Positions 1 to 64,000 of a DNA stretch of 64,000 nt are shown piece after piece. The notes beneath the pieces were generated by a model, which searched no databases, was not told where the DNA came from, and was given only the letters and a program-made list of their open reading frames with translations. The DNA is from Liolophura sinensis (Eukaryota; Mollusca; Polyplacophora; Chitonida; Chitonidae), in NCBI RefSeq assembly GCF_032854445.1, contig NC_088306.1:3158373-3222372 (forward strand). The letters are read 5' to 3'. Position 1 is the stretch's first letter. The number at the start of each line of letters is the position of its first letter. The position numbers were made by a program, and so were the translations under genes.

Positions 1-302
1 TTTCTGCTAATATATTTTAATTTTTAAGAAGCCTTTCTCTTGTTTGTAAAATCGACCAACAGTGGTAACGAACTGTATGGGCGAAAACAAGATATAGCCG
101 GAAGTATAAGCATCTATAACAATAAAAAAACATGTTAATTATAGAAACGAATACCCTATAACCACATGTACAAATTCTTCTACTGGATCAGGATAAGTAT
201 CTGGTTGTATATCTGAGAGCATCCGCCTGGATTTACACTTACCAGCCATGACCTCAACTGTAGCAAATGCCTGATTCAAACTAAAATAGAAAGTTGAACA
301 AA

Positions 303-453
303 GTTCCCGAGTAATCAACGGATGGCTGTAATAGACTTGTAACGAACAATGTTCCCGAGTAATCAACAGATGGCTGTAATAGACTTGTAACGAACAATGT
401 TCCCGAGTAATCAACGGATGGCGGTAATAGACTTGTAACGAACAAAGTTCCCC
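303..453. repeat. 48-bp minisatellite, about 3 units
   Basis: Three near-identical units start at about 303, 351 and 399. Each begins GTTCCCGAGTAATCAAC and ends TTGTAACGAACAA. The unit length is a multiple of three without stops, which produces a repetitive minus-strand reading frame; I see no other sign of coding. Confidence 0.85.
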
Positions 454-2216
454 TATACTTTAGAGAAAATTCTTGCAAATATACATACTCAGTCACACAT
501 TGTACTAAAGATTAACATTTAGCTATAGCTTTACTTAAAGTGTTTGTGAATATAAGTTTAAGCATCATTTTGAACCAAATGTGAATTCCAGGATAAAAAA
601 GATGTTTGTAGACGTTCCCTGTTTTTGTTATTCTTTCAGGGATTTGCCAGGGAGTCTATTAAGATGCATTTTTCTCCAAATATGTTAATGTTTATCAGTA
701 TATATCTAAATCAAATAAATAACTGGAAGGCATGGGGGTTTGGTTCCCTTCTCTGGACCGTGGGCCATTTTTCTTTCTTATATATAGCCGCATCCGGGTA
801 TTAGTCTGAGATAAATGTATTTGACAAAGTATTTTGACAAAACAGCTGAATAAACGATTAATTGACCACTTATTTATGGACAGAATGAAAAGGGATTTCT
901 ATTGCCCGTTAAATGTACAGTAACCACAAGCATTTCATTTCTCATATTTATTTTCGGTACTGAAATGATATCTTAAGTATTGCAAGCTCAAATGTTTGTT
1001 GATAGTTAGCCGCGGTGTTAGACCCTAGGGCCTTTGAAACGCCTTACACAGCCCCACTTAGAACCCTAATCTTAACTTTGATCATTAATATGGTGTGTTT
1101 ATTGACACGTTTTGGAGACGCGATGTCTAACGTGATTTTGATAACCAGTCTATTTGCTGAACGGCGTGGTACTAACTATGTCGTAAAATGACAATAACAT
1201 CACAACGGTGCTTTTGATTTCGACCAGAATGTTTAATACCGGCTTTTATCTTCCCGGGTTTGGTGCTATTAATATTGTCATTGTACGCTAATGTGTCCAT
1301 TATGTATGCATCCACTAGTGTTCCTCTCTCCACCTATCCCACGCATAACTTTGTTTATCCCAGATTTAAATATTTCAGCACTTCATTGGTATGTCAGTGA
1401 GTTCGTGGTATTTTGTAGATGTAGTCTTTATGCAGTTTACGTTATACACCCTTTGTCAGTTTCATCCACTAACTAATGATCGTCAGTCTATACCCTATTT
1501 CTCTTAATTTTTGGAACACCTGGTCTGTTCATTTTAGCCGATATACATGTAATTGTGGAAGGAACATTTAGTTTCTTTTTTCTTACGTGGTTAGACCATC
1601 TAATGAATAACATACCCATAACTTTGCTTTTCCAAAAGGCTGGTAAAGAAATGTAATATTCTACTTTCATCTGACCCCAAAATTAGAAGAATTAGGGTGG
1701 GCAAAAACGGGTTACACGTTAATTAATTAAATAAATAAAATTGCGCAAAGGCAAGTTTTGAACCGTGTTTTTACCAACCGACTTAATATATATAATCACA
1801 ATATCCTTACAAGGACAAATCACAACTTCATCTTAATTAATCTAAATTTCAACCACTTGAAACTTTTGACCTTCAAAAGGAATGTGTTTTGTAAAAAATC
1901 TCCTTAAGTTTTGCATCGATCAAAAAGGTCATAGATGTAACAATTATTAAAAGGAACAGATATAGTTATTTGAACTGAACTGAACATATCTTAATGCGTT
2001 AAACACAGTAGAATTGGGAACGATTTGGTCTCTTTCCCTAACTAAATGCAGTTTAATCGTTAAACTACAGATGTGAGAAAAGAATGGCAGTAGATTAAGA
2101 TACATAATACAGAAAAAAGAGAGAATGAAAGAATCAGCATTACTAATTATAAGAAGTGCTAGATACAATATGAACGAAATAGTAAAACAAGACTGAAAAG
2201 ACAAGGCAAAACTGAG
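454..2216. other. no recognisable gene
   Basis: AT-rich sequence with only short chance reading frames (60 aa or less on the plus strand). I see no splice-bounded exon, RNA gene or known mobile element. Confidence 0.5.
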
Positions 2217-2865
2217 AGCTGCTACAGTGAATAGTCTGACTTTTGTATGCATGGACGGTATGCTACATTCGCTATGTTACAGTGAATAGACTGACTTTTA
2301 TATGCATGCATAGAATGCTACATTCGCAATGTTACAGTGAATAGTCTGACTTTTGTATGCATGATACATTCGCAATGTTACAGTGAATAGTCTGACTTTT
2401 GTATGCATGGACAGTATGCTACATTCGCAATGTTACAGTGAATAGACTGACTTTTATATGCATGCATAGAATGCTACATTCGCAATGTTACAGTGAATAG
2501 TCTGACTTTTGTATGCATGATACATTCGCAATGTTACAGTGAATAGTCTGACTTTTGTATGCATGGACAGTATGCTACATTCGCAATGTTACAGTGAATA
2601 GACTGACTTTTATATGCATGCATAGAATGCTACATTCGCAATGTTACAGTGAATAGCCTGACTTTTGTATGCATGGGCGGTATGCTACATTCGCAATATT
2701 ACAGTGAATATTTATTTATTTATTTATTTGATTGGTGTTTTACGCCGTACTCAAGAATACTTCACTTATACGAGGGCGGCCAGCATTATAGTGGGAGGAA
2801 TTAGCCTGACTTTTATATGCATGGATAGTATGCTACATTCGCAGTTCTACAGTATGAACATGTTG
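2217..2865. repeat. Minisatellite with three-unit higher-order pattern
   Basis: Units all contain GTTACAGTGAATAG, CTGACTTTT, TATGCATG and TACATTCGCAAT. Three variants of about 58, 56 and 46 bp alternate, giving a higher-order repeat of about 158 bp (starts near 2275, 2433 and 2591). The last part is interrupted by a SINE fragment, after which the array resumes at about 2803 inside the same unit. Confidence 0.85.
2709..2802 (-). mobile_element. SINE-A fragment inserted in the minisatellite
   Basis: Starts with an ATTT-type tail on the plus strand and continues with ACGCCGTACTCAAGAATAC and CATTATAGTGGGAGGA, the standard body of the SINE-A family seen elsewhere in the window. It lacks the tRNA head, so it is 5' truncated in minus orientation. 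It splits one satellite unit between CAGTGAATA and TTAGCCTGAC. Confidence 0.85.
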
Positions 2866-3029
2866 GGACGAGGAAACCAGAAATCTGTGCATATTATTTA
2901 CATAGTACATATAGTCCCTTTTATTGTATTAATCTATAGTCTTTTTACGTGTTAAATAAAATAGAACGTTTATTGCCCAATAAACTGAATTCCTGCAACT
3001 CGCCGCGATTTCGCCCGGCAGCATGACTT

Positions 3030-3089
3030 TGACGTCACTTTATTGACGTCAAATGTTCCTTTCCCAGCTTATCATTATGATGTCATAAT
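3030..3089. promoter_or_regulatory. Cluster of CRE/ATF-like palindromes
   Basis: Two perfect TGACGTCA octamers lie at 3030-3037 and 3044-3051, separated by 6 bp. A third related site, TGATGTCA at 3078-3085, sits in an inverted repeat with 7-bp arms (ATTATGA/TCATAAT, 3074-3089). TGACGTCA is the consensus for CREB/ATF bZIP dimers. No gene start could be tied to the cluster, so a regulatory role is inference. Confidence 0.35.
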
Positions 3090-3970
3090 GAAGACCGTGC
3101 GACGTTACCAACTGACACATTGTAACGGTGTAGACGTTAAGCTACAACCCTTTCTTGACATAACAATGACTTGACGTTCTGCTTCTTGGAATTAAAGATA
3201 TATACTGCTTCCTAATACAAATATATTTAATCAAATTTTGCGGGATTGGTGTTATTTTCCTTTATAAACCCAGAGACAATATTTCAGCGGAGTAAGGAAT
3301 GTTCTCTTGATTTCACGCAGAATAACAATGTACAAGTAAGAAGTCATCTGGCGTATTGATTGAGGTTTTTCCCATTTTGGACGTTAGGAACAAAAAGAAT
3401 GCATTTTTAAATGTTAATTTTCCAGATTACGGATGTGTCTATATGTTACTCCATGTCACTTACTCGACGTGGCCTAGACGGACTCGGAAGCACTTGGTCA
3501 ATAACAGGATGTAGCATTATTTTTATAGCAGCTGAGCCTTCCAACTCTTAGAATCTGTTTCGACCACCTGTGATTGTAAACTTTGGTACGAAAGCTATAC
3601 TTTTATATTATATGTATTTTTTAATTAAAGGTTAACAATATTTCAAGAGATGGTTGCTAACAGAGATACAGGTGAACGATGTTTGTTTTGCAATTGAGCA
3701 GTGCCGATAACACTGCATGTCAGCTCTTTAGTCATGGACGCTTTTATCTGATCATCTCATGTCATGAGATCATCAGTGGGTTTCACCTTGGTTTAATGGT
3801 TCTTGAATTCAAAGAGAGCTCAAAAGATGTTTAGTCTTCATTTGATAAACCATTGCCCTTTCTTAAAATAGTATCATTTTTCAAGATTTTTTTAGCCCAA
3901 ATTAATGAAGTCAAGTATTTAATTTGTAAGGTGATCTCACGGGAATATATTGAGAACATTCCACTTATTT
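3090..3970. other. no recognisable gene
   Basis: Non-repetitive AT-rich sequence. No exon, RNA gene or mobile element recognised. Confidence 0.45.
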
Positions 3971-3974
3971 TGGG

Positions 3975-5333
3975 GCCACCGTCGGAACACCATAACCATG
4001 CTGTTTGGACGACAGTCAGGGCACCATTCCCGTACTGTTTGGACGACAGTCGGAACACCATAACCGTGCTGTTTGGACGACAGTCAGGGCACCATTCCCG
4101 TACTGTTTGGACGACAGTCGGAACACCATAACCGTGCTTTTTGGACGACAGTCGGAACACCATAACTGTGCTGTTTGGACGACAGTCGGGTCTCCATTCT
4201 CGTACTGTTTGGACGACAGTCAGGGCACCATTCCCGTACTGTTTGGACGACAGTCGAAACACCATAACTGTGCTGTTTGGACGACAGTCAGGGCACCATT
4301 CCCGTACTGTTTGGACGACAGTCGGAACACCATAACCGTGCTGTTTGGACGACAGTCGGAACACCATAACTGTGCTGTTTGGACGACAGTCAGGGCACCA
4401 TTCCCGTACTGTTTGGACGACAGTCAGAGTACCATTCCCGTACTGTTTGGACGACAGTCGGAACACCATAACTGTGCTGTTTGGACGACAGTCAGGACGA
4501 CAGTGACAACATCATTCAGTCACTGTTTAGACGACAGTCAGAGGACCATTCCTGCGCCGCTTGGACGACAGTGATAGAAACCTGTCAATACGGTTTGGGC
4601 CACAGCGAGAAGGCCAATCCTTCCTTTTGGGGGCCACAGTGAAAGCATCATTCCAGTGCTGTCTGACCACAGTGAGAGGACCATTCCAGTGCTGTTTGGA
4701 CCACAGTGAGAAGACCAATCTAGTATTGTTTGGGCCACAGTGAAAGCACCATTCCAGTGCTGTCTGAGCACAGTGAGAGGACCATTCCAGTAGTGTATGG
4801 ACCACAGTGAGAAGACCAATCTAGTATTGTTTGGGCCACAGTGAAAACATCATTGCAGTGCTGTCTGACCACAGTGATAGGACCATTCCAGTATTGTTTT
4901 GACCACAGTGAGACGACCATTCCACTATTGTTTGGACCACAGTGAGAAGACCAATCCAGTATTGTCTGGGCCACAGTGAAAGCACCATTCCAGTGCTGCC
5001 TGACCACAGTGAGAGGGCCATTCCACTGTTGTTTGGACCACAGTGAAAGCACCATTCCAGTGCTGTCTGACCACAGTGATAGGACCATTCTAGTATTGTT
5101 TGGACCACAGTAAGGGAACAATTCCAGTATTATTTGGGCCACAGTGAAAGCACCATTCCAGTGCTGTCTGGCCACAGTGAGAGGGCCATTCCACTACTGT
5201 TTGGACCACAGTGAGAAAACTAATCCAGCATTGTTTGGGCCACAGAGAAAGCACCATTCCAGTGCTGTCTGACCACAGTGAGAGGGCCATTTCACTACTG
5301 TTTGGGCCACCGTAAGAGCACCATTCCGGTAGT
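3975..5333. repeat. 34-bp satellite, two subfamilies, about 40 units
   Basis: Head-to-tail 34-bp units. From about 3975 to 4580 units carry TGTTTGGACGACAGTC; from about 4590 to 5333 they carry the diverged TGTTTGGACCACAGTG with GAAGACC or GAAAGCACC. Because 34 is not a multiple of three and few units contain stops, frames stay open on both strands (up to 212 aa on the minus strand), each cycling every three DNA units. I treat these frames as by-products, not genes. Confidence 0.9.
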
Positions 5334-5339
5334 CTTTTG

Positions 5340-6760
5340 ATTAGAGCTTAAAAACACTTGTTGTTAGAACAGAATACATATTGCACACTGGACACACTTC
5401 TTAATAATGTGGATATCACTAGTCAGATCTTGGCAATGGACTTATCTACATGTTCAACATAGTCTTGGAATACAGAAGTAACAAAAAATCCTAATTAACA
5501 CGTTACCAGTAATAAGTCTTTTCACGCTGGTTTGGCAAATTTTCTTTGCAATAAAATTTACAATCAAGCGTCAGTAAGATGTGTGTGTTAAGCTTCATGA
5601 ACGAGATTTCAGATAGTACGAAACTGCGGCTGAAGAAAACATATTCACTCCATCCCACCAGATATTCTATATGCTTATACCTCGAAGGAAAACTGGCAAA
5701 GCGTAACAAAGCTATGGGGACGACGCCTGGGGTTTGCCAGATAAAACAAAAATAGCATCGTAAAATCCCCAAAATACTGACTGAAGATGTTTGCTCATGC
5801 AGATAATTCGAACAATAAAAGTAAGCCGGGCTTCAAATGGATACCGCAGCTTTGCGAAAAACGTAGATTAATTTCTTCCACATGGTCTAAAGCTGGCCCA
5901 CTCGGGCAAAGACGTATCAGATTAACGCAGCAGAAAGCCTCTTGCAAAGAAAATCTTCTCAGGCCGCGACAATTTTACGATTTTTCCGTCTCAGATCATA
6001 AAGATTGTGCTTCTACTTAAATCTCTAGACAAGTTTTATGTTTTTCCGGCAAAATGTTATGTTTTTCTTCCCTTTTCTTACATAGACCGATAGCCATATT
6101 CTTATCCTTCAGCAGAGTTCTTTAGCACCTGTCTGAAATGCTAGATATGAGGTAAAATATTCGAAATATGAATTTGTCATGACTAAGAGGTACAATAGAC
6201 GTAATGATATAGTAGTGTTTGACAAAGCATGATGGAATTTATCTGTGATTAAATAATACGTGAAAATATTCAAATTTATGTTTGACTAAAAATAAAGGAA
6301 AGACGTAGGAACAATTATGATCATTCTTAAAATTTTAACGTTACTGTATTTCCGTCAAACCTATAACTGCATTCTGCATCACCGGACTGTTGAAAGTCCT
6401 TACTTGTGCTTTTTGTTTCAAGGCTTTGTGACAGACGACCAAGACGGAAAATTACAACTGTAAACGTCACCAGTGTTCATATGGGGTCTGTACATGCGCA
6501 CAAGACAACACTTTACCTTGTTAAACTCCTACATCGATAAATAAACACGAACCTCTTTCACAAATCTTCGTAAATCCGGTGCAGTCGTAGCGTTTTTTCA
6601 AAATTGACATTGTTGAGGTGATATGGGCCTATTACTTTGATGTGCTATACTATTTACATGACCGCTCAAGATCTGCTGTATCAGACTGGACAAAATGTTT
6701 CTCTAGTCTACTTTCCACTGGGGGAAGAATCTTGTTGAGACGCCTCTCCAGCGATCACTA
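5340..6760. other. no recognisable gene
   Basis: Unique sequence. A 77-codon plus-strand frame at 5787-6020 has no family resemblance, and I cannot support it as an exon. Confidence 0.45.
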
Positions 6761-6762
6761 TA

Positions 6763-6957
6763 TTTACGTATTTAATGGATGTCTCACGCCATACTCAAGA
6801 ATGTTTCACTTATACGACGGCGGCCAACATTAAGATGGGAGGAAACCGGGCAGAGCTCGCATGTTGCTGGCTGACGTTTTCCACGCACGACTGTAGAGGA
6901 ATCAGCATGAAATGGACTTGAACTCACGGCGACCGTATTGGCTAACACCCTCCACCT
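6763..6957 (-). mobile_element. SINE-A copy, diverged
   Basis: Contains CATACTCAAGAATGTTTCAC, TATACGACGGCGGCCAACAT and GGACTTGAACTCACGGCGAC (the inverted B-box region of the tRNA head). Several internal deletions mark it as old. A second copy in the same orientation abuts it on the right. Confidence 0.85.
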
Positions 6958-7130
6958 ATTTATTTGATTTATTTGATTGGCGTTTTACGCCGTACTCAAG
7001 AATATTTCACTTATACGACGGCGGCCAGCATTATGGCGAGAGGAAACCGGGCAGAACCCGGGGTAAACCCACGACCATCCGCGGGTTGTTGCCAGACCTT
7101 CCCACTCAGGCCTGAGCTAACCAACGGAAC
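6957..7130 (-). mobile_element. SINE-A copy, head-truncated
   Basis: Begins with TTTATTTGATTTATTTGATT, then the SINE-A body through CGACCATCCGCGGGTTG to CTTCCCACTCAGGCC, where the tRNA-like head should follow but is missing. It runs directly into a C-tract and CA-repeat (7131-7157). Confidence 0.85.
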
Positions 7131-7157
7131 CCCCCCCCCCCCCACACACACACACGA
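7131..7157. repeat. Poly-C then (CA)n simple repeat
   Basis: About 12 consecutive C residues followed by a short CA dinucleotide run. Confidence 0.95.
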
Positions 7158-7159
7158 CC

Positions 7160-8580
7160 TATCCCACTCCATCATTATAGTACACGACTTGTGGATCGCG
7201 GCCTTGGACAAGAAATTTGTTGTGACAATAAGAGGTCTACGTTAAAGACCACTTGTCTTTCATCAATATGTTGTTCTTGTACGTGACACGTAAGAAACCA
7301 TGTCAGCAACTTGCTTAGGTCCGGTAGTTTAACAACGTCAAGCCGGTTTCTCCACAATAGTGAAAAATTCTTCATTCATACGCTGAACCGGAGTCGAGTA
7401 AAATAAGTAAATATATACTTCATGCTGACTAACCCCGGCGTTACGTTAAAAGATTTGTGAATTTCCCTGAAAAGTGCGCGAAATTTCAGTGTGATCTCAG
7501 TGTGGATCGAAGTGACATATACTGAAACATATCCTCTTTTAAAATGATTTATGGCTTTTTTTGTTATCTGTTTGTCATGTTCCTTTTAGGTTTGTTTTTT
7601 TTTCAGTTTTTCAGAAATAATTCCTTAAAAATGCGTCATTTCCAATTTATGGCAGAAAGTTCACCAAGTGATCTGATGCAGGCAAGCAAAACCCAAACAG
7701 TCCCCGATTGAAGAGCCCAGCACTTGATAGCAGCATTAACATTCTTACTCAGTAAAAATAACCCATAGAGATAACGGAGTCAAACCTCGAAGTAATTTCA
7801 CAGTCATTTTATCAGAGGCTGGAGAATCTTAAGTGGCAAGAAACGTGCCGGTTTGCCATTGACAAATATTCGGTTTGCTCTCACATGACCTAACCACGTG
7901 TTCGCACTCACCCGTGTCCGACTGCAACTAAAGGGGCGTAACCTCTGTCTTGCTGTCAAGTCGGGAGCGACAGCGCAAAACACAATACAGTTACGTCCCT
8001 TGAAAGTTGGACTTTGGTAAATTCTACAGGCTGTTTCTTTGCTTCACCTGGGATTAGCGCTGGTTACCAGATTATTTTCGTCATATCACGATGATTTTTC
8101 CTTGTAGAGAACCGGGCCCATCTCGTCCGGACATTAGAAATTTAGATTTACAGTGTTTCGTCACAGGAACACTTTGCAGAAACACCTGACACGACGTCAC
8201 ACTCATCCACATTATATTGACACCGGATGTCCATTCCCCTGTTGCTGAGCGCCAAGCGATGTAATTCTAATATTCCCAGTTAATTAACAGTCAATTATGC
8301 TACCGCAACGTGTACAGAAAAAACCCCAGAACCATTGATCGCCAAATATTTTCCTTGATAAAAATTTTGTTTGCAAGAAGTTGCATACACTATACATTTT
8401 ATTTTGAATGAACATCGAAATAGCGTGACAAGTAATTTATTTGCAGCGAACCGGTGAAAGTGGGAGAAAAACAGCGAAGTTTGGTGGAACATTTTGGCTA
8501 GAGAAAAAACGAAAAATTGATGTGAATCTAAAAGCCAGTTCTACTCTAATATGAATCAGGCAGGAGGGAAGGCCCTTTTT
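7160..8580. other. no recognisable gene
   Basis: Mostly unique AT-rich sequence without a supportable exon. Confidence 0.45.
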
Positions 8581-8584
8581 AGGG

Positions 8585-8975
8585 TCATACAGAATAAGTA
8601 GGAGACCCTTTTAAGACTCATGCAGAGTAATGGAAATGTATTTTAAGGCTTATACAGGGTTAGAAAGAGGACTATTTAAGGATTATAGATCTCCCTTTCT
8701 AAGTGTCCTACATAAGACTGGAGAGGACTGTAAGGTTTATACAGAATAAAGGAGAGGCCCTTCTAATCGTCATACATAATACTGGAGAGGACTTTGTAAG
8801 GTTTTTTTACAGAAGAAGGGAAAGGCCCTTCTAATGGTCATGCAGAATACTGGAGAGGACTTTGTAAGGTTTTTTACACAAGAAGGGAAAGGTCCTTCTA
8901 ATGGTCATGCAGAATATTGGAGAAAACTTTGTAAGGTTTTTTACAGAATAAGGGAAAGGCCCTTCTAATGGTCAG
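8585..8975. repeat. Degenerate ~65-bp tandem repeat
   Basis: Five to six imperfect units share GGAGAGGACTTTGTAAGG, AGGCCCTTCTAATGGTCAT and ACAGAAT. Similarity between units rises toward the right end. Confidence 0.8.
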
Positions 8976-9054
8976 AAGACCATGGGGCAGAGCCCTGGGG
9001 AAGCCCATTACTATCCGCTGGTTGCTAAGAACATGTTATGTCTCTTTGTTACTT

Positions 9055-11405
9055 TGTGATCAAGTGGATGTGATATGTCTATAACTGTCCATAGCTGACA
9101 TCTTATGGATCTGACATGTCTATAACTGTCCATAGCTGTCATCTTATGGACCTGACATGAATATAACCGTCCATAGCTGTCATCTTATGGACCTGACATG
9201 ACCATAACCGTCCATAGCTGTCATCTTATGGATCTGACATGACCATAACCGTCCATAGCTGTCATCTTATGGATCTGACATGAATATAACCGTCCATAGC
9301 TGTCATCTTATGGATCTGACATGAATATAACCGTCCATAGCTGTCATCTTATGGATCTGACATGAATATAACTGTCCATAGCTGTCATCTTATGGATCTG
9401 ACATGAATATAACTGTCCATAGCTGTCATCTTATGGATCTGACATGAATATAACCGTCCATAGCTGTCATCTTATGGATCTGACATGAATATAACTGTCC
9501 ATAGCTGTCATCTTATGGATCTGACATGAATATAACTGTCCATAGCTGTCATCTTATGGATCTGACATGAATATAACTGTCCATAGCTGTCATCTTATGG
9601 ATCTGACATGAATATAACTGTCCATAGCTGACATCTTATGGATCTGACATGTCTATAACTGTCCATAGCTGTCATCTTATGGACCTGACATGAATATAAC
9701 CGTCCATAGCTGTCATCTTATGGACCTGACATGACCATAACCGTCCATAGCTGTCATCTTATGGATCTGACATGACCATAACCGTCCATAGCTGTCATCT
9801 TATGGATCTGACATGAATATAACTGTCCATAGCTGTCATCTTATGGATCTGACATGAATATAACCGTCCATAGCTGTCATCTTATGGATCTGACATGAAT
9901 ATAACCGTCCATAGCTGTCATCTTATGGATCTGACATGAATATAACCGTCCATAGCTGTCATCTTATGGATCTGACATGAATATAACCGTCCATAGCTGT
10001 CATCTTATGGATCTGACATGAAAATAACTGTCCATAGCTGTCATCTTATGGATCTGACATGAATATAACTGTCCATAGCTGTCATCTGGTTGGTGTGACA
10101 TGACTATAACTGTCCATAGCTGTCATCTAGTTGGTGTGACATGACCATAGCTGTCCATAGCTGTCATCTAGTTGGTGTGACATGACCATAGCTGTCCATA
10201 GCTGTCATCTAGTTGGTGTGACATGACCATAGCTGTCCATAGCTGTCATCTAGTGGCTGTGACATGACCATAAGTGTCCATAGCTGTCATCTAGTTGGTG
10301 TGACATGACTATAGCTGTCCATAGCTGTCATCTAGTTGGTGTGACATGACCATAGCTGTCCATAGCTGTCATCTAGTTGGTGTGACATGACTATAACTGT
10401 CCATAGCTGTCATCTAGTGGGTGTGACATGACCATAACTGTCCATAGCTGTCATCTAGTTGGTGTGACATGACTATAACTGTGCATATCCATTGGATGGA
10501 ATTGTAGTATGCTAAATCAAAGTCTCAGTAATCTAGTTGGTGTGACATGACCACAACTGTCCATAGCTGTCATCTAGTGGGTGTGACATGACCACAACTG
10601 TCCATAGCTGTCATCTGGTTGGTGTGACATGACCACAACTGTCCATAGCTGTCATCTAGTTGGTGTGACATGACTATAACTGTGCATATCCATTGGATGG
10701 GATTGTAGTATGCTAAATCAAAGTATCAGTAATCTAGTGGCTGTGACATGACCATAACTGTCCTTAGCTGTCATCTGGTGGATGTGACGTGACCATAACT
10801 GTCCATAGCTGTCATCTAGTGGGTGTGACATGACTATAACTGTACATAGCTGTCATCTGGTTGGTGTGACATGACTATAACTGTCCATAGCTGTCATCTA
10901 GTTGGTGTGACATGGCTATAACTGTCCATAGCTGTCATCTGGTTGGTGTGACATGACTATAGCTGTCCATAGCTGTCATCTGGTTGGTGTGACATGACTA
11001 TAACTGTGCATATCCATTGGATGGGATTGTAGTATGCTAAATCAAAGTATCAGTAATCTAGTGGCTGTGACATGACCATAACTGTCCTTAGCTGTCATCT
11101 GGTGGATGTGACGTGACCATAACTGTCCATAGCTGTCATCTAGTGGGTGTGACATGACTATAACTGTACATAGCTGTCATCTGATTGGTGTGACATGACT
11201 ATAACTGTCCATAGCTGTCATCTAGTTGGTGTGACATGACTATAACTGTCCATAGCTGTCATCTGGTTGGTGTGACATGACTATAGCTGTCCATAGCTGT
11301 CATCTGGTTGGTGTGACATGACTATAGCTGTCCATAGCTGTCATCTAGTTGGTGTGACATGACTATAGCTGTGCATATCCATTGGATGGAATTGTAGTAT
11401 GCTAA
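9055..11405. repeat. 41-bp satellite, about 57 units, two blocks
   Basis: Every unit contains CTGTCCATAGCTGTCATCT followed by a block-specific second half. The left block (about 9055-10085) has TATGGATCTGACATGAATAT; the right block (about 10085-11405) has AGTTGGTGTGACATGAC. The right block is broken by four copies of an unrelated segment (near 10472, 10684, 11007 and 11372) with CATATCCATTGGATGG and AGTATGCTAAATCAAAG, defining a higher-order repeat of roughly 320-365 bp. Confidence 0.95.
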
Positions 11406-11429
11406 ATCAAAGCCTCAATAATGTAATTA

Positions 11430-13535
11430 ATCCGTTCCATACAAGATATATTTTATCCAATGGCTGGATACAACTCATATGAAGCCTTGATATCAGAAAT
11501 CAATTAAAAATTAGGTGTCCTGTATACGTGGAAGGTATGTAATTACATTTTCTTGTGGTAAGTTCCGTTTTGAATTCCTCTGCCAAAAAATGTATAACCC
11601 ATTTTGATGCTAAGAATTTCAGATTTGTGTTTTAACAAAACACCCACTCGTTTCCTAAATTGTAACTGGTGGTGTCCAGAAAGCAGCATTACATTCCATT
11701 CTGGCGATACATTACATATACTTACAAACTGAAAAAAGTTTTGCCTATATGTTCCGTTTCCATGTGTGTTTTTATTGCAGGAAGAGGAAATGATTCTGGC
11801 AGATACAGCTGTAAACCTAAGCAAGTCCACAACAATGGCTGCTGGTCACAACCCATACCTGAACATGTTTAAGGTGGGGTGTGCCGTCGTAAAACTTAAC
11901 AACTTTTTCACTGACCACTAATGGATCTGCTGGAAACTTTTCCTATTTACCTCCACCAAATGTATAATGTACTGTTAGACTTCCGTAGATTAGACGTAAG
12001 CTTCAATCCGTTCGGATTTACTTTCCCGCATAACTAATCATAGACCGAGTCACCGAATGCACTCCTAGTCACTAAGAACTCTAACGCTGTTGCATTAAAA
12101 TTTCATGTAACATTGTCACGAAAGACCAACCATGCTACTTATTATATTTCACCATGCAAATAATGCGGCTCAGCCGGCACGAAAGAGCATTCATCCACGC
12201 TGATTGTGATGTAACGTTTTTTTTTTATTATTTGCTTGAAATGACACTGTACGATTCTTGAAAAAGAGGCGATAGTTGTTATGTTACTACAAACACGTTT
12301 AATTGGAGAAACAACACGCAACAGTTGATTCTTAAAAAAAGAATCGACGCGGATTTCAAGAATCAAATGTTGCTCGTCGTTTCTCAACTACATAACCCAA
12401 CAAAGGGAGAAAACCTACAGACGTCGTCTGCAATATATCTGTACCCTACTTGACCATTGTTGTCCAATGAAAATCGGTGTATTTTCCCTGCTGCGAGATA
12501 AACTTTAATATGGGCTCACATTACCGTCCACGTGTTCACTCCCTTGATTCGACTCATCATTCTCCCTCCCCTCAGCACCCATCCCTCTCCCCCACCCCTG
12601 TGAGATTTTTCTTCCTCTAATTTGATTGATCTAATAATTACAATATCAACGTGTATATTTAATAACCTGCAAACATCGGAACCTTACAACTGTGCTAACT
12701 AACTATAAAGTTTGGAAGATAACTGAGAAAATGATGTGGTGAGTTTCACCACTGTTCCCACTATTTTGACAGCGGTCTAAAGTCGGTGGAGGGGGGGGGG
12801 GGGTGCTGTCAGGTGCCCGTTTCAAGGTGATGGCTCACCGTAGTCTTGTCCAGCAACAAATCTCACCCAGGGCGTACAGGTGAAAGGTGAAACTTCCATG
12901 GCGTTCATAAATAAATCAATACAGAAATGTTAAAGTGGAAATGTGCATTACTTGACAATGTTTTATTATGATGTTATTTTATTTCTCTTTTTTGTTTGCT
13001 GGTTTAACATTTGAAATGACTATCAATCAATAATTTTCAATGAATGAATGATTATGGATTAACGCGACATCGGCAAAATTTTCGCAATATCGCCGCGAGA
13101 ACAAGTTGAAAACAGGAGGCGGTAAATGGTTCTCGATATGATAATGAGAATATCAAAGATGAAATAAACATGAGCGTAACATGTTTAAAACCAGATAAAA
13201 CAACAATTTTGACGTTGTTTTGCAGTCTGATTCCACTTCGGACGTGTTTGTAATGTGTCCTTTCTGGAACAAAGTGTCGAGGACACAAGACTTGAACCCA
13301 GACCAAGTTACATCTGTCACCCGGGTGTCTTAGTTCGTTCTTAATCAAGGCGGTCACTATCTTGTGGAGGATACCAGAGATGGCACCACACATGTCACTC
13401 ACAGTAAGGTGTAGGTTTTTTTCACCAGTTTTTATTCCGTTCGTCCGTGCCATAATGACCATGGACACACGGAAGCACAAATTACTACGAGGTATTGCGT
13501 TTCAAGTTATTTCTTAAGTTTTACAATGAGTATAA
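11430..13535. other. no supported gene
   Basis: Mostly unique sequence. An acceptor-like site at 11780 precedes short frames, but neither frame is convincing. A G-tract lies near 12790, and a CT-rich stretch lies at about 12555-12600. Confidence 0.4.
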
Positions 13536-13539
13536 TTCC

Positions 13540-13990
13540 CTTGTATATATGGGCAGAGCGTGCAGAATCTCTGGCACCCCGATTCGTGATTGTGTCTATT
13601 CCCGCTCAACCCGGGGCTAGAGGCTGTATATTCATCCTGTTGAGTTGATCGCCCTTTTGGATTTATTAACAGAAGCAATCAAATTGAAACTGAGATATAA
13701 GTATAAGTATAAGTATAAGTATAAGTATGAGTATAAGTATAAGTATAAGTATAAGTACACTTTATTATCGACAACTTATATTCTAGCATAGTACACGGTT
13801 TGAATGCTGATTTTACTCCGTTGACTCCGTTCTATTTTTGTACTTTATATGCTGTCATAGCACTTTCGTGGTTTGTGTTAAACGTCGTTTTTGAGAATTG
13901 GCCTTGCGATTATTGACGCGGAACGTCATTACTGGCTGACGGCTGGTATATGAATGTCTGTTTTGAGGCATAGATTACAAGTGTAGTGAT
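13540..13990 (+). repeat. Interspersed repeat R2 with internal hexanucleotide run
   Basis: Shares blocks with 39905-40310 and partly with 38588-38715: GGCTGTATATTCATC, AACTGAGATA, ATTCTAGCAT, GTACTTTATA and GGTATATGAATGTCTGTTTT. An (AAGTAT)n run of about ten units at 13694-13757 has expanded inside this copy and is absent from the other. The family is unknown to me. Confidence 0.7.
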
Positions 13991-13999
13991 TACAGCATG

Positions 14000-14640
14000 C
14001 TTGACCACGATAAACAACATCCTGCTGATAGGGTGACGATAACTGCTAAACCCACACATAGTATTATTTAACTCAGCTTTGCCGTTATATTTTTTTGTTC
14101 CATGGGAAGAATGAAAAACAAATTCTTCTTTCTGAAGAAGAGATTGCCCTTATTGGTGGGTTAAGAGAGGCCATATTACCACGATCATTACGGGTATCAT
14201 CAGTCAATCTTTGAATGAGGTATTCGATTTAATAAGATTTGTTTTCATGCCAGGTCTGTTACGCTCGTTTCGGGAGTGTATCAACTTCCAACTTATTTGA
14301 TTGTTGTTCAAAACCATGTTCCTTTCACTTATTCGACTGCTTTCAGGTTAAAGGGTGACACATAGGAATTGGAAACAAATGACCTGTTCTGCAGACAAAT
14401 AAGTGAAGACACTAATTCGCAAAGATTCATTCTCAGAAAAGGTAATCTATATGGCTACGTATCAAATAAAGATCTCTCAATAAAACGTGAAGAGTGAATG
14501 TGCTTGAAGGTCGACTTCATTGAGGGCAGGATTTCAGCATAGTACAAGCATAGCGCGTGTCGGCTAGACAGTAGAAATATGGTGTATATATGCAAAAGAT
14601 TTCATCAGTTATTAAATAATTATAACAAACATCATTATTC
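14000..14640. other. no recognisable gene
   Basis: Unique sequence with no supportable exon. Confidence 0.4.
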
Positions 14641-14647
14641 GCTACCA

Positions 14648-15955
14648 TGGCAACTGTCGCTACCAGCTCTACTCTCGCTACTACCATCACCGTTGTCGCA
14701 ACCGCAAGACCCATTAATCCCACCATTCGCATCGGTAACCTCAGCCCCATCATTCTCATCAGTCCCATCAGTCCCACCAGTCGCATCGGTCTTATCAGTC
14801 CCATCGATTCCATCGATTCCATCAGTTCCGTCAGCCCCTAAAGTCGCATCAGTCCCGTCAGTCACGTCTATTGATTCCATCAGTCCCGTCAGTCCCGTCT
14901 ATTGATTCCATCAGTCCCGTCAGTCACGTCTATTGGTTCCATCAGCCCCGTCAGTCCCGTCAGTCCCGTCTATTGATTCCATCAGTCCCGTCAGTCACGT
15001 CTATTGGTTCCATCAGTCCCGTCAGTCCCGTCTATTGATTCCATCAGTCCCGTCAGTCCCGTCTATTGATTCCATCAGTCCCGTCAGTCCCGTCTATTGA
15101 TTCCATCAGTCCCGTCAGTCCCGTCTATTGGTTCCATCAGTCCCGTCAGTCCCGTCTATTGGTTCCATCAGTGCAGTTAGTCCCTTCAGCCCCATTGGTT
15201 CCATCAGTGCAGTTAGTCCCTTCAGCCCCATTGGTTCCATCAGTGCAGTTAGTCCCTTCAGCCCCATCGGTTCCATCAGTCCCTTGAGTCTCACCGATTC
15301 CAACAGTCCCTTCAGTCCCATTCTTTCCATCAGTCCAGTCAGTGCCTTCAGTCCCTTCAGTCCTTTCAGCCCCTTCAATCCCATCGGCTCCATCAGTGCC
15401 GTCAGTCCCATCAGTCCCATCGGTTCCATCAGTGCCGTCAGTCCCTTCAGCCCCATTGGTTCCATCAGTGCAGTTAGTCCCTTCAGCCCCATCGGTTCCA
15501 TCAGTCCCTTGAGTCTCACCGATTCCAACAGTCCCTTCAGTCCCATTCTTTCCATCAGTCCAGTCAGTGCCTTCAGTCCCTTCAGTCCTTTCAGCCCCTT
15601 CAGTCCCATCGGCTCCATCAGTGCCGTCAGTCCCATCAGTCCCATCGGTTCCATCAGTCCTGTCAATCTCTTCAGTCTCTTCAGTCCCGCAGGTCCCATC
15701 CTTTCCATCAGTCCCATCTGTCTCATCCGTTCCATAAGGCCCGTCAGTCTCTTCAGTCTCATCAGTTCCATCGGTTCCATCAGTCCCATCAGTCCTTTCA
15801 GTTCCATCAGTGCAATCGCTTTCATCAGTGCCGTCAGTGCCGTCAGTCCCTTCAGTCGCATCAGTCCCACCAGTAGCATCGGTTTCATCGGTTTCATCAG
15901 TCCCATCGATTCCATCAGTCCCACCAGTCTCATCGATTCTATCTCTAGCGGCAAT
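14648..15955. repeat. CAGTCCCAT-type 9-bp-based minisatellite
   Basis: Built from a 9-bp core CAGTCCC(A/G)T, with 31-bp composite units around 14860-15150 and 9-bp multiples from about 15160 on. Since the core is a multiple of three, several frames stay open: plus strand Ser-Pro-Ile/Ser-Val-Pro repeats (up to 312 aa), minus strand Gly-Leu-Met (279 aa) and Gly-Thr-Asp repeats. The 31-bp units shift the frame repeatedly, and no promoter or splice context was found, so I annotate a repeat rather than a collagen-like gene. Confidence 0.85.
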
Positions 15956-16069
15956 GATTCAGCAGTATTCCAACACCTTTGTGAATCTGGTCACACCTTC
16001 CCTAAATGTCAGTCCTTAAAAAATAGCCCAGGTGATTTGAACGACTGGTTAAAGAGGCTATTTTAGTCC

Positions 16070-17085
16070 GTGCTTCAAACCCCTCTCTAATTCGCAAAGG
16101 TGATTCAAGATGTAACTTAACGCACACTTGGGACCCTGCACTGAAAAAAATAAGAAGACTTTAGTGTAAGCTTTTGGAGATTTTTGTATATTCCATGTTC
16201 CTTTTACAACTGAGCGCAACCTGTTTAGAAAAAAAAACATACTTACCTTTGTACTATAGTCTATATCTTTTAGATATATGTTGCACGTCCACATTATTAT
16301 AAGAAATTGCAGTTAGAATAATTTTTTTAATACATAATGTTAAACTCCTTAAGCTTAGTTTTAAAACCAAGAACTCATTGTCTCGGGTGACGTCCTAATT
16401 ATCCAAAAGCAAGTTGCAGGCTGCACAATGGGCGTGGGGTATGATTTGTTTTTACTGATTACAGGCAATTTTGATTGTGAGCATGAATGATTTTACAGAC
16501 AGCTGAATATATGCAACTATAAAAGAAAGAGACGATGAAAATGTTTATTTGGAGATGTTCAGTTACACACGTGCAAGCCACTGTACTCCTAATGATTTTT
16601 GTGAACAATTAACTGAAATGGACAGGCTTCTTGCAGATGCACATACTCTTGTAGAATTTCGTCTTCTTCGGGATACTAGACACTAAAGGTCGGTTAGTTT
16701 GTTGTTTTCTACCAGTCAGTTTGTCAGTAGTTTCTACGGGCTTGTTTGTCAGTGTTTTTCTACGGGTTTGTTTGTCAATAGTTTTGTACAATCTGTTTAT
16801 AGTGGTATTTATGGGTGGCACAATATCTTAGGGTCAGGGCTACTTTACCTGTGAACAGATACCATATATAGATAATACAACCCAGTATACTAAAAAAAGT
16901 ACAGTTAACCAGGTTGCTCAGAATTGCGGAAGCACTATATGCTTGTTACTTTTTGCTACTTGTTTTTGTTTATGTAACGCCATACTCATAGATGCTCTAT
17001 TGAATAATGGCTGTCTAATTTTATAGGTAGATCAAACTGAAGTGCTCGGGGGTAAACTACCGATCTTAGAGGAATTCAAGGTTTG
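16070..17085. other. no recognisable gene
   Basis: Unique sequence. Around 16690-16790 is a short degenerate repeat of TTTGTCAGT and TCTACGGG. No exon is supported. Confidence 0.4.
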
Positions 17086-17089
17086 ACTA

Positions 17090-18560
17090 CTGTGGTTTGT
17101 CGACGTGGTTTGTCTGCGGCTGTGGTTTGTCAGCTGTGGTATATCAGCTGTGGTTTGACAGCGTGGTTTGTAAGCTATGGTTTGACAGCACCATTTGTAA
17201 TGTTGTCTGTCAGCTAAGGCCTGTCAGCTATGGTTTGTCAGCTAATGTTTGTTAGCTGTGGTTTGTCAGCTAATGTTTGTTAGCTATGGTTTGTTAGCTA
17301 TGGTTTGTCAGCTAATGTTTGTTAGCTATGGTTTGTCAGCAAATGTTTGTTAGCTAAGGTCTGTCAGCTATGGTTTGTCAGCAAATGTTTGTTAGCTATG
17401 GTTTGACAGCACCATTTGTATGGTGTGGTTTGTCAGCTAAGGTCTGTCTGCTAAGGTTTGTCAGCTAATGTTTGCTAGCTATGGTTTGACAGCACCATTT
17501 GTATGGTGTTGTGTGTCAGCTCAGGTCTGTCAGCTAAGGTTTGTCAGCTAATGTTTGTCAGCTATGGTTTGACAGCACCATTTGTATGGTGTTGTCTGTC
17601 AGCTAAGGTCTGTCAGCTATGGTTTGTCAGCTAATGTTTGTTAGCTATGGTTTGTCAGCTAATGTTTGTTAGCCATGGTTTGTCAGCTAATGTTTGTTAG
17701 CTATGGTTTGACAGCTATGGTTTGTCAGCTAATGTTTGTCAGCTATTGTTTGTCAGTTTATGTTTGTTGGCTAATGTTTGTTAGCTATGGTTTGACAGCG
17801 CGGTTTGTAAGGTGTGGCCTGTCAGCTATGGTTTGTCAGCTAATGTTTGTTAGCTATGGTTTGTCAGCTAATGTTTGTTACCTATGGTTTGTCAGCTAAG
17901 GTTTGTTAGCTATGGTTTGACAGCTATGGTTTGTCAGCTAATGTTTGTCAGCTTATGTTTGTCAGCTAAGGTTTGTCAGCTGATGTTTGTTAGCTATGGT
18001 TTGACACCACCATTTGTAAGGTGTGATTTGTCAGCTAAGGTTTGTCAGCTTATCTTTGTCAGTTAAGGTTTGTCAGCTCATGTTTGTTAGCTATGGTTTG
18101 ACAGCGCGGTTTGTAAGCTATGGTTTGACAGCACCATTTGTATGGTGTGGTCTGTCAGCTAAGGTTTGTCAGCTAATGTTTGTTAGCTATGGTTTGACAG
18201 CGCGGTCTGTAAGCTATGGTTTGACAGCACCATTTGTAAGGTGTGGTCTGTCAGCTAAGGTTTGTTAGCTAAGGTTTGTCAGCTAATGTTTGTTAGCTAT
18301 GGTTTGTCAGCTAATGTTTGTCAGCTAATGTTTGTCAGCTTATGTTTGTTAGCTATGGTTTGTCAGCTTATGTTTGTTAGCTATGGTTTGTCAGCTAATG
18401 TTTGTTAGCTATGGTTTGTCAGCTAATGTTTGTTAGCTATGGTTTGTCAGCTAATGTTTGTTAGCTATGGTTTGACAGCACCAGTTGTATGGTGTGGTCT
18501 GTCAGCTAATTTATGTCAGCTATGGTTTGTCAGCTAATGTTTGTTAGCTATGATCTGACA
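17090..18560. repeat. 14-bp satellite with AGCT core, about 100 units
   Basis: Units are variants of TTTGT(C/T)AGCTA(T/A)(G)G. They occasionally alternate with a longer module containing TTTGACAGCACCATTTGTA. Three units make 42 bp, so frames read as a 14-residue peptide cycle; these frames are repeat by-products. Confidence 0.9.
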
Positions 18561-18944
18561 GCGCAGTTTGCGATTCAGGACATTTTGTTTTGTATAATAA
18601 GTCTAGATGTGACCCAGAATCGCATTCATTTTAAATCGCTGTAGCTTTGATGAGCCACAAAATCCGTAAGGGAAATTTTTCCTTAAATCAGTAGTCCAGC
18701 AACAGTTAGCACTACTGAGTTAAAGGCTTAAGCTGGTGGCTGAACGTCAGCAATTAGTTAAATAAATAGCAAAAAAAAGAAATCGAGTTGATTTGAGTTA
18801 TCGTAATTGTTCTGTTGTATAGATTAGTGACTAATTAAAAAATTAACTTTATTTTCTAATCAGATTATTTTGTTCATCGTTCGCGTCGAAGAACAGAGTC
18901 ACTTTCAAATAGTATGATTACACTGAGGCATTTCCATGTATTTA

Positions 18945-19145
18945 TGTATTTATTTAATTGGTGTTTTACGCCGTGCACTGGAATATTTCACTTATACGAC
19001 GCCGACCAGCATTATGTTGGGAGGAAACAGGGCTGAGCCTGGAACAAACCCACGACCATTCGCAGGTTACTGCCAGGCCTAATCACATGCAGCCGGAGAG
19101 GAAACCAGCATGAGTTCCCACTGGAAACCCAAGGAGGCCCCCTAC
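18945..19145 (-). mobile_element. SINE-A copy, diverged
   Basis: Contains TTACGCCGTGCACTGGAATA, CAGCATTATGTTGGGAGGAA and CCGGAGAGGAAACCAGCATG, ending AAGGAGGCCCC. Much of the tRNA-like head is deleted and no clear target-site duplication remains, so it is an old copy. Confidence 0.85.
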
Positions 19146-19149
19146 ATTT

Positions 19150-20060
19150 ACATGTAGTTAAGCTATAGCTCTACAGCAGATCAAACTGGTGTAAATATCA
19201 GAAAGCTCCAATCCCGAGAAGCGAGGCCGCTTAGTGTGATAGATTGTAGAGGGTAAAGAATACTTATAGTTCGGATTATCCACGTGCTTTTCAATTTCAT
19301 GAGGAAGTGTTCCCGAAGTGGATAACCGGTCTGATTTAAACTTTTATAAAAATTGTCACCCTGGCAATAAACTACAATTGAATAAATATTTAAAGATAAA
19401 ATAAAACTTCCTGATATTTAACAGTTCTTGAAATGTTGAAACTCGTTTTGCGTCCCTTTACTCATTCCTTGTCCAGTGCGTTATATTTAGCCAAAATATT
19501 TTTCACGTAGTATTTATTTGTTTTGATCTTTACGACGATATTATATTACGGAACAGGGAAGAGGTCGGAAGGAGGATTGACGCCTGTCTAAAGTACCATT
19601 TGCCTAGATACCTGCCCATATTCACTGACGTGAAAACCCACACGAACTTTATTTGTGAATGGCTTTTAGAGTGACGTCATAGAATGAATGAATGATGGTT
19701 TATAGACGACGTGCATTCTTTATATCACTGGAAATAATGAACCGTATAAACGGATGAAACGTTCAAAATTTGTATAGCTCATCGTACTTAAAGTTGTGTG
19801 TAGTTATCTTCGAATTTCACTGAGAAAATATCTTTATATCCAGGAAACTTAGGCTGAGAAGGATATGAAAGTCATCATAAGGGCATTTCAACTGGAAGAG
19901 CAAATGCGACCTTCTGTTCTTGTAATATTGGGAAGTAATGGGAGTACGGTGCCTTGACCTTATAGACATGATAGACGTCCTGCTGTGGTCGTTTTGAATT
20001 TTGTGATCTATGAATCAATAAAATTTGATTACAATAAAACTTGTTTAAATATAATTAATG
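19150..20060. other. no recognisable gene
   Basis: Unique AT-rich sequence with no supportable exon. Confidence 0.4.
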
Positions 20061-20064
20061 ACAT

Positions 20065-20830
20065 AGGCCTGCAGCATAGAGGGTAAAACCAGAGCAGCGG
20101 CGACGGTGTGATAGCTGGTGAATGGTCAAGCGTACCTAGTGAAATACGGTCTCTTTGTCGGTTTACCTCAGTTAGGGTTTAAAACTAACTGTTCATGTAA
20201 ATGTTTAAATAGTAACAAATAGCACCATGGCATAAGCAGATAGTAGTTGTAAAAAATGCAGTGATGTTAGTTGCAGTATATTAGACGTCATTGATCAAGA
20301 ATTACTCAAAATGCTGAGTTTTCACAACATTTAACATACAGCAGTATTAAAGCAATGCGAAGGGACCTGGCCTCGGGGATGCTTAGCCCACCAGCAGAAT
20401 CCTGGTTTATGCAGGAATACAGTATAGGCCTAAGTAAGACGCACAGAATAGAGAGAAAAACCAGAGCAGCGACGACAGTGTGATGGCTAGCAAATGGTCA
20501 CTTGTAACCTTTGAAATACAGCCTCTTGTCAATTTACCTCTGTAAGGGTTTTGCTGTCAGTGTTCATGTAAATGCAGTCGCTCATTACACTCAATGCAAT
20601 AAGTACAGTGTAAATACAAAAAAAAAAGCCCCAAAACGCAGTGATGTTAATTCTAATTTATTAGACGTCACTAGTCTAGAATGACTCAAAATGCTCTGTT
20701 GTCATCACATAATACAATTAAAGACGCACAGCGTACTGAGTAATACCAGAAGAGCGACGATAGTGTGATAACTGGCAAATTGCCACACGTAACCCGAGAA
20801 ATGCGGCGTCTTGTCAATTTTAAGGCAAGC
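20065..20830 (+). repeat. Interspersed repeat R3, three adjacent copies
   Basis: Copies begin near 20070, 20440 and 20725, each with AACCAGAGCAGCG or a close variant, then GTGTGATAGCTGG, TTGTCAATTTACCTC and TTCATGTAAATG; two continue to ATTAGACGTCA and ACTCAAAATGCT. The same family occurs at 32395-32660, 42180-42430, 51895-52250 and 60905-61370. Its class is unknown; I saw no coding frame or terminal repeats. Confidence 0.75.
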
Positions 20831-21071
20831 AGTAGATGATGAGCTATCAGTGCATAGCTTCAGCGTGTCGTGTGATCTTATGTTGAGCATTTGAAGAGAT
20901 ATGGCGATCCCAAGAAGATCTCTACCACTTCAGAAAAAAATATATAAACTCTTAAATTTAGTTGTACATAAAACTCAATACATGTATCATCTCAACGGGG
21001 TTGGTCGAATTTTGCTCTCAGAAATGAGAAGCAGTCCAGAATATTCATTCTGATATTCTCTGATATGTTTG

Positions 21072-21333
21072 TATTTATTTATTTTACTGGTGTTTTACGC
21101 CGTACTCAAGAATATTTCACTTATACGACGGCGGCCAGCATTATGGTGGGAGGAAACCAGGCAGAGCCTGGGGAAACCCACGACCATCCGCAGGTTGCTG
21201 ACAGACCTTCCCACTCAGGCCGGAGAGGAAGCCAGCATGAGCTGGACTTGAACTCACAGCGACCGCACAGGTGAGAGACTCATGGGTCATTTCGCTGCGC
21301 TGGCGCGTTAACCGACTGAGCCACGGAGGCCCC
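21072..21333 (-). mobile_element. Full-length SINE-A, tRNA-derived, with 14-bp TSD
   Basis: Minus-strand SINE of 262 bp. Read on the minus strand, its head begins GGCCTCCGTGGCTCAGTCGG, with an A-box-like TGGCTCAGTCGG and a B-box-like GAGTTCAAGTCC, the internal RNA polymerase III promoter of tRNA-derived SINEs. The body and an (AAAT)n-like tail follow. It is flanked by perfect 14-bp direct repeats CTCTGATATGTTTG at 21058-21071 and 21334-21347, the mark of target-primed insertion, so it is young. It serves as the reference for the other copies. Confidence 0.95.
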
Positions 21334-21774
21334 CTCTGATATGTTTGATGTCACCTAGATGTACGTGCTCCAGTTTTGGTACAAAAAGTCTGCTGTGATT
21401 TGGAAAATTCAAACAACTGATAGAAGTTGTTATAATGTTTTTTATGTGATGTATCTGCACTCTTAGTGAAATCCTGCTTAATAACACATAACGTATAGTG
21501 TATCTGAGTTGGTTGTTGTTCAAAGCCAAGCTCATGAATTTTTCACTTAGGCGGTCAGTATTAGGGGTGGTGGGAACGCAAGTGCCAGAATGGAAAGTTA
21601 CTGACGAAACTTCCAACGTCTGGCTTACAACTATGCACACCATAATGGTGGAAGATAAACCGTCTTATTTGAACGATAGCGCAAAACGGCCTCCGATCAG
21701 CTTCATTGCACCTACGACCCAACTCACGGTGAGAGCAAAGGCGGTGTACAAAGTCATACGATGACATATACTGT

Positions 21775-22035
21775 GTCGTACTTGTGACAGGGCGAGTTCA
21801 TCCTGCCAATGTGCAGCCGCCACTGAAGTATCATACCGAAAACATCAGACATGACACCCCACCACTAAACGCCTAGCGAGGCAGCAACAAATGACATTCT
21901 TAAAGTCTTTGGGGTGACCTGACCTTGGTTTGACCCCAGGTCTCCAGACTGCGTGATAATCTGGGATCGCACTGGTGAGAGGCTACTGGGTTATTGCGAC
22001 GCGATAGTAGGTGCACCACCTGGGCCACGGTCTAG
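21775..22035 (-). mobile_element. SINE-B copy
   Basis: Minus orientation. The body has CCACTGAAGTATCATACCG, GCGAGGCAGCAACAA and AAAGTCTTTGGGGTGACC; the right end reads as an inverted tRNA-like head (GGGTTATTGCGACGCGATAG, GGGCCACGG). The same body occurs at 29345-29600 and, inverted, at 58868-59243. Confidence 0.75.
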
Positions 22036-22564
22036 ATTTACAAGCCGTATGTTGTTCTCGTAACTCAAATTCACGTTAGTAAGCCTGAAAGTACACTTAA
22101 CATGTACATAGTGGAGCAGTCAATTGTCAGTTTTAATTCCTGTTCTATAGTGAGAAGGAACCGCCTGATTAGGATGACACCTTATGGTGGAAATGATACT
22201 CTACGACTAGTCGCCCACAGGGTACAAAGAAGGATATTTATCTCGGAGTTCAATCATAACCGGATATTACATAGGTCACTTCTTCGTAATCTTTGTCAGT
22301 GGGACATGATCTAGCCTATTGTCCCTTTGCACTGTTTTAGTGTGATTGTATGTGAAATGTGATGACAACACAGCATGTTGAGCAATTCTGGACCAGTGAC
22401 GTCTAATTAACTGCAATTAATACCACTGCCACTTAATCTGTTTAATCAGTATTCAGCAATAACATTGTTTCGGGTGTTGGTTAGAATAATATTGTGCATG
22501 CTTTGAATGTGTGTAAAGTAAAGTATTATTAGTATGGAGTTGTTGTATTTTCTGACATCATTTC

Positions 22565-22883
22565 CAGCCTCATGACCGTGACCCAATTGAAGTCGTCGTT
22601 GTTCAAGATTTGTGTACAAATTTTGCTGGTGGTGGCAGTGATGTATTGCAAAGTAGAGAGAGGCACATGCGCTGTAAGGAGTGTGTTGAACGTTCTGTTC
22701 TCGCTCGACTGCCCAAGCTCAGTCAGAATGTCCTCCGTATCTCAAGGTTGGGATACAGATTGTCACCGTTGTATCGGTGAATACCTGACGCAGCATTGCA
22801 GCCGCGTTAATCACGCTCACGTGCAGTTTAGACACGAATTATCAGCAGAATTCCAGCAAGTGATTGCGTCTTTACTCTCGTGA
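22565..22883 (+). CDS. Possible small secreted-protein exon (weak)
   Basis: A pyrimidine-rich stretch ending CATTTCCAG could be a splice acceptor just before 22568. An open frame from ATG 22572 to the stop at 22881-22883 gives 103 aa. Its N-terminus, MTVTQLKSSLFKICVQILLV, looks like a signal peptide or signal anchor, and the rest holds six cysteines (seven in all). Another frame after the same acceptor is also open for about 70 codons. I do not recognise a family. The frame ends inside the first 43-bp satellite units, so chance is a real alternative. Confidence 0.25.
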
Positions 22884-23297
22884 CCTGAATGGTACAAATC
22901 ACACTGCTGCGTCTTTACTTTCGTGACGTGAATGGTACAAATCACACTGCAGCGTCTTTACTTTCGTGACCTGAATGGTACAAATCACACGGCTGCGTCT
23001 TTACTCTCGTGACGTGAATGGTACAAATCACACTGCAGCGTCTTTACTTTCGTGACGTGAATGGTACAAATCACACTGCAGCGTCTTTACTTTCGTGACG
23101 TGAATGGTACAAATCACACTGCAGCGTCTTTACTTTCGTGACGTGAATGGTACAAATCACACTGCAGCGTCTTTACTTTCGTGACGTGAATGGTACAAAT
23201 CACACTGCAGCGTCTTTACTTTCGTGACGTGAATGGTACAAATCACACTGCAGCGTCTTTACTTTCGTGACGTGAATGGTACAAATCACACTGCAGC
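22866..23297. repeat. 43-bp satellite, about 10 highly uniform units
   Basis: Each unit carries CTGCAGCGTCTTTACTTTCG, TGACGTGAATGGTAC and AAATCACA. The first three units vary slightly (TGCG for GCAG, ACCTG for ACGTG), whereas later ones are essentially identical, pointing to recent amplification. Every unit has a PstI-type CTGCAG palindrome and a TGACGTGA half-CRE. Confidence 0.95.
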
Positions 23298-23449
23298 TTA
23301 TTGGGTTCATATTGTAATAATGCGACTATTATACTAGGAAATAAAATGTGTATACAAAAACGATATGAAAAAGCAACAATTGGCTTCTTATATGTCTTGG
23401 GTGAATTTATTGTTCTTTGATTGGCGTTACGTATGATGCGTTTCGATTA

Positions 23450-23860
23450 CAGACGGAACGACGGAAGACAGACAGAACGAATGACAGGCGGAATGACAGT
23501 AGGAACGACAGACAGACGGAACGACAGACGGAACGACAGACGGAACGTCAGACGGAACGTCAGAAGACAGACGGAAGGAATGACAGGCGGAAGGACAGAC
23601 GGAACGACAGACAGGCGGAACGACAGACAGAACAACAGACGTTACGACGCATGATGTGTTTTGATTACAGACGGAACGGCGGAACGACAGACGGAACGTC
23701 AGAAGACAGACGGAGCGAATGACAGGCGGAATGACAGTCGGAACGACAGACAGATGAAACGAAAGACAGAACGACTGACACACGGAACGACAGATGGACG
23801 GAACGACGGGTAGAGGGAACGACAGACGGACCGACAGACCTACTGACAGACAGACACAAG
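23450..23860. repeat. 12-bp minisatellite (CGGAACGACAGA)n
   Basis: Imperfect 12-bp and 4-bp register repeats of GACA/GAAC, interrupted near 23643-23665 by a segment (ATGATGTGTTTTGATTACAG) that also flanks the array on its left. The array therefore seems to have been duplicated with its flank. It holds open frames in several registers with no coding support. Confidence 0.85.
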
Positions 23861-24292
23861 TTCGACTTATAGAGCCGCTCAAAAGACAACTTCCTTGAGT
23901 GCATCCACAGTCTTAACTCATCGTTTAGCATCTAGCGTCTGCAGGGGACAGCCTGGTTCAGTGTTCGAAAGTGTCGTTCTCCCTCACAAAATACAGGCAC
24001 ACGACAATCAGGTGGAGAGTTCGACACCACCTCGTGTGGTTTTCACAGACAGAAAGACAGAGCTTTTTGTCGCTGCTATAAGACATAGATAATGGGACCA
24101 GTTTTCGGGTCTGTACATTTAACGTGGAATTGAGATTGGTGCACATCTCGCTGTCTCACATTCTTCTCAACATTTGCTAATATTCGGATGCTTTCATATC
24201 TCCACTTGAAAAGATTTTTAGCAACGTATCAAGAAATACATCACACTATGATTTATATTACAACAACCAACACTTAATGTAACGCCAAGCTT

Positions 24293-24380
24293 TCCACCCA
24301 CGGTTATGCTAGCCGCCGTAGTGTGAGTGAAATATGCTTCAGTATGGCGTAAAACACAAGTTAAAAAAAAAAAAATAAAT
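24293..24380 (+). mobile_element. SINE-A 3' fragment
   Basis: Plus orientation: GCTAGCCGCCGTAGTGTGAG, AGTATGGCGTAAAACAC, then an A-rich tail (A12, TAAAT). The tRNA head is missing. Confidence 0.8.
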
Positions 24381-24389
24381 GACTTAACT

Positions 24390-26235
24390 TCAGAGACAAA
24401 ACCTACTTAAATACCATTCAGAAAAAAAGCGTAACGCTTATATTAGCATGCGAATATAAAGTATATTTAAGCTTTTCTAATCACAAATTTAAGTATGAAA
24501 GCGAATGCTTTTACCACATATAATTGGAACTTTTCGGAGAGTTCCAGCTCCAGCATTTCAGCATTCCAGCTCCTGCATTCCATCTATCCAGCTCCAGCTT
24601 TCCAGTTCCAGTATTCCTGCTGTACACTTAAGGCCATAGTAAAGTGCACATATTTTCCAGCACACACACTCTCAGAGGTGTCTGAGAGAAAATAACAAAG
24701 ACCCAGTGCCCATTTACCACTATGTACTCACCCAGCTGCCTTATCCACTATGAACATGGCATGTATCCTTTGAGTGCGGGCCAGCCACCACACACCAAAT
24801 CTCTCAACACCTAATGATTAAAAAGTCCATGTGAAAATTTCTTTGAATGCTAATCTGTGCGAGCTACTATCTTTTAAATGTAGAATTCTTGTAATAGAGC
24901 AATAAAGTTTCATTTTGTTACAAAATACCATGACAGTCAAAAGCACAGTCTTACACTTGTCAAAAGGACTGTACAGTATATATTATCTAATTTACCTGAA
25001 AACGGAACCCTGTAATCACAGAGTCGATGTACGTGGTACTATTTATTCCGAACTGTCACGACTATACCTGAAGAAACTTTCTTGTGCGGCCTTACAAAAA
25101 TCTAGCGGCGTTTAGACTACACTCAGTACTCTTGTCAGATGTGTTCACATCGTTGGCAAATTTGACTATACCTATTCATTTCGTCTAATTATTCATGTTA
25201 CTTTTGATAAAGCCGTTCATACATTTGTGAGAGTAATAGGATGTAAATTTAGTGAAACGAACATTTCGGTCCGCAACTGTACTATAAGCATAATTGGACT
25301 AAGAAAAACTAATGTGGGTAAATGTCAGCCACACTCTGCATTTTGACGTGAGTTCGTGAGAAATCTGTGCTTTATGAAGACATTCTTCGATTATGAAAGC
25401 AAGTTTCATTTATCATCATCATTTATCATCACATCATTGCATCATTTATCACTAACAATACAGAAAATGAGTCTTGAGTAAATAAGTACAGAATAATTTT
25501 GTAGTTCTGGATTCACTGAAAGTTCAAGATGAATGATGCCTGCTAATGGGTCGTACTAAAAGTAGAGCTATCTCCATACTCGGAAGTCTTACTATCTAAT
25601 ACGAATCAGCTAATGTGATACAGTTTAAAGGAAAAGACCTCTAAAACTCGAAGTAGGAACCAATAAATAGACCACTTAAAACTATTCATATTTTTTCATT
25701 TATATTTTTAAATGTTTGTGAAAGGAGCTAAAGGCGTTCTAACAGCTAAATTCTAAGGTGGGCTATATGGACCATGCTATCAGAGTTTAGGAACTCTGAC
25801 GTCACAGGTAGTTTTTCCAACTGTAATCCCCACGCTGAATGTTGGAATAATTATTTTTACCCATGAGTAACATATTACTGAAATAATGTTCCTACAAATT
25901 CCTTCCTTCTGTTCAGGAACATTACGAAAAAAAGTTGATGTGATGTCAGAGTTCCTAGATACTGTCATTATGGCTCATAAAGCCCACCATAGTATTCAAA
26001 TATTTAGTTAAGGATATAACAACATCATCCTGCTCAACGGGGGTACGTAAATTCGAGAAATCTGACCTCCCAACTATGAACCTAAAATAAATGGTTTGTG
26101 TACTCGTGGACTTCCCTGTTTTTATAACAGTAGTTTCCAGTTACATGTGCAAATTTCCTGTATTCCGGACCAGTACTTCTATACTGTTTCAAGCTTTTGT
26201 TTTTAGCAGAGAAAAATTCCCTCAACAATGGTAAA
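24390..26235. other. no recognisable gene
   Basis: Unique sequence. A short degenerate CAGCTCCAG/CATTCCAG repeat lies at about 24540-24615. No exon recognised. Confidence 0.4.
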
Positions 26236-26251
26236 ATTCAACGTTCAAAAA

Positions 26252-26320
26252 TTTATTTATTTATTTATTTTATTGGTGTTTACGCCGTACTCAAGTATAT
26301 TTCACTTATACGACTGCGAC
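26252..26320 (-). mobile_element. 5'-truncated SINE-A with perfect 15-bp TSD
   Basis: Only 69 bp: an ATTT-repeat tail and the first part of the SINE-A body (TTACGCCGTACTCAAGTATA, TTCACTTATACGACTGCGAC). Flanked by identical 15-bp direct repeats TTCAACGTTCAAAAA at 26237-26251 and 26321-26335. This is a classic truncated target-primed insertion, and recent. Confidence 0.95.
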
Positions 26321-26371
26321 TTCAACGTTCAAAAAGTTGTCCATATATAACCCCGATATGACGTATTCTCC

Positions 26372-26480
26372 AACGCCGCGCCATAATGCTGACCGCTGTA
26401 ACAGTCGTATATGTAATTATTCTTGAGTAGACGTGCTGAGTAAAACTCAAATCAGGTAAATACATAAATAAATCAATAAA
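26372..26480 (+). mobile_element. SINE-A 3' fragment, old
   Basis: Opposite orientation to the neighbour at 26252. Contains GCCATAATGCTGACCGCTGT, TCTTGAGTAG and an AAATAAAT tail, with many substitutions and a lost GCG block. Confidence 0.75.
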
Positions 26481-26582
26481 GAAAGCAATGGATAAATCAA
26501 TAAATAATTTGAAAGCGTCCTGATAAGCATAGCGGTCGTGTGGTAACACTTTTATTTCCATGAGAATAAAAACTTATCCGCC

Positions 26583-27005
26583 TTGGAAGTAGTTGTGGTA
26601 ATAGCGATCGCGGTGGTAATAGCAGTGGTGGTGGTAATAGCAGCAGTGGTGGTAATAGCAGAAGTGGTAGTAATAGCAGTAGTGATGGTGGTAGTAGTAG
26701 TTTTGTTAATAGCAGTAGTGATGGTAATGGCCATCGTGGTGGTAAAAATAGCAGTAGTGGTAAAAATAGCAAGAGTGGTGGTAATGGCAGTAGTGGTGAA
26801 AATACCAGTAGTAGTGATAATAGCGGTAGTGTTGGGAATAGCAGCAGTGGTGGTAATCACACTAGTGGTGGTAATTGTAGTAGTTGCGGTAATAGCAGCA
26901 GTGGTGGTAATAGCTGTAGTGATGGTAATAGCAGTAGTGGTGCTAATCACACTAGTGGTGGTAATAGTAGTAGTGGTGGTGATAGCAGTTGTGGTGGTAA
27001 TGGCA
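26583..27005. repeat. (GGTGGTAATAGCAGTAGT)n trinucleotide-phase repeat
   Basis: Imperfect 3-, 9- and 18-bp periodic repeat. All frames remain open in three-base phase: plus strand Val/Ile/Ala runs, minus strand Ile/Thr or Leu/Pro runs. There is no coding context. Confidence 0.9.
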
Positions 27006-27404
27006 GAAGAAATGGTTGAATGTTAGGTAGGTAGTGTAACACTTATATGACGGCGGTTTGTGGGTGTTGGAAAGTATCGCATAACCATACGTTGTGACAT
27101 TGAAGAAGGGCTCGTACAGTTTTCTTCCATAATATAGATAGATAGATCCTTTATTTACCCAGGGTTACATAATTAGTTATAGAACTAGTTTACATTATGG
27201 CCCTGTATTCAAACCTATATACATTATTAGTATGAGTAGACGAACATTATATATACAATAATATAAGATAGATAAATGTGTGAAGATTTTAAATCATCAG
27301 CAAATTTGTAAATCGGTTGGAGTCGAGTAGGAATAGGATCTTTTATTATTGTATACATAATATTTAGAGTTTATACATTTATACATAATTTTAGAGTTTT
27401 CTCA

Positions 27405-28455
27405 CAAATATCGTTTAATCAGACGTTACGACATTAGAGGAAAGCTCTGCTCTACAATTTTTTTCCATAATATCGTTTAATGATACATTGCGACATTATA
27501 GAAGAGCTCTGTTGTGCAGTTTTTTCCCATAATGTCGCTTAATCAAACATTGTAACATTAGAGGAGAGTTCTGTTGTACAGTTTTCTCCCAAAACATGGC
27601 TTAATCATACGTTGCGACATTAGAGGAGAGCTCTGTTGTACAGTTGTCTCCTATGATATCGGTTGATCAAACCTGGCAACATTAGAGGAGAGCTCTGTTG
27701 TGCTGTTGTCTCGTATAATATCGGTTGATCAAACATGGCAACATTAGAGGAGAGCTCTGTTGTGCTGTTGTCTCGTATAATATCGGTTGATCAAACATGG
27801 CAACATTAGAGGAGAGCTCTGTTGTACTGTTGTCTCGTATAATATCGGTTGATCAAACATGGCAACTGTTGTACTGTTGTCTCCCATAATATCGTTTAAT
27901 CGTACGTTGCGATATTACAGGAGAGCTCTGCTGTTCTAGCATACTTAGCGACGTTAACAGAGAGCTCTGTTGTTCAGCCCTCTCATATAACATCCCATAA
28001 TCATACACTATAACCTTACTGAAGAGATCTATGTTGTGTAGTCCTCTCTTCTACTATGGTATAGTCATACATTGCGGCATTAGGGGAAAGCTATGTTGAT
28101 CAGTTCTCTCCCCTAATATCACACAATCATACATTCTGACCTTAGGGGAGACCTCTGTCGTTCAGCCCCCTCTTTTCTAATATCGTACTATCATACATAG
28201 CGACATTCGGGTAGAGCTCTGTTGGACAGTCCTCTCCCGTAATGTCGCACAATCATACATTGCGACATTAGGGTAGAACTCTGTTGGTCAGTCCTCTCCC
28301 ATAATGTCGCACAATCATGCACTGCGACATTAGAGGGAAAACTCTGCTGGTCAGTATTCTCCCGTGATGTCGAACAATCATACACTGCGACATTAGGGGG
28401 AAAACTCTGCTGGTCAGTATTCTCCCGTGATGTCGAACAATCATACACTGCGATA
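27405..28455. repeat. ~60-bp satellite, each unit with an inverted repeat
   Basis: About 17 units of 60-63 bp with the order (C)ATAAT(A/G)TCG, ATCATACATTGCGACATTA, GGAGAGCTCTGTTG and CAGT(C/T)(T/C)TCTCCC. Well-preserved units at about 28235-28325 contain exact arms AATGTCGCA and TGCGACATT around a loop of about 10 nt, so each unit can fold into a hairpin. The sequence GAGAGCTCTG also carries a GAGCTC palindrome. An 85-aa minus-strand frame at 28191-28448 follows from the repeat. Confidence 0.9.
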
Positions 28456-28459
28456 TTAG

Positions 28460-29340
28460 GGGAGAATGCTGTACAATTTAAATGTCACACAAGTTCGAGG
28501 AAATAACATACTTTCTTCGTAATGGCGTAATTGCGTAATTTGAACAAGTAATTACGATTTATTCCCTGGTATAAGTGAAATGTACACTGCGTCAATGTCG
28601 GCAGAAAACGCATTTTATATCTAGCACAGATGTCAAGTTACGTCCGTATACTTTAGACCTATTTTTTTTTTTTGTTTGGTTTTTGGTTTTTAAAAAATTT
28701 CCAGGCTACCCAAATATTTCTTCGGCGAAATGTACCCGGATATTTACATAGTAATAGTAATTTAGTATAGTTATTATATACCGATGTAGCGTAATACTTC
28801 CGGATCGCAGTAATAAGTCACACAAAATAGCATCACATCTTTGAATACTTTTATCACTCAAACCAAATGGCATGGCTCTAAATGTGTTTGACTTAATACT
28901 TTATATTAAAACACCTTGAGTATACAGGGTTGAACATCAGTCAGTCAATCAATCAACCAAACATGTCAACACCTGATGAGAAGACTTTTTCTACAGAGAT
29001 TTACGTTTTATATTTCCACGTGTTTTCTCCACGAGGTAGCCCCGTGCAGAGAATGAGTATAAGCATTGAACAACTTGCTCCATTTTTGATTATGTGCTGT
29101 ATAACCCTTGATTCAGTGAGGAGTATTTACGGCAATGTTTGTAGGTCAGGCAACACACAAGCTTAAGTGCGGTCTGCCCTGACAAACACGGACATAACAT
29201 ACATAACTTCGAGGGTAACCCACATAGCCCAATTGGATGAAGATCCGTGTGTGTGTGGTTATACGCCAATGTAATACGTGGAATTCACCCGTGATCAACT
29301 CATATGCTGTGTTTGTAACTCATAAATCATATCAGGTAAA
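28460..29340. other. no recognisable gene
   Basis: Unique AT-rich sequence. I cannot support an exon. Confidence 0.4.
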
Positions 29341-29344
29341 AACA

Positions 29345-29600
29345 AAATTTTCAGACATTACATGTGTGTACATATACTGTCTTCTTGTGGCAGGGCGAGT
29401 CCTAAAACGCAGTCACCACTGAAGTATCGTACCGTAGACACCGGACATGTCGCCCCACCCAGTTACATTATACTGACCTCGGGCCAGCCTGCCCTGTTTT
29501 TCGTGCTGTACTCTCAAGATGCTGAGTGCCAAGCGAGACAGCAACAAGTTCCATTTTTAAAGTCTTTGGTATCCCAAGGTTTGATCCCTGGTCTCCCGAT
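29345..29600 (-). mobile_element. SINE-B copy (body type 1)
   Basis: Shares CCACTGAAGTATCGTACCG, GTGCCAAGCGAGACAGCAAC and AAAGTCTTTGGTATCC with the copy at 21775 and, inverted, with 58868-59243. It is followed directly by a second SINE-B related copy. Confidence 0.75.
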
Positions 29601-29604
29601 TTCG

Positions 29605-29965
29605 ACTGAGAGAGTGAGTGCTTGGGGTTTAACGTCGTACTCAACAATTTTTCAGTCATAGGACGACGAAGGAATCATTAGGGTGCATATACGTCTAATG
29701 TGCCTCCTTGTTGCACGACGGATTTCCACCGCTCTTTTACTTAGTGCTGCTTCAACTGAGACGACTTACCGAAGGCAAGTAAGCCGCCCCACCCGAGCCA
29801 TTATACTGATACGGGTCAACCAGTCGTTGCACTATCCCCTTCATGCTGAAGGCCAAGCGAGGAAGTTACAATTTCCTCTTTTAAAGTCTTAGGTGTGACT
29901 CGATCAAGGATTGATCCTGGATCTACCGGTCCCAAAGTGGACGCTCTACCCGATTTCGAGGGGGA
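29605..29965 (-). mobile_element. SINE-B copy (body type 2)
   Basis: The left end holds the tail read backwards (GAGTGAGTGCTTGGGGTTTA, ACGTCGTACTCAACAATTTT). The body includes GTGCCTCCTTGTTGCACGAC and GATTTCCACCGCTC; the right end has an inverted tRNA-like TGGACGCTCTACC. A close relative is at 53827-54126. Confidence 0.8.
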
Positions 29966-29999
29966 CGCTCTAATCATTATGCCACCGAAGTGATCTTCA

Positions 30000-30280
30000 A
30001 TATTGATATTCATTTGAGACTTATCTGATCGATACATCATTCATCGACATCGATAATTCTTTTGTCGATATTGCTAAGTGATGTATCCATATTGATAAAT
30101 GATTTATCGTTATGCCTAAACAATCTTATTTATTGACAGGGTAAATGAATCATCGATATCAATAAATGAATTATTGATATTATTTATTGATATAGACGAA
30201 TCATCTATCGATAGCGAAAAATGAATTGTGACAAATAGTTATCGATATCTATAATCCATTCAGCAATATCGATAATTCTG
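30000..30280. repeat. Degenerate ATCGATA-rich palindromic stretch
   Basis: At least ten occurrences of ATCGATA, ATTGATA or TATCGAT are interspersed with AATGAATCAT and similar words. Most are self-complementary, giving many small potential stem-loops. A slipped 13- to 17-bp unit is likely. Confidence 0.6.
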
Positions 30281-30284
30281 TGTA

Positions 30285-31095
30285 ATTTAGGGGACCTTGG
30301 ACCCTGGATTTGAGAGATTGTTTGTGATGGATGTCGATGAGGACTTGGTGATGGATGTCGAAAATCATATAAATAAATGAACTCAGAAAACGATTGGTAA
30401 TAAGTATTGTTGACACTGGCTGCGACTTTCAGTCGGAACCGTCACAAGACTTTCGCAGAGAAAAGGACAAATGGTTTAAATCGCCCACTCAAACAAGTAG
30501 CGGTATATTCCAGTGCGTGTTGACAATTCTCGAACATACGATTTTGTAAATGTGAATGAATAAGGGGTACAATATATATTTCCGTATTTACTTAAGGATT
30601 TATGCCATTCAGGCCATATTGGATTTTATACCAAACCAAAAAGTTCATTTTTTGCTAATAATTTCTACACTCTTGCGGATGATGTCAGGTAAATAGTCCT
30701 ATCTGATGCATTTTTGAGAATTTTGGGCAATTTTTGTAAAACCGGTAGTGACAACCTCCAAACCGGAAGTGGGTATATCTCCTTAATCGATGAAGCCAGA
30801 GGTGTATTCTTACATCATGTCATTCACGTCAGCAAACCGAGAGTAGTAAATGCCAGTAAAAATGACCATTTTTTATATTTTCAAAATTGAAAATGTTGTA
30901 TAGCTAAAAGTGTTCAAACAGAATTCCGCAAAACTTAGTTCTGTCGTAGTCCTCTTGATGAACATTGGCGAGTAAAAATTTGTGTGACCTGAGACATGTG
31001 ATCTGTTGGCCATTTTGAGTTATTATTATTATAATTACTTTTGTCTGATCCACAAGTTCGATCGATTTGAAATGGCATCATTTACGTTGTCATTT
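30285..31095. other. no recognisable gene
   Basis: AT-rich sequence upstream of duplication unit A. No exon is supported. Confidence 0.4.
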
Positions 31096-31199
31096 TCACA
31101 TACTTCTCACTGGTTGAACTTTGTCATATACTCCACAACGTGTCTCTTCATAGCTTCCTGTTGTTCTTCGACCGACAAAACTAGGACGATGCACTGTTT

Positions 31200-31318
31200 A
31201 GGGAGATGTCACGTGACTCGATTAGCCTATTTATATTGTCATGTCATCCGGTCTTGCCTCCAGTCCCGGAACAAGCATTATCTAGGCTAAAATACCCAGA
31301 TATATATGTGTATATAAG
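31200..31318 (+). promoter_or_regulatory. Promoter of gene A (E-box, TATA)
   Basis: A TATA box, TATATAAG, sits at 31311-31318. An E-box in GATGTCACGTGACTCG lies about 100 bp upstream and is kept in copy B, as are CAGTCCCGGAACAA and GAAATACCCAGA-like blocks. Transcription would be expected to begin roughly 30 bp downstream, near 31340. No obvious NF-kappaB site was seen by eye. Confidence 0.65.
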
Positions 31319-31339
31319 ACATACGAGCGGCCCACATAC

Positions 31340-31425
31340 TCCACATCGGTTTGTTCTCTCGAAACAGATACTACAATACGAACGTCTCATTGTGACAGAC
31401 CATTGACACCATCGCAGTAATCCAG
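31340..31425 (+). other. Non-coding exon 1 of gene A
   Basis: A segment strongly conserved with 51030-51111 ends in the consensus donor CCAG|GTAAGAAG (cut after 31425). It contains no ATG, so translation must begin in a later exon. The start is placed about 25-30 bp after the TATA box and is approximate. Confidence 0.65.
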
Positions 31426-32133
31426 GTAAGAAGGTATGACTTTAACGTGATCATGTCACGCGTGACTGGGTGATGTTCACTCAGTGAAAGTAATGCTGAA
31501 CAATTCAGAATATACTGCTGTTAACCTTTGTTCCTGTAATTCAACTTTCTCGTAAATTTACAGGATGTTTATGAAAGCATATTCTGAGGGCACTTTTCTG
31601 TTTAAATTGATTAGATTATACCTTTTGTGTACACCTGAAATTGGTCAACCTAACCAATATTGTTTAATCTCAAACGTTAAATTATATAAGTGCACAAAAC
31701 GCCCTGAAATTGTCTCTTAACATATCTGAACTTTCTGTTCACAAGAGGCAGTAACAAGTTCATGATCACAAATGCACAGGGGACGTTAAGATCCAATGTT
31801 ATTTAGTACAGCCCCATAAAGTAGACTAAGTGAATATGGGATTTGTGATATTTTTTAAGGGCTCATAAAATAAACTAGACTAAGTGAATATGGGATTTGT
31901 AATATTTATTAAGGGCTCGTAAAATAAACTAGATTAAGTGAATATGGTATTTGAGATATTTATTTCACTTTTTATTATAAGGTTTTATATTCACAGTGTT
32001 CTGCCTTTATTACTGGTTCTTGTCCTTAAGACAATGTATGTGTCCGTTTCCATGGTTACATCCAGGGTATGTCCAGATATGATTTTCATTTGCGTTGTAC
32101 ATACAATTTCCGTTGTACATATATTTCCGTTGT

Positions 32134-32248
<115 letters not shown>

Positions 32249-32394
32249 TACATATTTTGCTGCAAATGTGCGTAGACAAAAAAAAACAGTGATGTGCCAC
32301 TTTGTTGATACTGTTGTGAGTAGAACGGAAAGTTGTGGAAAGCAGCTGAATCGTTTTGAATTGTAGCTATACTAACTCGGTATATTAAATGCAA

Positions 32395-32660
32395 TACAAA
32401 TATAAAGGGCAAGAGCATAACAAGTAAAACCAGGGCAGCGACGATAATGTAATACAACTGGAAAACGGCCATAAGTAACAGGTAAAACCTGGCCTCTTGT
32501 CAAGTTACCTCAGGTAGGGTTATATTCTAATTGTTCATTTGATAGCCTCAGAGTATCAACGTAAACACTCCCTGACACAGTGGAGAATTAGTTTACAACA
32601 ATATACAGAAAAAAATGCACTGATGTTTATAACTGCATGCTGAGCTACGGTGTTCTGTGA
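32395..32660 (+). repeat. Interspersed repeat R3 in intron 1 of gene A
   Basis: Matches the R3 family: AAAACCAGGGCAGCGACGAT, ACCTGGCCTCTTGTCAAG and TTACCTCAGGTAGGG. The orthologous position in copy B (51895-52250) also has R3, so it predates the duplication. Confidence 0.7.
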
Positions 32661-33395
32661 GTTTTACACAGCCTGGGGCATCATCTCCCGTGCTGGGCTG
32701 TACGCACTGCCAGCTCCACCCGGCTTTAAGCGTTTGTCTGACGTGAGCCCGCAGGCTGTCATGGAAGAGCATATCAGAACTTCACTGAAGAAAAGAGCTT
32801 TACTCATTCTCTTTGTATTATATATGATTTGAGGTGCTCTGAGAAAAAAATAGATGTTTAACATTATAATCGCGTGATTAGCATCTGTATCCAACAGATA
32901 ATAAATGTGCTTAATTTTGAATTGTGACACATTTAAACATGTTTATCCCGCAACTGATAATAAGGCCGCTTTATAATGTTGATGATGTAAAATTAAAACT
33001 TGAAACCACTCTGTTTAAGAAATAAGTTCATCCAAGTTAGAAGATAAATGATTTCATTTATATTGCATTCTAAATGTAGACATGAAAGAAATCCATGTAT
33101 TTATGAAGCAAAGGATTTTTTTTTTTCAGAAATAAGAATACTTTGAACATGTTAAACGGTAGCAATTATTTGAGTGTAGTGACGTGACTCTGAAGTATAT
33201 AATCTTGTATACATTACGGTACACGGTACATAAATACGTGTAACTGCCCAAACTACCACCACAACCTATACGCGTCCCTATTATTGCAAATTAAATATTT
33301 TTTTCTAACTGATAATGTTAAACTTGATAAACGGTATAAACCTGTTGGGAAAGCTTGTTATTTAAAAAAATGACAAGAAAAAGAGTTTGTTAGAA

Positions 33396-33524
33396 GATGC
33401 AGTAGTGTAATCTTTTGTTACTGTTGGCAGATACAGTAGTGTAACCTTTTGTTACTGTCGGCAGATACAATGGTGTAACCTTTTGTTACTGTCGGCAGAT
33501 ACAATGGTGTAACCTTTTGTTACT
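33396..33524. repeat. 34-bp minisatellite, about 4 units
   Basis: Units contain GCAGATACAATGGTGTAACC and TTTTGTTACTG. Located in intron 1 of gene A; copy B lacks an array here. Confidence 0.85.
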
Positions 33525-34080
33525 GAGCTGGTTTTAACCGATTGGGGTGTTCTTCATTTCCACTGTTCACGAAAGCACTTCTATTCTGGAATGTTTATGG
33601 CGTCACCCGATGCAACAGGCCTTCTTCATACCTTGGCTAGACTGTAAGGTGGCCTCTATCTGGGCGTCTCGGTGGATGGGTAAGGTAAACCACCTAGACC
33701 CAGTTGTTCGAAAGTGTGTTAGCTAATACCTATATTAAGTCAAAGTGTAACATCAGTGGTTTTAGTACATATGTAATATAATAATACACAGTTTTTTGGG
33801 GGGACAAACTTAAAGACCTTGCTTAAAGTTAAATCTGGTACTAAGTCTTAAACCAAGTTTTGGACAACCGGGCCCAAGGATTATGTCCTTTTTTTTTACA
33901 ACCACGTGATGTGGAATGTGATCACGTGACACGCTGCAGACATGTGAATGTTCACTGACAAATACCGTGATAATCAGGTGATGCGTTGTTAAACCTTAGG
34001 CATTTATGATTGCATATACTTACTCGGGCAAATAACTTTCAATCACAGGTATATATACAGCTACTGGCTGGGGAAGAAAG

Positions 34081-34110
34081 ATGCGCATGGCATGTAATGC
34101 CGGGTATTAG
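34081..34110 (+). CDS. Upstream ORF in the leader of gene A
   Basis: Nine codons plus TAG in exon 2 (exon start estimated at 34061 after TATATATACAG), 25 nt before the main ATG. Encodes MRMACNAGY. Copy B keeps the position, length and C-terminal CNAGY. Its start has A at -3, whereas the main start has C at -3, so it could reduce or regulate initiation on the main frame. Translation is inferred, not shown. Confidence 0.5.
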   Translation: MRMACNAGY

Positions 34111-34135
34111 GTCTGACAATTGCATTATCAAACAG

Positions 34136-37100
34136 ATGGAGACAGTACAAGACAAACCGGATGGCTCCATAGATTCGGTACTCTTATTTATTTATTTATC
34201 TAACTTTTAATTGATTTAATATAATATATTCATTTGATTCCTGTTTAACGCCATGCTCAAGAATATTCACTTATATAATGTCAGTCAGCTTTACTGACGG
34301 AGGAAAGCGGAGTATCTGGAGTAAACCACCGACCTTAGACAGGTATTTAACAATTAAACCCGCTGATCAACGACAACATCGAAGCAGTGACATCTGGATT
34401 CTGTCACATGACCTTATTGGTCAAGGATCTAACAGTCGAAACGAGTCACACCTGATCCTCGATAGGCCTGCTGTGTTATTCCAAGTAATTGTTTGACGTT
34501 TAACAATGTACTCATGACTTTTTCACCTACGCTTTACGGCAGTTATTTTTATGGATGGAAGAAATCGGAGTGCTAGGAGTTAATTACAGCCATTTATTTA
34601 TTTATATTGTTACTCGGTAGATAAACAGTGACCCACGGTAAATCCGTTTAAATAAAACAGGAAATATCTAAACTTTCAGAACTCAGCACAGATGATAGGC
34701 CAGGACGCAGTTCATCAATATAGTCAATCAGTTCAAAATGAACTGTTGTGTCAAAGAAGCCAAAACTCTCTGCCACTGGACGACACTGAGGCGGAACAGC
34801 CACCTACTCTCAGGCGCCAGCGTAAACTGGAGACACCGGCTGACTTGGACACCAACAGCCCAAGGCACGTTTGCACGTGCCACGTTGAGCGTGGGCAGCA
34901 AGGTCATTGTTCCCGAGAGAGCATTGAATATCAATTGTTTCGGCAGGATTCGAGATTTGATCTAAACCCGCAACTCGGTGATCACCCCCTCCTTAGGTGC
35001 CACCCTGACCCGTCCCTAGATGGTTCACCTTCCACGGATTCGACAGACACCATCACTGGCCTTGTCCAGAAGTTGAAGGATATGTTGTTTACGAAAGATG
35101 TAAGTATACAACAGAGTGAATTTTTCCAGCGACATGGCGATTCGGCCCAGACTCAAATGTCGATTGTCCTCCAGCACTGTGTTAATAATGCGCTATCAGT
35201 TTGCTCACTGAACGTCATCACAGAGGAGGGACAGATCAACAGATTGAACAGCTAATCACATCAAAGAGAAGGCAACAAAAAATTGTCCTGCTAATTTTAA
35301 ACGTAATCTATATGAAGTTAAGACTTCCAAATGTCTACTGACATGGGTCTACCTTTGAGTGGATATTCGAATGTTCAATTTTATCCGGAGTTTCTCTACG
35401 ACCAACCACTCACTGCAGCCCCGGTATTTAGTATCATGGCCGAAGGTTGACTTTTTGACTGGGCTACCTCCCCTTAGTAGTATTAACGACGGTAAAATTC
35501 AAATATCAGACCTCAACCGCCCTTCCCAACCACAACCGGCAATTTTTCCAAACATATAAGCCTAAGGTGTGTAGTTAAGAGTCAGTGCAACCCATTTTGT
35601 ATTTACCTGAACCAACTCAAAAAATATCCATTTCCTTCGGCAATATGTCACTTTGCGAGTTTTTTTTTTCAGAATGACCTCAGATCACTTGAAAAGTGTG
35701 ACTCCGTCAGACTCGGTGTGCAGAAGTCCACTGGATATGAACCCTTCGGGTGCGACCTCCACAGCTACAAGGACCCCAACAGGAACAGGTGGTTCCATTT
35801 ACTTAAATACCCTGGCATAAACCAAGACAACACAGTGGCAAGAGAACTCGGAATCGAGTAAGTCCATAATAATAAGTCCAGTTACGGTGTTAGAAAAGAC
35901 AGCAGATGGCGTTGTTTCCGTATCCGGACTCTCGTCACTTTGACCTTCTACATGCTGGAGTTCTCTCCCTTTGTCTAGGTCACCCGCTTGGGATTCTGTA
36001 TCTTCAGCTATAAACCATCCGCCCATCCGTTCACACGATTGTTTGTTCCTCTATCCCTCCGTTCATCCATCATCTTTTCCTCTCATCTGTCTTTTCTTCC
36101 GTACCACTAGCTTTCCGTTAATCCATCTGTCTTTCCTTCCATACCACTACCTTTCCGTTCATCCATCTGTCTTTCCTTCCTTACCATTACCTTTCCATTA
36201 ATCCATCCATCTTTTCTTCCGTTCCTCTATCTCTCCTTTCATCCATCCATCTTTTGTTCTGTTTCACTATCTGTCCTTTCATCCATTCATGTTTCCTTCC
36301 GTTCCACTATCTATCCGTTCATCCATCCATCTTTCCTCTCGTTCCACTATCTATCCGTTCATCCACCCATCTTATCTTCAGCTCACCCATCTGCCCTTTA
36401 ATCCATCCATCTTTCCTTCCATTCACCCATCGGTCCTATTATTCCCCCTTCCACCCTGTTCCACATCATTCCATCCATCTACATACTCTTTTCAATTCAT
36501 TTATTCATACATCGACCCGTTCATAGCACATTTATTTATCCATCCGCCTATTTATTCAGTTCTTTATTGTATCGTTAAATTATGCTGTCAATGTGTTAAT
36601 CAGGAAAGGATTGTGTTCACAGAGAGAATGACGAAATCCTGATGATTAACAAGGAGGTTGTCACGCGGGTGAATCAGCAACAGGTGAAAATGAAGATATC
36701 TCGTACGCTGAAGAGCGGCAATGTCACGTTGGTGAGAGAATTTCGTCAGTAAAAACACATTTGTGATGTTTACCAAGAGATATGGCAAATAAAAATGTGC
36801 TTTAAGGAAAATGAGGTGAAATAATAGAAATTAAAATTATCGTAATGACATAAAAACAAGAAAAGTTACATCACATTAAACATTCAAATGTCTTAGAAAG
36901 TGCCGTTGTTCTTGTCTTCTTACGTGTCAGTCAATAATCCGTCGGTTAACTCCTAAGCTTATGTTAAATCAACGAAACATAACATCAATCATTTACCCAT
37001 CGGTTAATCAGTTTTAAACCTCGCAATCTTTTACTTAATCAGGGACTCGTCTTTTATTTTAGTTGCTTCGTCGACTTGTAGAGGGCGAAATGTTCGAATA

Positions 37101-40100
37101 CCTAGAGATCCAAGCTAAAGTAGAAGTCATAGGTAAGGTTTTTAGGTTTGCAGAATTCCGTTTTTTAGTCACAGGAAAGAGGAGTGAGCTTTGACCTTTA
37201 CTATCGAACTTTCAGAGGTGTAGAGATAGGCGCGCCATATTGGTGGAATGCAAGCCCTCTTAAACAAATAGCCGATGGAGAGATAACGGCCACATGAGCA
37301 TGGCAAACCGCTTATTGTGAAACATCAATATGTATCCACCTGAATTGTTTAGAAATTAAAACAGTGTTAACTTGTCCTTCGGTATTACCACCAACAACAC
37401 CACACTGCTGGGGCTATACCATAACGCCGCTACTGAAACTGAGAGCTGAGTGGTTGAAAGGGCCATAAGCGTGTAGCGCTATCAACCACTCCATGAACAC
37501 CCTTTTCCGTTGCCTAAGTACACTAATCAGCTTAGTGCGTTTATTATTCAAAGAAGCCAATGCTAACATTTTGAAAATTAATAGTACCGCTTCCATTTAC
37601 ATGCAGGCCTATGCAGCTTTTAAAATTTACCTTTTATTTTCGTTGTTGTTACAGAGGGGACGATCCGTGCGTCGCGGACAAGTATTGTATATTCAACCGC
37701 TAAAGGAAGCTACCTTGTGTTGCGTAAGGAAGAGGTGGAATCTAAACAGATAAACATCTTCCACAGAGACAATGTTGTTTGCTGGAGTGGAGATGAATTA
37801 GTTACTGAGGTGCGGCCACCCGAAGAATGTGAGTAGGCCTATGTAGAAATCCTTGACACCAATACACGTAAGTAGGGAACCGTAAATGAGACATTATGAA
37901 ACAAATTTTTTTGGAAAAGAAAATAACTGAGATGGTGGGAGAAATGTTTTTTGAAAAAGAAAATCTTTTCTCTGCATGTAACGATTTGTAAAGTTGGGGA
38001 CTTTGACTTAACTGGCCAATCATAAATGAAATAGCGGCACCAGCGGATAGGCTATAAACCCGTCTATGTGTGGAGAGCTACACTCCTGATCGTCATTGCC
38101 GTTATTACTATTTGATTGAAGAATCAAGAATACTCAAGAATATTTCACTTATACGACGGGAGCCAGCATTATAGTGGATGGAAACCGGACAGAGCCCGGG
38201 GGACCATCCGCAACATTTGGGCCTTTGAGCCTTTGGTCCTGACGCACGTATAGCCCGCTTTAGTTCTACTGTGGCTGGATCAAGCACATTTGTATTCGAA
38301 TAATGTCTCACATTTAACTGGTGCAGTTGACACTTACAGAAGTCAAATATTTAAGGCCGGCGCTGCATGCTGTATTCTTTATTTTCTTTTCATTTTGTAC
38401 ATATATGCCTGTTTGAAATCTGTTTATTCAAAACCTGTCTCGATAATGAGCAATGAATTACGCCTAAACAAGTCGGTCTATAGCGGTGTACTATTTTGTT
38501 CTTTTCGCACGGCATTGTTTCTGTATAGACCTAGTTATGCTCGTCAAGCAAAGACGTACAAGTACATGTAGCTCATAATCACTGTAGCGTGGCACCTGAG
38601 AATGTTAGTTCGTTTGTGTTGTACGTCGTTTTTGGAAATTGGCCTTGCCATTATTGACCTGGATCGTCTTTATTGGTTGACGGCTGGTATACGAATGTCT
38701 GTTTTGACACATAGATTTAAACATATTGGAATTGATCTGGGTAGACGATCAGGTCCATTGTAGTCCTTGTCCTTGGTTTGAAATACAAGTTATTTATCTC
38801 ATGGTAAGACCCTAGTCAAATTATGTAGCTAATAGTGAGGGACACTGGCCTATGGCTGCCATACTGGGGTTGTGATGGCAATAGCCTGTGATTTGTTGAT
38901 ACTCTTGGGGCCCTGACTTTCAAAGCTCTTTTTTTCACCATGTAATCTTTTCTCTTCTGAAAAAAAAAATGTTTTTGTCTTCCAAAAAATTGGTTTTCAC
39001 TTGTATGGCTCAACAGTAACAGAAATTCACCTAATATATAGAAAGTGAATAGAAGTCACCCTAATACAGAATTTGAATCAAAAGAAATCAGTATTAAAAT
39101 ATAAAATGTCAATGACTAGAAATCAACCAAATATAGAATGTGAATCAGTAAAAATCAGGCAAGTATAAAAAAGAGAATAAGTAGATATCAGGCAAATATA
39201 GAATGTAACGAACAGAAATCAGCAAAAATATACAATGTGAATTAATAGAAATCAGGCAAATATAAAGAAGAAATCAGCCATATATATGATATCAATCAAT
39301 AAATATCAGCTAAATATAGAATTTGAATCAATAAAAATTGACCAAATGTTGAATTTGAATTAAAAGACATCAGCCATATATAGAATGTGAATCTTGATTA
39401 AAATCAGCTGAATGTAGAATGTGAATAAATAGAAATTAGCTAAATGTAGAATGTGACTAAATAGAAATTAGCTAAATGTAGAATGTGAATAAATAGAAAT
39501 CAGCCAAACATATACAGTGTCTTTCAAGATAGATCATCCTCACATAGAACACCATGAAAATTAGTCCAGTATAAAATGGGATTCAATAAAAATCAGCCAA
39601 ATATGAAATATCAGTAAATAAGAATTTGTCTAATATAAGATGTAAATGAAAAGAAATCCGCCCATCATAAAATGCCATTTAAGAGAGACCAGCCTAACAC
39701 AGAAGACCAATGAATGAAAATAAGCAGTATGTTAGCAGATTGTTGGCCAAGAGAAATCACCCTGATACAGAAGGTCTGTCAATAAAAATCAGCCTAATAT
39801 AAATGTGAATCAACTAACACCAGCCTAATATTGAAGTCTGCCAACAGAGATCTGCACTTATATATCAAATCAGTTTAATCAATTTGTGATTAAAGAAAGT
39901 GCCTTTTCTGTGCCGTTACTCGTTACACATGATTGTGTCTCTATGCGCTTAACCCCGGCTAGGAGCTGTATATTCATCGTATTAAATTAGATCGCCACTC
40001 TGGAGATACGAACAATTGCAATTAAAGCGGAACTGAGATACATATTTTGTTAGCGACAACTGATATTCTAGCATGGTACACTATTTGAATACTGATTCAC

Positions 40101-41503
40101 TCAGTCGCCTAGAACATAACTTGCGTGTTTCCAACATCTTTGAAAACTGTAGACTTCTTTTGTTTGCATGATTCCGTTCTATTTCGTACTTTATATACTT
40201 TCTTAGTTCTTTGAGGGTTTGTATTATACGTCGTTTTGGGAATGGGCCTTTGTGATTATTGACCTGTAGCGTCCGTATTGGTTGACAGCTGGTATACGAA
40301 TGTCTCTTTCAACAGGTGGATTAATACTACACAATTTTACGGAGAAATCCTCCACAAAATCAGTAACAAAATAAATAAATAAATGACATATAGTTTAGTT
40401 TTATAAATTTTGTTACAAAAACTTAAAAGCTGCATGATATGTTTTTTAGATACCTTTGAGCGGTTTATAGTGGAAGCATATCACTTGAGCACTGGCCATA
40501 TTCACTTTTTCTATGTTTTGAAATGTGGAGACAGATACGCGGAATCTGGGGAAAACGGTGTAAAGCTGAAGGTGAGAATTTTCTGTTTATTCATTTATTT
40601 ATGTGACTGAAACAAAGTTCCAAAAGTTTCACTTTCATTTTAACATTTGTTTTATGGTGAGTGAGTATAACTTTTCCATTTCCTGTAATGACGAAATTTG
40701 TACTTTGTACACATTGTCTAATTAAAGTGTGGCTACTTGTGATGGACACAATTCTCCACGAGACCATTAGATCACTATACGCGTATTGTTTCTTCAGTTA
40801 TTAAGGTTGAGACGCGCTTTCTGTTTGAGACCATGCCGGTTTCCGTACATGCGCCTTTTAACATTTTTATCATTTTCTTGTTTTCAGCCTGCCGGAAGTG
40901 GATGGTCTCCGAGAAATGTGGACTCTCGCTTCTTTCGAGTTCATGTAATAGAAACTGGTTCCCCCAGAAAGATTGTACTGGAATGTGCAGAAAAACAAAG
41001 TGAATGACTTGGGTTTATTGTTATTTTTTATTGTAACAACCTATCAGGATTTTGTCTGTCATCCTGAGGCCACAGACCGGTGGTTTTCTCTGGCTCTCTG
41101 ATTTTTTGTCCTTGGTCGCCCTCCTATATGTGAAGCATTCCAGGGTTAAACATCAGGGTATTTGCTGACGTCGTGTTTATCAAAAAAATGTTCGTAAAAG
41201 ACTTCGGCCATTCTTTTTTCTTAATTAGATGGCAATAATAGACAAGTCGTTTCTTCTTCCGTATGCTTAATTGTTTAAACGTCATTTCGGTCTTACTTTC
41301 ACAAGAACCGGTTATTGTCCACTTTATTCCACGATATTATACCATTTTTGGCCTTTCACATTTGCTTATGAATTTTGTTTGTTTTACTTACAGATTATTA
41401 TCTTGCCTGCAAAAACGGAAGGGTAGAATTTATACAGGCCAATCACCCCGCTGACGCGCGTGACTTCACCGTATTGAAAGAGGTTGAAAGAGGTTCACTT
41501 TAA
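34136..41503 (+). CDS. Gene A: PDZ + IL-1-like beta-trefoil protein, 447 aa
   Basis: Spliced CDS: 34136-34177, 34680-35099, 35673-35857, 36623-36731, 37063-37132, 37655-37828, 40450-40571, 40888-40999, 41394-41503. All introns are GT-AG; the sum is 1344 nt in frame with one stop. Residues 1-154 (exons 2-3) are hydrophilic, acidic to mixed, with no signal peptide. About 160-258 is PDZ-like: PFGC as the carboxylate-binding loop, then ENDEILMIN, and VTLLLRRL as the last strand. About 276-447 resembles the IL-1 family: FFYVLKCGDRYAE, SRFFRVHVIETGS, IVLECA, YYLACKNGRVEFIQ, DFTVLKE. Known IL-1 cytokines are leaderless and C-terminal in a precursor; PDZ domains bind protein C-termini. A cytokine or alarmin role is inference. 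FGF-like trefoil is the main alternative, but the C-terminal strand pattern fits IL-1/IL-18 better. Compared with gene B, exon 3 is 67 codons shorter. Confidence 0.88.
36040..36560. repeat. CT-rich (TTCATCCATC) minisatellite, intron 4 of gene A
   Basis: Roughly 40-bp degenerate units of TTCATCCATCCATCTTTCC and TTCC(G)TTCCACTATCT fill most of intron 4. A shorter version lies at 56330-56545 in copy B. Frames of 76-117 aa inside are by-products. Confidence 0.85.
38128..38215 (-). mobile_element. SINE-A fragment in intron 7 of gene A
   Basis: Contains TACTCAAGAATATTTCAC, TACGACGGGAGCCAGCAT and GGAAACCGGACAGAGCCCGG. Absent from intron 7 of copy B. Confidence 0.8.
38588..38715 (+). repeat. R2 repeat fragment
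   Basis: Shares GTACGTCGTTTTTGGAAATT, ATTGGTTGACGGCTGGTATA and CGAATGTCTGTTTTGA with 13860-13980 and 40225-40310. Confidence 0.7.
39000..39880. repeat. ~31-bp minisatellite in intron 7 of gene A
   Basis: Degenerate units of AATATAGAATGTGAATCA and ATAGAAATCAGCC, about 27 copies. The equivalent array in copy B (58030-58375) is shorter, with GACTGTCAGCCAATAGAAAT units. Confidence 0.85.
39905..40310 (+). repeat. Interspersed repeat R2 in intron 7 of gene A
   Basis: Long collinear match to 13540-13990 without the hexanucleotide expansion (GGAGCTGTATATTCATCG, GAACTGAGATACATA, CTGATATTCTAGCATGGTAC). Confidence 0.7.
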
Positions 41504-41959
41504 TCGTGTCGTTGCGTGGGAATGTCATTCAGTTTGGTATTAAGCGAATCAGAATGCATAGTTTTCAACTTCGATGGTATTATCACCGTCAGCAGGGCAA
41601 GGGAGACAACCGTTTGATCCACTTACTGGTGCTACTTTATAGAGGAAGTGACCAAAGTGACTGTTAGACTTTCACGCTTTTTGAGACTGTGCATTTACAT
41701 AAATTTGTTGTGTTCTTTATTGTTTTGTTTTGTTTTTAGGGGTGGGTCACTCTTCCTATGAGTACATGTATAGTTTTACACTTTTTGGCATCGAATTCTT
41801 TTCGATAAACGTTTATGAGGAATGTGTCAAACTTCTTGGGAATATATGCTTGCTTTTCTTCGGACTGTGTTCCGGATGAAGGATGGTGTGCCCCCTAAGT
41901 GGTAGAACAAGCAGGACGTACTTTTTGCATAGCTTCGGTGATTCCCTTATTCCAATGCC

Positions 41960-42100
41960 AACAATTATCCCGAGGACATCACCCAGGAACACGTTTTATT
42001 ACGACTGAAGCGGTACTTACAGGCGTATTTCAGTCAGGAGGACATTACCCAGAAACACGTTTTATTATGACTGAAGCGGTACTTACAGGCGTATTTCCCA
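41960..42100. repeat. 61-bp direct duplication
   Basis: Two units with GGACAT(C/T)ACCCAG, AACACGTTTTATTA and GACTGAAGCGGTACTTACAG, in the putative 3' UTR of gene A. Not seen in copy B. Confidence 0.9.
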
Positions 42101-42191
42101 CCCAGAAGTGTTTATTCTTGACTTGGGCATTTCGTCCAGTTGTTGCCCTTTATAGTCATATGGATCACATATAAAAGACTCCAACATGGAG

Positions 42192-42197
42192 AATAAA
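42192..42197 (+). terminator. Candidate poly(A) signal of gene A
   Basis: First AATAAA after the stop codon, 689 nt downstream. Copy B has its first AATAAA at an equivalent place, 650 nt after its stop, in the same context (AACATGGAGAATAAAACTA). Confidence 0.4.
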
Positions 42198-42208
42198 ACT
42201 AGAGCACC

Positions 42209-42365
42209 GACCACAGTTCGATAGTGGCCAAATGGTCATGCACATGCGACCACAGTTCGATAGTGGCCAAATGGTCATGCACATGCGACCACAGTTCGAT
42301 AGTGGCCAAATGGTCATGCACATGCGACCACAGTTTGATAGTGACCAAATGGTCATGCACATGTT
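42209..42365. repeat. 39-bp satellite downstream of gene A, 4 units
   Basis: Units of GACCACAGTT(C/T)GATAGTG followed by GCCAAATGGTCATGCACATG. The array lies within an R3 element: the left flank has AAAACTAGAGCACCGACC and the right flank CGGCCACTTGTCTATTTTTC, matching R3 ends. Copy B has 9 units at 60943. Confidence 0.95.
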
Positions 42366-43059
42366 ACAGTAACAGAAATACGGCCACTTGTCTATTTTTC
42401 TTATTTAGGGTATTGCCTTAACTGTGCATGTAAATGATCTTCGGCAATTATCTGCCCTTCGGTCAAGCATTTGTCACTTTGTCCATTTAAATAACGAATC
42501 TTCTTTTCAGCTTTAGAAGGTACTCACTATAGAAACCAAAGCAATGTTTTTATTATGAATTACTATTTATTCTGTGCTAATATATTGCCTTGGCTTACCT
42601 GTACATGAGCATTTTCTTATTTTTATACACATATTTGGAGCAGCTAACGTTCTGTTTGCTTTTTTTGTAATTGTTGTGACTTTGTTACATTTTTTGTCGA
42701 TGTTTTTAATGATGGAGATACTTAATAGTTTGCATCTTAGAAAAAGTATTTACAAATAATATCTGTAAATACTTTTGTCGTTCGTTAAGATAATTGCTCA
42801 TGAGTTAATAATATATTCAAGACCAGGGTCCTCATTGAACCTGGAAGTGTAACATGTCACATACTCAGACGAGAAAACAAACAATGGCTTCAGAAAAAAA
42901 AGGACGCGCATGCCAGATTACAAATGTTATTTTCGCAACAGAATAAAAATCTTGCTTTTTACACAACATCTAGTTGGTTGCGTACGAGGTACAAGTGCTA
43001 AAACAGTCGTACATCGGAAAATGGGATGGGTGTATTTTAAATGCTGGGATGGTGAGGTT

Positions 43060-43305
43060 GAGCTCCGTGGCCTAGCGGTTAGCGCCTGAGCGCAGACCAG
43101 TGCCACAGGCGCCTTCATCAATGCGGTCGTTGTGAGTTCAAGCCCAGCTTATGCTTCCTCTCGGTCACAAGTGGGAAATCTGGCAGCAACCCGCGGATGA
43201 TCGTGGGTTTTTCCGTGACAGAAAGCCCGATTTTCTCCTTCCATAATAATGATCGCCGTAGTAAAAGTGAAATGTCCTTGAGCATGGCGTAAAATTCCCA
43301 AGTTA
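43060..43305 (+). mobile_element. SINE-A, near full length, diverged
   Basis: The tRNA-like head GAGCTCCGTGGCCTAGCGGT contains an A-box, followed by the B-box region GTGAGTTCAAGCCCAGC and the body to GAGCATGGCGTAAAATTCC. A similarly placed, badly decayed head (GAGAGCTCAGTGACCC) ends unit B near 63970, so the insertion is older than the duplication. Confidence 0.85.
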
Positions 43306-43689
43306 GGGCAAATCCCTATTTTTGGCGATTATCCTGCCCGCACTGGTTGGGGACGTTGCTGACACACGAGATGCGGGTTCAAAGCCCCAACCGACTGGGA
43401 CCAGCTCAGTATGACCAACGCCGTGTCTTGTACTGGTCACTTTCACTATAGTGTATTTCTTTTACCGGGTCGCCTATATTCAGCTCTCTACAAAATCAGT
43501 CATACTCGCTACCAAAATTGCCTTCAGTCAGTTTACAGACAGCTGAATGTAGGAAACTATCTAAAAGACGATAAATACATAGATGCCAGTTGTTAGATCA
43601 AAGGGTTGTCAGCCTTTGGCCCATGCACCCGCATGCATTCTACTGTCAAAGATGTTTCCTTGAAGAAAGGGGTCTCATCAGTAGGGCGT

Positions 43690-44776
43690 TTATACGTGGA
43701 GACTCACGAGCCTTCTTTATATAACCGACATATTAAGCTCAGCCTTCAATATGCTACAAAGCTCTATAAATGCTAAAAAGCTCATGCTACAAATCTTGCC
43801 TAAGACTGTCTTTTCTATCCATCATATGTAGATAAAATTAACAAATGTTCTAACAAGATCCTTCCGTTTCGTCTTCGTATACGGGACCATATTGTGGAGG
43901 CTTACATCAAGTTACTGATTCGAAAGTCAAAAGATTCGGCGAGGGTTGCGGGTGCTGCTGTTAAAACAGAGAGTCTCTTCTCTTCGTCTTCCTTCCTCAT
44001 CTTCAATCTTCTCAGCCCGAAGCCAGAGCTATACTCCTGGCCTTATCATATGTTTCTTCTGGGCGTGCCCAGAAGGCAATGATATGCAGTGACTCGCCCT
44101 CCTGTCTTTTGGCAATACAGCATAATAAGTTTAAAAATCCTTTTATACTTGAAATATTAACCTTACACAGAAAACTAAAAAATAAATGTTTTCGTCGCCT
44201 TTGGCAGGGTGAATGGGACCTTCAGGTCCATAATAAATTGCACAGTGTTCACCCTGTGATTGGCTTTAGTTTGTATACTCAGGGTATGTCTGGTAGAGAT
44301 CAAGTAGTTTAACGAAGGGTATTGAGCATTCTCTTCTAACTCACATTTTTGTTCTTGATGGGGGTTCTGCCCCAGAGTGTACTGGATGTGGTGCTCTATA
44401 CGTCATCATACATATCCTAGTTGATTGTGTAGACTTTGCCCATGTTCGGCAAAGATTCTACACACTCATATCCTATATCATAAAATATAAATTTTAATTG
44501 TCATAAATTCTTATCAATAAAAAGTTATATACACATAGATTTCATGATATACTATTTTCAAAGTATGCTGGTTTTCGAGTTTTAACTGTTTTACTTTTTT
44601 ATTATCTGATTTAAACATGTCCGAACATTTTTGTTTCCTTTTTGATGTTCTCACTACCATATCGAAAACCTCAATCGCCTCGTTCGAAAATCTCTTTCAC
44701 CTTGTTCTTGTCACGATATGGCTGAAATATTGCCGATGTGATGTTAAGCCAAAATCATTCATTCACTCATTCAACA
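43690..44776 (+). pseudogene. LINE (non-LTR retrotransposon) 3' fragment, broken
   Basis: Decayed reading frames contain motifs of the reverse transcriptase C-terminal region and RNase H domain of Jockey-like LINEs: FRLRIRDHIVEAYIKLLIR at about 43867-43923; CSDSPSCLLAIQ with an RNase H-like SDS(x)SxLxAIQ pattern at about 44085-44120; and RLWQGEWDLQVHNKLH at about 44195-44242. Stops and frameshifts interrupt it. The end reads GATATGGCTGAAATATTGCC, GATGTTAAGCC and an (ATTC)n-like tail at about 44756-44776. It cannot encode an active enzyme. Confidence 0.8.
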
Positions 44777-44789
44777 AAGGCGTATTAAA

Positions 44790-45967
44790 TCCAAGTGTTC
44801 GTTAAAGTGAAAATAAAGTCTGCCACTGTATATATAAACAAAGACGAAAGAAGCTAAGCCACAAGTATCGCTGACAAATAATTTTTAAGTCATTGGAGGT
44901 ATGAAAGCTGTGAAGAGGGAAATCAGCATTGAGGATTTGGCACTGATGGAAAATTATCTTCCACTAGCCATGCTGTAGAAGCCCTCATGGGCCAGTAACT
45001 GGCCTTGAAAGCATCATGTACGTAATTACTGGCTTCGACGTCAAAACTTTATCAGTTCTTGATTGTTATTGTGGCTTCTTATGGTGGAGAGATATGTGCA
45101 GTACATAGAGATGATGTATCAACATCGAGTTGTCTGAGGTCGGGCTGTGGCATCAGCCGAGCCGGAAGAGGTCTTTGTCATATACCTTTTTATTCAACGA
45201 AATCAACGAGAATGATCTGGGCAAACTTGCAAGTTCAACTATGACGCCGAAGTGCCTGATGACGTCACTCTTAAAACCGCAAACAAACATAGTTCGTAAT
45301 AAATATTAAATTACGCAACGGAAAGTGAACACAGATATTAAAACTAATTGAAACTTATTAAAAAATAACCCAAAATTTTCTTCTTGATGATGTTAATGAC
45401 AAATAACCATAGTTTTCAACGATATCACCACGTTTTCACCACGAGGGTTACGTCAAAATATCACTACTGTGTGATTCACAGCAACAGCACAAACAAGTCA
45501 TATGTCAAAATGGAACATAAACGGAACATAAGTTGAATAAAAAAAATTACTGCAGTTTTCTACAACGCTGAATTTCTGCGTGGAATGAACTCGCAGGATC
45601 ACCCGTGAAATTTTATTGCTCGTACGTTAGTGAGCGTTGTACATCTCAAACTAGTTCAGGAGGATGCAGGCAAGGTATGAGAGTCCAAAATAGTCCGAGA
45701 AAGATTGCTGACGCCATCATTAGATGCAAAACCTTGTATCTGATGGCTCGTATCGGATACCGTACACAGATAGGTATGTGATATAATCGGATTTTTGTGG
45801 TTATTTTAAAAGAAAAGAGAACAATAAAATTTAGCCAAATATCAGAAGAAAGATCGTGAAAAGTTATTTACGGCCTTTAACATTTGTTTAATGAAAGGAT
45901 ATTTAAAAATATTGTGGTATGGTGGGTATCTGGAACCATTTCTTGATGGTATGTATTGTCGTGGCAG
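44790..45967. other. no supported gene
   Basis: Unique sequence. A segment ending in a GATAG|GTATGT donor-like site near 45774 has an open frame (RKIADAIIRCKTLYLMAR), but it lacks a convincing start or partner exon. Confidence 0.35.
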
Positions 45968-45976
45968 TATAATGTA

Positions 45977-46053
45977 TTGTTTTATTTACTTATTTAATTG
46001 ATATTTCACGCCGTACTCAAGAATATTTCACTGATACGATGGCGGCCAGCCAC
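45977..46053 (-). mobile_element. 5'-truncated SINE-A with 9-bp TSD
   Basis: 77 bp of the SINE-A 3' part (CACGCCGTACTCAAGAATAT, GATACGATGGCGGCCAGC), flanked by TATAATGTA at 45968-45976 and 46054-46062. Confidence 0.85.
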
Positions 46054-46362
46054 TATAATGTAAATTTATTTCAATGTAAGTTTGCACAGTAAAAATGGCC
46101 GACAAATGGTACCGAGGTATAGCCTACATGTAGGTATTGTGGACTTCGTTTACCGGAATCAGCCGAAAGCGATGTAACTGCCATCACTACACACAGCGAC
46201 ACCTGTGCATGCGCGGACGCTTAAGTATGTCTCGGGCAAATTTTCACACTTGCGTGTAGTTTACAGCTTACCTGTGAACATACCTGTTAATTACTAAGAT
46301 AAGAACTGTCTTGCGATCTCCAGCAGGTGACTCTGCGCTGACGGGAGTCTGACAGCTCAGTC

Positions 46363-46438
46363 ATGACAGTTAAGTCTTTGAAAATGTACCTGCTGAAAGC
46401 GGCACCTCTGATATCTCTAGCCTTTGCTGTCCAGGCAG
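46363..46438 (+). CDS. Orphan first coding exon with signal peptide
   Basis: ATG at 46363 opens 25 codons that end at a strong donor, GGCAG|GTAAGC (cut after 46438), in phase 1. The peptide begins MTVKSLKMYLLKAAPLISLA and ends AVQA: a basic N-region, hydrophobic core and A-x-A-like cleavage site, all typical of a secretory signal peptide. A phase-1 intron after the signal peptide is usual for extracellular multidomain genes. I could not find the next exon. A phase-compatible partner is not evident before unit B, and the 49-kb frame does not fit in phase. An internal start at residue 8 is also possible. Confidence 0.5.
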
Positions 46439-47790
46439 GTAAGCTGTTTTTTTTTAATTATAAAACATATTTACTTGTGTAATTTCAAAATAGAAATTCA
46501 AACTTGACATTTTGGTTCAAGAATTTTTCATATGGGTCATGCTGGTAAAACTAAAATCACACTCGTAAAGCTGTCTTTTTGTTTTGATATTGATCACATA
46601 CCGATGATTGATTTATCTGGTGGAACTAATCTAGACGCGTGAAACCTGAACCTTATAAACGCCATATACGATCATCCTTAAGCATTCTAAGTAAGGAAGG
46701 CGTATCGTTATTTTGACAGTATTACTGCCTTATCATGGCGAAAAGACTTTCAAACATTCACTTACGTATGTTTGAAGCACAGATTGTCACGAGCAAATAT
46801 TTGATCAAAAACTTAAATATTATCTACATATACATGGCTCAATGGGCTAGTTACTGACCTGTTTTGATGATGAGTATCAAGATACACAGGGCCGAGCCCG
46901 CCTGAATCAGATGTGTTTAATGTCATCGATTTTAGACATTTTTCATCGGGAGAGACTCACAACTAAGGTACTGTAACGTACCATGGTCTCAGATAAAGTT
47001 TTAGAAAATTCTCTCGGCCTCATATCATATCGTAAATTATATCTCTTTTCATCGGATGCCTTTTGAAACTGAAGTTGTGTTGCTTTTGTCAACCTGTCTA
47101 TAACTTTGTTATAAACTACATATTAGAAGATTGTCACCGTTTTATGATTCTTATCTTTATAGCCTTGGAAAAAGAACAAAAAGAGGGAGAATAAAAAATC
47201 TATTCTGTAAACGCAGAGAAAAGTACTTTCCCCGACTTAACCAACCAATGAAATGCTGATATCTGAAACAATAGTTTCTCACTGGCCACTAAGTCTGGGG
47301 AAAAGTACTGTGCCCCGAGTAAGCTGATTTAAATTCTTCTGTCTTTTCTGACGGCCATAAAAAGAGAATTTATGTACTGAAATTTCTTTTATGGGTGTTA
47401 GTGCTCCAATCAAAAATGCCGTTATTTAAAATGCAGCATGCCCTTTGGTTCACTAAGTCAAGGGGAAGTACTTAGTTCGAAGACTTATCCCCTTGATAGT
47501 CAGCCAGTGGCATCAGCGCTTGCTTTAGGGCGGAGAGAAGCTTTTATATTGCACCATTGTTAATATACGTCCTTGTAAGATCGATTCTACTTACAGAGAT
47601 CAGCTTATTTGAATGTATTGTGACTCAAATCTAACGAAAATAAAACGACAAGGTCAGCTGGATAGGCCCGTAAATAGTAGGCCCAAGGAAGTAGATACGC
47701 TCGGGAGAATATGAGAGGCGTAAATGTATAATTAAGGAAATAGATCACATATAGCATATTCAGAACGAATATGTAATATTTGTGGGTTGT
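46439..47790. other. no recognisable exon
   Basis: AT-rich sequence after the orphan signal exon; presumably intronic or intergenic. The phrase TTCACTAAGTCAAGGGGAAGT recurs in variant form around 47215-47465 and 48610-48660, suggesting an old repeat. Confidence 0.35.
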
Positions 47791-47794
47791 CAGA

Positions 47795-48262
47795 CCAAGG
47801 CGGTTATCTCTATGATTGGACGCTGTGTTCTGATTATCTGGGGAACACATACACAACTGCGTGGTGGCGAGTCTCTCAGTCAATGGGAAATCATCGTTGC
47901 ACGGATATCACAGACAAATAAATATGAATAACAAGATTATGACAGTTGATCAGACCATGGAGGTTATCTCTATGATTGGACGCTGTGTTCTGATTATCTG
48001 GGGAACACATACACAACTGCGTGGTGGCGAGTCTCTCTGTCAATGGCAAATCATCGTTGCACGGATATTACAGACAAATAAATATGAATAACAAGATTAT
48101 GACAGTTGATCAGACCATGGAGGTTATCTCTATGATTGGACGCTGTGTTCTGATTATCTGGGGAACACATACACAACTGCGTGGTGGCGAGTCTCTCTGT
48201 CAATGCCAAATCATCGTTGCACGGGTAGTACTGATAAATAAATATGAATAACAAGATTATGG
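47795..48262. repeat. 160-bp tandem triplication
   Basis: Three units with GGTTATCTCTATGATTGGAC at 47802, 47962 and 48122, each containing GTGGTGGCGAGTCTCTC and AAATCATCGTTGCACGG. A diverged part (CTGGTGGCGAGTCTCTCGG, GATAATCGTTACACGGATAT) recurs after the SINE at about 48505-48565. Three overlapping frames of about 76 aa are by-products. Confidence 0.9.
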
Positions 48263-48299
48263 AAGCTGATCGAGACATGGAGGTAGAATAGAATATTCT

Positions 48300-48495
48300 G
48301 AGCCACCGTGGCTCAGTCGGTTAGCGCGCTAGCGCAGCGTAATGACCCAGGAGCCTCTGACCAATGCGGCCACTGTGAGTTCAATTCCAGCTTATGCTGG
48401 CTTCCTCTCCAGCCGTACGTGGGAAGGTCTGACAGCAACCTGCGGATGGTCGTGGGTTTCCCCCACCATAATGCTGGCCGCCGTCGCATGAGGCA
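48300..48495 (+). mobile_element. SINE-A, head present, tail truncated
   Basis: GAGCCACCGTGGCTCAGTCG at the left is the tRNA head with A-box; GTGAGTTCAATTCCAGC is the B-box region. The body reaches CATAATGCTGGCCGCCGTCG and then stops, before the usual ACGGCGTAAAACACC end. It separates the 160-bp triplication from a fourth, partial unit. Confidence 0.9.
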
Positions 48496-48953
48496 CACAC
48501 CCACAGCTGGTGGCGAGTCTCTCGGTTAAGGGGAGATAATCGTTACACGGATATTAAGCAGGCTTGTCAGCTTATGTTTAAAAGAACATTGTGATTGGCT
48601 TGTTAATTAGGGGATAAGTCTCCTAGCTCGGGATAAAGTACTTTGCACCGACTTAGTGAACCAACAGGCATGCTGCATTCTAAATAATGCCAATTCTGAA
48701 TTGATCTGTAACACGAGCAAAGTATTGTGAAATATATTTTTTTCAGTTTTAAGTTTTCTTTTCTTGGCCATTGAAAAAACAGATTTATAGAACTATGTCC
48801 ACGGTTCCGTACTTTACTTTCTAGGGTTCACTCGTTTTATAAACTCACATTGGATGATATTTTGTGCACTAACAGCGTCTATAACATGCCATTTGTCAAT
48901 GTCGCATATTGAGGCAATGCGCATGTACCTCGTTAATATTCATTAGTCCTAAG

Positions 48954-49365
48954 TATAAATGGTGACATATTCCTAGAATCGATAAGGAGACGTCCGTGTT
49001 TGTCCTCTCAAGATGGCAGCCGCGAAATTGGGCGCAATACCTAAGTACAGAGTCAAAGCGCTACTGCACTGTCGTTCCTTTCAACGTCGGAAAGGTGCCT
49101 GTTATGCTGTTTTTAGTCTCAGATACACGCACTGTATATGAGACATACACAAAGTTCCGTGAACTTTTACTTCAAAGATTTCCTGAGAAACACACAGACA
49201 GATCTGGAAGTGCACAGAAAATAAAAACACACGCGTTGTCGTCATCAAAAAGAACAGCAATCTCTAAAATGCCTTCGATGCTTTCAGGGTATGAAGGCAT
49301 TGGACAGATTGGTCCTGGTATATTCTTAGACTGGAACGTTTATGTTGAAGAGAAAATTTTTCTAG
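48954..49365 (+). CDS. Possible coding exon behind a TATA-like box
   Basis: TATAAAT at 48954-48960 is followed by a frame open from 48966 to a stop near 49419, well above the local background. A donor-like CTAG|GTAATCC lies at 49365/49366. The first ATG in this frame is at 49104; an acceptor-like TTGTCCTCTCAAG ends at 49012 and coincides with an ATG in a different, 42-codon frame. Visible peptide includes KVPVMLFLVSDTRTVYETY, KFRELLLQRFPEKH and GYEGIGQIGPGIFLDW. I do not recognise a domain. It may be a first exon, an internal exon or chance. Confidence 0.35.
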
Positions 49366-49419
49366 GTAATCCATGTAATTGTTCATTTATTTCATTTACT
49401 TATATCTACGTGGTTTCGT

Positions 49420-50755
49420 AACGAGCTCAGTTTTAGGGTTAGGGGAAAACGAATAGCCGGATTACACCACCGGTCATGCACAGGCAAGTAATTGCAGAAT
49501 TATCTCCCTTGATAGAAGTACAGTAAAGTCACTTTAAAATTCCATATAACACTCGTGCATGCTTATATCAAAGCAAATTTTCAACCAGGCCACGTACGGT
49601 TTAATCATGTACTCTTGAAAGCCATTTTTATATACAAATATCTGCCATGACGTCACAAATCAGTTGATAAAATTCTTCCTGGTTGGGCTGCTGTTTTAGG
49701 TCATCAGGTCTACACTCCGAGTTCCTCCGTCTACAAATCTGATAGCCCTTCTGTGTAAGTGAAAGATTCTTCAATACGTTTTTCTTTTGAAAATGTTCGT
49801 ACCATAAATTAGCCTACTAAACGTTTGAGTTTATTAAATTACGTGTTAATGTTAGAAGTGCTTAGAATGAGACGCTTACACTTTCATATAGGCTCGCCAG
49901 CTCTAATAATCCACTAAACTTGTGTTGCACATTCAATGATTCTTTATAAAAATATGTTTTAACAGATTACCTTCGATACTATCAACGTATGAAAATTCTT
50001 GTATGTACTAAGGCTAGCAGATTTACCACAAAGAGAAAGGTTTCCTAGTTTAGTGCCCAAAACGGATGGTCCTGAGAAAACCACACACCACGGGCAAGTA
50101 AATGAAGAACTATTTACCTTGACAAAACACCTTTAAATGTTTAAAATTCCAGTATGTTTAAAACATACGTGGATGCTCAAGTCAAAACAAACTTTCAATT
50201 AACCAGATGTACATCATGCCAATACATGCCCCCCACCCCCCCACCCCCAATGACCGGGCGCACGAGGCCCGGGATAAAACCCGGCTGTGGACAGGGTATT
50301 TGCAGATTCCCGACTCTCTCAGACAATCACTCTGCACAGTCTCACGTTTACTGAAACAGCGCGTGACTCCCGCCAATTTGATGTGCCTATCTGTACGTCA
50401 CATGCACGTGGGAAAGCTGTTCACTATCTTGCACAAAGTCGGTTGTTTTCCACCGCGCTTGAAAAAAGGAAAAACCTTATAAGTAAGTATGTCATTTTCC
50501 CTGCAGGAAGTACTGTTAGTGAAGAATTCCTTTGACATGTTTGACGTTAACTAGCAATCAAGAAAATACAAAATTAAATCGGTTAACATATGTCACCACA
50601 ACAGTTTTTCCTCAGCACACAAGCACGGTAATTTTGTGGACAAGAATAAAAATATACTGGCGAAATTTTGAAAGTATATTCAACTGTGCGAACATAAGCA
50701 GTAATAGTAGCCATATATACGTTGTTATTTTTCACACCGGGAAGTCAGAGATACG
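49420..50755. other. no recognisable gene
   Basis: Unique sequence up to the left boundary of unit B. A C-rich tract (CCCCCCACCCCCC-like) lies near 50230. No exon is supported. Confidence 0.4.
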
Positions 50756-50864
50756 TGTCATTAGTTGAACTTGTCATATACTCCACAACGTCTCTCGTCA
50801 TAGGCCAATGAACTTCCGGCTGTTCTTCGACCGACAAAACTAGGACGATGCATTGAGTTTGGGG

Positions 50865-51001
50865 AGATGTCACGTGACTCGGTTAGCTTGTCACTTTACC
50901 ATATATGGTCATGTCTTCCGGTCGTCTCTCCAGTCCCGGAACAATCGTTTTCTAGGCTGAAATACCCAGATTTATATACATATATATATTTATATATATA
51001 A
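50865..51001 (+). promoter_or_regulatory. Promoter of gene B (E-box, TATA)
   Basis: Collinear with the promoter of gene A: GAGATGTCACGTGACTCG (E-box), CAGTCCCGGAACAA, then an expanded TATA-rich stretch ending TATATATATAAG at about 50991-51002. A CCAATGAA motif upstream (near 50805) is not in copy A. The TATA stretch is longer and less regular than in A. Confidence 0.6.
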
Positions 51002-51027
51002 GCGAGAGACGAGCGGCCCACACACTC

Positions 51028-51111
51028 CATATCGGTTTGTTCTCTCGAAACAGATACTACAATACGAACGTCTCATTGTGACAGACCATTGACACCATCG
51101 CAGTAATCCAG
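51028..51111 (+). other. Non-coding exon 1 of gene B
   Basis: Nearly identical to 31345-31425, including TCTCGAAACAGATACTACAA, and ends at the donor CCAG|GTAAGAAG after 51111. No ATG inside. The conservation of this untranslated exon and the first 100 bp of the intron is higher than in most of intron 1. Confidence 0.65.
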
Positions 51112-51894
51112 GTAAGAAGGTATGACTTTAACGTGATCATGTCACGCGTGACTGGGTGATGTTCACTCAGTGAAAGTAATGCTGAACAATTCAGAATATA
51201 CTGCTGTTAACCTTTGTTACTGTAATTCAACTTTCTCGTAAATTCACAGGATCTTTATGAAAGCATATTCTGAGGGCACTTTTCTGTTTATGTTGATCAG
51301 ATCATGCTTTTTGTGAAGACCTGAAATTGGCCAATCCAACCAATATTGTTTAATTTCAAAAAATAAATTATACAAATGCATAAATCGCCCTGAGAGTTAC
51401 TCTTTCATATAGTCAGCAATTCTTTGATAAAATGCGCGTCTATCTAAAACGAATTTAAGCTTACTGTTGGTAAGAAAACCTCTTTTAGTGATTTTTGATA
51501 AGTGTAGTGGAAGTCAAGACTCAGTGTTACTTAATACATGCTCGTGAAACCGAGTAGACCAGGTCAACACAGGATTTGTAACATGTTTGTTACAAGAGTA
51601 ACAATAACGACCGTAACAGTGTATACTTAGGCACTCCTATCGCTTAGTTGTACGTGACATCCCTAGCAGTTTTGTGCCTTTATTACTGGTAATGGTTCAC
51701 AAAGGGAATGCACATGCACGCTTCTATAGATATATCCAGGATGTGGCAATTAATATTTTAATTTGCACTGTTCATATTTTGCTCTAAATATAGACATACA
51801 ATTTGAAGGTGTGGCGCTCTGGTGTAGTGAGTAAACGTGTAGAACAGAAAGATGCCGAAAGTAGTCGAATCGTTTTCAATTGTAGCACTACTAA

Positions 51895-52250
51895 CCATGT
51901 ATAAAATAGAAGGGCTAGAGGATAGAAAGTAAAGCCAAAGTAACAACGACAGTATGATAAGTGGCAAATGATATCACGTAACTGGTGAAATACCGCCACT
52001 TGTCAATTGACCTCAGTTAAGGTCATACTCTGTTCACATTAGTGCCTGAAAAAAAGCAACGTAAACACCCCCCCCCCCCCCCGCTTCCCACCATCCCCGC
52101 TCTAGCCCCTTGGAGAGTTATTTTAAAAAAAAAAATACAAAAAAAAAATGCAGTGATATTTATAATTGCAATAAATTAGACGTCACTGGTCGAGAATTAC
52201 TCAGTGTCGTCACATTTAATAAACAATCACATGAAGAGCTCTACTGTTCT
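51895..52250 (+). repeat. Interspersed repeat R3 in intron 1 of gene B
   Basis: Matches R3 blocks (AGTAAAGCCAAAGTAACAAC, CACTTGTCAATTGACCTCAG, ATTAGACGTCACTGGTC). A C-tract of about 16 lies at 52066-52081. Orthologous to 32395-32660. Confidence 0.7.
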
Positions 52251-52298
52251 GTGAGTTCTACACAGCACGGGACATCAACTTTCGTTCTGGCCTGTACG

Positions 52299-52367
52299 AG
52301 TGAGTGAGTGAGTGCTTAGCGCTTTGACGTCGTACTTAATTATTCAGTCATATCGGGGACGATCTGA
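52299..52367 (-). mobile_element. SINE-B tail insertion in gene B with 8-bp TSD
   Basis: 69 bp of SINE-B 3' sequence in minus orientation (AGTGAGTGAGTGAGTGCTTA, GACGTCGTACTTAATTATTC), bounded by CCTGTACG at 52291-52298 and 52368-52375. Unit A has the uninterrupted target (GGGCTGTACGCACTGCC), so this copy inserted after the duplication. Confidence 0.92.
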
Positions 52368-52815
52368 CCTGTACGCAATGCCAGCTTCACGCTTGTCTGT
52401 AGTGACCCGCCGTCTGCATCCCTATTGCATATCAGTGCTTCACTGGCGAGAGAACTTTACTCGTTGAGTCAGAAGAATTATGTTCAGTGTATATGGTACA
52501 GACAGTGTAATATAGTTTATGCAGTGTTAGGGCTAAAGTGGTGCAATGGTTGGATTTTTTTATGTATTTACTTCCTTATATACAGCGCCCAACAGGGGGA
52601 AAATGACATACTTACTGATAGGGTTTTTTCCTTTTTTACAACCATGTGATATGGTATGTTATCACGAGGCGCAAACAGCCATATAGCCAGCGGGAAATAC
52701 CGGGACAACCACGTGGCGTATTGTCAAATCGTAGGCGTTCATATTCGCGTATACTCTCTGGGGCAACTGAGTACCTCTCAGTCGCATACATACAGGGAGT
52801 GGCTGGGGAAGAAAG

Positions 52816-52845
52816 ATGTGCATAGCGTGTAATGCCGGGTATTAG
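52816..52845 (+). CDS. Upstream ORF in the leader of gene B
   Basis: Nine codons plus TAG (MCIACNAGY), same length, place and end as the upstream ORF of gene A; exon 2 is taken to start at 52796 after ATACATACAG. A at -3 of this start; the main ATG at 52871 has T at -3. Confidence 0.5.
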   Translation: MCIACNAGY

Positions 52846-52870
52846 GCCTAACAACGGCGTTATCAAGTAG

Positions 52871-55800
52871 ATGGAGACAGTACAAGACAAATTGGATGGT
52901 TCCATAGATTCGGTACTCTCACTTTTTTATCTCTGCATTTATCTCTCTATTTATTTATTTATTGATTTTTTTAATTATTTGATTCCTGTTTAACGCCATG
53001 CTCAAGAATATTCACTTATATAATGTGACTTAGATAATGGTTTACCTGGAGTAAACCACGGACCTTAGACAGGAATTTAACAATTAAACTCGTTGATCTA
53101 CAACAGCATCGAAGCAGCTACATCTGGATTCTGTTACATGACCCTATTGGTCAAGGATCTAACAGTCGAAACGAGTCACACCTGATCCTCGGTAGGCCTG
53201 CTGTGTTAGTGCCACTATTTGGCTGGTGTTTAACTCTGTACTCCGCACCTTTTCACCTACTCTCCTCTGTATTCCGGACCTTTTCAACTACTCTGAAAAA
53301 GTGAATCAGTTAATTTTACCAGAAAGCCTGTTGTCTGAGTGATACCAGAATGCATTGTGTTATAATAACACAGTATTCTGACATATTTAATATAATATCT
53401 TGTTAGTTTAATACAATTATTATGTTGAATTAATAGAATATCTGTGTTGCATTTAAAAGAATAATCTGCTGCAATGACGGAATATACTCTCACATCACTC
53501 AGACAACAGACTTTGACAGATGTATCATTTGGTTTGATTCACGGAATGCCCGGGGTAAAACCACCGCCATTTGTCATGTACCTGTCCCGAGTTAGGACCG
53601 CAGTGGTTGCAAAAATACAACAGAAATGCAAATAAGTTGAACAGTTTCTTTATCAGCAAGGGAGGGATTCTCCGCAGGGTAAGAAATGGATTTTGGAGCT
53701 TGCCTGGTAATTTGCCGTAAACAGGAAATGATGTGACTCGTACCCAATCTTATTTTATTACCACCTGCAGGGAGATGTCAGTTAAATGAAAGTCACCATG
53801 CCACTGTGTTTTGAACATTTCACAAGAGTGAGTTTGTGTTTGGGTTTAACGGCGTACTTAACAATTTTTCAATCATATCACAACGAAGGATTCATTAGTG
53901 TGTAGGTAATGTGCCTCCTTGTTGCAGGACGGATTTCCACCGCTCTTTTATCTAGAGCTGTTCACTGAGGCGATTTACCAAAGGCAAGTAAGCGGCCTAT
54001 ACTAATACCGATCAACCAGTCGCTGCACTATCCCCTTAATGCTGAAGTTACAACTTCCTCTTTTTTAAGGTCTTACGCGTGATCTCCACCGAAGCGGACG
54101 CTCTACCAACTGTACTATTGGGGCCGGTACTATTTACACACGAGATTTTTACGCATACTGAACAGGCCTTTATCAGACCTATGATTAATTTTCCCGTATC
54201 AATCCCATACATAGGTGAAGATCTTTCGTACATGTGTAGAAATACATTGTAACCATGAAAACGTATTTTTATTTGCACCTATATATAAAAGAATTCCACA
54301 TACGTATGTAAAAATATTTTTTCGCACGGTTTAGTAATTGAGACGTAATTGGAGCATTTTAATCCAATTACCGTTCACACAACACAGTTAAATCGGCTCA
54401 AGACCTGAAACTGGCTTCAAGCCACCCCGCTAGCATTGGCAAGTAAACCGGATTAACTGCCACCGCTTTTCCTTCACACGAGCGACATCAAACTGGCCAC
54501 TTTCGGATTTAAACCAGTTTAACTTTGCCCGTATGACCGGGATAATTCGATGATGAAAACTCATTGTGCTGGACACATGTATAGCTGTCACTGCTTTGGT
54601 ACAGGAGATATGCTTTTGGTATTTGGTATATTGCGTAGGTGTGAACATGTTCGTGTATTATGGCATATTTTTAACCCATTTATTTATTTACTTATATTAT
54701 TATTGGACAGATAAAGAGTGACCCGTGATCAATCCATTAATTTAATAAGACCTAAAATATTCAAACTTTCAGAACTCAGCAGCCATGATAGGGATCCAGC
54801 GTCCAACGCCTTACGACATGAACAAAGTGGAGGCGCCGGATCACCGACTCAGCCTAAACATGGCCGCAGTGCACAGGCGTCAGAGAATGTTGAGGAGGAT
54901 AAGCAGCTGTCCTGAAGAAATGCAGTGTCAAAGGAAAATGGATTTCCAGACCTGCGCCAGCACATTCCTGCACAACCATTACGTAGTTCAACGATTTAAA
55001 AGTAAATCACTCCAAAATGCACTGCTGTATCACAGCGCCCTGTCCAGGGAGCAAAGCTCTCTGCCACGTGACCACGCGGAAACGGAGCAGCCAGCAACTC
55101 TCATGCGCCAACCTATACTGGAGACAACGACTGACTTTGACGACACCGACGGCTCAGTGCACGTTCGCAGGCGCCGCGTTGAGCGTCAGATAGGTTGTTG
55201 TCCCCGAAAGAGCATTGAATGGCGATTGTTTCGGCAGGATTCGGGGTTTGATTTAAACCCGGATCTCGACGGTCACCCCCTCCTCAGGTGCCGCTCCGAC
55301 CCGTCCCTAGATTGTTCCCCTTCCGCGGAACCGATAGACTGCATTACCATTGGCCTTGTCCAGAAGTTGAAGGCCATGTTTTTTGGAAAGGACGTAAGTA
55401 TCTTATAGCGTGAATTTTCCCAGCGCAATGGCGATTCGGGTCCAGGCTCAACTGACCAAAGCAAAAAAAGTATACCGCTGTTTTAAACGTCATATACATT
55501 ATTCATTTATTTATTTATTTGATTGGGGTTTTACGCCATACTCAAGAATATTTCACTTATATACACACTGATATCAAAGATGGCTATCAAAACAACTTCG
55601 TCCGGGAGAGTCCGAATTGGAGGCGCTAAGCTGGTCCGCGTTCCCAGTATGTCCATCGATGACGTCATTTCCGAATATCCCCAACCAGTGATGGGAAATA
55701 TGCATAAAATAATGAAGTTCTTAAGAAATCTAAAATATGATATTCAAACCTGTTAAAGATATGTATAGCCATCGTATATAACCTACACTCAGCGTAGGTG

Positions 55801-58800
55801 ATAACTCTGATGAGAAGGTTCTACAATATCAAAGATTTAGATCCGACATTTAAATGTCCATTTGTCTTGCAAACTTCAGACATTTACATTGGGCCAGTTG
55901 AACATTTTATCTATACTCATCTATGTTAAGTAAACTGCGTTTTGTCTTTCAGGATGACCTCAGATCACTTGAAAAGTGTAACCCCATCAGATTGCATATG
56001 CAGAACTTCACCGGTTATGAACCCTTCGGGTGCGACCTCCACAGTTATCATCATCCCGACAAAAACAGATGGTTCCACTTCCTTAGATACAATGTCATCA
56101 ACCCAGACGACACAGCGGCAAGGCAACTCGGAATTGAGTAAGTCCTTGATAGTAGTCAAAGCAAACAACGATTGAAAATGTTATGCAAGTCCGAAGGCGG
56201 TATTAGACAAGATAGCAGATAGCGCTGTTGTCGGATATGGACAGCCATCACTTGGACCGTCTAGATGCTGGAGTTGTCTCCTTTCCTTCAGGCCATCTGC
56301 ACAGGCTTCTGTAACGTTACCAATAAACCATCCGCCCATACGTTTGTACGTTCCTCCATTCACCCCTTCCTCTGTTCATCCACCAACACTATATGTATGT
56401 CCATCCTTCATTCCTTCCGTTCAACTATCTGCTTGTCTATCCATCCATCTTTCTGTTCAACGGCCCACAATTTCATCGTCCCACTTTTAAATTCCTTTCA
56501 TTGCAAACTTATTTATCCATCCGTTTTCTTAGTCAGTCTTCCATCCGATTGTCTGATAACCTATCGTTATACGATGCGTTAATCAGGAAAGAATTGTGTT
56601 CACAGAGAGAATGACGAAATCCTGATGATTAACAACGAGGCTGTCACGCGGGTGAACCAACGACAGGTGGAAATGAAGATATCTCGTACGCTGAACAGCG
56701 GCAATGTCACGTTGGTAGGAGAATTTCGTCATTAAAAACACAATTGTGACTCATACCAATAAAAATAACAAATAGAAATCCTTGTGATTATTTATAAGGA
56801 CCATGGAATGGATTGGAACAACTAATATTGTCCACGTAACTGAAAAAACAAGAAACGTTATTTCATTTTAACTACAATATCCAGCTGTTCTTGTCTCTTT
56901 ACAGGTAACTTTCAATCTGTCCGGCAGTAACTCGTCTGTCAACCAATGACGTTGTTTTAAATTAACGAAACACAACATCCCTCATGTATCCACTAATTAA
57001 TGAACCAATCAGCTTTTAAAATTTACAATGTTTTACTTCATCACTGAATCCTTGTCTTTTACTTTAGTTACTTCGTCGACTTGTACAGGATGACAAGTTC
57101 GAATACCTAGAGATCCAAGCTGAAGTAGAAGTTACAGGTAAAGTACGGTTAGGTTTCGGAGAATGCTCATTTATTTATTCAGTTTTTGACTTATGTGATG
57201 GTGGTCAATATTTTGAGGCCAAGAAAGAAACCGAAGTCACCTTTGGCAAGTTACTAACGGACTTTCAGACGTGCACAGATGTGCACCCCATAGAGGAGGG
57301 ACGCAATCCTTCTTATAGACTATTGAAAATGAACATGGTCAGCCGCTTGTTGTCACACTTAAATAAGAATTCACCTGTGTATAGCTTTGGAAGTTTGAAT
57401 GTGTTAACTGTTCCTACCGTATTACCACCCAAAACAACATGTAGGGTTATAGCTTAAACGCGCTTCGGAACGGATGCAAGTGCCATAAACGCCTAGCGCT
57501 TCCTACCACTAAACACATTTATCGTTGCCCAAGTACACTAATCAATTCAGTACGTTTATTATTTGAAGAACGAAATGTGAATACTTTGTAATTTTAGCGT
57601 TATCGCTTCCATCTGCATGTATAGATCTTTTTAATGTTACCTTGTATTTTGATTGTTGTTGTTGCAGAGGAGTTGATCCGTGTGTCTCGGACACGAAGTA
57701 TTGTATATGCCCAAGCCAGAGGGCGCTACATTGTTTTGCCTGACCAAACCGTGCAATGTAAACGGGTAAACATCTTCCACAGAGATGATGTTGTTTGCTG
57801 CAGTGGGGAAAGATTAGTTACTGAGGCGCGGCCACACGGAGAACGTGAGTATATAGAAATCCTTAATTCCAACACAGAAATGTCAGTGAGTCTAACGTTA
57901 AGCATAACGTGGAACAAAATATATCTCCCTAACCGAGTATGTGGAAGAAACGACATCAATGAAACACTACTTGTCATTCAATGTACCGTGTAGTTCGATA
58001 CAAAGCATTGCAATTTAGCGGGCAAGATCAGCCTAATATGTACACAATGTCAGACCAAAAAAATCAGTTTGACACAATCGATGTTAACTTTGAATCGATA
58101 TAAATCAACCTTATATAGAATATGAAAAAAAATCGGCTTAGTATAGACTGTCAGCCAATAGAAATCAGCCTAATATAGACTGTCAGCCGATAGAAATCAG
58201 CCTAATATAGACTGTCAGCCAATAGAAATCAGTCTAATATCGAATGTCAGCAAATAGAAGTCACTTTAATATAGAATGTGAATTGACACGTATCGGCTTA
58301 ATATACGTCAGCCCACAGGAGTCAGCCTAATGTACAGTATCAACAAATAGAAATTAGTACAAGAGAAATCAGCCATTTGTAATGATGCCAGAAATCACCT
58401 TTCCTGTGCCGATGCACATAAATATCCTAGTGACATTAATACAACACAATATTACGGGACACTAAAATGTAACAGTCTTCCACATAATCAGTGACAACGT
58501 AAGTAAATAAATGACATATATTCCAGTTTTATACATATTGCTATAAAACTTTGAAAGCTACCTTGAAACGGTTTTCAGGCACTTTTGAGCGGTTTACCGT
58601 GAGTGCATGGGACACGATAGAAAACAAGGTTGCCTTCTTCTATGTTTTGAAATGTGGAGACAAATACGCGGAAGCTGGAAACAACTGTGTAATATTGAAG
58701 GTAAGAACTTTTTTTTTTATTTATTTATGTATTTTAATTTATACTTCGTGTCCTTTGGTCTCGTCGTCTGCACCACGGCTCGCGCTTTTTATGCCACCGA

Positions 58801-60276
58801 AAGAACGTTCACTTTTCATTTTCATGGTTGTTTTATTTTAATGATTATGCCTCAGCAGTTTCCTGACCGCTTCCGTGGCCTATTGGTTACAGCGTTGCCC
58901 TTGAAGTCGGGGGAACCGGGATCAAAGCAAATTCGGTCATAGCAAAGACCTTAAAAATGCTTCGTGTTGCTACCTCGCTTGGCGCTCAACACTGAGAGGT
59001 TAGAGCACGGAAACATGACTGGTCGACCCGCTGTCAGTATAATGTGACTGGGTGTGGTATAAGGTGTCGTATTTCCGGCCCGATACTTCAGTGGCGGCAG
59101 CACTTTGGTGACATGGACTCACCCTGCCACAAGAAGATACAGTATATGTACACACATCTAATGACTCCTCGTCGTCATATCACTGATGAATTGTTAAGTA
59201 CGACGTTAAACCCCAGGTATTCATTCATTCGTTCATTCGTAAGGACGAATTTGTGATCGACATTATTCTCCTTCAGACCATTAAATCAACGTATGTGTGT
59301 TGTTTCGTCGGTTATTAAGATGTAGACACGATTTTCTGTTTGTAACCATGCCGGTTGCTGTATACATTTTGATCATTTTCTTGCTCACAGCCTGCAGGAA
59401 ATGGCTGGACTCCTGAGCGTCGCCTTCCAAAACAATTCAACTCTCGCTTCTTTCGAGTTCATTCAACAGGAATTGGTCCCTCAAGAAAGATTTTCTTGGA
59501 ATGTGCAGACACAGACCGACAAAGTAAATGATTTGGGTTTTGTATTATTGTAAGAATATCTCTCTGGTCGTTCTATGGAAAGGATTTTGTCTGCCACACG
59601 CATGTAAATGTTCGTGAGGAATTTGTCACAGACCGGTGGTTTTCTTCCGACTTCCCGGTTCCCTCTCGTCGTATATGTGAAGCATTCCTCAGAACAGCGC
59701 TAAACACCATGAAGGCCAAAAAAATAAATCATATCTAACAGTACGACGGCTTATCAGTGTCTTTGTGTAAGTTGTATATGTGTCGTTTTATAAAAAAAAA
59801 TATTCGGAAAAGAATTCTTAAAAGATTTCGGCCAGTCTTTTTTTTAATTAGATGATAATATTAGAAATGTAATTTCATGTGTTTAATTGTTCGACTGTGA
59901 TTTAGTTTTTGCTTAAATATAGTTCGGTGATCTAAGGACAATGTTTACATATTACCGGAACTGTCGACCTATTCAAAGTGCTGCATCACTAAAACATTAT
60001 TTTGGTCATCTGACGACGATGCCATCTTATTAGCGGACCGGTTGACATTTTCAAAGTGCTGCATGCCAGTTCTGAAGTGCATATGGAGTGGTTCTTGTCC
60101 ACTTAGTGCCACTAACTCATATTATTTTGGGTATTTTACGTATTTAATGAATTTTATTTGTTTGACTTACAGATTATTATGTTGCCTGCAAAAATGGAAA
60201 AGTGGAATTGATACAAACCGAGAACCCCATGACAATTCGTCAGTGGACAGCGTTGAAAGAAGAGACTGTCCGTTAA
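52871..60276 (+). CDS. Gene B: PDZ + IL-1-like beta-trefoil protein, 520 aa
   Basis: Spliced CDS: 52871-52912, 54773-55393, 55953-56137, 56606-56714, 57068-57137, 57668-57844, 58579-58700, 59391-59523, 60173-60276. All GT-AG, phases as in gene A, 1563 nt with one stop. Residues 1-221 are the N-terminal region, without a signal peptide and 67 codons longer in exon 3 than gene A; it carries a basic cluster VRRRRVER. About 227-325 is PDZ-like (PFGC loop, ENDEILMINNEAV, VTLLLRRL). About 343-520 resembles the IL-1 family: FFYVLKCGDKYAE, SRFFRVHSTGIG, IFLECA, YYVACKNGKVELIQ, WTALKE. Exon 9 has seven extra codons (RRLPKQF region) and exon 7 one extra. The exon 5 donor (TTG|GTAGGA) is weaker than in A. 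Leaderless secretion and cytokine action are inferred from the family only. Confidence 0.88.
53827..54126 (-). mobile_element. SINE-B copy in intron 2 of gene B
   Basis: Close relative of 29605-29965: GAGTGAGTTTGTGTTTGGGT at the tail end, ATGTGCCTCCTTGTTGCAGG in the body, and GGACGCTCTACCAACTGTAC at the inverted tRNA-like head. Absent from intron 2 of gene A. Confidence 0.85.
55503..55562 (-). mobile_element. Short SINE-A fragment in intron 3 of gene B
   Basis: An ATTT tail plus TTTTACGCCATACTCAAGAA and TATTTCACTTAT. Flanking ATATACA on both sides may be a short target-site duplication. Not in copy A. Confidence 0.75.
56330..56545. repeat. CT-rich minisatellite, intron 4 of gene B
   Basis: Shorter, more decayed counterpart of 36040-36560 (CTATCCATCCATCTTTCTG, TTATCCATCCG). 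Confidence 0.75.
58030..58375. repeat. ~31-bp minisatellite in intron 7 of gene B
   Basis: Degenerate units CAGCCTAATATAGACTGTCA and GCCAATAGAAAT, about 11 copies, against about 27 in gene A. Confidence 0.8.
58868..59243 (+). mobile_element. SINE-B copy in intron 8 of gene B
   Basis: The left part has a tRNA-like head (TCCGTGGCCTATTGGTTACA). The body, CGATACTTCAGTGGCGG, is the inverse of the 21775/29345 type. The end reads AAGTACGACGTTAAACCCC with an ATTCATTCATTCG tail. Intron 8 of gene A is 316 bp without it, so it was inserted after the duplication or lost from A. Confidence 0.85.
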
Positions 60277-60925
60277 CACTGGTCGCGTCTTGGCGTTTGG
60301 ATGTCAGTTCGGTATAAGCAAATGCAAAGTTTACACCTACAGTGGTATTATCACTATCATTGCAAAGGAAACAACCGTTTGATGCCCTTTCCGGCGCCCT
60401 GTGTATGTAAGGGAAGTGACCTTTACAAGACACAGACATTGGAACATGGCAAATACACCGTTATGCGACTTGTTCGCTCTGGACTTCAGAATGCCATGAA
60501 CATTGTTTATGTGTACCCATAAGACACGTGCATTGCAGTGCCTTATTAGTCTCTTTTTAAGACTCTGCATTTACACATATTTGTTGTGATATTTTTTATA
60601 GTTTTGTTTTGATTTATTTTGTTGTTTGTTTTTTTTTTGTTTTTTTGGTGTTTTTTTGTTCACTCTTGTTATGAGTACATGCTTTACACTCCCTAGGATC
60701 GACTTTTTTTTACACTTTTAGGAACAATGTTTCAAACTTCTTGGGTATATTTTCTCCTCTTCGGACTGTGTTCCGGATAAAGGATGGTGTGCCCCCTAAC
60801 TGGTAGGACAAGCGCGACGTACTTTTTGTATAGTGACGGAAGTGTTTATTCTTGATTCAGTCATTTCCTCCGTTGATTGGCCTTCGTAGTCATATGTATA
60901 ACATATAAAAGACTCCAACATGGAG

Positions 60926-60931
60926 AATAAA
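60926..60931 (+). terminator. Candidate poly(A) signal of gene B
   Basis: First AATAAA after the stop codon (650 nt downstream), in the same GGAGAATAAAACTA context as gene A. Confidence 0.4.
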
Positions 60932-60942
60932 ACTACAGCACC

Positions 60943-61292
60943 GACCACAGTTCGATAGTGGCCAAATGGTCATGCACATGCGACCACTGTTTGATAGTGG
61001 CCAAATGGTCATGCACATGCGACCACAGTTTGATAGTGGCCAAATGGTCATGCACATGCGACCACAGTTTGAAAGTGGCCAAATGGTCATGCACATGCGA
61101 CCACAGTTTGATAGTGACCAAATGGTCATGCACACGCGACCACAGTTTGATAGTGGCCAAATGGTCATGCACATGCGACCACAGTTTGAAAGTGGCCAAA
61201 TGGTCATGCACATGCGACCACAGTTTGATAGTGGCCAAATGGTCATGCACATGCGACCACAGTTTGATAGTGACCAAATGGTCATGCACATA
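60943..61292. repeat. 39-bp satellite downstream of gene B, 9 units
   Basis: Nine units against four in copy A, with the same GCCAAATGGTCATGCACATG core. Variant bases (GATAGTG, GAAAGTG, GACCAAATGG) recur in an ordered way, suggesting block amplification of about four units. It yields open frames of over 100 aa on both strands that are not genes. Confidence 0.95.
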
Positions 61293-61433
61293 TAACAGAT
61301 GAAATCCGGCCACTTGTCTATTTTTCTCATTTAGGGTATTGCCTGAACTGTTCATGTAAATGATCTTCGGCAATTATCTGCCCTTCGGTCAAGCATTTGT
61401 CACTTTGTCCATTTAAATAACGAATCTTCTTTT

Positions 61434-61905
61434 CAGCTTTAGAGGGTACTCACTATAGAAACCAAAGCAATGTTTTTATTATGAATTACTATTTATTCTG
61501 TGCTAATATACTGCCTTGGCTTACCTGTACATAAGCATTTTCTTATTTTTATACACATATTTTGTCTATGTAAATAATGAATGTCAGACTTCGTGTATTT
61601 TAGCTTTTGAAGGTACTCACTATAGAAACCAATGCAATGTTTTTATTATAAATTATTGTTTATTCTATGCTAACATATTGCCTTGACTTACCTGTACATA
61701 AGCATTTTCTTATTTGTATACACGTATTTTGTCTATGTAAATAATGAATGTCAGACTTCGTCTATTTTAGCTTTTGAAGGTACTCACTATAGAAACCAAA
61801 GCAATGTTTTTATTATAAATTATTGTTTATTCTATGCTAACATATTGCCTTGGCTGACCTGTACATTAGCATCGTCCTATTTTTACAGAGATTTTGAGCA
61901 GCTAA
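61434..61905. repeat. 167-bp tandem triplication, unit B only
   Basis: Units start near 61434, 61601 and 61768 and contain GGTACTCACTATAGAAACCA, GCAATGTTTTTATTAT and TGTACAT(A/T)AGCAT. Copy A has a single unit at about 42508-42640. Confidence 0.9.
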
Positions 61906-62079
61906 CTTTCTGTTTGATTTTTTGTAAATGTTGTGAATTTGTTGCATTTTTCAACTGCCGATGTTTTAGAAAATGCAGATTTTAAATAGCTGGTATCATA
62001 TGAAAAGTACTTACAAATAATATCTGCAAACACTTTTGTCGTTTCCCTTTCGTTGAGATAATTAGTCATGAGTTAAAGG

Positions 62080-63740
62080 ACAAGACAGCACTTTGCTAAA
62101 ACACATTTCAATCGAAAGCAGGATTCTCAAGCTTTCTAAAAAGTATCATACTTTATTATTTTAATGAGATTTTCTCGAATAACATGTAGAACAAAATGAC
62201 AATGCTGCACAAATGGCTGGGGTGAATCGAGGCAGATATCTTGAGAATTTTATCCAGTCAAAAACCTTGTTATCGGATTGCGCGGCCTAAGCTATGACGT
62301 AGCCTTTACCCATTCACTCCATAAAGTGACATATTATTACACAGAAATACTGCATAAGACATCATTTTGAGATCGTTTACAACGATTTAGTCATGTATAG
62401 CCGAGGGGCCATTTCATAAAGTGTTGTGGGAGAGGTCTGTATCATTTACGGACAACCACAGACGTAAAATTAGTTGATTGACAATCCATGTAATATTCAA
62501 CGACGATATTACAAAATTATGACAGCAGAATACCCTCTCGGCACAAACCAAATTCATCCCGCTAGTAGACATTATGCCTACTAAGATGCGCTGTTCCAAT
62601 TATACAAACAAATTTTTGTCGTTCATTTTACCGTTTAGTCACCAGATTCTAAATAGCAAATATCAGAGGCAGTGAAAAATTCAATGGGGACGCCGAAGGT
62701 TGGTGTAATATTTTTTAATATTTTTTTTTCTCTAAGTAATGAGAATTGAAGAATTTAAATTTTACTCCTTGGTCTTTCTTGTATACAAGAGGAGATTTTT
62801 TTTCTGTTTTCTTTCATCAAATACTGTAATATTATTTCGAAACGCCGTGTTCAAGCCGAGTGCTTTCTCCGAGGCCCGGACAACTAACTCGACCGCCCCC
62901 CATTAGCACACTTGCGGAAAGCGTGCGCTTCGGGAGCGGTAAATCCAGGGTCAGTCCTCGGTCGACTCACACCTAAGACCTTAAAAGAGGTCCTGCAACA
63001 AAGGACGCACATTAGATGCACTATAATGATTCCTTCGTCGTCATATGACTGAAAGTTTGTTAAGTACGACGTTAAACACCAAGCACTCAATCACTCACTC
63101 CGCGATAACTAGGTCAACATTGCTCTCATCTTAAAAGCCACCACCACAAAACTGAAGCATACAATTCAGCGACAGTCGAAAGTCTAGGTCAGCCTCAGAG
63201 GTACTTAGATTTATTCCCAATGGTTTCAGAATTTAGCATGAATCTAGTTATATAGCAATCCTATTGCAATTTTGTAAATATTTAATAAGTATCAAAATGA
63301 CCCTCCCTTTGGAAGCTACGAGCTGAACCCGGAATACCCCGACCGTGCATTTGAAGGCTACTTAAAGTGTAAATGATATAGGGGGCTTCCTGTATCAACA
63401 GTTCAAGCAGTGGAGGAAATATCCTTACAGTATGTCCAATTTCCGGGAAAGCTATTTATTACTTGGACCTTCATTGCCCAAATCCACAACTTCTATCTGT
63501 CATAAAAGGCTATTATCCTAACTAAAGTACGGGCAATAGCTTCGACGTTAGAGAGCTAGCGTAAACGTGACGTCACCATGCTGTCGATAATGGAGACGCG
63601 CTGAAGCTGTGTCAAGAAATTTCAGTAAACTTTACTGGGTTGAAACAAATCTAAAACAAATGTTTAGTGCAGGTGTAAGATACTTTGAATGGTAGTCTTT
63701 CAGTGGACATAAACATTAGGCAGGTACTGTCTTTCCCATT
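62080..63740. other. Unit B-specific segment, no gene
   Basis: About 1.65 kb between collinear flanks (ATAATTAGTCATGAGTTAA on the left, GAACCTGGAAGTGTAATATG on the right) that is missing from unit A. It contains a SINE-B and no supportable exon. Confidence 0.6.
62868..63105 (+). mobile_element. SINE-B copy (body type 2)
   Basis: The body is the inverse of 29605/53827 (AAGACCTTAAAAGAGGTC, AACAAAGGACGCACATTAGA). The tail has AAGTACGACGTTAAACACCA and a CACTCAATCACTCACTC run. Confidence 0.8.
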
Positions 63741-64000
63741 AATCATGTGTTCAAAACTATGGGCCTTAGTGAACCTGGAAGTGTAATATGTCACGTGCTA
63801 AGATGATAAAACAAGCAATGGCTGAAAAAAACTGTTTTGTAACAGAATAAAGATGTTGCTTTTTACACAACATCTAATTGGTTGCATACGAAGTACTAGT
63901 GTTTGGAAAACAGTCGCACACCCGGCATTGGGATGCGTGTATTTTAATTGCTGGGGTATGGGGTGGAGAGCTCAGTGACCCTTTGATTAACTTGCTGGTG

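Follow-up and report, generated by a model that had tools for sequence, protein, structure and literature searches.

Two nine-exon genes lie in tandem on the forward strand of a 64,000-nucleotide stretch of the genome of the chiton Liolophura sinensis (the window), and are readable as predicted models at positions 34136 to 41503 (gene A) and 52871 to 60276 (gene B), with products of 447 and 520 amino acids (aa), respectively. The gene pair is confirmed, as two adjacent genes in an invertebrate (a mollusc), and its boundaries are exact at both ends, with 34136 falling at the ATG of gene A and 60276 at the stop codon of gene B. The models were made by hand from a comparison of the two copies and from canonical splice sites, and the GT-AG borders of all 16 introns are therefore partly a matter of choice. 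Independent of that choice is the finding that a single set of sites leaves the frame open across nine coding exons in both copies with shared intron phases, the series 0,0,2,0,1,1,0,1 being the same in gene A and gene B, and this bears out the common splice structure described in the original prediction.

Coding exon 1 of gene A (34136 to 34177; METVQDKPDGSIDS) carries the ATG and a GT donor, as does its counterpart in gene B (52871 to 52912). Exon 2 (34680 to 35099, phase 0 at both ends) codes for an N-terminal region without a recognized domain and is longer in gene B (54773 to 55393, 621 nt). The first half of a PDZ domain is encoded by exon 3 (35673 to 35857, phase 0 in and 2 out; 55953 to 56137 in gene B), the second half by exon 4 (36623 to 36731, ENDEILMIN... 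in gene A, phase 2 in and 0 out; 56606 to 56714), and its end, together with a linker, by exon 5 (37063 to 37132, phase 0 in and 1 out; 57068 to 57137). The linker continues into exon 6 (37655 to 37828, 174 nt, phase 1 at both ends; 57668 to 57844), where the candidate IL-1-like domain begins and where, in gene A, the profile alignment described below also starts. Exon 7 (40450 to 40571, 122 nt, phase 1 in and 0 out; 58579 to 58700) codes for the middle of this domain, exon 8 (40888 to 40999, phase 0 in and 1 out; 59391 to 59523) contains RFFRVHV...LECAEKQ in gene A, and exon 9 (41394 to 41503, NYYLACKNGRVEFIQ...DFTVLKEVERGSL in gene A; 60173 to 60276) ends with the stop codon in both genes.

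An in-frame stop lies immediately 5' of the gene B ATG. The gene A start is less certain, because the reading frame stays open for 42 codons farther upstream and includes a Met. Hydropathy (maximum 19-residue means of 0.93 for A and 1.01 for B), with the upstream stop as added evidence in gene B only, gives no evident signal peptide or transmembrane helix in either protein, in agreement with the leaderless proteins that had been proposed.

The genes sit within a duplicated segment, the copies of which (31100 to 42808 and 50751 to 62076, both on the forward strand) are linked by a chain of blastn matches that are about 68 to 97% alike, with gaps between them. The two proteins are identical at 289 of 444 aligned residues, with a synonymous divergence of 0.33 and an overall dN/dS of 0.69. 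No convincing additional copies were found in the genome: all 16 matches in an exon search at E≤1 fall within genes A and B, as do 10 of the 11 matches to the gene A C-terminal part at E≤10, with the eleventh having an E value of 2.4. A scan of 10 neighbouring open reading frames in the window gave two sub-threshold matches. A vertebrate or contaminant source for the genome is rejected, and its mitochondrial contig shows the two-block gene order usual for chitons.

PDZ and C-terminal domains

With the Pfam PDZ model, the isolated region of gene B scores 24.3 bits (cut-off, 23.2) and that of gene A scores 18.5 bits, which is sub-threshold (as are the PDZ_6 and PDZ matches in gene A exon 3); with the full-length proteins, A and B are both under the cut-off. 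As judged by the gene B region, the predicted PDZ domain is real.

For the C-terminal domain, the only family that Pfam reports is IL1 (PF00340); FGF, fascin, and lectin families are absent from its results. The gene A match is sub-threshold (16.1 bits against a cut-off of 25; E value, 0.0088), with its best stretch covering exons 8 and 9; it is not reported with the full-length gene A protein and is lost after the domain is trimmed to 142 aa, and the gene B domain has no match to PF00340. The FGF family belongs to the beta-trefoil fold class, and FGF2 scores higher than gene A on the part of PF00340 that both match (21.3 bits, also sub-threshold), so the gene A match points to a trefoil and not to IL-1 alone. 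Because human IL-33 gives no match at E≤1 and FGF2 reaches the score it does, a sub-threshold PF00340 score neither excludes nor proves membership.

The C-terminal motifs quoted in the original prediction are present, the spliced reading being LECAEKQNYYLACKNGRVEFIQ in gene A and LECADTDRQNYYVACKNGKVELIQ in gene B. A PROSITE-type IL-1 signature scores 5/9 at the LECA site of gene A, no better than its best chance placement in the protein, and is broken by two extra residues in gene B; human IL-33 and IL-18 score 5/9 and 6/9, respectively. The FES-PG-WF motif, described as universal (PMC12108812), is partial in the chiton proteins, which have LEC...YYL with PG missing. PDB searches with phmmer and with a two-sequence profile recovered no IL-1 protein, giving only PDZ or chance matches, or none. 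With an IL-1 hidden Markov model of our own, gene A scores above all decoys and gene B does not, 114 decoys scoring as high.

Profile-profile comparison (hhalign) was done with an IL-1 profile of 13 IL-1 family proteins; two make-ups of the IL-1 profile were used first and then six more, with every result given. The chiton pair scores 32.6 over 123 columns against the IL-1 family profile, compared with 25.7 for the best of 1,000 column shuffles and, for reference, 23.7 for IL-33 against the remaining members. As negative controls, the reversed pair, the N-terminal part, and the PDZ part score 13.5, 11.0, and 10.2, respectively. The result depends on the make-up of the profile: with a profile restricted to classic IL-1 members, the pair reaches 14.6, which is background (107 of 500 shuffles as high) and compares with 22.0 for IL-33 and 44.0 for IL-18, whereas against a profile of IL-18 plus IL-33 it scores 31.9 (0 of 500 shuffles as high). 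Taken singly, IL-33 gives a background score (132 of 500 shuffles as high) and IL-18 a weak one (19 of 500). Gene B alone scores 18.9 with IL-1 and 18.6 with FGF.

Against an FGF profile, the pair scores 14.3, within the null (mean, 13.1; standard deviation, 2.5). The FGF family resembles gene A in matching the same part of the Pfam IL1 model but differs in this null-level score and in the lack of any Pfam FGF match to the C-terminal domain; an FGF reading is disfavoured, even with the weak Pfam match that FGF2 and gene A have in common. For the pair, likeness to IL-1 exceeds that to FGF, the sole rival trefoil compared. The profile comparison favours IL-1 over FGF as the probable affinity of the domain, a leaning driven by IL-18 and IL-33. 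These two have the closest sequence resemblance to the chiton pair, with a LECA/FECK/FESS strand and a YFLACE-like strand, and differ in that they are not known to have a PDZ domain.

Intron phases and known IL-1 family members

The published coding intron phases of IL-1β are II,0,I,I,0, and introns 3 to 7 of the chiton genes have the same series (2,0,1,1,0), flanked by two additional phase-0 introns on the 5' side and a single additional phase-1 intron on the 3' side. This agreement supports the IL-1 assignment independently of the profile comparison. With IL-1β exon sizes of 171 and 131 nt, the corresponding chiton exons would be of similar size (174/177 and 122 nt), and in both genes the trefoil, predicted in the chiton, is encoded in the last exons of a gene for a leaderless precursor. 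IL-1β differs in that it is not known to have a recognized PDZ domain, and chiton sequence similarity to the classic IL-1 subset is only at background. The IL-1 assignment made originally from motif order is partly supported, by the leaning of the pair's profile to IL-1 over FGF and by the IL-1β intron phases, but it draws no help from the classic IL-1 profile, and its Pfam match is sub-threshold and comes from gene A only.

The original prediction was aware of no described PDZ/IL-1 fusion, but one is already on record: the novel IL-1 family member (nIL-1F or nIL-1Fm) of lumpfish, trout, and grass carp, found also in elephant shark and coelacanth, has a PDZ and an IL-1 family domain within one protein (PMC7144542). 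The fish nIL-1F gene has seven coding exons, its protein (352 aa in lumpfish) is without a signal peptide, and the recombinant last 169 aa of trout nIL-1F inhibit IL-1β-induced genes. Compared by published description, the chiton and fish proteins are alike in combining a PDZ with an IL-1 or IL-1-like domain, in their length of a few hundred residues, in having no signal peptide, and in their multi-exon genes. They differ in that the chiton genes have nine coding exons rather than seven and that the fish proteins are from vertebrates, with IL-1β antagonism reported. The PDZ plus IL-1 architecture of fish nIL-1F is found in the chiton with the PDZ domain over the cut-off in gene B and the IL-1-like domain recognized by profile, its Pfam score being sub-threshold.

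Possible roles and origin

The tandem genes most likely encode leaderless precursors in which an N-terminal region is followed by a PDZ domain that a short linker joins to an IL-1 superfamily domain, and are probably invertebrate relatives of nIL-1F that share an ancestor with vertebrate IL-1 genes. We infer the fold, release, cutting, receptor, and activity of the chiton proteins. The protein would be made in the cytosol, where the PDZ domain may tether the precursor to the C-terminal tail of a partner; damage or infection would lead to signal-peptide-independent release, possibly after cleavage between the PDZ and the trefoil; and the trefoil could then act on a TIR-signalling cell-surface receptor, either as an agonist or in the antagonist role reported for fish nIL-1F.

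The genome has 103 TIR matches, and visual inspection plus a rough motif screen showed no Ig exon near the TIR at the 4 of these loci that were viewed (∼6 kb each). Among these four, the most IL-1R-like TIR exon is preceded by one that encodes a membrane helix and matches EGF, rather than Ig, at a sub-threshold level. An IL1RAPL1 TIR query gives 45 weak matches, the best at 2e-6.

That no Ig-TIR receptor was identified in this limited look at four loci is consistent with an alternative in which the C-terminal domain has its ancestry in an IL-1-type trefoil, while the protein serves inside the cell as a PDZ adaptor and has ceased to be, or never was, a working secreted cytokine, the extracellular role having come later in vertebrates. 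PDZ domains typically occur in intracellular scaffolds, no signal peptide is evident, and constraint is strongest in the PDZ part, where dN/dS is 0.50 compared with 0.85 in the C-terminal part, the latter value being weak evidence of constraint. However, IL-1 proteins are normally exported without a leader, rapid C-terminal change suits an exposed immune ligand, and recombinant fish nIL-1F, which shares the architecture, is reported to affect IL-1 signalling; we consider a purely intracellular role doubtful.

It is unlikely that the C-terminal domain is some other beta-trefoil (FGF, fascin, or lectin type) or another beta-rich domain, with an IL-1 likeness that is fold-level or convergent. Such an origin would accommodate the sub-threshold Pfam match in a model region that FGF2 also matches, the background score with the classic IL-1 profile, the incomplete IL-1 signature, and the lack of preference of gene B alone for IL-1 over FGF, but it is at odds with the pair's null-level FGF score, the absence of any FGF, fascin, or lectin family among the Pfam reports, and the intron phase series and PDZ partner held in common with IL-1 genes. 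An artefact of gene modelling or assembly, or a pair of decayed copies, is highly improbable, since the 18 coding exons have no internal stop and phases are identical despite the synonymous divergence, although the models are hand-built and the overall dN/dS is not low. Horizontal transfer from fish to the chiton lineage, instead of common descent, would agree with reviews that place IL-1 ligands in vertebrates only, but phase-conserved introns and the very slight likeness to vertebrate IL-1 are ill-suited to recent transfer, and we give it scarcely any weight.

A further scenario, which we put forward tentatively, is that IL-1 ligands arose before the protostome-deuterostome split as PDZ-trefoil proteins, a form kept in chitons and in fish nIL-1F. 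The pro-domain of IL-1β might then be a PDZ remnant, because the introns of the chiton PDZ/linker region (phases 2, 0, 1) match those of the IL-1β pro-domain in the same order.

IL-1 is a messenger of inflammation that two reviews treat as vertebrate-only, with no IL-1 ligand gene known outside vertebrates (PMC9020223, PMC9382457); here, an IL-1-like domain appears to be joined to a PDZ domain in a mollusc. One of these reviews also has IL-1R-like receptors present in invertebrates and, as no ligand is known there, the receptors are thought to be older than the ligands (PMC9020223). If our reading is true, it would suggest an origin for the IL-1 pro-domain, and old reports of IL-1-like activity in invertebrates would become testable against a real gene. 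The IL-1 ligand would then predate the protostome-deuterostome split, and this cytokine family may be much more ancient than has been assumed.

Organization and duplication of the gene pair

Genes A (34136-41503) and B (52871-60276) each have nine coding exons and code for proteins of 447 aa and 520 aa, respectively, and were modeled by frame-by-frame comparison of both regions with splice sites read by hand. Because GT-AG boundaries were sought on purpose, finding them at all 16 introns partly reflects selection; no such selection lies behind a single set of splice sites leaving both copies with an open frame and identical phases (0,0,2,0,1,1,0,1). Gene B has a stop directly before the ATG and gene A has none there; exon 2 of B (54773-55393) is 201 nt longer than that of A (34680-35099). 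Neither protein has an evident signal peptide or membrane helix. The two proteins agree at 289 of 444 aligned positions, with a dS of 0.33 and a dN/dS of 0.69 overall (0.64 N-terminal, 0.50 PDZ, and 0.85 C-terminal; Nei-Gojobori), values that could reflect either modest constraint or fast change of the C-terminal part.

The duplication extends past the genes (about 31100-42800 versus 50751-62076). An upstream stretch (31100-31718 versus 50751-51404) is 86% identical, above the aligned gene parts, and may be a shared control region, a 5' exon, or a gene conversion tract. Directly downstream of both genes are repeat arrays with a unit of ~39 nt (42105-42636 and 60839-61562) that are 93-97% alike between copies, versus about 68-77% for gene parts. 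Elsewhere in the window, one minus-strand ORF (13052-13501) matches Pfam HROB below threshold (E 0.0015), and another (11543-11845) matches FAM216B, also below threshold (E 0.0016).

The window is on contig C12 of a genome of 609,464,459 bases in 632 contigs. When this genome was searched at the protein level, all 16 exon matches at E≤1 fell in genes A and B; with the C-terminal part of A as query, so did 10 of 11 matches at E≤10, the other having E 2.4, and no further copies were found. The mitochondrial contig is readable in the invertebrate code, with its gene order in two blocks, presumably the usual arrangement in chitons and some other molluscs; the mollusc host guessed in the original prediction is borne out. 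Contig C99 has seven COX1 matches (loci L017-L022) at a spacing of ~15.5 kb and is probably a head-to-tail mitochondrial concatemer within the assembly; contig C632 is 15.2 kb. The published chiton assembly is reported as 609.5 Mb in 632 scaffolds under the name Liolophura japonica (PMC11068029), later corrected to L. sinensis (PMC12441733).

PDZ and C-terminal domains

Pfam PDZ models fall below cut-off with the full-length proteins, and the PDZ region alone scores 24.3 bits in B and 18.5 bits in A (cut-off 23.2), bearing out the predicted PDZ domain through gene B. The exon 4 acceptor, picked to keep the frame, gives LGIEENDEILMIN, which we take to be the usual PDZ core.

For the C-terminal domain (exons 5-9), a Pfam scan of gene A reports a single family, IL1 (PF00340; E 0.0088, 16.1 bits, cut-off 25), and that of gene B none. 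The match in A is kept in a slightly shorter version (E 0.0096), lost in a 142-residue version, and not reported for the full-length protein. Human FGF2, like the other comparison sequences supplied by the model rather than taken from a database, matches the same part of PF00340 (21.3 bits, sub-threshold, FGF2 positions 64-103) as well as Pfam fascin. A weak PF00340 hit therefore does not tell IL-1 apart from other trefoils, and the match of A points to a trefoil without singling out IL-1. Human IL-33 has no PF00340 match at E≤1, and searches of PDB sequences with the A and B proteins found no IL-1.

Profile comparisons lean toward IL-1 rather than FGF. With hhalign, a profile of the pair scores 32.6 over 123 columns against 13 model-supplied members of the IL-1 family, with a probability of 52% and E 1.4e-4; the null from shuffled columns (1000 replicates) has a mean of 12.5 and a maximum of 25.7. 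The pair scores 29.5 against a set of nine members and 14.3, within its null, against six FGFs. Reversed pair, N-terminal, and PDZ controls score 13.5, 11.0, and 10.2, and reference scores are 23.7 for IL-33 and 49.0 for IL-18 against the rest of the family and 21.5 for FGFs against IL-1s. Singly, gene A scores 27.1 with IL-1 and 11.4 with FGF; gene B has no preference (18.9 and 18.6). An HMM of the nine IL-1 family members gives A 8.7 bits, above all 11,000 decoys (7,390 reported, best 6.6), and B 1.8 bits, with 114 decoys as high; with an FGF HMM neither is above chance.

Among subsets of the family, the pair scores 31.9 with IL-18 plus IL-33 and 25.7 with all but IL-33 (0 of 500 shuffles as high for each), weakly with all but IL-18 (18.0, 12/500) and IL-18 alone (17.3, 19/500), and does not match IL-33 alone (13.3, 132/500) or the classic IL-1/36/37/38 profile (14.6, 107/500), against which IL-33 and IL-18 reach 22.0 and 44.0. 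Small profiles are insensitive, since IL-33 versus IL-18 is itself at background (13.7). Profile support comes from IL-18/IL-33-like features, mainly in the last third (RFFRV...LECA...YYLACKNGRVEFIQ...FTVLKE). The PROSITE-type IL-1 signature is incomplete, matching 5 of 9 positions in A (IL-33 5, IL-18 6), and of the FES-PG-WF motif, called universal among IL-1 ligands (PMC12108812), LEC and YY are present and PG is absent. The predicted IL-1 domain stands as an IL-1-leaning match of the pair, but not for gene B alone or against the classic set.

Intron phases compared with IL-1β

A study of turtle IL-1β gives the phases of coding introns in IL-1β genes as II,0,I,I,0, ending in 1,1,0, and assigns the twelve strands to the last three exons, or to the last four in its Figure 3 legend (PMC4880838). 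Chiton introns 3-7 have the same series (2,0,1,1,0), of which the 1,0 pair lies within the IL-1-like domain; two additional phase-0 introns lie upstream and one extra phase-1 intron downstream. If the human exons measure 171 and 131 nt, their chiton counterparts are 174/177 and 122 nt. With these assumed sizes, hhalign and a joint MAFFT alignment both put the phase-0 intron at one and the same aligned position (LQLE|S versus VKLK|P); the phase-1 intron lies within three residues in hhalign and ~12 residues off in MAFFT. Simulation, also with the assumed sizes, puts the phase-0 coincidence at 0.01 and both at 0.0003, the latter valid for the hhalign alignment only.

Proposed action, receptors, and relation to fish nIL-1F

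The genes, splice phases, PDZ domain, lack of a signal peptide, and IL-1-leaning C-terminal domain are the observed part of a scheme in which the precursor would stay cytosolic, held via its PDZ domain, be released upon damage, and perhaps be cut in the exon 5-6 linker. The putative trefoil would then bind a TIR-coupled receptor and either activate or antagonize it, and two copies would permit both.

The genome has at least 103 TIR matches, 71 of which, as in Toll-like receptors, sit in open frames of at least 500 aa; with the model-supplied TIR domain of IL1RAPL1 as query, 45 weak matches came up. Four of the at least 103 loci were inspected. At one of them, the first of several TIR exons has its closest PDB resemblance to the TIR domains of IL-1RAcP (E 6.7e-5) and IL1RAPL1 (3e-4). 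The exon taken to precede it is cysteine-rich with a membrane helix by eye, no Ig match, and a match to EGF that stays sub-threshold (18.0 bits against a cut-off of 21.5). These exons (locus L059, 8711-9604; locus L058, 3408-3596 and 5614-5898; contig C7, ~35.028-35.035 Mb), linked by adjacency only, are perhaps a candidate EGF-TM-TIR receptor gene.

The claim that no PDZ/IL-1 fusion had been described gives way to nIL-1F of fishes (PMC7144542), which by its description likewise joins a PDZ and an IL-1-type domain in one leaderless protein. For nIL-1Fm, the protein is reported to lack a signal peptide, its C-terminal 169 aa in trout to inhibit IL-1β-induced genes, and the grass carp form to compete for receptor (PMC4929537). 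According to reviews, IL-1 ligand genes are not known from outside the vertebrates (PMC9020223, PMC9382457); PMC5861070, which deals with how the IL-1 superfamily originated, uses neither "invertebrate" nor "PDZ" in its main text, and no invertebrate IL-1 ligand is among the literature matches listed (titles and abstract openings, with subscription papers and preprints mostly outside). One leaderless protein with both domains in a chiton and in fishes, together with IL-1-type phases, is hard to explain other than by common descent. On a bolder reading, the pro-domain of IL-1β would be a decayed PDZ, as the run of phases continues through it. The PDZ-IL-1 type is already known from fish, and the chiton pair is remarkable for where it is found.
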